A stretch of 64,000 nucleotides of DNA. Source: Daucus carota subsp. sativus. Lineage: Eukaryota; Streptophyta; Magnoliopsida; Apiales; Apiaceae. Shown piece by piece: positions 1 through 64,000 of the stretch (within the stretch, counting starts at the first letter, position 1; the number at the start of each line of letters is the position of its first letter). The DNA is taken from positions 7,018,779 through 7,082,778 of the forward strand of contig NC_030383.2 of the NCBI RefSeq assembly GCF_001625215.2. The letters run 5' to 3'. The translations under genes and the position numbers were made by a program. The notes below the pieces were generated by a model. It had not been told where the DNA came from and ran no database searches. It was given only the letters and a program-made list of their open reading frames with translations.

Positions 1-1090
1 ATTTGTTTTTATTAATATTTGATTGGTTTTGTGATTACTTGTTGTTTCTTTTTCTTCTAATTTCTCCAATGAAATGTGTGAAAAAATTTAGTCAATGTTG
101 GTTGGTTGGTATAGTTCGTCAAGTTTATTTGCAATTGTGTTATTTGAGTTTGTAAGAGTTAGAGTTTGTATATCGTTACTGTTGGTGACAAAAGTGCTTC
201 AATGTCGATGAGATGGTGTTATCACTTACTGTGATTTTGAAATAATATATTATTGAATAATTCTTTTGCAAAATTTAAGGTTTGTTTGGTATAATTGGTG
301 CCATTTTTTATTTTATTTAATTGGCTTTAATAGTAGTAAATGATGTATTTATTTTTAGCTATATTAAATCTCTAGTTGACTTGCTTAATTTGTGCTAATT
401 TTTGAATTTTATTTGACTTGTTTGATTGATGCTGATTTTTGAATTTTTGTTTACCGAGTAATTGCTAATAAATATATTTTCTAAATGTTTTAAATTCATT
501 AAATTTATTTGACCGTAATAAATTCATATTATGGTGAGATATTACATTAAGTAGTGATGGACTCTTTTAAATTGAATTGATTGATGTCATAATTTTTTTA
601 TAAATGATTTAATTGTTAATTGTGCCTTGATTGAGGCGAATTTTTATCATTCATGGGTGGCCATAAATGATGGCGTATATTTTAACTTGTAAGAAGCAAT
701 CAAATATATTTAATTATTTTAGTGTCTAACCAAAGATCCTTCTTTGGTTAGACTTTATTCTAATTTTTCAACTTCAGAAATATAAACACACACTTCTATA
801 ATACTTAATTATTGGATATATTATCCTTTATAATTTTTAACTTATATAATTTTGTATATGAACTTATCTTCTTCTTTTTTCATGTGTTTTTTTGCAGGAT
901 CCTTGGGAGGTGTTAAATGGGTATTTTCCTATCATACATTAAAGCATTATTATTTAAGCGTCCGGAGATATCTTTGCATGTCTTTCGGTTAGATGATAAT
1001 CTTTTTTGAATGAATGAAATTCCCTGTAGCGGCTTATTGTATCTCGAGATACAACTCATCTACGAGTATGTAGACCCTGACAAAAAAAAA
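1..1090 (+). mobile_element. Poly(A)-tailed retroposon, copy A (5' end outside window)
   Basis: The stretch is homologous to copy C (about 35.1-36.07 kb) and copy B (about 29.3-30.3 kb). Shared landmarks in the same order are a GGCTTTAATAGTAGTAAATG block, a CGAGTAATTGCT block, a 'gggtggcca' block, and a 3' end with an ACATTAAAG-like block followed by GGTTAGATRATAA. It ends in CTGAC plus nine A at 1081-1090. No long ORF is present. The upstream target-site duplication lies outside the window, so the insertion boundaries cannot be confirmed here. Confidence 0.7.
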
Positions 1091-1523
1091 TCTCGTTTTC
1101 TAGTCACATCTGGATACGTTGAGAGTTTTTTTTCCAGTTTTTTTTATTAATTTGGAAGTATTAAATAATTAAAATTAAATATACATAAGTCATAAGTTAC
1201 TTTTTATTTTTATTATTATATTTTTAATAACTCATGGATCATTAATAAGTTAAAATTATCCAAATAAACATTTTAAACTCTCAACTTATCATATAAGTCA
1301 CATTAAATCATAAGTCAAATTTAATTTTAAATCATGAGCTCAGCCAAACTGGCTCAGAATAAGTTATCAACTTCATTTATGATCGTCATGATTAATAAAA
1401 TAAATTTTATGATCTTGATCATAAATAAATAAATTTAAATAAAAATTGACATATGTGGTGTTAGTTTTTGTAGTGTGTTTTTTTTTAAATTAATGCTAAA
1501 AATAATATGAAGTGTGATAATAT

Positions 1524-1909
1524 CAGTATCGTAAAAAACGCATTATGCGATCGCTTAAACCTGCTTTGATTTTATACAAAACATGGAATTAAGCGGGCTG
1601 TTAAACAGATTAAGCGGATTAAACGATAATTAAGCGACGTGTTGACTTGCAAATTTTTTGGTTTTAGAATATTATTTTATTTATAATATAACTATAATTA
1701 TATTGAAAATTTTAAAATATATATTTTATTAAAAATATTAGAAAATTTATATTCTTACCATATTATATTGTTTTTAAATATATTAATTTTTTAATAAATA
1801 TTTAATTGTTTTTTATTAAACCGCTTAAAATTCCATTTGAGCGTCCGCTTTACCGCTTAAGCGATACAAAGTCCTTCTACTGCTTAAAACCGATTCTTTA
1901 GTAGCACTG
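1524..1909. mobile_element. hAT-like MITE (degenerate)
   Basis: The ends are CAGTATCGTAAAAAACG and a terminal TAGTAGCACTG, which fit a hAT-type CAGTG terminal inverted repeat. The interior is rich in AAGCGG/GCTTAA motifs and very AT-rich. The flanking 8 bp match only partly (about 5 of 8), so this is an old copy or a misjudged boundary. Confidence 0.4.
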
Positions 1910-3242
1910 GAAATAAAAAAAATAATTATGTTGCATTATGTGACAAGTTACCCACTCTTATTGACCAGTATAATATCTCCCTTTGGTATGGGCAGCGAGG
2001 GAGTGACAGTCCAAGCATTTCTCACAATTGGGCTCTTCTGTGAACAATTTTGAAACGCGACGCTCTTCTGAATTTGCTATATAGAACTTCTGTAGGCAAT
2101 CAACGTCTCACACATTGTGCCCGTAGAAATCAACAACAGTGAATTACAGAGTTTATTTTGAGGAAATTTAAGCAGGCCAAATATACAATAAGAAATTGTA
2201 TTTTCCAATCTATAATAAACCAAACATGTTTATGTAATTTTCCCTATCCATTAAAAATTGCTATAAAATGATATGAAGAAATATTTATAAACGATACCTG
2301 ATTCTTAGTAATGGTACGAGTCATGATTTTGAGCTTCACCTGGTATGTTATCCCAAAGAGTACAGGTGGTCTAGCATGTTCTGAACAACTTGACACTAAC
2401 AGTGCACCAACACCCCAACATCACATGTGTGGAAAATTAAGAGTAGCACAATAGTGCTGAACAGCCAAAATGCACTACAGGCATATGAATATGATACTAA
2501 ATGTATAACTGAAAAAGGTGAAGTTTATTGACTTTTAAAAGCAGTGGGTATGAAGAAGACAGTTGTGCAATTATTTTCTCCACCACCTTGGTGAATACTA
2601 ATTTAAAATCAGACACGTAGTTCACAGAAGTCTTCTGTTTGCCTACCCAGAATAGTAAGAAACTACTATAGATTGAGAATTGATATGTGGCCATGTGGAA
2701 GAGAACTTAATAGCTAGAATGTTGCTTCATCTTTGAATGATGGAACTCGAAATTGACCAAATATCAGAGTGGCTAAACTCTGCACTCGGACGTTCAGATC
2801 ATTCGGTGCCATGTTAACAACATTCTGAGATCCTTTAAGTTTTATGAGAAGAATTTGGTATGTGTTAATAGTAGTCGCTCACTCAAAAATTATGCTATAT
2901 CTACAAGGAAAAGAGCATGACATTGTACAAATCTGTATAGCAAGGACTTATGATATTGTATAAATCTGTAGAGAAACATCTTCCTGATACATGGAGGTAA
3001 AATAGAAGGTGCTATAGCAGGACAATCTACGTAGCAAGCCTTTTAACCAAGATTTCTCGGCACTAGTTAGTAGATTACTCTTTCAATATTAGTTACCAAT
3101 TGTTAAGGCAAAAAAGAAATTTACCTAAAAGCAAATATAATGCTAGGTAAACAAATTATATGCAGTACATTCCAAAAGATCTGTAGAACCAAGACTCAGT
3201 ATAGAGCAAGGATTAAGGATAACTTTTAATGGGTTTTATAAA
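1910..3242. other. Intergenic, downstream of the receptor kinase
   Basis: I see no coding region that I can support. The part next to 3243 is the expected 3' UTR and terminator zone of the minus-strand kinase gene. Confidence 0.5.
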
Positions 3243-5732
3243 TTATCTACCTTCTTTGTTTACCAGCTGAGAAAAAATTTCGCCTGATGTCACATCTGTA
3301 GTAGCATCTTGAATATCACCATCCGTCCTAGAACTGCAAGAGTAAACCGTAGGAACAGCTTCGTGCTCTAGGACTTCCGGTGTTGTATGATTAGTATCCT
3401 GGGAAGGTTCTTTGCTATCCTGGAGCTGAAGTGCATATTCCAAATTCCACAACACATCACCCATTGTTGGTCTATCAACACCATATTCTGCCAAACATTT
3501 CTCTGCTGTTTCCCCTAGTTTTTTCAAAGAGTTTGAATTAATATTACCCACAAGATTTGGATCGATAATCTGTGCAAGAAGACCCTTCTTCTGCCATTCC
3601 ATTGCCCATTCAGCTAAGTTTACCTGTTCCCTGTCTAACAACGGATCAACAGCTGGTCGAGCACAAAGAACTTCAAAAAGTACAACCCCAAAAGAATAAA
3701 CATCGGACTTATCCGTAAGTTGCTGTCGGCGAAAGTACTCTGGATCAAGATATCCAAAACTACCTTTGACACCAGTGCTAACATGAGTCTCATCAAGACA
3801 TGGGCCAGATCTTGAAAGACCAAAATCAGCAACTTTAGCAACATAGTTTTCATCAAGCAAGATGTTGGTTGATTTGATGTCTCTATGGATGATTCCTTGT
3901 GCTGAACCAGTGTGAAGATAGTGTAAACCTCTAGCAGCACCAATGCATATTTCAAGCCTTTGCTTCCAAGACAAAGGTGGCAAATTGGAACCGTATAAAT
4001 GGTTTTTCAGCGCCCCCTTCTCCATATATTCATAAACAAGTATCATTTCAGACTGCTCTTCACAATAGCCAACAAGTGAAACAAGATGGCGATGGCGAAT
4101 TTTTGACAAAATGGTTATCTCAGTCTGAAATTCTGGCAGGCCTTGCCTGGAACCACGTACACCTCGCTTCACAGCAACCCTTGTTGAATCCTTAAGAACT
4201 CCTTTATAAACCATCCCAAAGCCACCAGATCCAATAACCAGATTCTTGTCAAAATTATTCGTTCCTGATTCTAGTTCAGCAAAAGGAATCTTTAACGCAA
4301 GATACCCATTTTGTCCCGGAGATGTAGATGTGGTAACTATAGACTGTTTACTAAGTGAACTTCCTCCAAAACCACGAAGAGGTGTCCAACCCATACTCTC
4401 TGCAGGTCTTGGCTTTGCTTTTCTCCTCTTGGATCTCAAGACAACCAAAACTGCAAGTATTGCTAAACATACTACAGCAACTCCTCCAACTATAGAACCC
4501 ACCAAAATCCATTTATTTATCTTTTTAGATTCTGCTCGTATGCCCACAAAGTTAACAATCCTCATGATCTCCACCCCATTCAATATAGCATTCTTTCTAA
4601 GAATATTACTTAAATCCGAAGGACCAATACTAACACGAACAATCCTTGAATTCTCCGAATCAACAACAAAATCAATGTAGTATGGAGACGCAAGAGAATG
4701 AAACGTCAACGAAGACAGATCAACATCTTTATATGCAACAAACTCATTTATGTAAACATCAAAGTAGAGCTGATTAAGCGCAATACTAACAATGTCACAA
4801 AAGTGCAAACGAACAAAATGTCTAACAGATCCCGCCCCCACTGGAAAATCCCAAGTTACATTGAAATACGAGAACCCCGACGACGTATTATCCCTATTCA
4901 TTTGTTGTGCAGTCATGTACACATTATCCGGTGCAATTTCTCTACTAGCACCGCCTTTCTGATAGTTTGGCGGGTGTGTAGTATTCGCCAATTTAGCCGT
5001 TAATTTGGAAACCAAAAATTCCTCATCAGGAACCCAAGTCCTCCAAAGAGTATCATTAAAAGGAGTTAACTTAGGCCCCCCAACATTAATCCTATGAATA
5101 GTTTCCAAAGTTTGCAATCTAAGATCTTTAAATTCTTGAACACCATTAGGGCCAATCAATTTAACCCCATTATCAAGAATAAAATCATCCGGCGTCGAAA
5201 AGACTTCAATTGCACACACAAAAGCCAAACCATCCTCCTCCCCATTGGGCACAAACAAGACCTCAAAATTAACCTTATCCGCCATCAAAACAAACTCCTT
5301 AAAAACAGGTTTCTTAGCACTAAAATGACTCAAAACCAACAACCCATTAGCAGAAACACTAAAATTAGCATTCCCAAGATTATAATCCTCAGTAACAAAC
5401 GGTGAAAAATGCAATCTTACCAAATGGGTCCCCAGTTTATTAATCTTGAACGTGTAAGCTGAAGCAGTCTTGAAAATCCTTGCAGTACCATAAAGTGGAG
5501 CCGCAATTGAAGATGGGTTCGGATTTGTGACTGAAACAGACTCCCCAGAACTCAAAAACACAGAGCCTGGTTGAATCCCATCAGCTACAAAAACCCTGTT
5601 ATCAACACTAACATTGGTGTTTGATCCACAATTCACGAGATAATTATCAGGGGGTGTGAAAGATGATGTAACTACACTATGTAGAGAAACATATAAACAC
5701 AGAGAAAGCAATTGCATAATTCTTGACCCCAT
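3243..5732 (-). CDS. CrRLK1L (malectin-like) receptor-like kinase, At5g24010-like
   Basis: This is a single-exon, 829-residue receptor kinase of the Catharanthus roseus RLK1-like family (FERONIA/THESEUS relatives), which acts at the plasma membrane in cell-wall sensing. Residues 1-24 form a signal peptide, about 28-395 a malectin-like ectodomain, 408-432 a transmembrane helix followed by a basic stop-transfer stretch, and about 498-770 a Ser/Thr kinase. The kinase is intact: GSGGFG loop at 501-506, Lys522, HRDIK at 616-620, DFG at 636-638. The activation loop has GSFGYLDPEY. The sequence agrees closely with my recollection of Arabidopsis At5g24010. The reading frame is open 55 codons further upstream, but that part looks like 5' UTR. 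A reverse-strand TATA-like TTTATATACAC lies at about 5795-5808, and the hydrophobic signal peptide starts directly at the chosen Met. The ligand is unknown. Confidence 0.93.
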   Translation of the reverse strand: MGSRIMQLLSLCLYVSLHSVVTSSFTPPDNYLVNCGSNTNVSVDNRVFVADGIQPGSVFLSSGESVSVTNPNPSSIAAPLYGTARIFKTASAYTFKINKLGTHLVRLHFSPFVTEDYNLGNANFSVSANGLLVLSHFSAKKPVFKEFVLMADKVNFEVLFVPNGEEDGLAFVCAIEVFSTPDDFILDNGVKLIGPNGVQEFKDLRLQTLETIHRINVGGPKLTPFNDTLWRTWVPDEEFLVSKLTAKLANTTHPPNYQKGGASREIAPDNVYMTAQQMNRDNTSSGFSYFNVTWDFPVGAGSVRHFVRLHFCDIVSIALNQLYFDVYINEFVAYKDVDLSSLTFHSLASPYYIDFVVDSENSRIVRVSIGPSDLSNILRKNAILNGVEIMRIVNFVGIRAESKKINKWILVGSIVGGVAVVCLAILAVLVVLRSKRRKAKPRPAESMGWTPLRGFGGSSLSKQSIVTTSTSPGQNGYLALKIPFAELESGTNNFDKNLVIGSGGFGMVYKGVLKDSTRVAVKRGVRGSRQGLPEFQTEITILSKIRHRHLVSLVGYCEEQSEMILVYEYMEKGALKNHLYGSNLPPLSWKQRLEICIGAARGLHYLHTGSAQGIIHRDIKSTNILLDENYVAKVADFGLSRSGPCLDETHVSTGVKGSFGYLDPEYFRRQQLTDKSDVYSFGVVLFEVLCARPAVDPLLDREQVNLAEWAMEWQKKGLLAQIIDPNLVGNINSNSLKKLGETAEKCLAEYGVDRPTMGDVLWNLEYALQLQDSKEPSQDTNHTTPEVLEHEAVPTVYSCSSRTDGDIQDATTDVTSGEIFSQLVNKEGR

Positions 5733-5794
5733 TGTGAGAAAAAGTGAGGTTTGTGATTTTTGTTCACATAAGAAATTTATTTGTTTGCAGTGTG

Positions 5795-5808
5795 TGTATA
5801 TAAAATTG
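5795..5808 (-). promoter_or_regulatory. TATA box of the receptor kinase
   Basis: On the minus strand the sequence reads TTTATATACAC about 65 nt upstream of the chosen start codon. It lies inside the longer open frame, which is why the upstream Met was rejected as start. Confidence 0.5.
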
Positions 5809-5897
5809 TGAAGAATGGAGTGAGTTTCTGGAAGATTTTGACTTGTAGTGATGAAGATTAACAAATGGAGAAAGTGAAGGTGACAATGGGGGTGCAA

Positions 5898-7158
5898 TGG
5901 ATTGTTTTTGGGTGGGGTTTTTTATGGAGGTGACAAATGAACATAAGTTATCATTAATACACTTTTAACAGTAAGTTTATGGGACTACAGTTAGCTTACG
6001 TGGCTCACACCCACAACGTTAGCACTAAACTAGTAAACTTGTTTTGCTTTCAGGTTTGTGTTCAGATTTGATCTTGTTTTAGCCGGATTTCGATTTTGTT
6101 AAGTAGGCGTGTATACACATATGACATATCTATGACAACTGTTTGTTATAACAAATTATCAGTATTTTTCTTACGGCAGAAAGATACAAACTTGATGTCC
6201 AAATTATGAATATAGCTTATAGCCCGTGCAAGGCACGAGAGCTTTTTAATTATTTATAAACTTTTTAAATATATTTTAAATGGTGTGAAAAAATTTAATT
6301 TATATATAATAAATTAAAATTTTTAATAAAATAAAATTCAAAATTATGATTTGTTTGTAAGTTAGAACTTTGGTAAATACATCATCACAGCCATTAATGG
6401 TTTCAAATAAATTATTTTAATCAAGCAATTCCTTTTCTCGTATGTATCATGCCAAAGTATTAAATTTTATCTATTAAATTTTAATATATTTTGAGTGGAA
6501 TACGTTATGCCAACTCCTATTAGATTATATTAATAAATGTATTTTATATTAAAATTATTATAATGTGATTTAAATATTTTTCAGAAAATTTATATGGTTC
6601 TAAATTAAAATTGATAAACATAATTTGTTTTGAATTAAGAAAAGGAATCATAAATATGCAATAAGAAGGTAGAATCTATTTTGGATTAAGAAAAAGTTTT
6701 TTATCTGTTCCTCACATAAATCCGGCTTATTAATTTTAAAATATATTATAAAAAAATTGTGACGGTGAGATTTATATGATTCTACGAATAAAACTGGTAG
6801 GAAATATTTATTTAGGATAAAAAAAAATCATATACATGTGAAAGACAGAATTTGTTTTGGATTCAGAAAATGAATTATAAACAAGATATCAGTTGCCTTC
6901 TAGAACAGAATTTAATTTTGTTCCAATCTAACGGTGCTTATTTGTTCAATATAAGATCCAACGGATGATAAGTTTTTGGACCAGAGGACCATGCGACCAA
7001 ATTATCTCCCTTACGCTTATTATATATAAGTATATAATGTAATGTGAAATTCAGATAAAAAAGTCAGAAACTTTTATAAAAATTTAAAATAAATAAATAA
7101 ATAAATTTCTATGGTGTTTTTATTTTAAATAAAAATCTTTTTTTTACCCTTCCTTATA
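5898..7158. other. Intergenic, AT-rich, with a possible degenerate Helitron 3' end
   Basis: At about 6212-6240 the minus strand reads CTCGTGCCTTGCACGGG, then CTATAAGCTA. This is the same hairpin-plus-CTA arrangement as the better Helitron ends at 9986 and 41884. The terminal tetranucleotide is CTAT rather than CTAG, so it is degenerate. I see no gene here. Confidence 0.35.
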
Positions 7159-9986
7159 TCTATATATAAAAATTTTTTGATTATTTTAATTGTGAAAAAT
7201 AAGTTGACGGGAAAAAAGGACTTGGGACTTGGGAGTACCCAAAACAAAAAAAAAAAGACTAAAAAGCCTCTCTCTTCGTTCATAAAATAAAGCATAATTT
7301 TTATGATAAAATATTGTAAAAAAAGTGCTCCAGATTAATTACAAGAAAAGTAATGCAAAATTTTGTTTGTAAATTACATCATCGATAGATGACTGATTTT
7401 AATTTTATAATTTATGTGTAAATAAAGAATCCCAATATTACTAGCGGGAGTTGAACAATTATAAATTATCAATTAAAATTTGAAAAAATAAATTGAAAAT
7501 AATTTTAAAGTATCTAACATGTTCGTTAAAAAAATACTGAGTTTATTATGAAAAAATTGCTGCGATATAATTATAATAAATACAAGGCCATATCAAAATT
7601 AACACTTTGCCATTTATTAACTCTGCAGCTAAATCATTTATAACAACGTTTAGAAAATGAATTTGATATTTGGACATATTTGTAAAAAAAATCAGAAAAA
7701 TTAAAAAAATTAAAAATATGTATTTAAGAAATATGGCAAGAAAATATCAAACACCGCCTTATCTAATTTGTAGCCATCTAGTTGAGCGGTGAGAGTTCTA
7801 GCGAGGTTTCAAGTGGACACAAAAAAGACGATTCACATTGCTAGAAATTGTAAAAGCCGATCCTAATCTATAGTACTCCCTCCGTCCCAGCCAATTCTTT
7901 ACGTTTGATTTGAGCACGGAGGTTAAGAAATATGTATAAAGTAGTGGAAAAGAGGAAGAAAAGTGGATGAAGTGGTGAGACCCATCAATTTTTAATGAAT
8001 AAAAGAGAGATAGTGGAGTAAAAGTAGTGTGAAAAGGGAGTAAAAATAGTGTGAAAAGGGAGGAAAAGTTGGGAAGTGGTGGGACCTATTGACTATTTTT
8101 GGTAAGTTTTGGAATGTAAAGAATTGAATGGGACATCCAAAAAAAGAAACTGTAAAGAACCTGGTGGGACGGAGGGAGTAGTGAACAACTATTACGGACA
8201 AAAATTTGAGTCACATGACATCAATTCTTTTCGATGACTACTTTTTTGTCTTATTTACTTGTTGCAGTCATTAACTTTTATTAACCGAGGACGCACTAAA
8301 CACTTTTAATTATTCTAGTCCAGTCCGGATCTTTGTACCATCACAACATGTGATCTCAGTTAATCCAGAGCAATCAACACTAATGTGAAGGATTAGTGTA
8401 CGAGTGATATGACTCATTGATGAGCGAAGAGAACACTGGGGGCGTCAATACTGTTATTATCGCATAATCCAACGAGATATGCTGTTTGTATACTACTACT
8501 CATATGATACGGTGGTGGTGGGACTATGTTGTTGAAATTTTGATTCACTTGTTCGGTGGATGTCGATCTCATGTGATCACGACTTTCATTCAGATAAGCT
8601 TGAAATATTTCAGTGCTGGATCATGTAAAAATTTTCTACATTTCTGTTTAAGAAACACAGACTAATAATATACGTGAAAAATATTAATAAATTTTAAATA
8701 GCGTTGTCAAGTTACGAATAGGAACCTTCCACTGATCAAGCCAAATGGCGGGCATCAAATTATATTTACCATATAACCAATTATTTTGGTACATCTATAC
8801 AACCAATTATTTTTTTTAATTTGGGCCAAATTACGGACTTATCAATATAACCAATAATTCTTTTTAATTGAAATATAATATCTTTTTTATATTTCTGACT
8901 AAAAAATTCAATCTTCTAAAATAACATTTAGAAACATGCTAATTATTTTTTAACTAAAATATATTATCTTTTTATAAATTTTTTAACTTAAAAATCAATC
9001 TTTTACAATTAATACGGACATGAGCGACATATTTATATCTGAAGATAGTGTGCCACGACTCTAAACATCAAATAATAAAAAATAGAGGGAGCATTGTTAT
9101 ATTGGTTAGGCGGTTGGAACTTGGTCCCAAGTACGGTCTATCTATATAACCAATTATTTTTTTTAACTAAAATAAATTATCCTTTATATATTTTTTAATT
9201 AAAAAAACTCAATTTTCTAAAATAACATCAAGCAACATAGTAATGTCTTTTTAATCAAAACACGTCATCTTTTTTAGATTTTCTAACTAAAAAAATCAAG
9301 CTTTTACAATTAACACGGGCGACATATATATATAATATCATTATATATAATTATTAATAAATAACATGTGATATTATTCAACCAAAATACATTAAAAACA
9401 TTATTTTTAGATAATCTAATGATCTTACATTATAAGAAATGTTACAAATATATCATTACTATATATTATTACTTTATTAAATCCAAAAATAAAAAGTTCA
9501 GTCAGTTAGTTGAGTTTGGTGAATCGGTTGGTATTCGATTCACAGGGCTCTTGAATTTATAAGTTATAACATCTTATAGTATATTTTTTAGTATCAATTA
9601 AACCAAAACGTTAAATTTAGGTTAGTATGATGGGTCGATATTTGGTTTCATGTGTCCCTTTAAATTATAACATGTTTTATATCATATTATTAATTATGAA
9701 TAACAAAATATTAAAAGGTTGATTGGTTAGTTTATATCTGAGTTTACACGCCTCCTTAAATTATAACATGTAAAAAAAAATATTAACTTTCTCATTAAAA
9801 TACATATGTTCGACCTAATTTTAATTAGCCATTCGAACGGACTTAATTATAAAGAATTTATCATTTATTTAACCACATTATTATACCATGATTTTATTTT
9901 TACAATACAATTATGTAAATTTAAAATATATACGATAAAATAACAAATATATTAACCGCCCGTGCATTGCACGGGTTATAAGCTAG
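7159..9986 (+). mobile_element. Probable non-autonomous Helitron
   Basis: The 3' end is clear: a hairpin CCCGTGCATTGCACGGG (9958-9975 region), then TTATAAG and terminal CTAG at 9983-9986, followed by host T. A candidate 5' end is A|TCTATATATAAAAAT at 7159, which fits the usual TC start after a host A. No Rep/helicase coding sequence is present. A Stowaway MITE is nested at 7876-8178. The 3' end is more certain than the 5' end. Confidence 0.5.
7876..8178. mobile_element. Stowaway-type MITE
   Basis: The terminal inverted repeats are CTCCCTCCGTCCC and GGGACGGAGGGAG, flanked by TA on both sides. The element is about 303 bp, with no coding capacity. Confidence 0.85.
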
Positions 9987-10303
9987 TATGATTATAATCC
10001 GAAGGAAGGACATCTACTCTTTAAATAATCTTTTTAATTTCAATTTAAAAAAGATGAGAAAAATTAATATTATAATATTTCTAATTACACTTTAATAATT
10101 AAGAACATCATCTTCTTACTCTCTCGTTTACTTTCCTCCAATTTTATTCACTTTTCTCTTTCTCTTTGATTTTATCTTCAAATAATATTAAGATATAAAT
10201 ATAAAATTATGATTAGACTTATTTTTCAAAAAGTAATTTAGAAGTTTGCCGCAAAAGAAGTAATTATTTAGGAGTCATTATTGAATACGACATTCAAACT
10301 ATA

Positions 10304-10606
10304 GGGTCATGTTCCAGAGAGAACCATTAGAGAGAGAGAACCGTTACCTTATAAGGCAGGGTTCTGCAGCAGAACTTAAGTATGAGTTAGGGTTCTGCAG
10401 CAGAACTTCACATGCAAAAAATGTCAATATCTATGTATTAGATTTTAAAATTATTTTTGAACACACACAACGATGAAAAAATATGAAAAAAACATGTATT
10501 TAAATTTAGATCCTAAAAATCTATTTAAAATTTAGGGTTCCGCAGCAGAATCTTAGTGGTTCTATGGTTCTATTTTAAGGACTGGTTCTTTCTTGAGCGC
10601 GACCCT
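10304..10606. mobile_element. MULE-like MITE with 9-bp target duplication
   Basis: The ends are GGGTCATGTTCCAGAGAGAA and a terminal CTTGAGCGCGACCC. Flanking repeats are CAAACTATA (10295-10303) and CAAAGTATA (10607-10615), 8 of 9 identical. The interior has several GTTCTGCAGCAGAAC palindromes. Confidence 0.65.
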
Positions 10607-10630
10607 CAAAGTATAATCTTAATTAGCACA

Positions 10631-10646
10631 TTTTTTTTTTGAAAAC
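10631..10646 (-). mobile_element. 16-bp retroposon-tail nano-insertion
   Basis: Sixteen bases (ten T, then GAAAAC) lie between AATCTTAATTAGCACA (10615-10630) and AATCTTAGTTAGCACA (10647-10662), a 16-bp duplication with one mismatch. Read on the minus strand the insert is GTTTTC plus A10, which matches the TTTTCAAAA terminus of retroposon copy B. Confidence 0.6.
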
Positions 10647-10662
10647 AATCTTAGTTAGCACA

Positions 10663-12654
10663 CTAGAATCAAAGAAGAGTGAACGGTAGTTTTAAGAAGG
10701 TTCCATGAGGAAAAAAAATAAAGAACACGTTTCTGATCGTTGATTATGGAGTGTTTGGGCTGAGTTTAAAAATCCAATTTCTAGATTGATAAATTGAGTA
10801 AAAATTTAAAACTTATTTGTAACAAAGTCAAGAATACTTAGTTTTGTTTTATAAATTTTAGTTTTTTGCTCAACACTTTAATCACTTATAAATTTTAACA
10901 TATTTCGAACTTTTATTTTACTTCTTTATTTTACGAATTCAAATTTGGTGAGTTAAGAAGAAGAATCCAGGGAAAAGAATTAATTTGCTGACTAACGAAT
11001 ATCAATATCCGAGTGATAAAAAAAAAAAAATTTAATATTGAAAGAGAAGATTTGTGGCCATGTGGATTGATTCAATTCTTCGGTCTATTTCTTCTTTTTT
11101 TTGGAAATGATTTTTAGAAATTATACGCGATATTTGATAGAACTATTTTTTATATAAAATTCAGAAAAGATATATACCAGAAATAGTTTTAAATAGCTCA
11201 CATTCGTTAAAAGGAAAAAAGAATACAGCTCATATGTTTGCCCTTGTTTTCTAATATTTATTATATTTCTAAAATTATTTTCTTTTTATGTATTTTTCTG
11301 AAATTGTCTTAAGAACGAGATGAAGATGTTATTTTCCAAAATCTTCTTCCAGTTTTAAAAAATCGAAATATCTTTAAAAATTTAGAAGGATGTGAAGAAA
11401 AAAGATAAATTTCGATATCTATTTACATCTAAGTCCTCCACAGTTCTACAACTAAATTATTGATTTTGGGTCAGGTTTGAAGATAAAGATGTATGAATTG
11501 ACAGAAATATGCAATTTCATAATTCCAAGAGAAATATAAAGTACATAGACGAAGGTAAAAGAAGACTTTCAAAAATAATAAATTCATACAAATAAATTAT
11601 TATCAATCTTGTGTCTCTTAACATGAAGAAAAATTAAATACAATGTGATATTAGGTTTATCCTAATAATCACGGTAGAAAAATGAAATAATAAAATTACA
11701 AACAACCACTTCTTTTCATCTTAAAGTTATAAATCCAAATTACTTCAAATATATTCCAATAATTGATACATAGCAAATATTTATATTATTCATTTTGACA
11801 ACTATTCGTGTCTTTTACTAATTGTTACTAATTAAATAAATGAACATGAAAATATGTATTTTACTAATTGTTACTGATTGAATAAGTGAACATGAAAATA
11901 TGAATGAGACTAGTTGATACCGAAAAATTGAATATGAACCAAACCAATTATGTTTTAGTGTTTATATTATACTAGCTTTTAACAGACTATATAATTCTTA
12001 ATTTATCATTTATAATATAACTTTTAATATTATTTTAGTATTATAGATTAATTAATTGGATTTAATTAAATTATATTAATCAACTAATTTTGTTTTATTA
12101 TAAATCATATTTAAAAGGATAATGATAAAGTTTTTATCTTGTATTACAAGGCCAAGATGACTATAATTTGTAGTCGTACAATATTTTAATTTGATCATGT
12201 GTTTGATGATTCAGTTTATAACTAAAAATCCGCTTTATCTAGAGTTCTCATAGTCTTACATCTCTAAACACAGAATTCTCATAGTCCTACATTTCTAAAC
12301 AGTTTGATATAGTATAAGATAAAAACTCCACCATCATTTTTTTAAATATAATTTATAATTAGTTAAAAAATGTTACCCGTTTGTTAATATAATTTAATAA
12401 GATTTCAATTCATTAATACTAAAACACTAATAAAATGTTGTTAGAATTTAAATTATATATAATAAATTTAAAATTATAATATATAGTATATAAATAATAT
12501 ATAAATTATATTTAAAAGAATAATGGTGGAGTTTTTTATCTTGTATTACATCACAAGTGTTTGTAATTTGAACGGTATAAAACTCTTTAATATTGTAAGA
12601 GCAAGAGAAGTCTGCATGTGACCGACTTGTAGTTATAAAGGAGATGACCAAACC
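10663..12654. other. Gene-free AT-rich stretch
   Basis: I see no supported gene. At about 12239-12300 a unit of roughly 31 bp (TTCTCATAGTC... TCTAAACA) occurs twice in tandem. Segments near 12100-12170 and 12510-12570 resemble each other around TTTTTATCTTGTATTACA, suggesting a diverged local duplication. Confidence 0.4.
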
Positions 12655-12742
12655 AAAATTTTGTACGACTACAAATTAAACCTATGTTGGCTTATTATAA
12701 AATTTTGTACGACTACAAATTAAACATATGTTGGCTTATTAT
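12655..12742 (+). repeat. 44-bp tandem duplication
   Basis: A 44-bp unit starting AAAATTTTGTACGACTAC is repeated head to tail (12655-12698, 12699-12742). I see a single C/A difference, so the event is recent. Confidence 0.9.
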
Positions 12743-12778
12743 ATTATAGTATAGATGACCCGGACCAAATATATTTTA

Positions 12779-13083
12779 TTCCCTCCGTCCTCCTCAATTG
12801 TTTATATTTTGGAGGAGGATACGGAGACCAAGACAATGTATAAAAAATGAGTAGAGTTAGGTGAAAAGTGGATAAAGTAATGGGACCTATCAATATTTAA
12901 TAATAGATTTGAGACAGTGGAAGAAAGTAGTGGGTGTAATAGTAATTTTTATTGTTAAATATATGAGATAGTAGGAGAAGATAATGGGTATAATGATAAG
13001 AAAAACTTACTATTTATAATAACGTAAAGAAATGAGAGGGACATCCAAAATAGTAACTGTAAAGAAATGGGACGGAGGGAGTA
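12779..13083. mobile_element. Stowaway-type MITE, family shared with 41025 and 61415
   Basis: Ends are CCCTCCGTCC and GGGACGGAGGGAG. The interior (ACCAAGACAATGTATA, AAAAGTGGATAAAGTA, AATGAGAGGGACATCC) is nearly shared with the elements at 61415-61717 and, inverted, 41025-41324. Confidence 0.85.
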
Positions 13084-13550
13084 GCGTTCATATTATTTTA
13101 TTTTTAATTCTACCTATTTAAAATCTAGACGAGTAAAAAAAATAATTAAACGACTGCTCCTTTCAATATTAGGTGAATGGTTTGCACGTTGAACCATACC
13201 ACCTGCGTTGGCAATGTATATATCGGTTTTAAATTTTTATTTTTTATTTTTGAAATTAACGTATGATTAAAACTGGAAAATGCTTTTCATTTCGTGCTCC
13301 ATAAAATAAAAAAAATCGGATAATGCAGCCATAAACCATTACTCAAAATCAAATCTATCCAGCACCAAACGCAATAATTGACGCCGGCGGTGTTTTTATT
13401 TTGCCGGTGGTCGTGGATTACAATCGTGATTATTTTACTCGTAACGCGCGCGCTCCCACCTCTGTACACACATACGCACATACAGAGTAAGTAATTGGAA
13501 AAGGGGGTTAGGGTTTGTGGATCTAACCCTAAAAAAATCGTTAGTGAAGC

Positions 13551-16500
13551 ATGACGGAAGTGAAGCTACATATATACGACGTTACAAACAGTGATTCTGA
13601 TAAGACTAACAATACGATTGTTCAGATCAATAAGATCTTTAAAGATCGCATTGGTCTTGGTGGCATCTTTCACAGCGCCATCCAGGTATAATCTCTCTCT
13701 CTCTCTCTCTCTCTCTCCCTCTGGTGTGTGATTTTGCTACTAGTTTTTCATTGTTTTAATAGTTGTTGTGTTTATGTACTGCATACATGTATAATTTAAG
13801 CGATTACACTAGTTAGCAAGATTAATATGTCAACTGATTATATTTTTAGGAGGTTATCTCGTTTTGATTTGTTCCTTTTTTCTGTAAGTTAGACTTTCTG
13901 TTTATGTTGACACATTGTGATCAGACACGATGCTCGTTTAACCCAACATGTAGTACTTTGACCAACTGAAAGGATGAACTTAGAATGCCACAAGTATAAT
14001 AGGGGAATCCAGTTTAACAAGAAGATGATGATTATTTTGTATTATTCTGTTCAAATTTAGGTTTAATTTGAACAATAAATTGAAGTTTTACTACTGTAAT
14101 TTAATTTTATGTTTGTTAAAATTTTATGATGTCTTTCTGTAGACTTGTGCAAAATTAGGACAGGACTCTGTGTACCCAATTTTGTAAAAATTCAGTCTGA
14201 CCAAGGCAGCATATCTCTCTTGTGCATTGTATTATAATATGTTTGTCATTCCTATTTATTGATGGAGGAAGACAGATCCATTTTAATTTTGATTAGTAAA
14301 ATCTATGATTTACATATTTGTGATTAGATAAGGCTGGACAAATTATGCAGGTTTATGGGGATGAGGAATGGTCATTTGGCTTTTGTGAAGAAGGGTCTGG
14401 TGTTTTTAGTTGCCCTTCTGGAAGGAATCCGATGTATACATATCGTGAATGTGTTGTCCTTGGTAAAAGTGACCTTTCTATCTCCAAAGTTAATCAAGTT
14501 CTAAGGGAACTTAGTAGAGAGTGGCCTGGAGAATGTTATGACTTGCTTTCGAAAAACTGCAATCACTTCTGCGATGATTTTTGTGAGAAACTTGGTGTGC
14601 CTAAACTTCCTGGTAATATTTCTTTTTGTATACCTCTCTACAATATTTCTTTCATATATATTGTCCTCCTCTTCCATTCACCCACCAACACTAAAATATA
14701 GATATATATCCAAGGATATATGGCTTCTCTATGAAGTATCACACTGGAAGAAGTGTTTCATTATTGTAGTTGGTGCAATAAAGATTATGCTGGCTATCAA
14801 GTGCTGCACACACACACACATGTACCTGTTTGCCGAATGGTTCTTTCATTGATTAAGTAACACAAGATCTTAAGTCAATTAGTCAAGTTTATAAATGATA
14901 TTTGGGATCAAGTAAGATATTGGAATGACAAAAATCCAAAAAGCCTGTTATGCAGAATGATGAAGACTACTGCTTGCGGTTATCTTTTTTCTCCATCCTC
15001 CATCATTGCAATAAAAATAATTTTGTAGCTATATTTCATTTCTGTGAAACCAAATTTACAGTATTCTGACAAGTTGTTGAACGCTTGTATATTTAAACTG
15101 CATAATTAGTTAAAAGCTAAGCAAAAGAAACTGTTTTTAGTGATCTGAGATCATAGAAGTCATGGTCGGTCCTTAAGTGGGTAGACTCTTTTTCCCTTTA
15201 CATAATTTCTAGCTACATGCCTACATCATTAAATTCTTCTTATGTTCTTGTTTCACCTGAGGAGAGAATTAGTAAGAGAAACAGTTATTCTTTTTTACAA
15301 ACTTTATGCAAGTAGAAGCGGAGAATATTCTAACTTATTCTTTTTACAGGTTGGGTTAACAGGTTTGCTAATGCTGGTGATACTGCTGTAGAAATAGCTG
15401 GGAACACTGCTTTTCGGGTAAAAGTCTGCAACATTCCCGTTGATTACTAATTTTTAAAACAAAATTCAAATGAGCCACAGGGGCTGTACAAATTACAATT
15501 TGGGGTGTGGGGGTGGGGGTTGCCTCTTTGATTGACCTATCTTATACAGGACTCTCGGACTTTGCAACTAAACTATCCAACTAATTTGTTTATATAATTA
15601 ATCAAATGCACACATACGTGTATCAAACTCCTCACTTGATTAATTGCTTTATCTAACCTTGTCAGTTTTAGTTACTTCAATAACTTGATTATGTATGGAT
15701 GTTATGATTGACACACACACACACACACACAAATCATCGATTCTGAGGAAGTGGGAAGTGTGGACCTTGCATTGTGCCTGAGCAACTAATTAAGAAAGTG
15801 AAAATCTGCCAATTATACCCCTGTTTGCTAAAAGTGTACCCCAAGAAATATATAATTTGGATTTTTCTTATTTATATATCTTGTACATTCCTTCAGAATT
15901 ATTGTAGTTTTGGAGAGAATCAACATTATTACATTTTTTTATTAAAGTGAATTTTGAGACCATTGGAAGTGTCATTATTATTAGTATTATTATTTATTTT
16001 TCGGGTGAGGGGGCTGGGTTGCACGATCATTTAAGTTAATTTTTTCTATTTAATTGTACGTTTTGTTGCCCGGACTCCAAGTCTGGAAGTGCCCACCCTG
16101 GATGTGTGTCCAACTGCCTGACTTGGCAATTGTTTTGATAATATTAAATGCTTTTAAGCCCCCCCCCCCCCCCCCCACAAACACACACACACAGAGGGAT
16201 TTAACGGTACTTAAGACTTCTTTTAACTCCTCATGGCCTTGATTAAATCCTCACTTTTCCTCCGGTATATTTTAAAGAGTTGGTGGTTAAAAATATGTAA
16301 TATTGTTTTTAGCAGAATGTGGTTTGTATGAAAAAATTCTATAAATTAAAGCCTTTCTTGTTTTAGGAAAAATGAACAGAAAGAAAACGAGAAGTTTGAA
16401 CTTTCCCGTGTTTGTTTGCATCTTTGTTAAAGAAATTATGTGATTGTTTGCAAGTGTTGAAGAAGTTGGAAATTTGGCCATGACCCAATTATTCTAAATC

Positions 16501-17965
16501 AGATGAGTGGACCTGCTAAGAAGAGAAGTTAATAAATATATTGTTTCTCTGGTTCATTGGTGTTGAAGTCTAGTTGAGACTTGAGACTGATGTGCATTTG
16601 ACTATACATATATTTACTTTTATAGCCGCGCCGAACTCAAGATATTTTTAATTGGTCATTGACTTTTGTAATTTGGTTCTATGCTGAACTAATATTATTA
16701 ATCTGCACACATACAGAATAATATATATATATATATATATACACATTTATTTATTTATTTATTTACGATTTACTTTTATCATGAGATTTTATTTAATATA
16801 TGTTAATTCCCTTATAAGTTCTATCCAACCAATCATAGTTTATCTTTCTCTTTTGACTAAGCACTTCCCACTATTTCCGCTGATTAAGATTGAAACTTTC
16901 ATAAGGTTTCAAGAGTAAATGAATGGATAGTTAGACAATAATGAGAGTGTCTGTGTGGTATTTTGTTGATTGAGGTTGGATTTCAAGGACCAAGGTGATT
17001 TTATAAATAATAAACTGATATTAGGCATATTATACAAAAAAAAAAAAATAGAACAAAAAATTATAAGAAAATCAAGTATTTTTTTATTGTGTTTTATAAC
17101 ATCAGAACATGCTACTGCCAAACACTAGAAAATAAGATATACAGCTCTTTTTCAGTTGACATACCAAATTAGTTGAATTTCTATGACATAAACGGGTGCC
17201 ATTTTGAAAACACATCCACATACAATTTCAGAAACATGACCCACCATCTCAAACCATATTTGAAGATGAACATTAGTAGAATCTTAATGTTATTGGTGTT
17301 GTTTCTTTACTGTTATCATGTTGAAAATGCCTTTTCTTTCTATAAATTGTCAGGTTAGTGTTGTATAGATATTTATTACAAAGATTAACTAGGCCATGGC
17401 AATCCATAACTTTGTACTCCTTCCGTCCCTCTCATTTCTTTGTAGTTTTTTTTTTTGCACTGTTTGGCATGCATTTTAAGGCTCCTATAAAATATAGTTT
17501 CATAATTTATTTTTAAAATTTTCTTTTTTTGTATAAAAATTTAAGCGTTAAATTTTTATTCAAAAGAAAAAAAAACTATGAAACTAACTTTATAGGAGCC
17601 TTAAAATGCGTGCCAAGCCCTCCGCCCCCCAATGTAAAGAACCTAGGGAGACGGAGGGAGTATCTTGTTTTGATGCTTGAATTATTATATGTTATTCAAT
17701 GTGATCACACTTCCCTTCCTTTTAACAGTTTAGGCAGGCTAAAACTGAGATTGTATCAGCTAGCAAAGTGGCATATCGGTTTCTTTTGGGTGCTAATTCC
17801 AATGCAGCTGCGACTTCAGAATCCCCAGGAATATCGAATAGAGGACCTCCTAGGTTCCAAGCTACGTGGTTCAAAAACCTTGTTTCATCTGGTCCAAAAC
17901 CAGCTGAAAGTTCAGAGGTGGAAGTACGAGCTGGGGATAGTCTGTTGCAACAAAGGCAGAAATGA
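13551..17965 (+). CDS. DeSI-like PPPDE-domain peptidase, At4g17486-like
   Basis: The four exons are 13551-13685, 14351-14612, 15350-15417 and 17729-17965, all with GT-AG borders and matching phases. Together they give 233 residues. PPPDE proteins are papain-like cysteine peptidases acting as deSUMOylating or deubiquitinating isopeptidases. The N-terminal block LGGIFHSAIQVYG carries the catalytic His (about residue 41), and SKNCNHFCDDFC carries the catalytic Cys (about residue 108). Conserved ECPSG-like (FSCPSGRNPMYTYRE), RELSREWPG and PGWVNRFANAGDTA segments match my recollection of Arabidopsis At4g17486. The second intron is short and the third is about 2.3 kb. The third intron holds a Stowaway MITE (17417-17660) and several microsatellites. 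Exon 1 is followed by a (CT)n tract right after the donor. The start is the first in-frame ATG after a GC-rich leader. The substrate is unknown. Confidence 0.93.
13690..13717 (+). repeat. (CT)n microsatellite in intron 1
   Basis: About 13 CT units lie a few bases after the splice donor of exon 1 of the DeSI-like gene. Confidence 0.9.
15711..15731 (+). repeat. (AC)n microsatellite in intron 3
   Basis: About ten CA units within the long third intron. A poly(C) tract (about 17 C) with adjoining ACAC follows at 16160-16191, and an (AT)n tract at about 16720-16741, all in the same intron. Confidence 0.85.
17417..17660. mobile_element. Stowaway-like MITE in intron 3 of the DeSI gene
   Basis: Ends are CTCCTTCCGTCCCTC and GGGAGACGGAGGGAG with flanking TA. 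The interior inverted segments (TTTTAAGGCTCCTATAA and its complement) also occur in the element at 45100-45348. Confidence 0.8.
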
Positions 17966-18205
17966 TATAGATGCAGTATGAAATGTGTTGTATACTAGTC
18001 AAGGCTCTCTATTGTTCAAAGACATCCAAAATGTTAGCAGACTGCTTCTCATATCTTGTTCAGATATTGTAAATTTTAATTGAACTGTTCTTTCTATTCT
18101 TTCTTAGCAAGCCTTCGTGTTTATGTTGAGATGCTGTTTCTTGAAAATATAATCTTGTGCTTTTATTTCCATGGCTTAGAAGCTAAAATTATGTACATCT
18201 GTGTA

Positions 18206-18663
18206 GAGCTGTAAACGAAACGAACCAAACTGAACTTTCAGGGTGCTCGGTTCGTGTTCGGTTCGTTAAGCTCGTGTTCGGTTCGAGTTCGAGAAGTTCG
18301 TGTTCGTTCGACAATAAATAAAAAAATTTATAATATTATATGTGAATATAATATATAATATCCATAATTTAGGTATTAATTTTATTTTGTAATTGTAAAA
18401 TTATTTGAAATTGATATTGTATATGTTGTATATATATAAATAAAATATTTGGGTTAATTATTTTCATTAAAATAATTAAAAAATAACCTAAATATTATTT
18501 AAAAATATACATTGTTCGTGAACTGTTCGTGTTCGGTTTTGTTCGACATGTTCGCGAACAGTTCGTGTTCGGTTCGGTTCGTTACCGAACCGAGTTCGGA
18601 CATGAAATTTTGTTCGATAAAATTATCGAACATTGTTCGGCGAGTTCGGTTCGCTTACAGCTC
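18206..18663. mobile_element. MULE-like MITE rich in GTTCG repeats
   Basis: The terminal inverted repeats are GAGCTGTAAACGAAACGAACC and GGTTCGCTTACAGCTC. A 10-bp flanking duplication TACATCTGTG occurs at 18194-18203 and 18664-18673. The arms are dense in GGTTCG/GTTCGTG and the core is AT-rich. It lies about 240 bp after the stop codon of the DeSI-like gene, probably in or just past its 3' UTR. Confidence 0.7.
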
Positions 18664-18817
18664 TACATCTGTGTGAAGAAGTTAGGATTCCATGGTGGGA
18701 GCAAACACAGCTCTCCTACTGCGGTCTTTAGAAATGTGCTCTGGAGGATCCACTTGATTGATAGTCTGTCACACCTGAAGCTCGAAGTAATGATGTTGAA
18801 GACTCAAAGTGAGATAT

Positions 18818-18996
18818 ACTGGCTGCTTTAGTGAGTTGTGTGTGATGTTGAGCGTTTTACGAAAAACTGAAATTATTTGTTGATAAATGTAGGTGTTTTA
18901 TAGTTATACTGGTTGTCTGGCTGTTTTAGTTAGTTGTGTGTGTGATGTGATGTTGAACGTTTTACAAAAAACTGAAATTATCTGTTGATGAAGTTA
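18818..18996 (+). repeat. Imperfect ~75-bp direct duplication
   Basis: The stretch starting CTGGCTGCTTTAGTGAGTTG (about 18818) recurs from about 18918 with CTGGCTGTTTTAGTTAGTTG. Both run through CGTTTTACRAAAAACTGAAA. No coding frame is shared. Confidence 0.75.
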
Positions 18997-20234
18997 GGAT
19001 ATTTGAAGTAAAATATCATAGAGTTTAGAGAATAGTAGATAGATTTGACATCGCAGCCCATAGTAGGCATAAAGAGAAATAACAATCAACACGAAAAGGT
19101 ATTACAGAAGGTCACACTTATAGAAGATGACTACATAAAACCTGAATAAGCTTGAATTAATCTCACCAACTATCTTGACACACTGGACTGGTAGGGAAGT
19201 CTGGAGAATGATATCTCGTTTCCGATCTTCGAAATGGATCTTCGAATTCAAATTCAAATCTGTTTCCTGGCCGATCTTTGTCGATGATTATATGTCATTT
19301 CTGTTTTCTGACTTAGAGCACAATAGAGATTCAAGTTTGACATTCAAGAAACAAGTCTACATAATCTGTTTCAACTTCATGTCATGCACCGTCTCAAGCT
19401 GATCTGATTACTAGCTTATAAAATGTGCTCTTAGATCTAACGAGATCTTCCGTTTGCCGGACAAAACATATGTGATTTCCTCCAATCTAGTTACCACGTT
19501 TATAAACGATATTACATTTTCAATTTCTCCTTCAACTGATTGATGTTGTCCGATTAATCAAACTGTCATTTTGGGCACTTCATTGCCCACTACTAGACTT
19601 CTGCATTCTTCTTCTCTTCATTGTGCTCCCTACCAAAGTTTCATTCTTGATACGATAGTATTATTTGATTCCACAAATCAAATTGATAAACGTATTTAAA
19701 CATGGAAATATCAAGAATGAGCTCAGTCTTGATTCATTCCCATAATTCCACTTAAAAGATATGGCTCCTAACTTCCAAAGCTATGAACATTCCCAGCTTA
19801 AGCGGAGCTAAAGATGCAGCTACTCTGCATTCATGTCTGGACAGCCAAAATGCTTTCCAGATTTGATACTCTGCTTATATATCATATTGTAACGTCCTTG
19901 GATATCAATAATGGAATAATACAAAAATGACTTCTAACCCGAAGGAAAAAAAAAAAAAGAAAAAAAAAAGGGTACATTGAACTTCACTGAAATCACAAAG
20001 TTGCATAATCACTTCAGGTTGGTGAAGAGATTCCAGCACCACGAAGAAAAAACCAATGTGACGGAAAATATCTAAGAAAATCACTGAAACATGTTGTCAC
20101 CAATACAGGAACAATATATGATAAACTGCACTGGTAAGTTTAAAGCAAAGATCTATTAAACACCATTGAGAAGACAATCTTATACAATCTCAACTACAAA
20201 GACAAGCGGACGGAAACAACAGATGCTCTCTATG
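18997..20234. other. Intergenic, 3' flank of the minus-strand coiled-coil gene
   Basis: I recognise no gene. The right part is the expected 3' UTR of the gene ending at 20235. An A-rich tract lies at about 19946-19970. Confidence 0.4.
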
Positions 20235-20867
20235 TTAGCCTCTAAGCATCTGGTTGAAAAGGAAGTTGTCTGCACGCGAGTCTTCTGTAATTTTAAGTGA
20301 TGAAACAGCTTGCGCAGCTATGACACCTGCAGAGATATCTTTAACCTCCCAACCTTGCTTATCGATATATGTCATGTTATCATCCCTTATAAAAGGTTCA
20401 GTGGGGACTGTCCACCCATTATTGTTGTAACCGTTCAATGTGCATCCGGATCTGCACACATTAGAAAACCTATCAGCTCCTTCCACTGAACGTATCCGCA
20501 GTTCTTCATGAGGAAGACCTCTTCTATTTCCACCCCCAAAAAAGTCAAACTTTCCAGCACTATCCAAAGGTTTGAACTCTTCATTCTTCTTCAGCATGAT
20601 TTTACATGAATCGTCCGAGTCTTCACCAAGTAGAACATGCAAGGCGACTGCTTCAGCAATTGCAGCCCCTTCCTCATCCAGCCTTTTCTGTTCTTCTTTC
20701 TTTTTCAGCAACTTCTTTTCAAGTTCAGAACGAATTGCTGCAGAAGTAGCTAGCGCTTTTTCCAAGCGTCTCTTTTTCTTTTCAGCCTGTCTGATGCGAT
20801 CCAACTCATCCTTCACTTGCTTCTTCTTAACTTTTCTATTACTGCATGACACTTTACCACATTCCAT
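20235..20867 (-). CDS. Conserved plant coiled-coil protein of unknown function
   Basis: The protein is 210 residues. The N-terminal part is highly basic (KVKKKQ, KKKRR). Residues about 12-75 form a charged coiled coil (LDRIRQAEKKKRRLEKALA, SELEKKLLKKKEEQKRLDEE). It is followed by a conserved-looking AIAEAVALHVLLGEDSD block at about 69-86. The C-terminal half is Gly/Asn-rich with TEPFIRDDNMTYIDKQGWE. I recall similar unannotated Arabidopsis proteins but cannot give a function. The basic N-terminus would allow nuclear location, which is inference. A likely 5' UTR exon lies about 2.4 kb upstream (see 23277-23390). Confidence 0.8.
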   Translation of the reverse strand: MECGKVSCSNRKVKKKQVKDELDRIRQAEKKKRRLEKALATSAAIRSELEKKLLKKKEEQKRLDEEGAAIAEAVALHVLLGEDSDDSCKIMLKKNEEFKPLDSAGKFDFFGGGNRRGLPHEELRIRSVEGADRFSNVCRSGCTLNGYNNNGWTVPTEPFIRDDNMTYIDKQGWEVKDISAGVIAAQAVSSLKITEDSRADNFLFNQMLRG

Positions 20868-23276
20868 ATTCTGTCTCTGACTGAATTCTATCTCAGGCTA
20901 GTCTTCTAAACTTCTTTCCTGTAATATCTCCGTTGTCCCCTTTGATATAACTCCCTAAGATCTATAATATTTCTGAATATCCTTTTTTATAGTTTCTCTA
21001 AATTTATTATACCAAATTTATCAATAATAACAACTAAATTACTTGCGCGAAAACCTTTGCAGCTACACCCACTCAAGTCTGAAGGAGTACCTCATCTTGC
21101 GAACAATACAGTCCCAAACAGAAACAACAGGTGATAACAGCAAAGAAAACTGATAAGCAATAACAACCATGTCTCTTAGCACCATTTTTTCCAATATTCC
21201 ACAACCCTTGCAATTAATTATATCATGTATACTAATGATAGATATTACTGGAATGCAATTATTAAGGGACAGTGCTAGTTCAGCTAAAACCACACATCAC
21301 CTCTCCTGCACCCAAAACAAAGAGAAGGAATTAATGAATTAGCGCTGTGGAAGGACCTAACAAAGAAGAATAAAAGCAGCAAAAGTACTAAGAAGACAAT
21401 TACTACAATTTACAAACGGAAAAAAATATAGAACAAGTAACCATTATGCAAATCCTTCCACTATACTTTATACCTGCCACGTAAATTTTTTTATTCCAAC
21501 AAACCAAATTTCCCATGCATCAGAAACTTAATGATGTGAACACGCCAGTAACTTTATAAGCCTTAAAAGACTGAAACAAAGTAATAGAGTCATATTTCAC
21601 ATAGATGTCATTATCGTGAACATATTTACAAGACAATTTATAACAAGCACTTTCCAAATTAGTGGAAACTTATTGTTTCACTAACTACATGTATAAAAAT
21701 CATATTGGTTTATTTTACAGGATTGGTATAGGAAACAGAGCAGTGAGAATATATGACATCGATTAAATTTGTTCTGATTGGCACACCGCACATGTACTAC
21801 ACACACACACACACCCCTATAGAAAAGAAAATCTTGTAGTTGACATATCACATAAGTAACGCGAGTGTCACAGAAAATCAAGTACATCAAATATTAATTA
21901 TAAGTTATGAGTTACTAAAATTGATAGTATTATAGGCCAATATACCAAATATACCAATGAATATATAGAAGTGTGACAATGTAACACATGCATAATTAAC
22001 ATACCATACATACGTACCAAATAAGTAAAGGCAAACATAAAAATCAACCCAGAAGTATGGTATTTGTTATTTAAAACAGACCAAAAAGAATCAAATGCAA
22101 CCCAAGGACATTGGCAAAACCTCTACATTTGAAAGGACAATTTTGTGAAAATCACACTTGCATCAATAAAAGGACAAAAGTTACTATTGAGAACTACTTT
22201 GGAGGCGGAAGCGACAAAATATACATCATAATCAATAGCTATGAAAGCACATGCAGACATGATGTTCGTAATCGTACTGCAACGTGTTTTTTGTTGGATG
22301 ACCATAATTCTCCGCCACTGACAAAACAAGTCATTTGTCATAGTTGGGTCCGGCTTCTATATGAACTCAGCCGCTAAAACACACAAAGGGACACAAACAT
22401 AGTAACATCATCTTTTTAAAGTCAAAAGAGGACTAGTCACCAGAAATCCAGAATCATCACTATTTCAGGTAATTTAGCCAGGAGGAGTATTCAACATTCT
22501 AATTGTATATCAATAACTGTTTGACTAATCACATCTAATCCAAATCTATAATATCCTTTAAACCATCTCTGTGTATTCCTTGAAGTCCTCTACAATAAAA
22601 TCCCAATAAAAAATAAAAAATTTCTACTCAAAATATTAGTTTTCATTTCATTACAAATTTTCCATACAAACTAATGTGTTCCTTGTGTTAATGGAGAACC
22701 ATTAAGTACTTACTGCCTTGAGAAAGATTCATTTTGCATTACGACCTTCAATACAAATAACACCTGATCAAGGACCGAGTATATCGAAACCACAACTAAG
22801 ACCTAGAGTCACAAAAGACGCCCAATCATGGAACATATCAAAATCATATTAAAGCCTGAAACAACAGAACATACTAAAGAATAACACTAACAAATCATTC
22901 AACAAAATCCTAAATTCACAATTTCACCCCATTAACATTGAAATAACTCCGGTTTCCGACTTCCATAATCCCTCATCGAAACACGGCTGGTTACTAAACA
23001 CTCACCGAACTCTACACTCGCATAATTACAATTCACTCTCTTTTAATCTATACAAAAGTTAGCTGATTAAAAAAAACACAAATTCAGTTCAATCAGTTAA
23101 TTCTTAAATCTTCTACACAATCGACTGATATACAAATCATCATTTTAATACAATTAATCAACAAATTACACGAAACAGCATAAGATCAAGTACGGAATAA
23201 AGTAAAATATGTGCAATTGAATTCAAATAAAGTACGAAACAGATAAAACCTGATGATCAAGATTCAAAAATCATAC
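20868..23276 (-). other. Probable 5'-UTR intron(s) of the coiled-coil gene
   Basis: No ORF here looks real. On the minus strand a good donor, CAAG|GTATGA, lies at about 23277, and possible acceptors lie shortly upstream of the start codon. The whole stretch may therefore be leader intron. It contains an (AC)n tract at 21799-21816. Confidence 0.35.
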
Positions 23277-23390
23277 CTTGTATGCAATTGATGAAGAGAA
23301 GAAGATTGAAAATCTTGTGAGTGGATCTGAGAAAGCAACACAAACTAATACTAATTTGTGCTATATGTATACATACACATGCATACACGT
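23277..23390 (-). other. Candidate 5'-UTR exon of the coiled-coil gene
   Basis: On the minus strand a pyrimidine-rich leader (TCAATCTTCTTCTCTTCATC) ends at CAAG|GTATGATTTTTG, a strong splice donor. A TATA-like and ATGTATG-rich stretch lies just upstream. RNA reads would be needed to confirm it. Confidence 0.35.
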
Positions 23391-23634
23391 ATGTATGTGA
23401 GATTAGGATATTGAGATGAGAAGTAACGGGGAATAGCAGGAGAATGGTAGTATCTTACTTTTTTTTATACTGAAAAAAAGTTGCTTTCTTACCAAATTTA
23501 AGAGTAATGTGTTTATTATTCATTATTAATGAATAGTATATATAAGGTCCATTTAAAAAAAGTAAGTATATAAGACTTAAAAGGAAAAGGAGTAATATAT
23601 TATGTAAGATGGGATAGAGATATTATTAATTAAA

Positions 23635-23846
23635 GGGTTTTATATCAAACTGTCCACTCGCTGTAAACTAAATATATATCATTTTACCCACCTCATTATT
23701 CATACCTCTTTACTTAATCATTTATCAAAAATTAACCATTTAACTTTTTATTACGAAACCACTTCGAGTACTTTCATAATTGTCTCTGGTATTTATCAAA
23801 ATAATTTGAAAATTTATAAAGTAACATAGCAAGGGTGATCATATAA

Positions 23847-23895
<49 letters not shown>

Positions 23896-24174
23896 TAACT
23901 ATATATTTTTTTAACTACATAGTAATGTTGCTTTAAGAATTCCTAAATTATTTTGATATATACTAGAGACAATTATGAAAGTATTCGAAGTGGTTTCGTA
24001 GTAAAAAGTTAAACAGTTAATTTTTGATAAATGATTAAGTAAAGAGGTGTGAATAATGAGGTGGGTAAAATGATATATATCTGATTTACAGTGGCTTAAA
24101 TGAGTCCCCGATGAGATGGGTGGGTCAAGTGAGATATTTTGACGTAACGGGGTGGCCATTTTGATATAAAACCC
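23635..24174. mobile_element. 540-bp foldback (MULE-like) element
   Basis: The ends are GGGTTTTATATCAAA and TTTGATATAAAACCC. Two arms of about 210 bp (23635-23850 and about 23922-24174) are inverted copies of each other around an (AT)n core at 23860-23891. Flanking sequences ATTAATTAAA (23625-23634) and ATTAGTTAAA (24175-24184) form a 10-bp duplication with one mismatch. There is no coding sequence. Confidence 0.75.
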
Positions 24175-24923
24175 ATTAGTTAAATATTATTTGACGTTGA
24201 AACTAAAAGAATATAATAGAGAAATGATTTTGTTTAATAAAGTGTCTGGAAATTTGAAATGGGGAAAGAAACAGTATATTTAAACTAGAGTTAATATTTT
24301 ATTGCTATTTGATGCTAAAATTGAAAAATGAAGAAAAATGATTTTGTTTAATACGTGACCAGAAATTTAAAATGAGGAGAGAGAAATAAATTATTTGAAT
24401 TATTATTTTAGTTTTCACGATTTTATCCGAAACTTATGTGGTTATCTTCGTATCTATTTTTTCATTATATTATATATTTAGAAAATGTTTATTATATTTA
24501 TATTTCTAACAATATATTTTTTAGAAAAACATTTAAAAAAATATTTTAATTAACTAACTACTTTAAAATGATCACAATCTCCACCTGCATAAGTGCATAT
24601 CACAATATTGCATACTGTGTTTTTTTATTTTCTGTGAGACGAATTCTGCAGATTCTACATCAGTATTAAGCCCCACCTTTGCTGTAACTCGCAGTTGACA
24701 CATCTGAACTGTTTGAGGTGGTACTTGATCTAGTTTATTGCTCTCCTCTCATGGTTTCTCTACTACTTAATAAGTCAAATAAGCTAACAATAATAATATC
24801 TAGTTTCAAAACTTAACCAGTCTTTTACAGATAGGAGCTAGATGATTAGATTTACCACACGGTTTGTTTCCAATTCAGGCATGTTGAGGATTACATGCCT
24901 TCCTTTTATTAATGCTTCAAAGA

Positions 24924-25206
24924 CTCACAACCAAAATAGCTCTAGTCTTGCATAATCTTCCAGCAATAGAGTAAACATGGAATCCTTTCTTAGGATCACT
25001 GAAGCCAAACCTTAGCAGGAATCGGGTCTGAGAAACAAAGGACGGAGAACTCAGCATCTGTCCTTGTACAAATAAATTCATTGGTTTCTACTGTCATTAA
25101 GAGTTTCATTATAATTCAGAATGCCAAGAAAAGTAGCAGCAGAAGTGAGAAACAAAATGCTGGGACATTGAAGTTATTCGCCAAACCAATCAGAAACCTC
25201 TTACAT
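24924..25206 (-). pseudogene. Decayed UDP-glycosyltransferase fragment
   Basis: The segment aligns with the coding strand of the intact UGT at about 26225-26500 (residues about 130-225). Shared stretches include AATAGCT(C/T)T, the AAACCTTAGCAGGAA block and the GCAGCAGCAGAAGTGA block. Many substitutions and small gaps remove any open frame, and neither end of the gene is preserved. It lies about 250 bp downstream of the intact gene and is a remnant of a tandem duplicate. Confidence 0.75.
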
Positions 25207-25222
25207 TTTTTTTTTTGACAGG
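25207..25222 (-). mobile_element. 16-bp retroposon-tail nano-insertion
   Basis: Ten or so T followed by GACAGG lies between two copies of AACCTCTTACAT (25195-25206 and 25223-25234). On the minus strand it reads CCTGTC plus poly(A), which matches the CTGTCAAAAA terminus of retroposon copy C. Confidence 0.6.
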
Positions 25223-25459
25223 AACCTCTTACATGAGTTTACTCACAAGTACAATAATAAGAGAACTTACAGCCTACAGGATAAATCACCAGGCCTGGAT
25301 CCCTCCACGGCTCCACCTATAGATTGCCCGACATAGAAGGTCTAGATCAAACAGAGAAGCTTCATGTCACTTGACACCAGAAATTTTTATGAACGTTTGA
25401 TCAGAAGTACAGCTCAGAGGTTCATATATATATTATTTGCATAGAACTCACGCCTCCTT

Positions 25460-26893
25460 TCAATTCCGGATGTTATCTATTAGGTCCTCAATAAACTGTC
25501 CAGCTGAATTATACGAAGAGCCGCCTTCTGCAATTGCCTTTCTGCATATGTCTTTCATCTCTTTCACTTTCTTCCTCATCTCACATTCTTCATCCATGAG
25601 ACACCTTATGCCCCTAACTATCTCTTCTGCCTTCACAAGTACAGTCGGACCAACATCGTTTTTTTTGTAATCCATTTTAATTTCCACTGCGAATCCTAGC
25701 TCCTTCACCAACTTGAATGCATTTAGTTGTTGCTCGGCATACAGAGGCCAAGCAGCCATTGGTACCCCAAACCATATACTCTCTAATGTCGAGTTCCACC
25801 CACAGTGGGATACAAAACCTCCCACGGACGGATGGGAAAGAACAGTCACCTGCGGTGCCCACCCAATAACTTTTCCTATTTCTGCTGTTCGCTCCAAAAA
25901 TCCTTCTGGCAGTACACCATTGTAATTCTCATAATCTTTTGGCAGTGCCATTGTTTCCTTTTCTTGTGATGGGCTCCGAAGGGACCATAGAAAACGCTGT
26001 CCACTGAGCTCCAACGCGCATGCTATCTCTGTTACTTGCTCTGGATCAAAGCTTCCCATGCTCCCAAAGCACAAAAATACTACAGATGATGGTGGTTGGC
26101 TGTCCAACCAGCCCTTAATGGTCTCCCTAGAAGTCGACTCACCATCCGTTAACTTAATAATGGGGCCGACATGGTAGATCGCAGGGGTGTTCTCATCATC
26201 ACCAAGGGACTTAACTGAATGAGCTTCCAGTTCCAACACCGTATTAACCACAATAGCTTTGGTCTCACGTAATCTTCGAGCAATACTTGCAATCATGTCA
26301 GATCCATCCTTGCTTAGCATCACCGAAGGCAAAACCTTAGCAGGAACCGGCTTAGAGAAACTAGGGATAGACAGCTCCACATCTAAATCATTAATTTCCA
26401 GGTTTTCATTGTCTTTGAGGCTCTGAATATAAAGCATAACGCCAAGAGAAGCAGCAGCAGAAGTGAAGAAAACATATGAAGGGACATTGAACTCATTTGC
26501 AACATCTATCATTGGTGTGCAGAACATGTCAATGACAAATCCAGCCAGCTTAAAAGATTGGGACCGACTCATAATCGACGCAACCATATCTCTCACCTGC
26601 ACTTTCTGGCACTCAATAAAAGACATGAGGAAATTCAGGTGACCCTTAGACATGAGCCCTGCCATAGTCGTCTCGTCCGGAGCAGGGATGTCTACAAAGG
26701 CTATTCTGTCGAGAGCCTCTTTCTTAAGGTTCTGAGTGAAGGCAACAATGGTGGAGTCAGAAGATGGATTCATTATCATGATGGTAATGGAAATCCGATC
26801 ATCTCGACTGACAAGGAGCTTTGAAACCTCTACTGTAGATCCCAAATGACCAACTCCAGGTGCAGGGATAAAGATTACCTCTGCTCTCGTCAT
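25460..26893 (-). CDS. UDP-glycosyltransferase, UGT71-like
   Basis: This is a single-exon, 477-residue GT-B family 1 glycosyltransferase that moves a sugar from a UDP donor to small acceptors such as flavonoids, phenylpropanoids or hormones in the cytosol. The catalytic His is His16 (APGVGHLG) and the partner Asp is Asp122 (FVIDMF). The plant PSPG box spans residues 345-388, from WAPQ to the terminal YAEQQ, with HCGWNS intact. Trp366-type and terminal Gln residues suggest UDP-glucose as donor, which is inference. Length and the N-terminal and PSPG style resemble the UGT71 group. The acceptor cannot be told from sequence. A decayed copy of the same family lies just downstream. Confidence 0.9.
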   Translation of the reverse strand: MTRAEVIFIPAPGVGHLGSTVEVSKLLVSRDDRISITIMIMNPSSDSTIVAFTQNLKKEALDRIAFVDIPAPDETTMAGLMSKGHLNFLMSFIECQKVQVRDMVASIMSRSQSFKLAGFVIDMFCTPMIDVANEFNVPSYVFFTSAAASLGVMLYIQSLKDNENLEINDLDVELSIPSFSKPVPAKVLPSVMLSKDGSDMIASIARRLRETKAIVVNTVLELEAHSVKSLGDDENTPAIYHVGPIIKLTDGESTSRETIKGWLDSQPPSSVVFLCFGSMGSFDPEQVTEIACALELSGQRFLWSLRSPSQEKETMALPKDYENYNGVLPEGFLERTAEIGKVIGWAPQVTVLSHPSVGGFVSHCGWNSTLESIWFGVPMAAWPLYAEQQLNAFKLVKELGFAVEIKMDYKKNDVGPTVLVKAEEIVRGIRCLMDEECEMRKKVKEMKDICRKAIAEGGSSYNSAGQFIEDLIDNIRN

Positions 26894-28136
26894 TTTTTAT
26901 GCAAAAATCACTCCAAATGATGATCAAAGACGTTCGGAATACTTATACGGTCTAGCAACAAATCTGACTCAAACGTCAGTTTCGTTCAAGATGAACTATA
27001 CAATCCGCTAGAACAGAGGGAGTATATATCTTGTAAATTGTAATAATGTTTTGCCAGACTGGATAACACTTTTATGTCCCAGCAGAGATAAACGTGGACG
27101 TCTCCATGTACAAGAACCCGATTAAATGCGCCTTGCCTGAACCATTCATATCGTTTTCCAATTGTTGGCAGCCTACATTTTTACTATATTTAATGAAAGT
27201 ATTAACATGAACGTAAGCTAAATAGCTAATACGTAAAGTAAGTTGACATGTCTTAAGAAACTAGCACAAGTTCAGTTCCCGGTGGGTCACTAGTATTTTG
27301 CACTTGGGTCTTTTTTACTCCTTGCAACTCATTTTTATGGGTTTTTCCCTCTTCTTTTGACACGATCTTTGAATTTACAATTTGTGGCTAGTTCACTTGA
27401 CCATTGAGAAATGTTCTGCCATTACATAACCTTGTTTCACAGTGTAAGGGGTGTTGGATTGAGCTGACACACGATAAAGACTTACTCCCTCCGTCTCAAT
27501 TTATAAATCTCTTTTGGAAAATAAATTTGTCCCAAAACACTTGACCCTCTCTTCTTTCAATACAAATTTATCTACATATTAATTGTGACTTTTTTGAAAC
27601 TCAACATTATTCTCATTTCTCAATGCACCAAATCCCTATATTTATTGTGATTTTTTTGAAACTCAACTATATTCTCACTTATCAATGCACTAATTGATGA
27701 TACATGAGATAAAATTCTATCTAACCAACTTTTTTCTTAATATGCGTGTTTATTCCAAAATGGACCTATAAATTGAGACGGAATGAGTATTACAGTTGGT
27801 TGTTTAATCCAAATAAATACAAGAGATATTCCGCAGAAGGTTCCTCATATACGTGCATAATGAAATAAAACAGGTACTCAAAGTCAATAAAGAGGATAAT
27901 TAATTTTCCTAACTAATGATGATAATAGAGATCTGGGAAACTGACAAATCAAACTCATGGCGTGGAAGAAGTCACAATTGATGTGCATTGATTAACATTC
28001 TCTGGTCCCCTGAGCTCAAAATCTCCGCTCATTACCTTGTTAGTCTTATCAGCCATTCTATCAGTTGAAATAATCCACTGGGATTTTGTAACAACTTGCA
28101 ACCAACGCCTTCTAAATTTTAAAGACCTACAACCCG
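26894..28136. other. Intergenic between UGT and carotene hydroxylase, with a MITE
   Basis: Upstream region of the UGT, then a Stowaway-type element (27485-27787), then the 3' flank of the minus-strand hydroxylase. I see no other gene. Confidence 0.5.
27485..27787. mobile_element. Stowaway-type MITE, shared with 53542 (inverted)
   Basis: Ends are CTCCCTCCGTCTCAATTTAT and ATAAATTGAGACGGAATGAG with flanking TA. The interior contains TTTTTTGAAACTCAAC blocks that occur in reverse in the element at 53542-53844. Confidence 0.85.
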
Positions 28137-31100
28137 TCATGCACTAGCTCTAGAAGCAGACGACTTCATACTTCTATTGATCTCTATTTCTAATGCTTCA
28201 TGGCCTCCCACATCTTCAACTTCCTGTCCACAGAAAACAAAAAATAAAACACAAACACGCGCACAAACAGGATAGACCTCAAACTCCTTGTGGTAGCGGA
28301 GTTCAATTATCACCTCCTTCCCTGGCTCCCCATGTAATTTTAAATTTTTTAAATGTTTAAAATATATGTTAAATTAGGCTTCGCGGTTTAGTTGTACTTA
28401 AATCACAGAGAGCTAGTCAAAGTGGACCAATTTTAAGCCTCCACTAAACTAAACAAAGGTTCGTATACTGTGCTGGAATTGTAAAATCCTCGTCAATTCC
28501 TTGCAGGTCTTTTCCCCATGTCTGCTTGATTGCGGTATTTATATATTTTATTTAGTTGTCTTGTAAGGTGATAATGGGTCGTGAAATGTATGATGCTAAG
28601 ATTATATAGATTTTTGAGAATTGGTATACTATCATCGATCCTCATGCAATTGGAATGGGTTTGAGAGCATTTGCAAAATATATTATCAACCAGAAATCTA
28701 TTTGGAAACGCTATCCAAGAGGCTAGTCAAGCCAGTTTCGATTTTTCTACCAATTATGATGACGTGTTTGATCCCAAAGCGGTGAGTTGGTATCCGATTA
28801 CGCCACGTGAAGATCAATTCTTCATCAAGTTACCGTGTTATGACTTCGTGTGGAGTGGGAATGACAATGATCGTATACGATCGATTGTTAGTCGGATCAT
28901 GCTTAACAATCCCGGTCGCGCCATTCCTCCAAATAAGATTGTCGAGTTTCAAGAAGCTTTTAGTCTTTCGACAAGGTGCGATCTTTCCAATACATAAAAC
29001 TTCACGATTATGGTTATGTGATTATTTATGGATTCACAGTATATATTATTATAGTGTGGCTCATAATTTTCATGATTAAGTATAACGGTGTGGTGTGCTT
29101 GAATCTATTAGTGTATGTGTTGTTTTGTATCCTATTTTGTCATTTCTTGATCTATTTTGCCTGATTCGGAGGAGATTGGGTATATGTAATCATTTTTATA
29201 TCACATGATTAGTTACATTTTTGAGTTTTGGATTCGCATTTTCGATTTTTAGTTTTCGCTAGTGTCCATGATGAATGTTTGCGTTTTTCCGGTTCTTGCA
29301 CGGTGACGGTGGAGGTAGTGTAATGGCGCTTAATTAGCGCGTGTTTTGATATTAGATTTTTCTGATTGACTTATTTTGTTGCATGATTTTAGTTTAGATT
29401 TGAAAATTTGGAATTTATTTGATTTTAATAGTAGTAAATGTAGGTCTTAATTTTAGTTTTTGTGAATGGCAAGTTGACTCTTTTAATTTATTTGGTTTTA
29501 AAATTTGAATTTTCTCTTCTACTTTAATTTGAACTTTTATGTAGTAATTAGAAGATTAATTAAAAGATTCAAATTTTGAATCTTATAAATGAATGCATTT
29601 AAATCTATTTGTACCATTTATTTATGGGTTATTTGAATTTTGAATCTTGTAAATGAATGCATTTAAATCTATATACCATTTTGGTGGCCGAGGGTGACGA
29701 CGGCGACGGTAGTTCCGGGATCAGCATGCGATCCGGTTTCAAAAAGGAAGGCGCTTCACTGTGCCTTAATGAAGGCGTTAATTGTGCCTCTTAATTGAGG
29801 GCGTAATTTGTGTTCCATAATTGATGGAGTTAAATGTGCCTTATTTGAGGTGTTAATTGGCCTTAATTGAGGACGTTAATTGTGTCTTAATTAAGGGCGT
29901 TAATATTTTATTAATTGTACCTTAATTAAGAGCTTAATTGTCTCAATTATGAGTTATCATAATTGTGGGAATTTTTTGATCAGCTCATGCAATATACACG
30001 TGATTTTAATATTAATTAATTATTGGATATATTATCTTTTATTTTTATAATATATATAATGTGTTATATATGTCGACTTACATTATTCTTGTTTCCTTTC
30101 TTTTATTCTCAGGATTCTTGGAAGAAGACGGGTTTTTCTTTTCGGACATTAAAGTTTTATTGTCTAAATTTCCCCGGTCATCTTGCATGTCCGACGGTTA
30201 GATAATAAGCTTTCGAATGAAAGAATTATCACGGTGAACTGCTGATTCATATTGTTGAGATTCATTCTCATTTTCAAAAAAAAAAAAAAAAAAAAAATAT
30301 ATGTTAAATTCTACTTTTAGGAATAGAGTTAAACTCTGATGTAACATGCCAAATGACGAAATAAAACCATAGTATAATACATAAATGTTTTAAAATTAGA
30401 AATAATTTATACTTCTTTTAGTCATAGATCAGTAATAGTGGAGTAAAATTTATAACTGGGAATTTAAGTAATTTAAGAATAATGATTAATAACGGAAATA
30501 AAAAAAAATATAAACCGCTGTACATGTATAAGAAAACAAGAAAAAACTATAACGTCACTCACAAAAACAAGAAAGAAACATAGGATATATTTGTGTCTAG
30601 TACGATTAAAAACCAAAGACAATCAGTTTTTTCCTATTGAATCTGATATATCTTACAGGTAATATGAACTTCAGTGCCAATACACACACACTAATCAAGT
30701 AAATATAACCATAACCTCATGTGTAAAAAGCATAAAAGAAGAAGCTAGAAGAGCAAAAGGAAGGACCACGTGCATGAATATACCTTAGGACCCAAAAACA
30801 GCCCATAGGGGACTCCTTTGAACATTCCCATGTGGTGCAGCTATAAACAAAACAACAGTATCAGCTGAGGTTGTGGTGATAATATAATGTATAAGACTAT
30901 TCACAAAATATCTTTTTAAATCAAATTAACAAAACAGTAGAATTAGTAGTAGGTAAACAATACATAATGAACCATATAAGAAGTTACCTGCAGCACTAAA
31001 ATCATTCTCACAATGGCTTTTTAGGCAATCAAGTGCAAAAGAAGTCAAAAAAATGTTTTTTACTTATAATAAGTCCTTATTTTGACCACACAAGTTCACC

Positions 31101-34100
31101 CAAGCAGCGCAATAATGAATTGTGTATCTGCATTTAGACAAAGTCTTTTACTACCGCTCGGAAGATTATGGATTTGGCACATCTTCTAATTGTTATCGTA
31201 CAATGAAAGACCGGAGGTTGAGAATCAAGGAGTGGTGAGCGGTGGCAAGGGTGTTCCTAGTGCTAGGTGAGTTTGGTTCTCATCTCCGCCGCATCCTACA
31301 CTTAAAAATTGATGAAATATAAAAACTGGCGATACATTAATTCATGCTTAAGCATTTTTAGGAAAGTGTCCCACTTTTTATACAGCGTAAAGCAAAATTA
31401 AAAGGGTTGATGACCTTCCAGCACTAATATTCTTTTAATTGTGTGGGTGACATGGAATTCCTCATAATTTATGAGCTAAGATTTTTAGAAGTGTGCACAA
31501 GTACTTGAATAATCTAGAAGATACCTGGTGAGCAGCAGCAACTTTTCTGAAGTAAGGGATATCAACAATGGGACCTACTGGAAAACGTTTATGGACAAGG
31601 CCGTTATGGACAAATATGTAACCAATTCCCAATACCGTGAATCCCAGGCCCTAATATCACAATCAAAAATCATAAAAGAATGAACATGTTTCATTCTATT
31701 ACTGGAAGCAGGGTGCTTTTTTGGCATTATGTAGTAAATTAGTAAATAATACTAGTAGTAGTGAAACAATGTAATAGACAATAAGAGGCTCGCTAAAAAA
31801 GTGTCATTTTGGTACCACAAATAAAAATTGTCTCTAAAGTGGTGGAATACTGGAATGGAATGAAGTTGTGAGAGAGACTTACCGCACCAAAACAGATACC
31901 AGGCAAAAGGCCTTTGTAGAAGACACCATAGGCCAGCAAAACAATTGCTGGAATTGCATTCATTACTGCAAATACATCGTTCAGCTCAAACACCCCTTCT
32001 CTTGGTTTATGGTGTGACTGTCATGTCAAGCAAGAATATTTGCAAATCTCAACTTTTTAAATCCCCGTATGATGATAATCTTATTGCACTGAAATCATGT
32101 GTATCAGTTATAAAAGTGATAACTACCTTGAAGCTTTTGAAATTCTTAAATTGAGTTTAATAGTATAAATTAAGTTTACACGTACATAGGTTCAGGGAGT
32201 CTGAAAGAAAAACATACGATATACCTTGTGCATATGCCACAATGAAGTATGCCACAAGGCTTTGTGCACCCACTTTGACATAAGCTCCATGCTCATCTAA
32301 CAATTGTCATAGTATTCAAGAAATCAACCAAAAACACATTAGACATTTAGAATTATAAGAAAGATTCAGAATATTTTTCTGGAAAATTCAAAACATGTTG
32401 ATGGCCATTAAACTTATTGTAGCAGTGAAATATAATTATCAGCATATAGCATGTGGAACTTACAGCAGCACCAAGAGAGAGCGCAAAAGTACCCAACATC
32501 TCCAGGTAAGGAATTTCTCCACCCTATGAATTACACACATTATGTATTGGTCACCTCAACTACAAGAATTTAAATACTCAAGAACACATGCCTCCACTAA
32601 AAGAGCCCTCAACCTCTTTCTAAGAAGTTAGGAACATCTTTTTAGCAAGAAAAATATTGAATACGCCCTAACAATTTCACGTCATATTGGCTCAACAACT
32701 CAGAAGCAAGCTCGATTAAAAGGCTCGTCAACTCTAGATTAGTAGATCTCATATATATATGGTTTATGACGACTAAATGTACTTAACATATTACATAAGC
32801 ATTCCAGGAACGTGAATGCATGTGAACGAATTTTAAGCAAACAAAATTCCCCCAAAATTATAACATTTACAGTTTTTATTCAAAAAGAAGAATTCCTGAA
32901 ATTCTCCTTTTCTTAACGAGTTGTTATCGAAATTCGAACAAGTCCACAAACCACTTTTAGAGGGATCGTTTTAAATATTTTATGATGAATTTCAATGCAC
33001 TTAACATATAAATGAGTTTTTGGGCACTTGAATACATGTGAACAAATTCCTGACAAAAATTTCTCTTTGCAAAAATGTAACATTTACATGGCTTTTTCAA
33101 AAATAAGGATTCTTAATGATCTATTTTTCTTAACGAGTCGAGCTCCAACAATTGCACATAACTTATAGAGTGCTCCCAAAGGGAAGGAAATTCTTACCTA
33201 TATTCCCCCACATAGACTAATTTAGAAGTTCTGCTACAACCACCCTCCGCATCCCCAATAATTTTTAGTGTAAAGAAAACGCATCTCTTATTTGAGGGAT
33301 CAACTTTGTCCCTTATAATTGAAGCCTCATCTTCCATTATCTATATTATTTCAATCATCCTCTACCTTTACTAGTTAAGTATTATTTTGTAGGAAAATTT
33401 GTAAAAATACTCATGTTTTCAAAAAAAAAATATAAAATACAGTCAAAGTTGCATATCAGGTTGTAAGTTGAAAACAGTTGTTTTTCAGGTGGCAACACCG
33501 GCAATTGAGGTTGCATATAAGGTTGCGATGTATTTTTGAAAAAAGTTTCCGCAGCTTGGGTATTTGTGGAAAAAGTCCATATAAGCAAATGAATATCATT
33601 GTATAAAACAACTTTTTATTTTCTATATTTTGAGTAATCATTATTTTTATATATTTTAGAGAGTTACCATATGGATGGTGGAGATCCTCTTCCTCTAAGA
33701 GCAGGTTGAATGCATAATTATAATTAGTTGTACAGCTATAACATAGAAATTGCAAAATACCAATGCATTATAATTAGTCCGGTAAATGCATAAACGGATA
33801 GTTGATCATTATGACTAAAGATATACTTGCCGGATCATCTAACCAACAAAAGGTAAAGGAGTTCCGTGAAAAGTTGGTAGATTTGAATGTAGTTGGTCGT
33901 ATTCTAGGACTTTGCATTGGAGGACATTTTTATTTTAAGACCAAAACTTATTTTTCGTTCTCAAATTAGAGCAATGGTTGTAACTTTAGCATTGGACTTG
34001 CTCTCGCAAACCATCGAAGAAACTGGAGTAATAGAATAACTAGAAGTCTACAGGACTACAAAATAGGAAGTGTGTTAACAACACATAAACTAAATTACCT

Positions 34101-34419
34101 CCTCCATTTGGTAAGAGAATTTGTAATAAACAGCCAAGACAGTCAAAGAAATAATTCCAAGACTAGACATAACTGCCGCGACAACATAAGTAAGCCTCTC
34201 CCTTGTCTCCTTCTCAACCAGTAACACTTCGAGTTTTGCCGGGTTGTCAGCTGGAGGATCCGATTTGCCACCCTCCATTATAAAACACGTGCAGCTTCTC
34301 TGTTGCAATTTAAAAATAACTGAATTGAATATACTAAGAGATGGTGTAAAGGGTTTCGGACCCAGAAACGGGTTTTTACCCAGAGAAAATGACCCGGTGG
34401 TGGACATCCCGACCTCCAT
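28137..34419 (-). CDS. Beta-carotene hydroxylase (non-heme di-iron), seven exons
   Basis: Minus-strand exons, in order, are 34099-34419, 32464-32523, 32225-32296, 31883-32017, 31525-31650, 30784-30840 and 28137-28223. All have GT-AG borders and all junctions are phase 0. They give 285 residues. The enzyme hydroxylates the beta rings of carotenoids to zeaxanthin in plastids. All four histidine motifs are present: HKALWH, HMHKSHH, HNGLVHKRFPVGP and HQLHH. Membrane helices are visible, e.g. LTYVVAAVMSSLGIISL. The N-terminal ~50 residues are Ser/Phe-rich and fit a transit peptide. The start is the Met just after a minus-strand TTTATATCC (about 34463); a second Met lies four codons on. Departures from the usual sequence (ELMSKWVHKA for EFWARWAHEA; MGMF after HH) mark a divergent paralogue. 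The last intron carries retroposon copy B, and copy C lies about 110 bp upstream of the TATA-like box. Confidence 0.88.
28376..30296 (+). mobile_element. Poly(A)-tailed retroposon, copy B, in the last intron of the hydroxylase
   Basis: The element ends in TTTTC plus about 22 A. ATATATGTTAAATT occurs at 28362-28375 and 30297-30310 as a target-site duplication. The element is about 1.9 kb and antisense to the host gene. Its 3' half shares ordered blocks with copies A and C (AATAGTAGTAAATG; GGACATTAAAG; TTATTGTCTAAA; GGTTAGATAATAAG). The 5' half contains a partly coding-looking stretch (about 28671-28997, with PITPREDQFFIKLP and NNPGRAIPPNKIVEFQEAF) that I do not recognise. A run of degenerate ~24-bp repeats lies at 29761-29950. 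Confidence 0.85.
29761..29950 (+). repeat. Degenerate ~24-bp tandem repeats in retroposon B
   Basis: About seven or eight units of the type GGCGTTAATTGTGCCTTAATTGA, with variable spacing. One similar unit is visible in copy A near 620. Confidence 0.7.
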
Positions 34420-34462
34420 AGATCGTGGTGAGTATGAGTTCTGTGTGCGGATAGGGAGCGGA

Positions 34463-34474
34463 TATAAAGCCACA
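34463..34474 (-). promoter_or_regulatory. TATA-like box of carotene hydroxylase
   Basis: The minus strand reads GGCTTTATATCC about 45 nt upstream of the chosen start at 34419. The upstream Met at 34500 lies beyond it and was therefore rejected as start. Confidence 0.45.
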
Positions 34475-34575
34475 CATGGGGTCACACTCTCACAAGTCAC
34501 AACTTTATCTATTCAGTTTGTTTTCTTAAAAAAAAAAACACACTGTATATCTATTCAAGATAAATACTTCAAGTC

Positions 34576-36076
34576 GAGTTTTGGCCCAAACAATCTCTCA
34601 GTAAGATAACCTGAATCCCCCTCCCCTTCCTCTCTCTCCTCCCACTCTCACCTCCTCCTCTTCCCCCTTTCATATGTAATTTAATTCGTGCGTTTCTCGC
34701 ATTTATTTGCCGACTCATTCATCGTCATCGTCGCCAAATTCTACTTCCACTTCCAGTCTATCACCGCTCTACCGCTCGTACGAGTCAGATCACTGATCGT
34801 TCAGTTGCCGTACTTTATTCTCATTTAGGGTTTTTCTATGCCTCTTCTCCAACGACCATGATACACACGTCCTGTGATCGTACGGCTATGACTCATTTAC
34901 GTATAAAGATTTCGACATTCAAAATAAAAGGTGTAGTCTCTCCGATTCTTAACTGACATGTTTGTGTTTTTAAAAGTGTAGATGTAAATATATGAATTTT
35001 TCCATTAATTTTATTTTATGCTCGATAATCAATTATTGTAGGTGTTGTTTTATGTCTTAATATTGTCTTTTAGATTTATCAAGAAAATGAGAAAGTTAGT
35101 GAGGTGTAGTCAAACTTATTTGTATACTTTGTTCTATGTTCATAATATGTTGTGTCAAAAGTTTTACTTGCAATTGTGTTCCCGAGGTTGGAGGGATTAA
35201 AGTTTGTACATCGTTATTGTGAAGTGACAATGATGAGATTATGTTGGTACAATGTCGGTGATGATGAGATGTTGCTATCAATTAGTGTGATTTTGAATAG
35301 AAATATTCTTGCATGATTTAAGATTTTTTTTGTTTAATTGGTAAATTTTTTGTCAACTTTATTGAATTGGCTTTAATAGTAGTAAATGATGAGTTAAATT
35401 TTATTTATTTTAGGGAAGTCGACTCGCTTGATTGTTGCACATTTTGAATGTTATTTTGTTTCTCGAGTAATTGCTTATAAATATGCTCTAAATGCTTTAA
35501 TCATGTGTTAATGCTGATTAATGAATTTTATTTGTACTATTTATGGGTGGCCATGATTGATAGCGTATATATATGGCCTTGTATAAGGCAATTTGATGCC
35601 ATTTTGTTGGCTTGTTTATTATATGTAATTGGTTTATTAAAATTTTAGATATTATCTTGTAGATGTTTTATATTATATTATTTATATTATTAATTATATA
35701 TTTTAGCAATTATTTAGCTTGTTTTATATCTAGCCAAAGGGTCTCCCTTTGGTTAGATATACTTTTTTCTATTTTCTTTTATTTATCTTCTTTTTTTGAT
35801 AAATTATTTCTGGTTTATCTTCTTTTGAGAACTATACCGATTTTAATAATTAAATCTAATATTATTATTTTCTTGTTATTAATTGGATTGTATTTGTTTC
35901 AGATAGTGTGGTCTTACAAGTTGGGACTTTTTTTTTTTGGACATTAAGTGTTATTGTCTAAACTTCCGGAGACATTTTCATGTCTTTTGGTTAGATAATA
36001 AGATTTTTGAACGAAAAAAACTCCTCTGAATATTGGTGTATCTCATTACGGGCAAGTGCATTTCTGTCAAAAAAAA
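34576..36076 (+). mobile_element. Poly(A)-tailed retroposon, copy C, upstream of the hydroxylase
   Basis: A 19-bp duplication AAGATAAATACTTCAAGTC occurs at 34557-34575 and 36077-36095. Between them lies about 1.5 kb ending in TTTCTGTC plus poly(A). There is a pyrimidine-rich 5' region (CCTCCCCTTCCTCTCTCTCC at about 34618-34670), then AT-rich sequence homologous to copy A over most of its length. There is no long ORF, so it depends on enzymes supplied in trans. The clean duplication and tail show insertion by target-primed reverse transcription. Confidence 0.9.
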
Positions 36077-36095
36077 AAGATAAATACTTCAAGTC

Positions 36096-37446
36096 AAAAC
36101 AATCATTCCTTTTTATATAAATTATGATAAGAAACTATTTAAAATTTATATTAGTATTTGTTACGCATAATATGGATATATTAAATTTATAAATATTATA
36201 TGGGACATCTATAATTGGTTCTTATCATTTTTTTTCCCCTTTAATCAGTGCTAACATTGTCTATTTGATTGTTTGCTTATAACGTCTTTTTCAATTAGGT
36301 AGAATCAAGAATGTAATACATTTTTATATATGCATACATGTATATTTGATTTTTAACATATTATACCTTCTCGTGTTAAGCTGAATATAATACATTTGAT
36401 TTCATTTTGTAAAAAAAAATAATGACAAGAATCAATAATCAATAATATATAAATGATCAAAAGTTAGAAGTTTGAATATATTTTACTCATTTTAATTCAC
36501 TACATGATTTGGATTCGAATGTGTTTTTAGTAAAATGAAATATACAATCTATTTTCATAATCTTACAATTTTATTATATTTTGTCTAAGACGAGACATTT
36601 TAATTCCGTTATATATGCATGCATGTATATAAGCGAAAAAATTGATAAAAATTGACGAAGATCAATTGTATAGCTATGAATTTCTTAAAGATTTATTATG
36701 ATTTTTCATGTTTATAATCTTATAATAAAAGTAAAAAAAATAAACAACTTTTATACAGGACTTATTAAATTTCTAATAATATTTGTGTTACTGCTAACAC
36801 ATTATCATATGCGTTAGCAATAAGGAAGTAAGAGCATTCCTCATTTTCAACACTTAAAATATATTAAAATAATCATTACCTAAAATATCGGGGTTCAAAA
36901 AACTATTTCACTCCAACGGTATTTTTTATATTATCCCTATACATGATAATTTGATGCTTGAAATGTCTTAAGTTAAGAGCTGAAAAAACAAAGAAATGAA
37001 GTGCAGAAGGAAAAGTGCAAAGAAAATATAAAAAGGTCTGATGGGAGCTGAGCTAACAGATATAGGGGAGCTTGGTTTGCTTCCTCAAACAAGGGAGTGA
37101 GATTCTCTCTCCTAAAATTTTTAGGGAAAGAGGAGATGGTTGGAGACTCTGTTTTTTATCCCAACCCCTGTAATTGTCCACCTGTAATGTCCATCTGTAC
37201 ATGTTTTAGGTAAGGAGGAGGGGCGTTGGAGTTGCTCTAACGCTGAGGATTTTGCAAGTAAAAACTTATCTACCGTAAAACTTTACAAGCCTACGAACTA
37301 TTGTTATAAATGACATCTCACATCAACGAAAAGTATGGGTGCTTGATCAATGATCACAAACATATGACTAGTTACTATATCAAGATAAAACAAAATAAGG
37401 AAAAAAAGAATGGGAAAGGAAGTTGCCTGGTTCCTCTGAAGAGAAG
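36096..37446. other. Intergenic, with a Harbinger-like MITE
   Basis: I see no gene. The MITE is listed separately (36832-37237). Confidence 0.5.
36832..37237. mobile_element. PIF/Harbinger-like MITE
   Basis: Flanking TAA trinucleotides (36829-36831, 37238-37240) bound ends GAGCATTCC and GGAGTTGCTC, an imperfect inverted repeat. About 406 bp, non-coding. Confidence 0.5.
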
Positions 37447-37538
37447 CCCACGCGTGCTTAGATTAGGCTGAGCAATCAAACAGCTGCAAGTGGTATCCGC
37501 TTCTTTGTCGTACTATACACACGCTATGCATACGCGTC
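37447..37538 (+). promoter_or_regulatory. CBF-type promoter module 1 (orphan)
   Basis: Opens with CCCACGCGTG, then GCTGAGCAATCAAACAGCTG (E-box kept), then a GTCGTACTATACACAC stretch, and closes with ACGCGTC. Length 92 bp. A TATA-like TTTTTATACAAG follows at about 37665. No CBF coding sequence follows before module 2. Flanks on both sides resemble those of module 3. Confidence 0.8.
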
Positions 37539-38562
37539 CGGGTAGCATATACCACAATTTTTAGAAATTATTTTGTCAGCTGTTTCTAGAAATATCTCTG
37601 GGCGTCTGGGCCGCTCGGAAACAAAATATCTAAACTAAAGTCAGCAAGAGCCCCCACTACTTGGCTTTTTATACAAGTCATTTAGAGGTTAGACTGGCCC
37701 ATTTCTGTGACGCTTGTTTTATTTGCGCGACACGCAGATATGGACATATCGTTTATTTTGATTCACAGTGAGCATTTTTTAGGTTTATATAATTTTATTG
37801 TAAAATATTAATATATGTTTGTAATAATAGTAGTTATAAAAAAACATAGCACAACCATATTTATCTAATTATCACGGTTATTTGACTGGGCGTAGAACTC
37901 AGCTTCCTGGTGTATAAGTTGGAAGTAACTTGTTCGTATTGTTTATATAAAAATTGTTTAAATTAACTTCCGGTTTATAAATTTGAATCTAAATTGTTGA
38001 AATTTTAATTTTTTAGTGATTCATTTTTATATTTGAAATTGATTTTATAAAAATATAAACGATCATATTAAAAGATAATTCATAATAATTGTTTATTTTA
38101 TTAATAATTTTTATACCTAATAAGTTGTAACAAAAAAAATATAAAAATAATATATAAATTAAATTTTATTTTTCACTTATGTATAATTTTTTTATTTATA
38201 ATTGATAAACTTTTCTTTTAAGTTCTTCCTTTAAGCTGAGTCAAATGATCTGATGACGCTATTATATTTGTGATTATAGAAACAACATCACTACGATATT
38301 AGGCGATTTCATCAAATACATGAATTTATTTATAATAAATAAGAAATTAAATTAATGAAATTAGAAAATATATCAGGCACATGGCTGAGGAGGTTTAAGC
38401 ACGTAATATATTGATTCGGATAAAACAGCTCACAGTGTCTCTTGCATGCGTTTCTCTTTTAAAACATTATTAAGAAGTCACTAGAAATACACTAATAAAA
38501 TAAGCGCATCATTGTATGACAAGTGGCAATATAGTGAAGGTGCCACGATAGGCAAAACGAAA
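37539..38562. other. Gene-free stretch between modules 1 and 2
   Basis: AT-rich. I find no AP2-like remnant, although module 1 and a TATA-like motif stand at its start. Confidence 0.5.
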
Positions 38563-38655
38563 CCCACGCGTCTACAGATAAGGTGAGTAAGCAAACTGCT
38601 GCAAGGCCATACAAACTTCTTTGTGTGTACACCCCACACACTCCACTCCCGCGTC
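38563..38655 (+). promoter_or_regulatory. CBF promoter module 2 (drives the CBF at 38780)
   Basis: Opens with CCCACGCGTC and closes with CCGCGTC, 93 bp. The E-box position reads CTGCTG, so no CANNTG is present there. GTACACCCCACACACTCC is conserved. A TATA box TATATAA lies at 38670-38676 and the start codon 125 bp after the module. Confidence 0.85.
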
Positions 38656-38779
38656 CTTTGTAACCCCCCTATATAACTATCTCTCACTCACTCAATTAAA
38701 AGTATCAAGCCAACTCAGAACTAAAGTTCAAAAACACACTCTGCTTTTCACAACTGAAATAGAAAATCTACCTACATAT

Positions 38780-39451
38780 ATGAATAATTCACTGTTATAC
38801 TCGGATGAAGCTAGCTCATCTCAATCTACCGAATACTCATCAAACACCGAAAGCACTGCAAATTGCAACGACATTACTCAAATTTCGCATGAAGTTTTGC
38901 TAGCCTCAAGAAATCCGAAGAAGCGGTCCGGGAGGAAGAAATTTAAGGAGACGCGCCACCCTGTTTACAGAGGAATCAGGCGTAGAAATTCAGGCAAGTG
39001 GGTTTGCGAGGTTAGAGAGCCTATCAACAACTCTCGAATTTGGCTCGGGACTCATCCCACTGCTGAAATGGCTGCTCGAGCTAACGATGTTGCAGCCATT
39101 GCGCTCAGAGGTCGAAATGCCTGTCTTAATTTCGCAGACTCTGTGTGGAGGCTGCCAATTCCTGCTTCTAATGATGTTAAAGACATTCAGATAGCTGCGG
39201 CCAAGGCAGCAGAGGCCTTTAGGCCAAAAAAAATTGAAAAGACGATAGAATCGAGTCCGATTAAGGCACTCGTATCTGAAGAAAATGATGAGGTGTTATT
39301 CATGGATGAGGAATTGCTATTTGGAATGCCTCAATTCATCAAACACATGGCCCAGGGAATGTTGCTTCCTCCTCCACAATATCTACAAAGTGATAGATGC
39401 TATGGGGACGATGACTTGGAATATGCTACCGATATGTCTTTGTGGTGTTAA
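38780..39451 (+). CDS. CBF/DREB1 cold-response transcription factor (copy a)
   Basis: A 223-residue single-exon AP2/ERF protein. CBF/DREB1 factors bind CRT/DRE (CCGAC) elements and activate cold- and dehydration-response genes in the nucleus. The group signatures are present: [15 protein letters not shown] at 46-60 before the AP2 domain (about 61-118, [18 protein letters not shown]) and DSVWR at 120-124 after it. The C-terminal third is acidic with [14 protein letters not shown], a usual activation-region motif. The family's terminal LWSY is altered to LWC. The start is the first Met after the TATA and leader; an open frame runs further upstream through the promoter module and is not coding. 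Copy b at 49513 is nearly identical and has a similar 3' flank. Confidence 0.95.
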
Positions 39452-40038
39452 ACTATATTTTGATGAACACATGCACTGCAAACTTACCAGTGTTAGATTG
39501 GAACTTGGAAGTACCAGCGGATTTACATAAAATTGTGTTTAGGGATATATATTTCATTTCAAATTTTAGATTATAGATTTCACATCTTGTTATCTCTATG
39601 TATCCGGGGCTTTTTTTATCCCGGAGACTGAATATTAGAAGCTGTTTTGTTTAAACAAAGGAATGACGGTCTCGTGTTTTTTGTCAATCATGTCTTCAGA
39701 AAATACGAAATTCGGATATGTTGATATGCAGACTTGTTAATTGCATTTCCAAAGAATTTAGAATGCGAATGCTGAACAGCGGGGAGGTATTGGCGAATCA
39801 ACCGCTAAATATAAAAAGGTCCTTAAAAACCTCCGGAGAGCAAAGACGTCTTGCCAGAATTAACAAAGAACCTCTGGAGAAGAAATCGGAACAAGAGGGA
39901 TGTTGGAGAACTTTAGAAGCTATGTAGATGGTCGATATTCTGGAAAAATGAAAAAAATTGGAATAAGGCTTACTTTTGCAGATAAATAATTAAATTTTAC
40001 TAGTACCATTTATCAAAAACTTAAGATCTGTAACAGTA
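39452..40038 (+). other. 3' flank of CBF copy a, shared with copy b
   Basis: About 500 bp downstream (GTTAATTGCATTTCCARAGAAT, AACCTCTGGAGAAGAAATCGG, ATTCTGGAAAAA) recur in the same order after copy b (about 50280-50650). The duplicated unit therefore runs well past the gene. Confidence 0.7.
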
Positions 40039-40183
40039 GAGCACGATCGGATAGTCCAGTGGTTAAGGGTTTACTCTGTCATCCCAGGTCATGGGTTTGA
40101 CTCTGGCTCATCCCGAAAATATCTTCGAACAGATACTCAGTACTTTTGTAAGACTATAAGCCATATTAGTAAAAAAAAAAAAA
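40039..40183 (+). mobile_element. tRNA-derived SINE
   Basis: Box A-like GGATAGTCCAGTGGTTAAGG and box B-like GGTCATGGGTTTGACTC are seen near the 5' end, and the element closes with 13 A. Target duplication CTGTAACAGTA (40028-40038) / CTGTAATAGTA (40184-40194), one mismatch. Length about 145 bp. Confidence 0.8.
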
Positions 40184-40316
40184 CTGTAATAGTAAAATAA
40201 CCAACACTTTCCGGAAATATCTACTCTATCTATTTACCAACTTCTTGTCTTGTTCATATTATCATCCATGCTCCGATTAAAATATCCAATATTAAACTAA
40301 GATACTACAATAATTT

Positions 40317-40328
40317 TGTTTCAAAAAA
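40317..40328 (+). mobile_element. 12-bp retroposon-tail nano-insertion
   Basis: TGTTTC plus A6 lies between AGATACTACAATAATTT (40300-40316) and AGATAATACAATAATTT (40329-40345), a 17-bp duplication with one mismatch. Confidence 0.55.
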
Positions 40329-40396
40329 AGATAATACAATAATTTGATCCGAGACTAAATTATAAAGTTCATTATCTTGAAAAGACTAAACGTCAA

Positions 40397-40438
40397 TACA
40401 CACACACACACACAGATATATATATATATATATATATA
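40397..40438 (+). repeat. (AC)n-(AT)n compound microsatellite
   Basis: CACACACA units followed by about ten AT units. Confidence 0.9.
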
Positions 40439-40795
40439 TTTAACATTTATCTGTTTAATCATATCTGACTGATCCGTAAATTCATATACAAGTCAGTCAT
40501 CAAATATATACGTATTCATTGATAAAATTGAAATAATAACGTACTTATCTAGTTTGGTGATTAGAAAAGAAAACTGTGTCAATAACATTTAGCTAATTGA
40601 AAAAATATATATACACTTCTTACGTTCCTACTTCTGGTAGTTATTCGCCGAGAATTAGAGTTGCTCACTGCCACAATCTTACTGGAAATAATGACACATT
40701 AACGAACAAGTATGGGTCGTGGACTCCTGGCTGTTAATGAAAACAAAAAAGAAATACTGATGAAAGGGAAGTTCCATGGTTATCCTGTAGGAAGG

Positions 40796-40895
40796 CCCAC
40801 GCGTGCTAAGACTAAGTTGAGCAGCAATCACGCAGCTGCAAGCAATTTCTTTATATGTCCCCTTCTCTGTCGTACACACACTGTGCATACGCGTC
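40796..40895 (+). promoter_or_regulatory. CBF-type promoter module 3 (orphan)
   Basis: Opens with CCCACGCGTG, keeps GCAGCTGC, has GTCGTACACACACTG and closes with ACGCGTC. Length 100 bp. Upstream and downstream flanks match module 1 (GGAAGTT...; TGCATACGCGTCC; AAATATCT). No gene follows before the MITE and the Helitron. Confidence 0.8.
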
Positions 40896-41024
40896 CAGTT
40901 AAAACAAAACATCGCTGTTACTATATTTGTTAGTATTTTTATTTCGGGAGCTAGTTATAGAAAATATCTCCTACCCACTCACATACAAAAATATCTAAAA
41001 TAATTTCACCAAACTCTCTTTATA

Positions 41025-41324
41025 CTCCTCCCTCTCATTTGTTTACTGTTACTATTTTGGGATGTCCCTCTCATTTCTTTACGTTACTATAAATAGTAAG
41101 TTTTTTTCATCATTACACCCACTATCTTCCTCTACTATCTCATATTTAACAATAAAAACTACTATTACACCCACTACTTTCCTCCACTATCTCAAATCTA
41201 TTATTAAATATTGGTAGGTCCCACCACTTTATCCACTTTTCATCTAACTTTACTCATTTTTCATACATTGTCTTGGTCTCCGTGTCCCCCTCCAATGTAA
41301 ACAATTGAGGGGGACGGAGGGAGG
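41025..41324. mobile_element. Stowaway-type MITE (inverted copy of the 12779/61415 family)
   Basis: Ends are CTCCTCCCTCTCATTT and GAGGGGGACGGAGGGAGG. The interior is the reverse complement of the family interior (GGGATGTCCCTCTCATTTC; TTATCCACTTTTC). Confidence 0.8.
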
Positions 41325-41883
41325 ACAAGTCACTAGTCAGTCATGTACATGGGCTCCATTCCTCTCCTCCTCATGGGACCCTGTGTTTATTTGTGGTACT
41401 ACGTTGCATCTACACTTGCATAGGAAGTTTTTTACAATTTACAACTGCATTTTGTAAGTATTTATTGAATCAATAATATTATTTTTGACTTATTTAATAC
41501 TGTTTCATTCATTTATATTTACTTGATATATCTTCTAATTTTACATATTTCAAAACTTATTACAAATACTAAAATTTTATAATATAAAAATATATTTACA
41601 TTTTTATAACAAAAATCAACGAGTTCCATCTCTCGACTTAAGTTTTTTTAACTTTTATTCCTTATTTCATTTTATTATTCTTTTTATGAAAAAGATTCTG
41701 TGCACAACTCAAATTTAAACATTTATATCATAGGTGTATATTATTAGTATGTAATTATGTATAGATAATTTTTGGTATGGATATAAAGAAATTTAAAATA
41801 AGCTTTTGGTGTCTTTCTTTTTTCTCTTTCTTTTTTTGACAGAAGTTATTGGTGTCTTCCTTCTCTAAGCATTATTAATCTAA
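41325..41883. other. Gene-free stretch with a possible nano-insertion
   Basis: TTGGTGTCTT at 41806-41815 and 41849-41858 flanks a pyrimidine tract containing TTTTTTTGACAG. On the minus strand this is CTGTCAAAAAAA, the copy C terminus. Otherwise I see nothing. Confidence 0.45.
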
Positions 41884-42109
41884 CTAGCTTTATAGCCCGT
41901 GCAAGGCACGGGCATGCTTTAAATACACTTTGTCTTGTTTGAACTCGGTTCTAAAGAACAATGTAACAATTTCATCGTGACTACAACCATCATCATAAGC
42001 AGGAATTTTTTTTTACAAGTATACATTGTTTGTCACAAAAATGCCACAATCAATATTACCGATATCTTTAAAAGTTAACACATATATTTAGACATAGAGA
42101 TCTGTCCAA

Positions 42110-42416
42110 AAAAATAGAATATTGAAAACGCACTTTAAACAATTTATATATGTAAACAAATGAGTTTCTCTTCATAAGCAAAATTTCTCTTGCAGTCAAG
42201 GCTTTCATAAGTTCCGTCTTGTTAATACCATATTTTTGGATGGTAAAAGCAGCAGGATGGGTTTTTAGCTTTGTCAAATGAGGTTGGAAGACCATTCTTA
42301 ACATGTTTCCAGACATAAAATGATCGGAGAGCCTCAGCAAATTCTTTGGATGCTATAAACCTGTAAGGCTAGTCTTTGTATAGCCAATACTGTTTCTGAT
42401 CTTTCTTCAATGTCAC
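42110..42416 (-). pseudogene. PDR-type ABCG transporter exon fragment
   Basis: From a splice acceptor at 42416 the minus strand encodes VTLKKDQKQYW, then PYRFIASKEFAEALRSF, and in another frame KTHPAAFTIQKYGINK and ALTAREILLMKRNSFVYIYK. These match the linker and first helix of the second membrane domain of PDR transporters. A TAG stop (42369-42371) interrupts KD*PYRF, where the family usually has Gln or similar, and one frameshift lies near AAAGCTAAAAACC. It is not functional. Confidence 0.8.
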
Positions 42417-42940
42417 CTGCACCACAATTGTACAAGGTATATCAAATTCTATACCAAGTTACAACCTGAGCAAGCAGCAGGACAAGGTAGCAAGAAAATT
42501 TTACCGTATAGAAATGAATGAGAAAGAGAGAGTAGTAGTTTCACCCTGAATTTACCAGACTATGCAGCAGATTATGTTGTCCGATGTAGGTAACAAGAAA
42601 TGCTAGGCACTTCATATAAAAGCTTATGTAACAAAAAGCATGGACCGCAGAATGTCTCCCTCTTTAGAAGTCTAAAATAGCCTTACAGATTTCATTAGCT
42701 TCTGACAGTTGCGAAGGCATCACAATCAATTTGCATCTGCCTAAGCCGAGCCACACACAGGTGACAGGGCAGTATCACAGTCGCATGAGCTAAAACCTGA
42801 TGACATGCATTAGATAGCATTTAGTAATCCACTATATATGATACAGTTATATAAAAATAAAATTTCATCATATACCTCTCAAACTTTAATCGTTAACATT
42901 TTGATTCGACTTGAACTAAAACTTTTCATTTAGTAAAACC

Positions 42941-43421
42941 GTGTGTGGACGCACAGCCTACATAGTCATGTCTAGAGCACAGGAAGAGGCACAAAAAGAA
43001 AATATGTATGTCATTGCTTGTCTTTTAAATCGTTCTCTTGCTCAACAGGTTCACAAGGATGTCTTGGTTACTGATTTGTTAGTACTTCCACCTGGTACAG
43101 ATTTGCATGATCATCATTTTGTGAAAAATGGAATCATCCTTTAGGGCAAGGCAAGTTCTATGGTGGCAGTAGCCCTTGATCTTAGACCAGGGAGGTGAGT
43201 TGGACTTGTATCAGTCATGACTTGTGAGTTATCTTTATTCTATTGTCTACAGAGGCCTATGATGGTTTAATCAAATTTCTTTTTTCCTCCTAAGGTTCTT
43301 GATGCATGGTCAGCCTCAGGAAACAAAACTGTTCATCTGGCTGCCTTAATGAGAGGGGAGGGGGAGATAATTTCCTGTGAACAGAACAAGGAGAGGGTTA
43401 AACTGCTTGTTACACTCAAAG
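42941..43421 (+). pseudogene. NSUN5-type rRNA cytosine methyltransferase fragment
   Basis: Two exons with intact splice borders are visible. The first encodes DLLVLPPGTDLHDHHFVKNG, then a TAG at 43142-43144 where the family has Gln (LQGKASSM), and continues GKASSMVAVALDLRPG. The second encodes VLDAWSASGNKTVHLAALMR and CEQNKERVKLL. The SAM-binding DACAAPGNKT motif is altered. The rest of the gene is missing. It is on the opposite strand from the other captured fragments. Confidence 0.8.
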
Positions 43422-44004
43422 GTAACTTCCAGTTGTGTTTCTTTTCTCGTATGAACCCTGAAAGAGTCACCTAAGTTGAGTTGCGGTTGTATTAAAGGGT
43501 CTTATGTATTTTAAATATGCAAATTAGATGAAGTAACTCAAAACATTAACAAAAACCAGGAACTGAAGCAATAAACCATAATTGGACTTGCCAATATTGG
43601 TTTATTGCTTGAGTCTGCAAGTCAAATTTTGAAAGTACTTAATCACTGTCATTGAGATTGCCATGTATAACTTGTCTGTGATATAATATACAACACATAA
43701 AATAGTTCATACAAATCAAATATGAAATCATATCACCCACTTAGTTATGAGGAGGAGTTTGAAGAAAAGTACTTTCAAATTTAGAAGACCCGCATCATGT
43801 ATTTGATACGCCTTAAACTCCTGCTATGCATGGCTTTGTAGATACGGCCCTAAGCGGACCTGTAATTCATCAATCAAGCTGGGCAAGCCAGATTGGAAAT
43901 TAAAATTGCAGCTCCAGCTCCACAAACATGTTGCCGAGTTCTGAGCAAGGAACCAGGTCCTTACTTTATTAAGTATTCATTTTGTCTTATTACTGGAAAG
44001 AGAG

Positions 44005-44252
44005 CTCCTTCCGTCCCTTTTTAGTTGTCACATTTCTATTTTTATTGGTCAAATTGACTAATTTTTGACCAAAGATTACAAGTCACTATTTCATTATTTT
44101 AAGAAACTGAAAATTACATCTTAAAGTAGATTAAAAGTTATTTCAAGTTTTTATTTAATCAATTGATAAAATATTAAAAAAAAATAAGTCAAACTTTGGT
44201 CAATTTGACAAGCACAAAATCAAATGTGACAACTATAAAGGGACGGAGGGAG
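44005..44252. mobile_element. Stowaway-like MITE nested in the Helitron
   Basis: CTCCTTCCGTCCCTTTTTAG and CTATAAAGGGACGGAGGGAG ends. About 248 bp, with inverted interior segments (GGTCAAATTGAC / GTCAATTTGAC-like). Confidence 0.8.
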
Positions 44253-45099
44253 TACTTTGTTAAAGTTCACCACAGTAGCAACTGGGACGCCCATACCTTT
44301 GACAAGACCCTTTATGCCTTCAGCTACTACTACTTGGATGGCTTTGCAATTTGACCATGATGGCATCTAAACTCTAAAGTCGCCCTCATATCAGGTCCTC
44401 TGCCACATCACCCATCTGAAAAATGCTATGCTTATTATAACGTTTAAATAGTATAGCGACATGAAAGAAGGATACACGTTACATAAGTTTATATTCTAGA
44501 AATGAAAAGCCTCAGAGAGCCTAAAACACAGTCATTTTATTATTTTTTATTATTTGAATAGGACGAGATGTACATGCAACATCTTGGCTATAAGACGTGC
44601 CAAGTCGCTTCAATATGAACATCATAATATATTGCATTTTTCAACCCAGTCAAGATTACATTCTCATGTAGATGAGCTTAAATTCCTAATAAACAAATCT
44701 TGGGCCCTTGGTGTTTATGAAATATATTCAGTGGATAGTGAAATCTACAGTTCTAAGATTGAGCTTAAACTTAACGAAATGTATATTATTATAAACTGAT
44801 GTTCCCTGGAATTACCATTATCTTTGCTCCCTGTCAACACAAAATCATACTCTCCCGCTTTTTAAAAGTTGATATCTCAGCCTTAACAATGTTTAGACTT
44901 CATCGGTATTGTCGCAAATGAGGGGTTCTTTGTTGGTTTCAGCGGCAGAAACATTTAGTTGTTTACTTGTGAAATAGTTTCTACAAATAAACTGACCTTG
45001 TCAATCTATACATAAGCATATGCCAAATGTCGATAATAGACAAATAAAGTTCAATAGAAAAGTGAAGTGAAACTAACTTTTTAAGTTTTTATTATTCTG

Positions 45100-45348
45100 C
45101 TCTCTCTGTCCCTCTCATTTCTTTGCAGTTTTCTTACATTGCTTGGCACACATTTTAAGGCACATAGAAAACATAGTTCCATAATTTATTTTTTAAATTT
45201 TCCTTTTTTATGTAAATATTTAAACATTAAACTTTATTCAGAAGAAATAAAGTGTAAAGTAATTTGTGAAACTACACTTCACTGGAGCCTTAAAATGTGT
45301 GTCAAGCGCCCGTCCCCCAAGGTAAATAACCTAGGGGGACAGAGAGAG
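45100..45348. mobile_element. Stowaway-like MITE nested in the Helitron (family of 17417)
   Basis: Ends CTCTCTCTGTCCCTC and GGGGGACAGAGAGAG. The interior GGCACACATTTTAAGGC and GAGCCTTAAAATGTGTG pair as inverted segments, as in the element at 17417-17660. Confidence 0.8.
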
Positions 45349-46460
45349 TATTATCTTGATTATATATGACCCCCTCACTTGTAAGAAAACCTTGTCTCAA
45401 CTATACTAACAAAGATAAGCGACCTAATAATTAGTTATCATTGTATAGATGATAATCATGATATAAAGACCAAGGAAAAACATAAATAGAAGAATCATGT
45501 GAGAAAATTGGCAAAAAGAAAAAGAATCAGGCACGCCTCTGAAAAACCCCTTTGATTTTTTATATATCACTTTCCTTGTCCTCTTTTTATATAAGCACCA
45601 GCACCCAAATTCATCCCAGAGAACTCACTACCTGATAGAATTGAAACCGAAACATTAATCAACATAAGAAACAACAAATCAAGTCATTTAAACATTTCAT
45701 CAACCAGTGTGGCACTCCATATTTGATAAAAAGGATTTGTGCCAAAATAAAGAGAACACCCGTAACAAATACATATACAAAACACAAATCACCTAGTGAT
45801 ATTGTGACGAGCGGTGAAAAAAATCAAGGAATGAAATGCTTGCAATAGGGATAACAGCTTGGAAAGAGCCTAAGAATGGAATGTTAAAAGGCATATTAGA
45901 CATAAGTAGTTGTGGATACCTGAGATATAACAGATCTGACGTGGCTTTCTAGCTCGATCTACGTGGCTGATGACATGGATTAAAATGGGTCAAAACTACC
46001 AGCCGCAATAAAAATGTACATGCACCAAGTTAAACCTATATACCTGTGGAATCAAGTAGGTGCTGACATCACACGGCAATGGCAGATTTTTGACCTCATC
46101 TTCGTAAAATAGTCTACAAACTGTTTTTGGTAGATTCTAGTCAAATTCTCTTTTTGACAATGTCAACAGTAAGTGAATATGTATATTTTGAATTGTAATA
46201 GTATCTCACTGTATACACTCCAAACTCAGACACACACAGCATATTCAAAGTATTTAATGTGGAAAATAAAAGCACTACTACAAAATCAAGCTAATGCGAC
46301 GTTCTTTGCCATACAGAGAACTGGAATGCCATTTGCAGTCTTCCCAGTATAATTATTTTATAAATAGCAGAGGAAAATGATACAAAAGGGTAAACTGATT
46401 ATATATCAAGACATCACAAAGTGTTTGGGAGTATATTGATGCAAAAGCAGAGCCTCATAC

Positions 46461-48145
46461 CTCTGCCAGAGGAGCACAATACGGAAGAAATGCTGGAACA
46501 ACTTGAACTCGAGGTTGATCTATGTCTTCCCAAACTTTTAAATGATCATCGATGACCTTTACCTCTCTCGATGGAACTTTTGATCTTGGAAGACCCTGTG
46601 CAAAGGCTTCCTATAACCTATTAAATTGAATGAAGGAAAAGGTAAAGGACCTTGATTTAATAAGATATATAAAATGAGAAGTACTTGGGAGCAAAATACA
46701 GCTACAAAAAGGATATTGCGAAAAGCATGTCAGCACCAACGATATATACTTGCCTGAGTTAAAGGATACAATATGAGCTGATATATAGTTTCTTATGATC
46801 AATTAGGTGTGCTTCTGGGTCAAGCAATCGCCAGATTTCTAATGTATGATTTCTTTCAGCCATCGCACACGCATAAACTTCAAATCTTTTCCGCTCTTTT
46901 GTATTCAGGTTTAGGGTCTTCTTAAGTCCTCCAAAGCAGAGCAACCTGAAAATCACGCTAGTATCGCGTATCTGCAGTAGTGAGAAAACAATGTTTACTT
47001 CAGACAATAAAGGAGACCCGGCGCATTTAGGACGACCTAAATACATAGAATTCTTTACCACAGGAAGCATTGATGTTAATCAAGTTACACTATAGAAGAT
47101 TTGAGTAGAATAGTATAATTGCATCTTGAGCTATATATAACAGTAACGAATCAGAGCTATGCCCAAGCTCTTGATGATTTTGGAATCTTTCTACCATCTT
47201 ATGATTTTATTTTTGGGACTTAAAAGGAGATACGGAAGAAAAGAAAAATAGTTTGGTACTTGGACACGAGAATATGAATTTTGAAGGTTGATACATCTGT
47301 CCTCATTGGAATTTGATCAGAACCACTTAATGGAGTGCAATGAAGTTTAGGTTATCACTTAAGTTCTAAGCGTGCACTGTTCAGTAAGTATTATAAAAGC
47401 CTCCTACCAAGGAACTGATTTTGCTTTCTATACAGACTAAATCTAGGATTGTGGACCTATAACGGGGCCATCAAATTCACATGGCCTCGCCTCCCCCATA
47501 ACAATCAAGGTGGGTTGGATGCTTACCCATAAACTATCGCTTTTCCCCATAGGTCGACTGCTAAGAAAGTAGGTAGCAAGCTAGTTCATAAATGCATGTA
47601 AAATTTTATATTCAGCAGATATATTGGCCTATATATTTACACTATGTCAATCAGATTTTCCCGGCAGCTCCAGTAGCATAAGCATTTTGCAAATCATAAG
47701 GAAATTTAATAACAATAAAAAGTATAAGAGCCATATAAAATCCACTCAGTTCTAATAATTACGGAGTAAGTATACTAATCTTTCAACATGTAGAAAAAAC
47801 ACTCAGTAACATTTCATCATTTCATATATGATTGTGTCGATTTAACCAATCTGCACTCTACATTAAGCCCAGCAAAAACACCTGCAGAGCTTAGATACAG
47901 AAAAAAAAATACAGAAGCGCTTAATTATGTGCCTAATATCTGACGTGTGTATTAATTCGAGTTAAGACTATGCCCCTATCCAACAATCTTGTAACAAGAA
48001 GAATAATACGATCCCGACTTTCGCAAATCTTAACCACCTCTGCTTGAACGTTATAAACGTTTCCACTATCAACAACCGAATCTCGATCATTGTATTGCTT
48101 GAGTAACCTTTGATCTTCTTTGCACAATGCCATTTCAGCAAACAT
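46461..48145 (-). pseudogene. CPL1/2-type CTD phosphatase fragments
   Basis: Separate minus-strand exons match CTD-phosphatase-like (FCP1 fold) proteins: about 47945-48145 (KEDQRLLKQYNDRD, VLTRINTH), about 46795-46971 (IRDTSVIFRL, RKRFEVYACAMAERN, WRLLDPEAHL) and 46461-46610 ([31 protein letters not shown]). Borders at 47945, 46971, 46610 and 46461 are consistent with splicing. The catalytic DLDET exon and the VCVKSG block are missing, and a TGA lies in frame just upstream of GMFAEM. It is a captured, non-functional fragment. Confidence 0.75.
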
Positions 48146-48439
48146 TCCCGATTTTCAAACTGGATCAGTTTCTCTAGCAATTTTACTCCACCATAAAGAA
48201 TAAGTCATTCAAGCATTTCATCAAACAGTGTGGCACTCCATATTTAATAAAAAGGAGCTATGGCAAAATCAAGGATAATATAATCAAGAATCATAAATAT
48301 TGCTATATAGTAAATGAAAAAAAATACTAAATAGCATTCAGGATTCAAGATAAATGTCAAGTACCAAATTAAACAGGTAGATAGGTGTATTTGGAGCACG
48401 CATGCATAGATAGATGCTAGCATTAAAAAATTGATGTAC

Positions 48440-48555
48440 CTGCATATAGAGGACCTGTTGATGTTGAAGACCGGTGTAATTGAAATAGTAGAACTTGTCG
48501 CCTTCCCTAAATGGAGCATCATACTTGGGATAATCATACATACAATTCTGTACAA
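48440..48555 (-). pseudogene. Prolyl endopeptidase exon fragment
   Basis: The minus strand encodes YDYPKYDAPFREGDKFYYF then NYTGLQHQQVLYMQ, ending at a GT donor at 48440. This matches the N-terminal beta-propeller entry region of prolyl oligopeptidases. No neighbouring exon of that gene is present, so it is an isolated captured piece. Confidence 0.75.
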
Positions 48556-49221
48556 AAAATTTAAAGCTTCTTTTTTATTGTTTCAACACCGACTTTGTCA
48601 GGTCCACCTTCTTTTGGACAAGTAAAACAAGATCATAAATATGCAATCCCAAGAAGGAAAAGTCGATGAAAAATAGAAGCAGGCCATCCGAAGTCCAAGA
48701 ACTCTTTGCAGAGTGGTCTAGGGAAGAAGAAGGGGCCGGGCTCGAGCGATATACGTAAATATGATAAATAGAGCAAATAAGAGGGGTAAGATTGTATTTT
48801 CACACCAATTAACTGGCTCACCAAAAGTGATGTTGCAGTAGACGACATGGAGGGAAGGGAGCACGATGACGCGAAGAGAGCTGGTTTGAACAACCGAAGC
48901 TACAGAGAAACGCACGTGGTAAAGATGCACAAAAAAACCGAGATCTGGGGTGATGAGCATGCAAGGGGAAGTGAAGAGTCAGAAACAATCAGACAAGGAC
49001 GAAGGGTTCTCGAGGGGTATATAAGTAATTACACACGATTAAATTGGCTCCCCAAACCCCCCTGTTGCAGTATAAGATATATAATAGATTTTAATAAAAA
49101 TATAAATCAGATTCCGTAAATATTGAATACTGAAGTGCTCAGCCAACATTTTTCCACACTAACGGAATTTTAAGTTGAAGAGAGAAGATTCCGTAAATGT
49201 GCCAAGTGAGGCAAAAGGAAG

Positions 49222-49313
49222 CCCACGCGGATGAAGATAAGGTGAGTCATCGAAAAACAGGAACGCCATATAAACTTGTTTGTGGTACACCACACACACA
49301 ACGCTCCCGCGTC
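49222..49313 (+). promoter_or_regulatory. CBF promoter module 4 (drives the CBF at 49513)
   Basis: Opens CCCACGCGGA, closes CCGCGTC, 92 bp. The E-box position reads AACAGGAA, so the E-box is absent. GTGGTACACCACACACAC is intact. TATA box TATATAA at 49344-49350. The probable Helitron end lies 134 bp upstream. Confidence 0.85.
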
Positions 49314-49512
49314 ATTAACAATCCCATTAGTTCTGCCCCTACCTATATAAGTGTCTCTCACTCACTCACTCGAAAGTATCAAGCCAACTGAGAATCAAGT
49401 CCTAACACACTCTCACAGTCTCACATACAAAACAAATCTTCTAAGTATTATTTTTCTCCTCTGCTTTTCACAAGCTTATAAACACTCCCGTTAGATAAAA
49501 GTCCAAGCATAT

Positions 49513-50223
49513 ATGAATAATTTTCTATCATACTCGGATCAAGCCATCTCTGAGTATCAATATACCAGCTCACCTCAATCTACCGAATCCTCATCCACCC
49601 CGAAAAGCATTACCAATTGCAACGACATTGAGTCCCCTGCTCACATTTCACATGAAGTTTTGCTAGCCTCAAAAAATCCGAAGAAACGCTCCGGAAGGAA
49701 GAAATTTAAGGAGACGCGCCACCCTGTTTACAGAGGAATCAGGTGTAGAAATTCAGGCAAGTGGGTTTGCGAGGTCAGGGAGCCTGTCAACAACTCTCGA
49801 ATTTGGCTAGGAACCTATCCCACCGCTGAAATGGCAGCTCGAGCTAATGATGTTGCAGCCATGGCGCTTAGAGGTCGCAATGCCTGTCTTAATTTCGCAG
49901 ACTCTGTATGGAGGCTGCCAATTCCTGCTTCCAACGATGTTAAAGACATTCAAATAGCTGCGGCCAAGGCAGCAGAGGTCTTTAGGCCACAGAAAATTGA
50001 CAAGGCAATAGAATCGAGTTCGGTGAAGGCATTCGTATTTGAAGAAAATGATGAGGTGGTATTCATGGATGAAGAATTGCTATTTGGAATGCCTCAATTC
50101 ATTAACAACATGGCACAGGGCATGTTGCTTCCTCCTCCACTATATCTACAAAGTGATAGATGTTACGGGGACGATGACTCAGAAGATGCTACTGATATGT
50201 CTTTGTGGTGTCAAACATTTTGA
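49513..50223 (+). CDS. CBF/DREB1 cold-response transcription factor (copy b)
   Basis: A 236-residue single-exon CBF. Signatures are [15 protein letters not shown] (56-70), an AP2 domain (about 71-128) and DSVWR (130-134). It differs from copy a by a longer N-terminal Ser-rich segment and GIRCRN in place of GIRRRN, a Cys at a normally basic position next to the DNA-contacting arginines. The C-terminus ends LWCQTF instead of LWSY because the frame runs two codons on. The acidic [13 protein letters not shown] region is kept. Promoter, leader (AAGTATCAAGCCAACT) and 3' flank are shared with copy a, so the two are a recent duplicate pair. Confidence 0.95.
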
Positions 50224-50796
50224 TAAGAGATTTTACATCTTGTGATCACCATGTATGCAACTGCAGAAATTACAGAACAGGGGAATCCCGTTTTTTTTGT
50301 TAATCATGCCTTAGAAATGCCGAATTGAGTTAGTGCAACTTGAGAATTTGGTACGCGGACGGTTAATTGCATTTCCAGAGAATATCTGAGCCTCCGTTGA
50401 AGGCTGAATCGCGTGGAGGTACTGACGGATCAACCATTAAAAAGAGTCCTAAGTTAGCAACACCAAATCATGAGGCTGTTGGTCTCCGCTTATTATCTAG
50501 AGTTTGGTAGAGTTAACAAAGTTCTCAACGAGAAACAAGCCATAAGGACTGAAATATTGGTAGAAGTAGTTTAGTGTGTTTCCAGTGAACCTTTAGAGAA
50601 GAAATTAGAACAGGAATTAAAAGCTAAATACGTCTATGTTCTGGAAAAAAGAAGAACAATAAATTCTTGCGAGTCCATTAGATTCCAATATTTAGCAAGC
50701 AATTCATCCCAGTGTTATTAATTTGATTCACACATTAGTTTTGTTATTAATTTGATTCCACATATTAGTTTTGTTGGTCAATTATACACGATGTTC

Positions 50797-51445
50797 TCAG
50801 GGCCTGTATTTACGACTAGTGCCGTTGCCTCTGAAATTAAAGGTATTCTTTTTGTCATCAAGTGTCTCATCCTTCGGTATCTGGTTCACAAAAGAACTGT
50901 TATTTGCTCAGACTCGGTGCAAGCTGTAAATACTATCAATAAAGGTCTGCATCATGAGTTCCCGTTACTCATCCCAAAATTTCAATTTCAGCACCTCATA
51001 AATTATAAAATCTTTGTTCACTTTGTCCCGAGACAACTCAATGAGAACGCAGACTCATTAGCAAAAAAAGGCGTTTCAAGGCCTTTCATGGCGGCCCGCT
51101 GGAATGATCTGGCCTGTTTTGCAAGGTGCTTGCTCTAATGGATTTCCCCTCCAAAGTGGCCTCGACTTCTGGTGGCTCGGCTTGACATCTCAGGATATAG
51201 TTTCCCCCTCTGGATGGTTTCTGCATGGGTTCTGTAATGGGGTTTTTAATGGGTTTGTTTTTAGGATGGTATGAGTTGTTTTGCTTCTGATGTAATGTCC
51301 TTAGATTACTTTCTTTCTTTTGGCTGTGGTGCGCAGCACAACCTTCGTTAGCAGTTCGTAGGTTTCTTTTGTGATTGTAAGCATTCCGGGGACACTTTTA
51401 TTATCTAATACATCCGTCACTTTGCATTTAAAAAAAAAAAAATAT
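50797..51445 (+). mobile_element. 5'-truncated LINE with RNase H domain
   Basis: TTATACACGATGTTC at 50782-50796 and 51446-51460 is a 15-bp target duplication. The insert starts inside an open frame that ends at 51138. It encodes the C-terminal RNase H-like region (CSDSVQAVNTINKG; VPRQLNENADSLAKKG) of a plant LINE, then about 290 bp of 3' UTR and a run of about 13 A. Length about 649 bp, not autonomous. Confidence 0.88.
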
Positions 51446-51460
51446 TTATACACGATGTTC

Positions 51461-52404
51461 AGGAATACAACCAGCTGAATAAAAGTTAAAATCGTAATAT
51501 TTTAAAATTTCCCGATTATTTACAAGTTTAAAATAAAATTATACAAGATTAAAATTACAAAAATAAATTAATCTAATTCATTCTACTGATTCGATTCGTT
51601 TGATTCGTTCAACTGATTTGATTCGTTTGATCCAAAGGAGTGCCTGATTCGTTTGATTCGCGGGCCGATTCCGATTTCTTATATAACGAGTAATATTTTA
51701 CGAGCCGGGCCGAATCGAACCCGCCAAGAGCCGAATTTTGACGAATAATTAGGCGGTTCGAACCCGTTCATTTGGCCAACTCTAACGGTGAACTTAAAAG
51801 TTAAAACATATATTTTAACTTAGTTTTGAACCTTAAAAGTGTTTATGGGTTAGAAATAACTACGAGTTAATAATAAAACGGTCATCATTCTTTTCATGAG
51901 TTCGGGACAGATAAAAAAAAGTTGATTCAGATCTTTAACAGTGGTATGACAAATAACAATGAGCATGTTTGTGCTTTTTCGGTCAAAACATGATTTATTT
52001 CGGGAAAAATTTACCTTTCCCTTTTGTATAGGAGTACTATTTTTTACATTACATATTTAATAAATATTTATAGAAATTACTCACTTTTGTATATATATAA
52101 AAGACAAAAGTGATTTTTGAAGAATGAAATACATTCCGAACATAACCACTGTACTTTCTGTAACTCTCTATTTTACCTACATGTTGACATCCCGGATTGA
52201 ATTCGAATAAAAGCCCATGAACAATTGGATATTAATAATTCGAAATATATGGGTGTAAATATCCTACAAGAGACCCTACCAACACTTTACCCTAGGTTTT
52301 TTCTAAAATAGACCACGAAACAAATACTTGGCTCACAAATCATGTGGGTTTACCAGACAACGACAGCACCAAAGAGGAAGGTGCTGCGTTAGCAAGAACG
52401 AAAG
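51461..52404. other. Gene-free stretch upstream of module 5
   Basis: A TTCGATTCGTTTGATTCG-rich patch lies at about 51590-51670. From about 52190 onwards the sequence is homologous to about 54600-54860 (upstream of module 6). Confidence 0.5.
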
Positions 52405-52496
52405 CCCACGCGTCTTTACGCTAAGGTGAATAATCAAACAGCTGGAAACTTGTTGTGTCAGTCCATCGTAAACCACACACACTCAGCCTTCGCGTC
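52405..52496 (+). promoter_or_regulatory. CBF-type promoter module 5 (in front of a CBF relic)
   Basis: CCCACGCGTC start, AATCAAACAGCTGG (E-box kept), ATCGTAAACCACACACAC, TCGCGTC end, 92 bp. A TATA-like TATATATAAGG follows at 52698-52708. Confidence 0.8.
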
Positions 52497-52738
52497 TGAG
52501 TGTGTTGAGCCACATACATAGATAAAAGGTTTTCACTTTCCTTATTTAGTCAAACAATTAAATATGTTTTTAGGTTAATTTGTCATGTGTGAGTCTGTCG
52601 CACACAAAATTATGTCTGTACATTTTATTCTCCCATATTATACAACTAAAACAAGTAACCTTTTATTTAGCAAATAATCACTGCTTATTGTTTAAGCTAT
52701 ATATATAAGGATCAATTCACAGTTCCTTCCATATACAG

Positions 52739-52982
52739 ATGTATTCTTACTCAGTTCTTAGTACTCAGACCAACCTCAGCTCATCCTCTCTCAATAATAT
52801 CACCTCAGTTCCCAGATATCTCAAGCCCATATAATCACAATGGCCCTGGCACCCATGCACAACCACATTGAGCTCCATGGACCCTGCTGCTCATGAATAT
52901 GTGACACCAAGTGCGCGCTGGCCCTGAAGGAGTATATGATGATTTACAGAGGAGTTCGGCGTTTGATTAAGTTCAGGCTAGC
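52739..52982 (+). pseudogene. CBF/DREB1 relic
   Basis: An ATG 30 bp after a TATA-like box opens 31 codons of Ser/Thr-rich sequence like a CBF N-terminus, then TAA at 52832-52834. Further on, 52938-52970 encodes MIYRGVRRLIK, a piece of the AP2 start (VYRGVRRR), out of context. The rest of the AP2 domain is absent. Position and promoter fit a decayed CBF copy; the weak similarity keeps this moderate. Confidence 0.55.
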
Positions 52983-53541
52983 TAGCGGGCTTCTGATCCA
53001 GGTATTAGTACTAATCATTAATGAGTTTCTGATGTATGTTATTTCCCATCTCTTTGTCAGAAATCTTGAATCATTCTTTTTCTAACAGAATCTTGCACTA
53101 CGTTTTGTCTATGTGATGAACCTCGCTCAATCTTTTTACTAGCTAGCTACTCGAATGTTTTGCATTTTCCACCGTGCACACTTAATTTTTTGGAAATTAT
53201 GCGTTATTTTCCCTGCCAGATAGGAACATAAATTAGTGCTTACACCTCCGTGGCTAGAAAATAGAAATAGACATTAGTAGTGGAGAATTTATTTTAAATC
53301 GGAACCCAACACAGTTCCCAATTAAAGTAAAAACCTAGAAATCAATTTTGCTTTCTTATAAAATTATAAGTATCAAATATGATGGAATCACATTCTAAAG
53401 ACACGGCGTGTAGATATGAATCCCTAAAAAATTTGGTGACAAAATTTTAAATACCTGACACTACTCATATTATAACTACAGTCATATTATATATTTTAGT
53501 TTAGGTTTTGTTAACGAGGATAAATTTATGAAAAGTTATTA

Positions 53542-53844
53542 CTCCCTCCGTCTCGATTTATAGGTCCATTTTGGAATAAACACACATATTAAGAAAAAAG
53601 TTAGTTAGATGGAATCTTATCTCATGTATCATTAATTAGTGCATTGATAAGTGAGAATATTGTTGAGTTTCAAAAAAATCACAATAAATATAGGGATTTA
53701 GTGCATTGAGAAATGAGAATAATGTTGAGTTTCAAAAAAATCACAATTAATATGTAGATAAATTTGTATTGAAAGAAGAGAGGGACAAGTATTTTGGGAC
53801 AAATTTTCTTTCCAAACTGGACCTATAAATTGAGACGGAGGGAG
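53542..53844. mobile_element. Stowaway-type MITE (inverted relative to 27485)
   Basis: CTCCCTCCGTCTCGATTTAT and AAATTGAGACGGAGGGAG ends, TA flanks, and an interior homologous in reverse to the element at 27485-27787. Confidence 0.85.
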
Positions 53845-53884
53845 TAATTTCTAAGGCTTAATTTTGGTAATTGAAATTGAAGAA

Positions 53885-53888
<4 letters not shown>

Positions 53889-53942
<54 letters not shown>
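53889..53942 (+). repeat. (AT)n microsatellite
   Basis: About 26 uninterrupted AT units, so likely very variable between individuals. Confidence 0.95.
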
Positions 53943-53944
<2 letters not shown>

Positions 53945-54859
53945 CATGTTACATTTTTTTTTGAAACAACATGTTATTACAGTTTAGATCTCACTCTTTA
54001 TAAAATGTATAAATTGTTACTTATTGTTTACCTAATTAAAGTTATTTCTATATGCAAAGTTTTGTGAGTTAGATCTCAAATTAGAATATACGTTACAAAA
54101 TGAATTTATATAAAAGTCACAGTACTTTATTATAAAGATTTAATAAAAACTCAATAATTTCTTAGTGGCCAAAAGTATTTTTAACTGTGCCTCACACACA
54201 GCACTGCACAATATAGATGCGAAAATCTCAATATAAATAATAGCTATAGTTAGATTAAATTAGATATTTCTAAAAACAAATACTATAATATAGTTATATA
54301 TTTAAAAGTATAATATAATCTTGTCTGAAAATAACAGATTTAATAATAAATATATGATTGATAAGAAAATTATAAATATAATATGTTGATGATCTAGAAA
54401 TTTAAATATACTATGCTAAACTATAAAATATACATATAATTTGTTACTCTATTATATCTAGTTATTTTTGTATAAATAACTAAATCTATGATTTATTGAT
54501 TATATCAAACTACGTAAAATGTTCTATAAAATTTTGTCCGTTATATTCGCCTGCTTTTTCTTTCTCAAAATTACTGGCCGGCGCGTTGATGAATATATTG
54601 CTTAGTTCTCCATCTGGATTCAATAAAAGTCCATGTCCAATTAAGAATCTAAGATGAATGATAGCATAATACATCATGGCTTGAAATATCATATGGGGGA
54701 GGGGGACCATACCGGATATTACTCCAGGTTTTTACTCTCAATAAGACCACAAACCAAAAAGTGCGAGGTTTGAATACTTGGCTCACATTTCATGATAGAT
54801 GGGTTTATTAGAAAACGACAGCACTAAAAGAGGAAGGTGCTGCGTTAGCAAAAACGAAG

Positions 54860-54951
54860 CCCACGCGTGTTTGTACTAAAGTGAGTAATCCTACAGCTGG
54901 GAATCTTCAGTGTCAATCAATCGTAAACCATACACACTCAACCTTCGCGTC
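54860..54951 (+). promoter_or_regulatory. CBF-type promoter module 6 (orphan)
   Basis: CCCACGCGTG, TCCTACAGCTGG (E-box kept), ATCGTAAACCATACACAC, TCGCGTC, 92 bp. About 250 bp upstream and patches downstream to about 55430 match module 5's surroundings, but no AP2 piece follows. Confidence 0.8.
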
Positions 54952-56891
54952 GACAATGTGCTCGGCCACAAAAGTGTTTCACTTCCTTTTTTAGTAAACA
55001 AATAAAGTAGTAGTAATAAACTATTATTTGTCGCCTGTCTCACACAAGATCCAGTATTCCGATGAGTTTAAAATAAATGATTCTTTTATAAAATAAAAAA
55101 AGTTGAGCAAAATTAAAAATTAGTTAATACTCATAAATAAATAAAGTGTTTGAGAAAAAAATAAAAATCGTGAAACAAAAAGTAGGATTCTTAACTTTTT
55201 ATAAGCGTTTCTCGACTTTTTACACAAATAATACAAATAAATACTTCTAACTTATAATTTTAGAATTGCGGTTTAAAAAGTTCATCAAACACCCACAATA
55301 TAAATTATGCACCAACTCTTTTCGATCAACAAATCATCCCCACCTTACATAAACCACTCCCCTCAGTGACCTCACCGAGATCCCGAATTACTCATTCACC
55401 TCAGTATTAGGCACATGTAATCACAATTATTACAAAAGACATAGAATATGCTGCCCGGAAAAGAGTATCTAGACTTGGGATCAAAGGTAAGAGAACTAAT
55501 CGGTAACTTTCGAGCTGATTTTTCATTTTTCTTCATCACGGTATCACCGCAACACATCCTTTTTTTTTTTCCTGCGAGACGCTTTTGACGGATTGAAAGG
55601 AAGTCAAACATTTGACGGAAACTGATCTTTCCGCAAAGAATTTTAGACAAACAGGAAAGTCGATCCAAAAACTTGAATTGATTTTTTTCTTCTAGAAGTG
55701 ATATTTGAATTATAATGAAGTCTACATTTTTCATACACAATATATTCCCCTGTAACGTGGTTTATATATACTTTGTATGTGTTCTTTTTATTATTAGTAT
55801 AGCTTTCACACAATAAAAATTATTAAAATAAAAATCAAGTACATAGGAGGAGACCGGGAGAAGACTTCTAGTTGAGGTTTGGGATGGCAACTGGTGAGAC
55901 TATGTTGGCTCAAATTTTAGTTCTTGCATTGTTAGGTTTTAATTGTTCGAGACCTGTCAAATCTAAACACAATTCTACCAAGTTTAGGGTGAATTAAATG
56001 GAGACATAGATGAACTTTGTAGGGGACATGTCATGTGTGAATGAATCATGATATATAGAATATATGTTATATTTTTATTTTAATAATTTGCAGTATCTAC
56101 ACATATATATAATTTCAAAATCATCACACAAACTTATATGTATCTTTTTACATTATTCCATTAATTAAGTTGATGAATTATACTAGATAAGTAGTACATG
56201 TATTTCTTCTTTTCCATTATTGATAAAGGTTTTAATTATAGTTACAATTGTGTTATTTTATCCAAATTCATTCTTATAATATTATGTTGTTTTTCTTTCA
56301 TCCAAATCTATTCTTCTAATATTAGGATGGGACATCAAAAACTATACACGTAAACGGACGCCCTATAAAAATTATGTGCAATTTCTTGGATTTATAAGAT
56401 TTTATTCTTTTCTTTATGATTTTTGGAAATTTTGTTTGTGCTTGATCTTAAATTTGAAATCTCTGACACACATATAATATTTTATTTATTACATGTACTC
56501 TAACTTATACCATGTTCAAACTATTTATAATACATATTTCACACATTATATGTAAACATTTCTTTGATAATCTATAGATAGAATTTAGGTACTCATGTTG
56601 TTAATACGTGGCATGTGCAACCTGTTTAATATAGTAAATGATGGAATTATGTGATATTTATAGTTAAGTTGAATAACCAGGATATGGCACCCCACTAGCT
56701 AGATATTGAGTGTATTGAAGAGAAGATAATTAAGTTCGTACAACTAGATATTTGTCTCAATATGATTCAAACGACCCCACCACGGACACTTTAGGGTTGT
56801 TAATTAAAGAAATAAAAAAGGCTGTTTTAATACTTGGCTCCCAAATGTTATGCTTAGCAAAAGGAAGTTGCTCCGTTAACAAAAACTCAAA
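54952..56891. other. Gene-free stretch between modules 6 and 7
   Basis: I see no supported gene. Near 55320-55430 there is patchy similarity to the leader/relic region after module 5 (CCTCAGTATTAGGCACATGTAATCACAAT). Confidence 0.5.
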
Positions 56892-56994
56892 CCCACGCGT
56901 GTTGAGATTTAGGTGAATAAACAAACGGTTGCAAGGCTTTGCTCCAATGCACTAGCTTCTCTCTCGTACACCACACACACTCGCGCACCGCGTC
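56892..56994 (+). promoter_or_regulatory. CBF promoter module 7 (drives the CBF at 57140)
   Basis: CCCACGCGTG start and CCGCGTC end, 103 bp because of about 11 extra bases in the middle. The E-box position reads ACGGTTG, which is a MYB-type core. CTCGTACACCACACACACTC is intact, with an additional CGCG at 56982. TATAAAA follows at 57035. Confidence 0.85.
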
Positions 56995-57139
56995 ATATTA
57001 CACTCATCCAGAGTTTTAGCCACTCACTCTCTCTTATAAAAGAACTCATAAAGTCAGTGTTAAGCTCACAACACAAAGAGCCTTTTCACTACTCCATATT
57101 TGAACACTTCCTTATTTAGCGTAACATCTTTCTTTATAA

Positions 57140-57862
57140 ATGGATCAATTCTTCTCCTTGTCGGACCAGACTCTTTCTCAGTATCCATCTTCTAGCTCAC
57201 TTCAACTTCCGGAATCCTCATTTCCCACTGATATCACAGGCAATAGTTTTGTTAGTGAGAACGGGAAAGGCATTGATTCTGATGACTTGCAAGCTCATGA
57301 TTCGTATGAAGTGTTGTTGGCTTCGAGTACTCCTAAGAAACCCTCTGGAAGGAAGATATTTCAGGAGACGCGCCACCCGGTCTACAGAGGAATAAGGCGT
57401 AGGAAGTCAGGCAAGTGGGTTTGTGAGGTTAGAGAGCCTGTCAATAACTCTCGAATTTGGTTAGGAACTTATCCCACTGCTGAAATGGCGGCACGGGCTA
57501 ATGACGTTGCAGCCATTGCACTCAGAGGCCGAAATGCCTGCCTTAATTTCGCTGATTCTGTGTGGAGGTTGCCTGTTCCGGCTTCTCCTGATGTCGTTGA
57601 CATTCAGAAAGCGGCTTCCAAGGCAGCCGAGGCCTTTAGGCCCCCGGAAACTGATAATGCAGCGGGCTCAAGTACTCAGGAAAGCTCAATAGAATTGCAA
57701 GAGAATGAGGTGTTGTATATGGATGAAGAGGTGGAATTTGGAATGCCTGAATTCATTAATAACATGGCACAAGGAATGATGCTTTCTCCCCCTAAATATG
57801 GGCAGATGGAGGGGTGTTATGGGGATGATGACATGGAAGACCTATCTTTATGGAGTTATTGA
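57140..57862 (+). CDS. CBF/DREB1 cold-response transcription factor (copy c)
   Basis: A 240-residue single-exon CBF, the most complete of the three. Signatures are [15 protein letters not shown] (65-79), an AP2 domain (about 80-137, [18 protein letters not shown]) and DSVWR (139-143). The acidic C-terminus has [20 protein letters not shown] and ends in the canonical LWSY. The start is the first ATG after TATA and leader. It is clearly more diverged from copies a and b than they are from each other, so it represents an older duplication. Confidence 0.95.
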
Positions 57863-59800
57863 TTTCAGTGCACGATTCTAAGACTAGGGTACTACAGTAC
57901 TCGTACTAGATTGGACGTGCCCAAGTGACAACTTTGTCTATGTTCACTTCTTTTTTCATAAATTCGCCGTATAAAAGCCTGTTTTGTTATAGTGGGTCGA
58001 GATACACCTCTTGGCGAGACTGCAAAGTAATGCCCAGGCACTTCCGGCATACAATTTGGAGTTTCGGTAAAAAAAAAAAGAGAACGTGGATCCGGAATAT
58101 GTGTCTGTTCTGTTTGCGTACCTCTCTTTATATTTTGGTTGTACCTCAATTCGATCACTCCAGTGTGTTGATGTGGGTGGTAACAACTTGTTCTGTTGCA
58201 ACCTATAGCTGAAGGGTCAGCTGTCATTTTACACTCCATGAGTGGTGACGACTTGTACTCTGTTGCAGCCCATAGCTTGTGAAGCGATCCTTTTAGGCTG
58301 TCCTCATAATTTGTACCAATCCCTTATGTTGTGTGATAATAGGGGTTGTACATTTTTAAGTTTTTGGTGTCTGGGGAGAGTGACTTGATATTGGCTCTTT
58401 CCAATTTTCAGTTCGTTTCTTCGTTTCCAGTGCTTGATGGTTTTTTTTGGAGCCTTGATGTCTTCTGGGCTAATACCTTCAAGATTTGATATGGCCTTTC
58501 GTACCCTTCTCCATATAGCTCAAATGGACATTCATTTGAGTTCTCCACATGCATATTGTGAACTCCGTCAATGTATCATCACCGCAGACATCTCCTCATA
58601 ATCACTTTCGGATAATTGTCTTATTGAGACTTCGCGATATGGGCTCAATTTCTTTTGAAACTCCTCGGACATTTTTTCAACTTTGGCCAAATTAATCGAC
58701 TTAATTGACTTCAGTATATAAAGATTGATGGACTCCTCGATACATCAGTTTCTCCAACCTCTCGAGACCTTTAATGAAATTTATATATTCATCTTTGTTG
58801 GCTATTATTGATCGGTTGCCCCTAACACTTATTTCAGAGACTTCTATGTGTTAGTTAAACAGAAACAAGAAGTGTCCATGGAACGAAAATTCTTGACCTA
58901 TCTACCTGATTCTTCTGGACTTTCTGATCTCTGAACTCCTTCATCTCAAACCAAAATACAACTGACAATAATTAAATTGTTGAGTACAACAATGACCAAT
59001 GATATAATTACTAGGTTTCAACATCTGGAGTACTTTAAATATATAGAGTCACTTAAATAATATACAGATATACGTACAAAATATGTGATATATTAATCTT
59101 GATCACGAAATTTGAACTAGATTGACGAGCCCACTTAGTTATAACTGAGTTTAATGAATAACTACGTAATAAAAAACAAGCATGTTAACAACTATCAAGT
59201 CTAAATCTTTTACATGCACATTTCGCTTAATAATAATTAATATTTAAGTCAATTCGAATATCACTCCTTGGCAACCAATTACTAGTTCAATAGATATTTC
59301 TTTCAATTGAACATGGTATTCACGAGTGTCATAAGTTATTTACAACCAGAATAACACGTAAGCAACTAAGGAAGGTGGGCTTAATCAATAGGCCCGTGAT
59401 TATGATGTGTAGGGTTTTAAGTTTCACAAGAGTACAAGAACTAGAAGAATCTAGCACATCAAATTCAAATTTTAAACTTTTTTCTAAACTAAAAATTTTA
59501 ACTTCTTATATTAACATGTTTAAGCACCTCATAAACTCAGTTGAACATTCATACCTGTAATATCACTCCCTTTCTAAGTTTTTATAATTTCATTGAAAAA
59601 ACAAATTCACAAAATAGTTAAAAGAGTTTTATCGACAAAATAAACTAAAATTATATACGAATCATTTTCTTCACAGAAAAGAAATACACCTATATATGCA
59701 AAATTAAAGAAAGGGTTGTCGGGCATATTCGCCTCATGATGCATTGGCAGACAGCGAAATGGAAAAGGAACTTGCCATGATAGGCACCAGAGGAAGAAAG
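57863..59800. other. Gene-free stretch after CBF copy c
   Basis: I see no gene. At about 58182-58280 an imperfect duplication (CTGTTGCAACCTATAGCT / CTGTTGCAGCCCATAGCT) occurs about 70 bp apart. Confidence 0.45.
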
Positions 59801-59892
59801 CCCACGCGTGTTTAAATAATGTGAGCGATCCAACAGCTGGAAGGCCATACAAACTTGTTTGTAGTACACAGCACACACCCCACGTCCGCGTC
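59801..59892 (+). promoter_or_regulatory. CBF-type promoter module 8 (orphan)
   Basis: CCCACGCGTG, TCCAACAGCTGG (E-box kept), GCCATACAAACTTGTTTGT as in gene-linked modules 2 and 4, GTAGTACACAGCACACACC, CCGCGTC. Length 92 bp. This is the only orphan with an exact CCGCGT. No CBF follows. Confidence 0.8.
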
Positions 59893-60977
59893 GACAGTAT
59901 AATCATAAACCTATACTACTGTATATCGTATTGATTACCTCTGCAGACAATCAATTTTTCAGCACTCTTTCCTACTGACCTCACACAAACTAGAGCTTGT
60001 TCTCAGTTGAAACTTGAGATACACGTGCCCCTTCATTCTTTACAGTAGGCACTTCTTATTCTACAGCGGTGGTGGTGGTGGACATGTCAGTGTTTTAAAT
60101 TTCTGACGTAATCAATTAATAATATTAATTTGATTTTTGAAATTTGATTAATTCTTATTTAAATATACTTGTTAATTATAATTAAAATATTGTATCACTT
60201 TAAATATCAAGTATTATGCAATTTATGATATAATAAATATATATATTTGTTGATAAATAAATAATAAATAATATTTTCATATATAAATATATACAATTTT
60301 CATTCCAATTAATATTTGATTTTCGATTAATTCTAAATCGGTAGCTCAACCTATTAAATTTAATTCCTATATAGGCCATCTTACGGGTCATAAATAATTT
60401 ATAAATTAAATCAAACAAGCGCATAATACAAATATTTAAGAATATTTGATTCTAATTGGACAGAGAAATATTCTTCTATGTGCGTAGGTATTAGGGTGAG
60501 CCAAAAACATGTGAAACTGAAACATGAGAACTGCTAAAAATAGAAAAATTAAAAATCGAAAGTGATTGTTGGGTTGAGATAAGAACCGATCCGAAAAATT
60601 CCAAATCAATCCGACTTTAAATATATATATAAATATATATATATATTATTTTTAATCAATATAAATCTCACCTAAACTTACCGTTATAAGTTTCCAGTAT
60701 GGTAAATGGCTTGTTTATTATTAGGGTAATATTTTGAGGTTAATGATTTTTAATTACTATATTTGTAAGAGGATTTTGAGCTGATAAAATTATATTGTGT
60801 TTTAATTTTGAATTTAATACTAATATTTTTGTAATATCGGGATGATATAATATCAGCTGGTCATCTCAGTGTATGTGTTATCTTTTTTTCTGATTATATG
60901 GATAATATGGCATAGAGGGATAGAACACTCGGCTGAAATGAAAATCGAAAAGTAAGTTGCTGTGAAGTAAAGAATAT
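59893..60977. other. Gene-free stretch between modules 8 and 9
   Basis: AT-rich sequence with a (GGT)n patch at about 60064-60080. I see no AP2 remnant. Confidence 0.5.
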
Positions 60978-61068
60978 CCCACGCGTGTGTAAATAAGTTG
61001 AGCAATAAACAGCTGTAAGCCGGTACGAGTCTTTTTGTGGTACACCACACACTCTGTGCTCGCGCGTC
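60978..61068 (+). promoter_or_regulatory. CBF-type promoter module 9 (orphan)
   Basis: CCCACGCGTG, GAGCAATAAACAGCTG (E-box kept), GTGGTACACCACACACTC, GCGCGTC, 91 bp. ACTATATATCGGATA follows at about 61100, similar to the sequence after module 10. Confidence 0.8.
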
Positions 61069-61414
61069 CGAAGAACTGCGAGACATGCATAGCCACACAC
61101 TATATATCGGATATACCCTACACTAGATTACAGATTTACAGCTCTTTCAACGGACAACATTACATTCGTTGTCACAACGAAATATGCATCCACCTTCCCC
61201 GTTTCTGTCACCACGAAATATGCATAATACATCCACTCTTCTCCGTTTTTATGCGTTATTAGTGTTGTGATAAATTTTAAATTAGTTTTCAATCAATTAA
61301 TTCAGATTTTTAATTTCTCACAATTATATTTTGTACGCATCCTTGACTTCTCGCGCGCGGAGTTGTTTATTTATTTGATTGTGTTATATTTTATTTATTG
61401 TGAACAAGAATGTA

Positions 61415-61717
61415 CTCCCTCCGTCCCCCTCAATTGTTTACATTGGAGGGGGACACGGAGACCAAGATAATGTATAGAAAATGAGTGAAATTAGATGAAA
61501 AGTGGGTAAAGTGGTGGGACCTATCAATATTTAATAATAGATTTGAGATAGTGGAGGAAAGTAGTGGGTGTAATAGTAGTTTTTATTGTTAAATATGAGA
61601 TAGTGGGGGAAGATAGTGGGTGTAATGATGAGAAAACTTACTATATATAGTAACGTAAAGAAATGAGAGGGACATCCCAAAATAGTAACTATAAAGAAAT
61701 GAGAGGGACAGAGGGAG
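61415..61717. mobile_element. Stowaway-type MITE (family of 12779)
   Basis: CTCCCTCCGTCCCCCTC and GAGAGGGACAGAGGGAG ends with TA flanks. The interior is nearly identical in layout to 12779-13083. Confidence 0.9.
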
Positions 61718-61782
61718 TATAGGAGACTAGGAGCAAGTGAAATGGAAATTTAAACCCAAGCTGGTGGACAAGGCAAGGAAAT

Positions 61783-61873
61783 CCCACGCGTGTCGAGATA
61801 AGCTGAGCAATAAACATCTATTATGCCTGTACAAATTTCTTCGCGGTACATCTACACACTATGTATTCGCGTC
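61783..61873 (+). promoter_or_regulatory. CBF-type promoter module 10 (orphan)
   Basis: CCCACGCGTG, GAGCAATAAACATCTA (E-box lost), GCGGTACATCTACACAC, TCGCGTC, 91 bp. Downstream ATAGCCACACAC and CGGATACCCTA resemble the region after module 9. No gene follows. Confidence 0.75.
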
Positions 61874-62039
61874 CCACGGATCGAGACGCATTCATAGCCA
61901 CACACCAAAATCGGATACCCTATGCAATCAATTTCTACTTTAAAGCTCTTCGTGGCTAGCTTGATAGCTGACATTATTTAGAAACACCTCAATGAGGTCT
62001 ATCTTATTATATTTGACTTGGTTGTTTATTACCTTTACG

Positions 62040-62660
62040 CAGTGTTGTAAAAAGCGGGAATCGGACTTAGTCGGTGAGGGCACCGTCCAGCGATTAATCG
62101 GATAATCGGAGATTAATCGGAGTGATTAATCGGATCATTAATCGTAATCAATTTAATATTATTTTTAAATTATATATATATATTTATAAAATTATATATA
62201 GTATAAATTTATAATCATATAAAATCAAAAGAGTAATGATTTTTTATAACCCAAAACATGCCTTTATATACATATACAAGCCTAGTCATCTCATATATTT
62301 GATTCAATCTGCTAAGAAATATATATTGCAAATTTAAGTAATTAGAGTTTGGAAGTTAATATTAAAAGAGTGAAACGTAATAAAAACAAATTTAAAATTT
62401 ATGTGTTTTGTCTTTCTGTGCCTTTTATTTTATTTAAAATTAAATTTAAAATTTTAAAAAAATTTCATTTTTTTTAATTTTTTTTAAATTCACCGATTTT
62501 TGACCGATTTTTTCCGATTAATCCCGACTTTTGACCGATTAATCCCGATTTTCAGAAAAAACGATTTTTTCACCGATTAACGCTTAATCGAGACGGTGGC
62601 CTACCGAACAGCGATTAATCGGCGATTAATCCCGATTAATCGCCGACTTTTAGAACACTG
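62040..62660. mobile_element. hAT-type MITE with 8-bp target duplication
   Basis: Ends CAGTGTTGTAAAAAGC and CGACTTTTAGAACACTG are inverted repeats of hAT type. CCTTTACG flanks both sides (62032-62039, 62661-62668). Subterminal regions are full of CGATTAATCGG-type motifs. Confidence 0.88.
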
Positions 62661-64000
62661 CCTTTACGAGATAGTTTACGTTAACTTTTTGCATTTTATA
62701 TTTCTATAAAGTATGATTTTATAAATTCTTTAAAGAAAAATTTTTTGTGAATAAAAATTTTGTTTAAATTTTTATTTTGAGGAAAAAATTTCAAAAATAT
62801 ATTATAAAACCATACTTTAAATGAGTGTTGAAAATCGTGTCAAAAAGTAATGCAAAAAATGAGGGGTAGAGGGAGTATTAAATAAGTATAATTTACACTG
62901 TTATTGTTTCTGGTAATTTGGAAAATATTTTTAATATAAATAATAATAGATTTTATTTTTAAATGCTCTACTTCAGAATTACTTTTACACATTCAATAAT
63001 CGTACCCTCGATCATCCTAATTTACAAGTAAGGCTTAGTTTATAAATAATTCGTCAAACATGTTCTGACTATATTGTGGAGTAACTAAATTGTGAAAAAG
63101 TTATTATTTTTCAATTTATAGTAGTCTTTCGTCTGTTTTTTCACTCAATAGTATTTTTTGGTTGTTTATTAAAAATAGGTACCACCACTCAACAGCACAG
63201 GCGTCTTGCCTTAAGGTTGCACTGGACTCTAGAGGAAGCAAAAGTTCTTAGGATGACATACTTGACGGATGACTCATATGTAGTTTTCCGGGCTGCCGGT
63301 ACTCCGGCGACAGCAAAAAAAATAAATAAATTCATAAATGTGTCTGTGATTTAGAACTAAACAAGAATTCTGGAATTGGGCTAATAACTTTTTCCACCGT
63401 TAAAATATTGTAGTGATTAATTGCACTTAGGGGTGGAAAATCATGACTGAACTGTATATCCTGATTCTATATGGAAGTTGCTAGCCTAGTTGTCTGATGC
63501 CAAGGTGCTATAATTTCGGAGTAAAAGAGATATGCTACATAATGACCAGCTTGTATAATGCCAAGAAGGAATAATTTATTTTTTTCAAGTTTGGAGAGTC
63601 ACTTATATATGTTTAGGGTTAATTGCCCTGAGAGTTGATCAATCTTAATTTGCCAGGATAGCAGGCAGGGGCACAGCGCTGGATGATAGAGTAGTGCTGA
63701 AAAGTTTGAGGTTGATTGATAGAACTTGCTGGGGTACCTACAGTGTGGCCTGATGTTGAATCCAGTAGGGTTGTGTATGCCATTCCAAAGAGCAGATAAA
63801 TGGCGTCAGGTCATGATAGGATATTTAGTTTTTGTTTTCTGAAAGACAATTGATCTATTATTATAAATGCTGTACATCTTCGACAGTGCTGGTGAAAATG
63901 GTGGTATAAAAGTATACTCCCTCCATCCCCCTCCCTGAATTATATATATTGAGGACGGGAACACAGCACAGGCTTTAATGCTTTGCGGTTGTGTAATTCA
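62661..64000. other. Gene-free right end of the window
   Basis: A foldback-like AT-rich stretch (about 62685-62878, with GTATGATTTTATAA and TTATAAAACCATAC) ends in a GAGGGAGTA Stowaway-like terminus. A single Stowaway-like end (CTCCCTCCATCCCCCTC) lies at about 63915. I see no gene. Confidence 0.4.

What the first reader, a model, noticed from the sequence alone, without database searches (positions are those of the whole stretch)
37447..61873. Ten same-strand copies of a ~92-bp CBF promoter module, most without a gene
CCCACGCG...CGCGTC modules occur at 37447, 38563, 40796, 49222, 52405, 54860, 56892, 59801, 60978 and 61783. Eight of the ten are 91-93 bp long, the others 100 and 103. All point the same way. 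Three precede intact CBF genes and one a CBF relic; six have no coding sequence. Between the outer CGCG sites each shows variants of TGAGCAAT, CAGCTG and GTACACCACACAC. CGCG sites are known CAMTA targets in CBF promoters (CM2 in Arabidopsis). Conserved length in gene-less copies suggests either recent duplication or retained function as enhancers, decoys or ncRNA promoters.
Basis: partly seen in the sequence, partly recalled or inferred. Interest (0 to 1): 0.92.

Follow-up and report, generated by a model that had tools for sequence, protein, structure and literature searches.

The report
Orphan CBF promoters in carrot cluster
A cluster of cold-response (CBF) genes in carrot contains several copies of the CBF promoter that have no working gene behind them, probably left by dead genes, yet two short presumed calcium-signal (CAMTA) sites in each copy have kept their core, which hints that some may still be used.

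Summary
All ten CCCACGCG modules exist, on one strand, where chance gives 0.13. The window is carrot chromosome 3. Extending it showed a larger array: seven CBF genes, each with the module (degenerate at gene G), plus eight gene-less modules; an 11th + strand copy lies at 64791 and gene D's copy points the other way. The module is the ancestral CBF proximal promoter: degenerate forms precede CBF genes elsewhere in the genome. The gene-less copies are best read as promoters of dead CBF genes: AP2 relics follow 61783 and 64791, and a weak trace follows 52405. They are not plain debris in every respect. In three orphan pairs the two CGCG boxes show 0/42 differences against 60/214 at other variable module positions; box CpGs are kept 24/24 against 16/39 outside. 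At two relic loci neutral decay predicts about 6.7 box changes; none occurred. Against function: interiors diverge as fast as alignable flanks, positions +50 to +60 are conserved in genes only, and four orphans have TCGCGT at box 2. Best reading: dead-gene promoters with retained CAMTA-type sites, perhaps enhancer-like. Expression, chromatin and other species were not testable.

The parts
37447..37538 (+). gene-less CBF promoter module; shares flanks with 40796; both boxes intact; no TATA-like site within 90 bp
38563..38655 (+). CBF promoter module of gene A, TATATAA 14 bp past box 2
38780..39451 (+). CBF/DREB1 gene A, 223 aa, dN/dS 0.21-0.33 against genes B, C, E, F and G
40796..40895 (+). 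gene-less module; no TATA-like site; a MITE-like repeat follows from 41021
49222..49313 (+). promoter module of gene B
49513..50223 (+). CBF/DREB1 gene B, 236 aa
52405..52496 (+). gene-less module, paralogue of 54860 over about -206 to +206
52728..52895 (+). weak CBF N-terminal trace 323 bp past the 52405 module start
   Evidence: E 3.8 over 194 kb; about 0.03 if only the 1.5 kb in place is counted, own scaling
54860..54951 (+). gene-less module; the TATA-like site of its partner 52405 is missing
56892..56994 (+). promoter module of gene C
57140..57862 (+). CBF/DREB1 gene C, 240 aa
59801..59892 (+). gene-less module closest to those of genes A and B (75-77%)
60978..61068 (+). gene-less module; shares its tail with 61783 and 64791
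61783..61873 (+). gene-less module with an AP2 relic 1.57 kb downstream; no TATA-like site
63353..63504 (+). decayed CBF AP2-domain relic; 11 of 26 family-conserved residues changed

Best explanation
The ten modules are copies of the ancestral CBF/DREB1 proximal promoter, multiplied with the genes by tandem duplication. The gene-less ones are promoters of CBF copies whose coding parts were deleted, decayed or split off by a transposon. Shown: homology to live CBF promoters, and CBF relics behind some copies. Inferred: the same origin for copies without a relic; that after the genes died selection kept the two CGCG boxes while much of the rest drifted; and that these boxes still bind CAMTA factors and act as enhancer-like cis elements for the surviving CBF genes, rather than driving a product of their own.
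For: Modules precede 7 of 7 cluster CBF genes (6 with both CGCG cores, G degenerate) and, in degenerate form, CBF genes on chr6 and at chr3:44.6 Mb. AP2 relics after 61783 and 64791; the latter is cut off from its module by an LTR element with 98.5% identical LTRs. Relics are long dead: 11/26 and 6/15 family-conserved residues changed against 0 or 1 of 77 in genes A, B, E, F, G. Orphan modules match live-invariant module columns about as well as left-out live modules do (39/394 mismatches against 30/280; p 0.80). Boxes 0/42 against 60/214 (p 5e-6). The boxes are the only one of 95 sliding placements without a difference. CpG kept 24/24 in boxes against 16/39 outside, each site counted from both members. 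A box-free leave-one-out profile finds all 8 orphans (E 2e-5 or better), so they were not picked by their boxes. P(0 box changes at the two relic loci) = 0.001, or 0.022 at the lower bound. TATA-like sites are missing at 4 of 8 orphans, which suits an enhancer better than a promoter.
Against: Interior substitution identity equals that of alignable flanks in orphan pairs (0.80 each). Positions +50 to +60 are conserved among genes (0.76) but not among orphans (0.43). Box 2 reads TCGCGT in 52405, 54860, 61783 and 64791, outside the VCGCGB consensus listed for coffee (PMC5853422 passage), while genes A-F keep A/CCGCGT. Pairs may have diverged partly while their genes were alive. Decay at live-invariant columns of module 61783 (8/49) does not differ from its relic on substitutions (22/91, p 0.39), and those relic counts are inflated because the relics seem to come from another CBF type. 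The 61783 relic lies about 1 kb further from its module than in live genes; the cause was not found. TATA-like sites are also missing at 2 of 7 genes (D, G), so the TATA argument is weak. No CAMTA binding, expression or cross-species test was possible.
Confidence: 0.45

Rival explanations
1. Plain debris: promoters of dead CBF genes, orphaned too recently (often by clean CDS deletion) for the boxes to have mutated; the pattern reflects constraint while the genes lived.
For: Relics behind 3 of 8 orphans, one weak; interior and flank substitution identity equal; +50 to +60 no longer conserved among orphans; box 2 context TCGCGT in four orphans; TATA-like site missing in 4 of 8.
Against: At 61783 and 64791 the coding relics are old (17/41 conserved residues changed), yet 0 of 28 box bases changed where 6.7 were expected. 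CpGs outside boxes decayed (16/39 kept) but none inside (24/24).
Confidence: 0.38
2. Promoters of cold-induced noncoding RNAs, comparable in kind to SVALKA/SVALNA at the Arabidopsis CBF locus.
For: TATA-like sites at 52405, 59801, 60978 and 64791; CBF-locus lncRNAs exist (PMC12549994 abstract).
Against: TATA-like sites missing at 4 of 8; SVALKA/SVALNA are described as antisense, whereas these modules point in the sense direction; past about +200 I saw no common downstream sequence, only remnants shared by 61783 and 64791 and short repeat-like matches.
Confidence: 0.12
3. Modules were spread without genes, by a mobile element or as a stand-alone repeat.
For: Five orphans in the window show no coding relic.
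Against: Exact patterns place the module only in this cluster: 10 of 13 strict hits (the other 3 at the level of the backward control, 5) and 8 of 8 half-module hits (control 4). Degenerate copies elsewhere are not excluded, as a genome-wide profile search was not possible. 37447 matches gene E's promoter and leader to +188; orphan subgroups share flanks, as in tandem duplication.
Confidence: 0.03

Closest known systems
CBF/DREB1 proximal promoter with CM2 (CCGCGT) / CAMTA sites, Arabidopsis CBF2 (Doherty et al. 2009, seen through PMC9094111 passages)
   Same: CGCG-core boxes close upstream of CBF genes; exact CCGCGT in box 2 of genes A, B and C and upstream of three chr6 CBF genes
   Different: Here two boxes 85-97 bp apart frame a conserved block, and eight copies have no gene
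Solanum CBF1 upstream regions conserved amid gene duplications, deletions and rearrangements (Pennycooke et al. 2008; only its title seen, in reference lists)
   Same: CBF upstream sequence staying alike in a cluster in flux
   Different: The title concerns upstream regions of genes; whether gene-less copies were seen cannot be judged from a title
SVALKA / SVALNA lncRNAs at the Arabidopsis CBF locus (PMC12549994, outline and abstract seen)
   Same: Noncoding regulation inside a CBF cluster
   Different: Those are antisense transcripts; here only DNA modules are shown, in sense orientation

Membership tests
CBF/DREB1 proximal promoter | lies within about 300 bp upstream of a CBF start codon | tested here: met
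   genes A, B, C, E and F (217-291 bp from module start to ATG), G's degenerate copy 164 bp; gene D is 578 bp away behind a MITE-like insertion; not met by the eight gene-less copies
CBF/DREB1 proximal promoter | shared by CBF genes outside the cluster | tested here: inconclusive
   met in part: profile hits upstream of L028 (E 5e-8), weakly L026 (0.011) and L030 (0.11), and CCGCGTC upstream of three chr6 CBF genes and the chr3:44.6 Mb CBF; no hit at E<=10 in the three chr5 loci, both strands, and none assigned to the more distant chr6 homologue L037 at E<=1
CAMTA target site | CGCG core with VCGCGB context | tested here: inconclusive
   box 1 meets it in 14 of 14 aligned modules (gene G not in that alignment); box 2 in 10 of 14, TCGCGT in four orphans
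CAMTA target site | binding by a CAMTA protein | not testable with these tools
   no ChIP, DAP-seq or EMSA data
Enhancer / retained cis element | purifying selection after gene loss | tested here: inconclusive
   boxes, CpGs and indels say yes; interior substitutions and +50 to +60 say no; no outgroup species
lncRNA promoter (SVALKA-like) | transcription from the element | not testable with these tools
   TATA-like site in 4 of 8 orphans only

The most novel reading that the evidence does not exclude
An array of gene-free CBF promoters persists as a cold-signal hub: eight paired CGCG elements recruit CAMTA factors and set the cold response of the surviving tandem CBF genes, so regulatory DNA has outlived the genes it once served and changed from promoter to shared enhancer.
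Probability: 0.25. Interest if true: 0.8.

Novelty: new variant of a known kind. Interest (0 to 1): 0.5.

Why it matters
Tandem CBF clusters are linked to freezing tolerance and are usually counted by genes (general knowledge). If promoter modules stay under selection after their genes die, cluster output may depend on orphan elements that gene counts miss, and carrot offers a compact place to test whether a dead gene's promoter can become an enhancer. If they are debris, the cluster is still a clear record of CBF birth and death.

Tried and rejected
Mobile-element spread: disfavoured by exact pattern searches (see rivals). Ascertainment by CGCG: tested with a box-free leave-one-out profile and rejected. 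'Module more conserved than flanks' as a plain substitution test: failed (0.80 against 0.80); the local alignments put more gaps into flanks, so it is not a clean comparison. Shared death mutations of the 63353 and 76699 relics: I first took their common bases for shared decay, but they spell an EPNK..GTF-type AP2 common among the homologues, so death before duplication is not shown. Helical phasing of box spacing: not pursued. Gene D was first called a pseudogene; carrot protein P0024 matches it as two exons, so it may be alive. Pairs with 64791 and all of 59801 were left out of the pooled pair counts for independence; the boxes in the pairs 60978-64791, 61783-64791 and 59801 against genes A and B are also 14/14. 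Live leave-one-out for modules used genes A, B, C, E, F; D and G were left out, and gaps were removed from the orphan denominators but not from the live ones. DNA search with 59801 found only gene A's copy besides itself, so that search is insensitive.
Full report
What was checked. The pattern CCCACGCG occurs ten times in the window, always on the + strand and at the reported positions; shuffles give 0.13 on average. CGCGTC starts 85-97 bp after each. Three copies stand before intact CBF genes: A (38780-39451), B (49513-50223) and C (57140-57862).

Where it is. The genome is 441.09 Mb in 11 contigs and the window is C3:7018779-7082778. A homology search with gene C (4142 hits, best 120 listed) puts carrot proteins, Daucus carota subsp. 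sativus, on a contig of the same length as C3 (64,558,952 bases); DCAR_0310631, _0310632 and _0310633 have the sequences of genes E, F and G.

The whole array. In 194 kb around the window a profile of twelve modules finds 15 copies: eight without an intact gene (37447, 40796, 52405, 54860, 59801, 60978, 61783, 64791), six with both CGCG cores at genes A, B, C, D, E and F, and one degenerate copy without CGCG at gene G. Gene D and its module are on the - strand. D's coding sequence is split by about 1.7 kb, but a named carrot protein (P0024) matches both parts, 100% over residues 1-150 and 96% over 144-219, so D may be spliced and alive. Genes A, B, C, E, F and G are under purifying selection (dN/dS 0.19-0.33 in 15 of 15 pairs), with dS 0.68-1.14 except A-B at 0.28.

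What the module is. Conservation covers about -30 to +91 from CCCACGCG and falls to background on either side. Orphans and genes have broadly similar profiles, with one clear exception: +50 to +60 is conserved among genes (0.76) but not among orphans (0.43). CBF genes outside the cluster carry degenerate versions of the same layout: L028 on chr6 at E 5e-8, L026 at 0.011, L030 (chr3:44.6 Mb) at 0.11, each with CCGCGTCC; a third chr6 gene (L029) has CCGCGTC too. The three chr5 homologues gave no hit at E<=10 on either strand within about 1.5 kb, and the more distant chr6 homologue L037 none at E<=1. The module is therefore best taken as the ancestral CBF proximal promoter, lost or absent in some CBF lines. 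CCGCGT is the CM2 motif reported as bound by CAMTA3 (PMC9094111, passages). The strict module pattern occurs 13 times in the genome, 10 of them here, and a half-module pattern 8 times, all here (backward controls 5 and 4). These are exact patterns; degenerate copies elsewhere could have been missed.

What lies behind the gene-less copies. A profile of six live CBF genes finds relics at 63353-63504 (AP2 domain, E 1.8e-5), 76699-76779 (AP2 domain, E 3.5e-4), two C-terminal relics outside the window at 113372-113563 and 118058-118214, and a weak N-terminal trace at 52728-52895 (E 3.8). The reversed sequence gives nothing better than E 12, but other forward hits at E 1.1-8 look like chance, so the 52728 trace rests on its place. 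The 76699 relic is separated from module 64791 by an LTR retrotransposon (Gypsy type by its reading frames, recalled) at about 65152-76507 with 98.5% identical LTRs and GTGTA at both ends. Without it the relic would lie about 550 bp from the module, against about 418 and 506 bp for the same residues in genes A and C (arithmetic). The 63353 relic lies 1.57 kb from module 61783, about 1 kb too far; the cause was not found. So 61783, 64791 and perhaps 52405 are promoters of dead CBF genes. The other five have no detectable coding relic, but 37447 matches gene E's promoter and leader to +188.

Are the gene-less copies decaying? Three orphan pairs that share no member were compared (52405-54860, 60978-61783, 37447-40796). 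Interior identity is 181/225 and flank identity 461/578, both 0.80: by substitutions, the module interior drifts like its alignable flanks. But the CGCG boxes show 0/42 differences against 60/214 at other module positions (p 5e-6), with intermediate loss at positions invariant in live genes (19/106, p 0.054 against the other positions). Of 95 placements of an 8+6 bp frame only the boxes have no difference; CpGs are kept 24/24 in boxes and 16/39 outside, counting each site from both members. Indel events are 14 per 356 bp inside and 60 per 577 bp outside (p 7e-4), though the aligner favours gaps in flanks. The boxes were not a selection criterion: a leave-one-out profile without them finds all eight orphans, E 2e-5 to 2e-15.

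Timing. At the two AP2 relics 17 of 41 residues conserved in at least 95% of 112 homologues (of the 120 listed; 8 dropped for length) are changed, against 0 or 1 of 77 in genes A, B, E, F and G and 1 of 78 in D. Taking 2.25 nonsynonymous sites per codon (assumed), this is about 0.24 substitutions per site, so 6.7 changes would be expected in the 28 box bases of 61783 and 64791; none is seen (P 0.001; 0.022 at the lower confidence limit). At columns invariant in live genes, module 64791 has 2/49 mismatches against 12/55 for its relic (p 0.009); for 61783 the contrast is 8/49 against 22/91 (p 0.39), or p 0.026 if gaps count. These column counts are inflated for the relics, which seem to come from an EPNK-type CBF unlike the live cluster genes; the residue test above avoids this. 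All orphans together (39/394) look like left-out live modules (30/280; p 0.80).

Against function. Besides the interior drift and the loss at +50 to +60, box 2 reads TCGCGT in 52405, 54860, 61783 and 64791, whereas genes A-F have A or C before CGCGT; VCGCGB is the consensus listed in the coffee DREB1D paper (PMC5853422, passages). TATA-like sites within 90 bp are present in 4 of 8 orphans and 5 of 7 genes. Gene G lives with a module that lost its boxes, so the boxes are not essential for every CBF. I had no plant DNA outside this genome to compare, and no expression or chromatin data.

Reading. Origin as promoters of dead CBF copies is well supported. Continued use is suggested by box conservation after gene death but not proven; if real, an enhancer-like CAMTA site fits somewhat better than an RNA promoter, because TATA-like sites are missing in half the copies. 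Eight paper searches on CBF listed no title on gene-less CBF promoters; they cover open-access papers only, seven of the eight showed only their top rows, and most hits were seen as listings.

Noticed in passing
window coordinates 82594-85000 (past the window; L010/L011), - strand: Carrot CBF gene D has its coding sequence interrupted by about 1.7 kb, and a named carrot protein reads across it as two exons; possibly an insertion turned into an intron in a normally intronless family (that CBFs are intronless is recalled).
   Followed up: partly
window coordinates 114969-115846 (L016): CBF gene G is intact and under purifying selection although its promoter module has lost the CGCG boxes.
   Followed up: partly
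window coordinates 113372-113563 and 118058-118214: Two C-terminal CBF relics; the nearest module upstream found by the profile is gene F's for the first and gene G's for the second: dead genes that seem to have lost their own promoter as well.
   Followed up: no
window coordinates 65152-76507 (L009/L010): LTR retrotransposon (Gypsy type, recalled), LTRs 98.5% identical, inserted between module 64791 and its decayed AP2 relic.
   Followed up: partly
12777-13083, 41021-41327, 61411-61721: Copies 88-93% alike of a short repeat that looks like a Stowaway-type MITE (family name recalled), two of them next to gene-less modules.
   Followed up: no
modules in the window and beyond: The E-box CAGCTG is kept in 6 of 8 gene-less modules but in only 2 of 7 gene-linked ones.
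   Followed up: no
G000:C6:37296908 (L037/L049): A lone CCGCGTC about 0.76 kb past the distant CBF homologue L037 and 6 kb before the next CBF gene on chr6; no module profile hit there.
   Followed up: no
27482-27792 and 53537-53847: A 311 bp inverted pair, 93% identical, 26 kb apart; next to it a self-complementary 58 bp stretch at 53886-53943.
   Followed up: no
3243-5897 (-) and 25460-26893 (-): Long open frames resembling a CrRLK1L/FERONIA-like receptor kinase and a UDP-glycosyltransferase (family names recalled from the translations).
   Followed up: no
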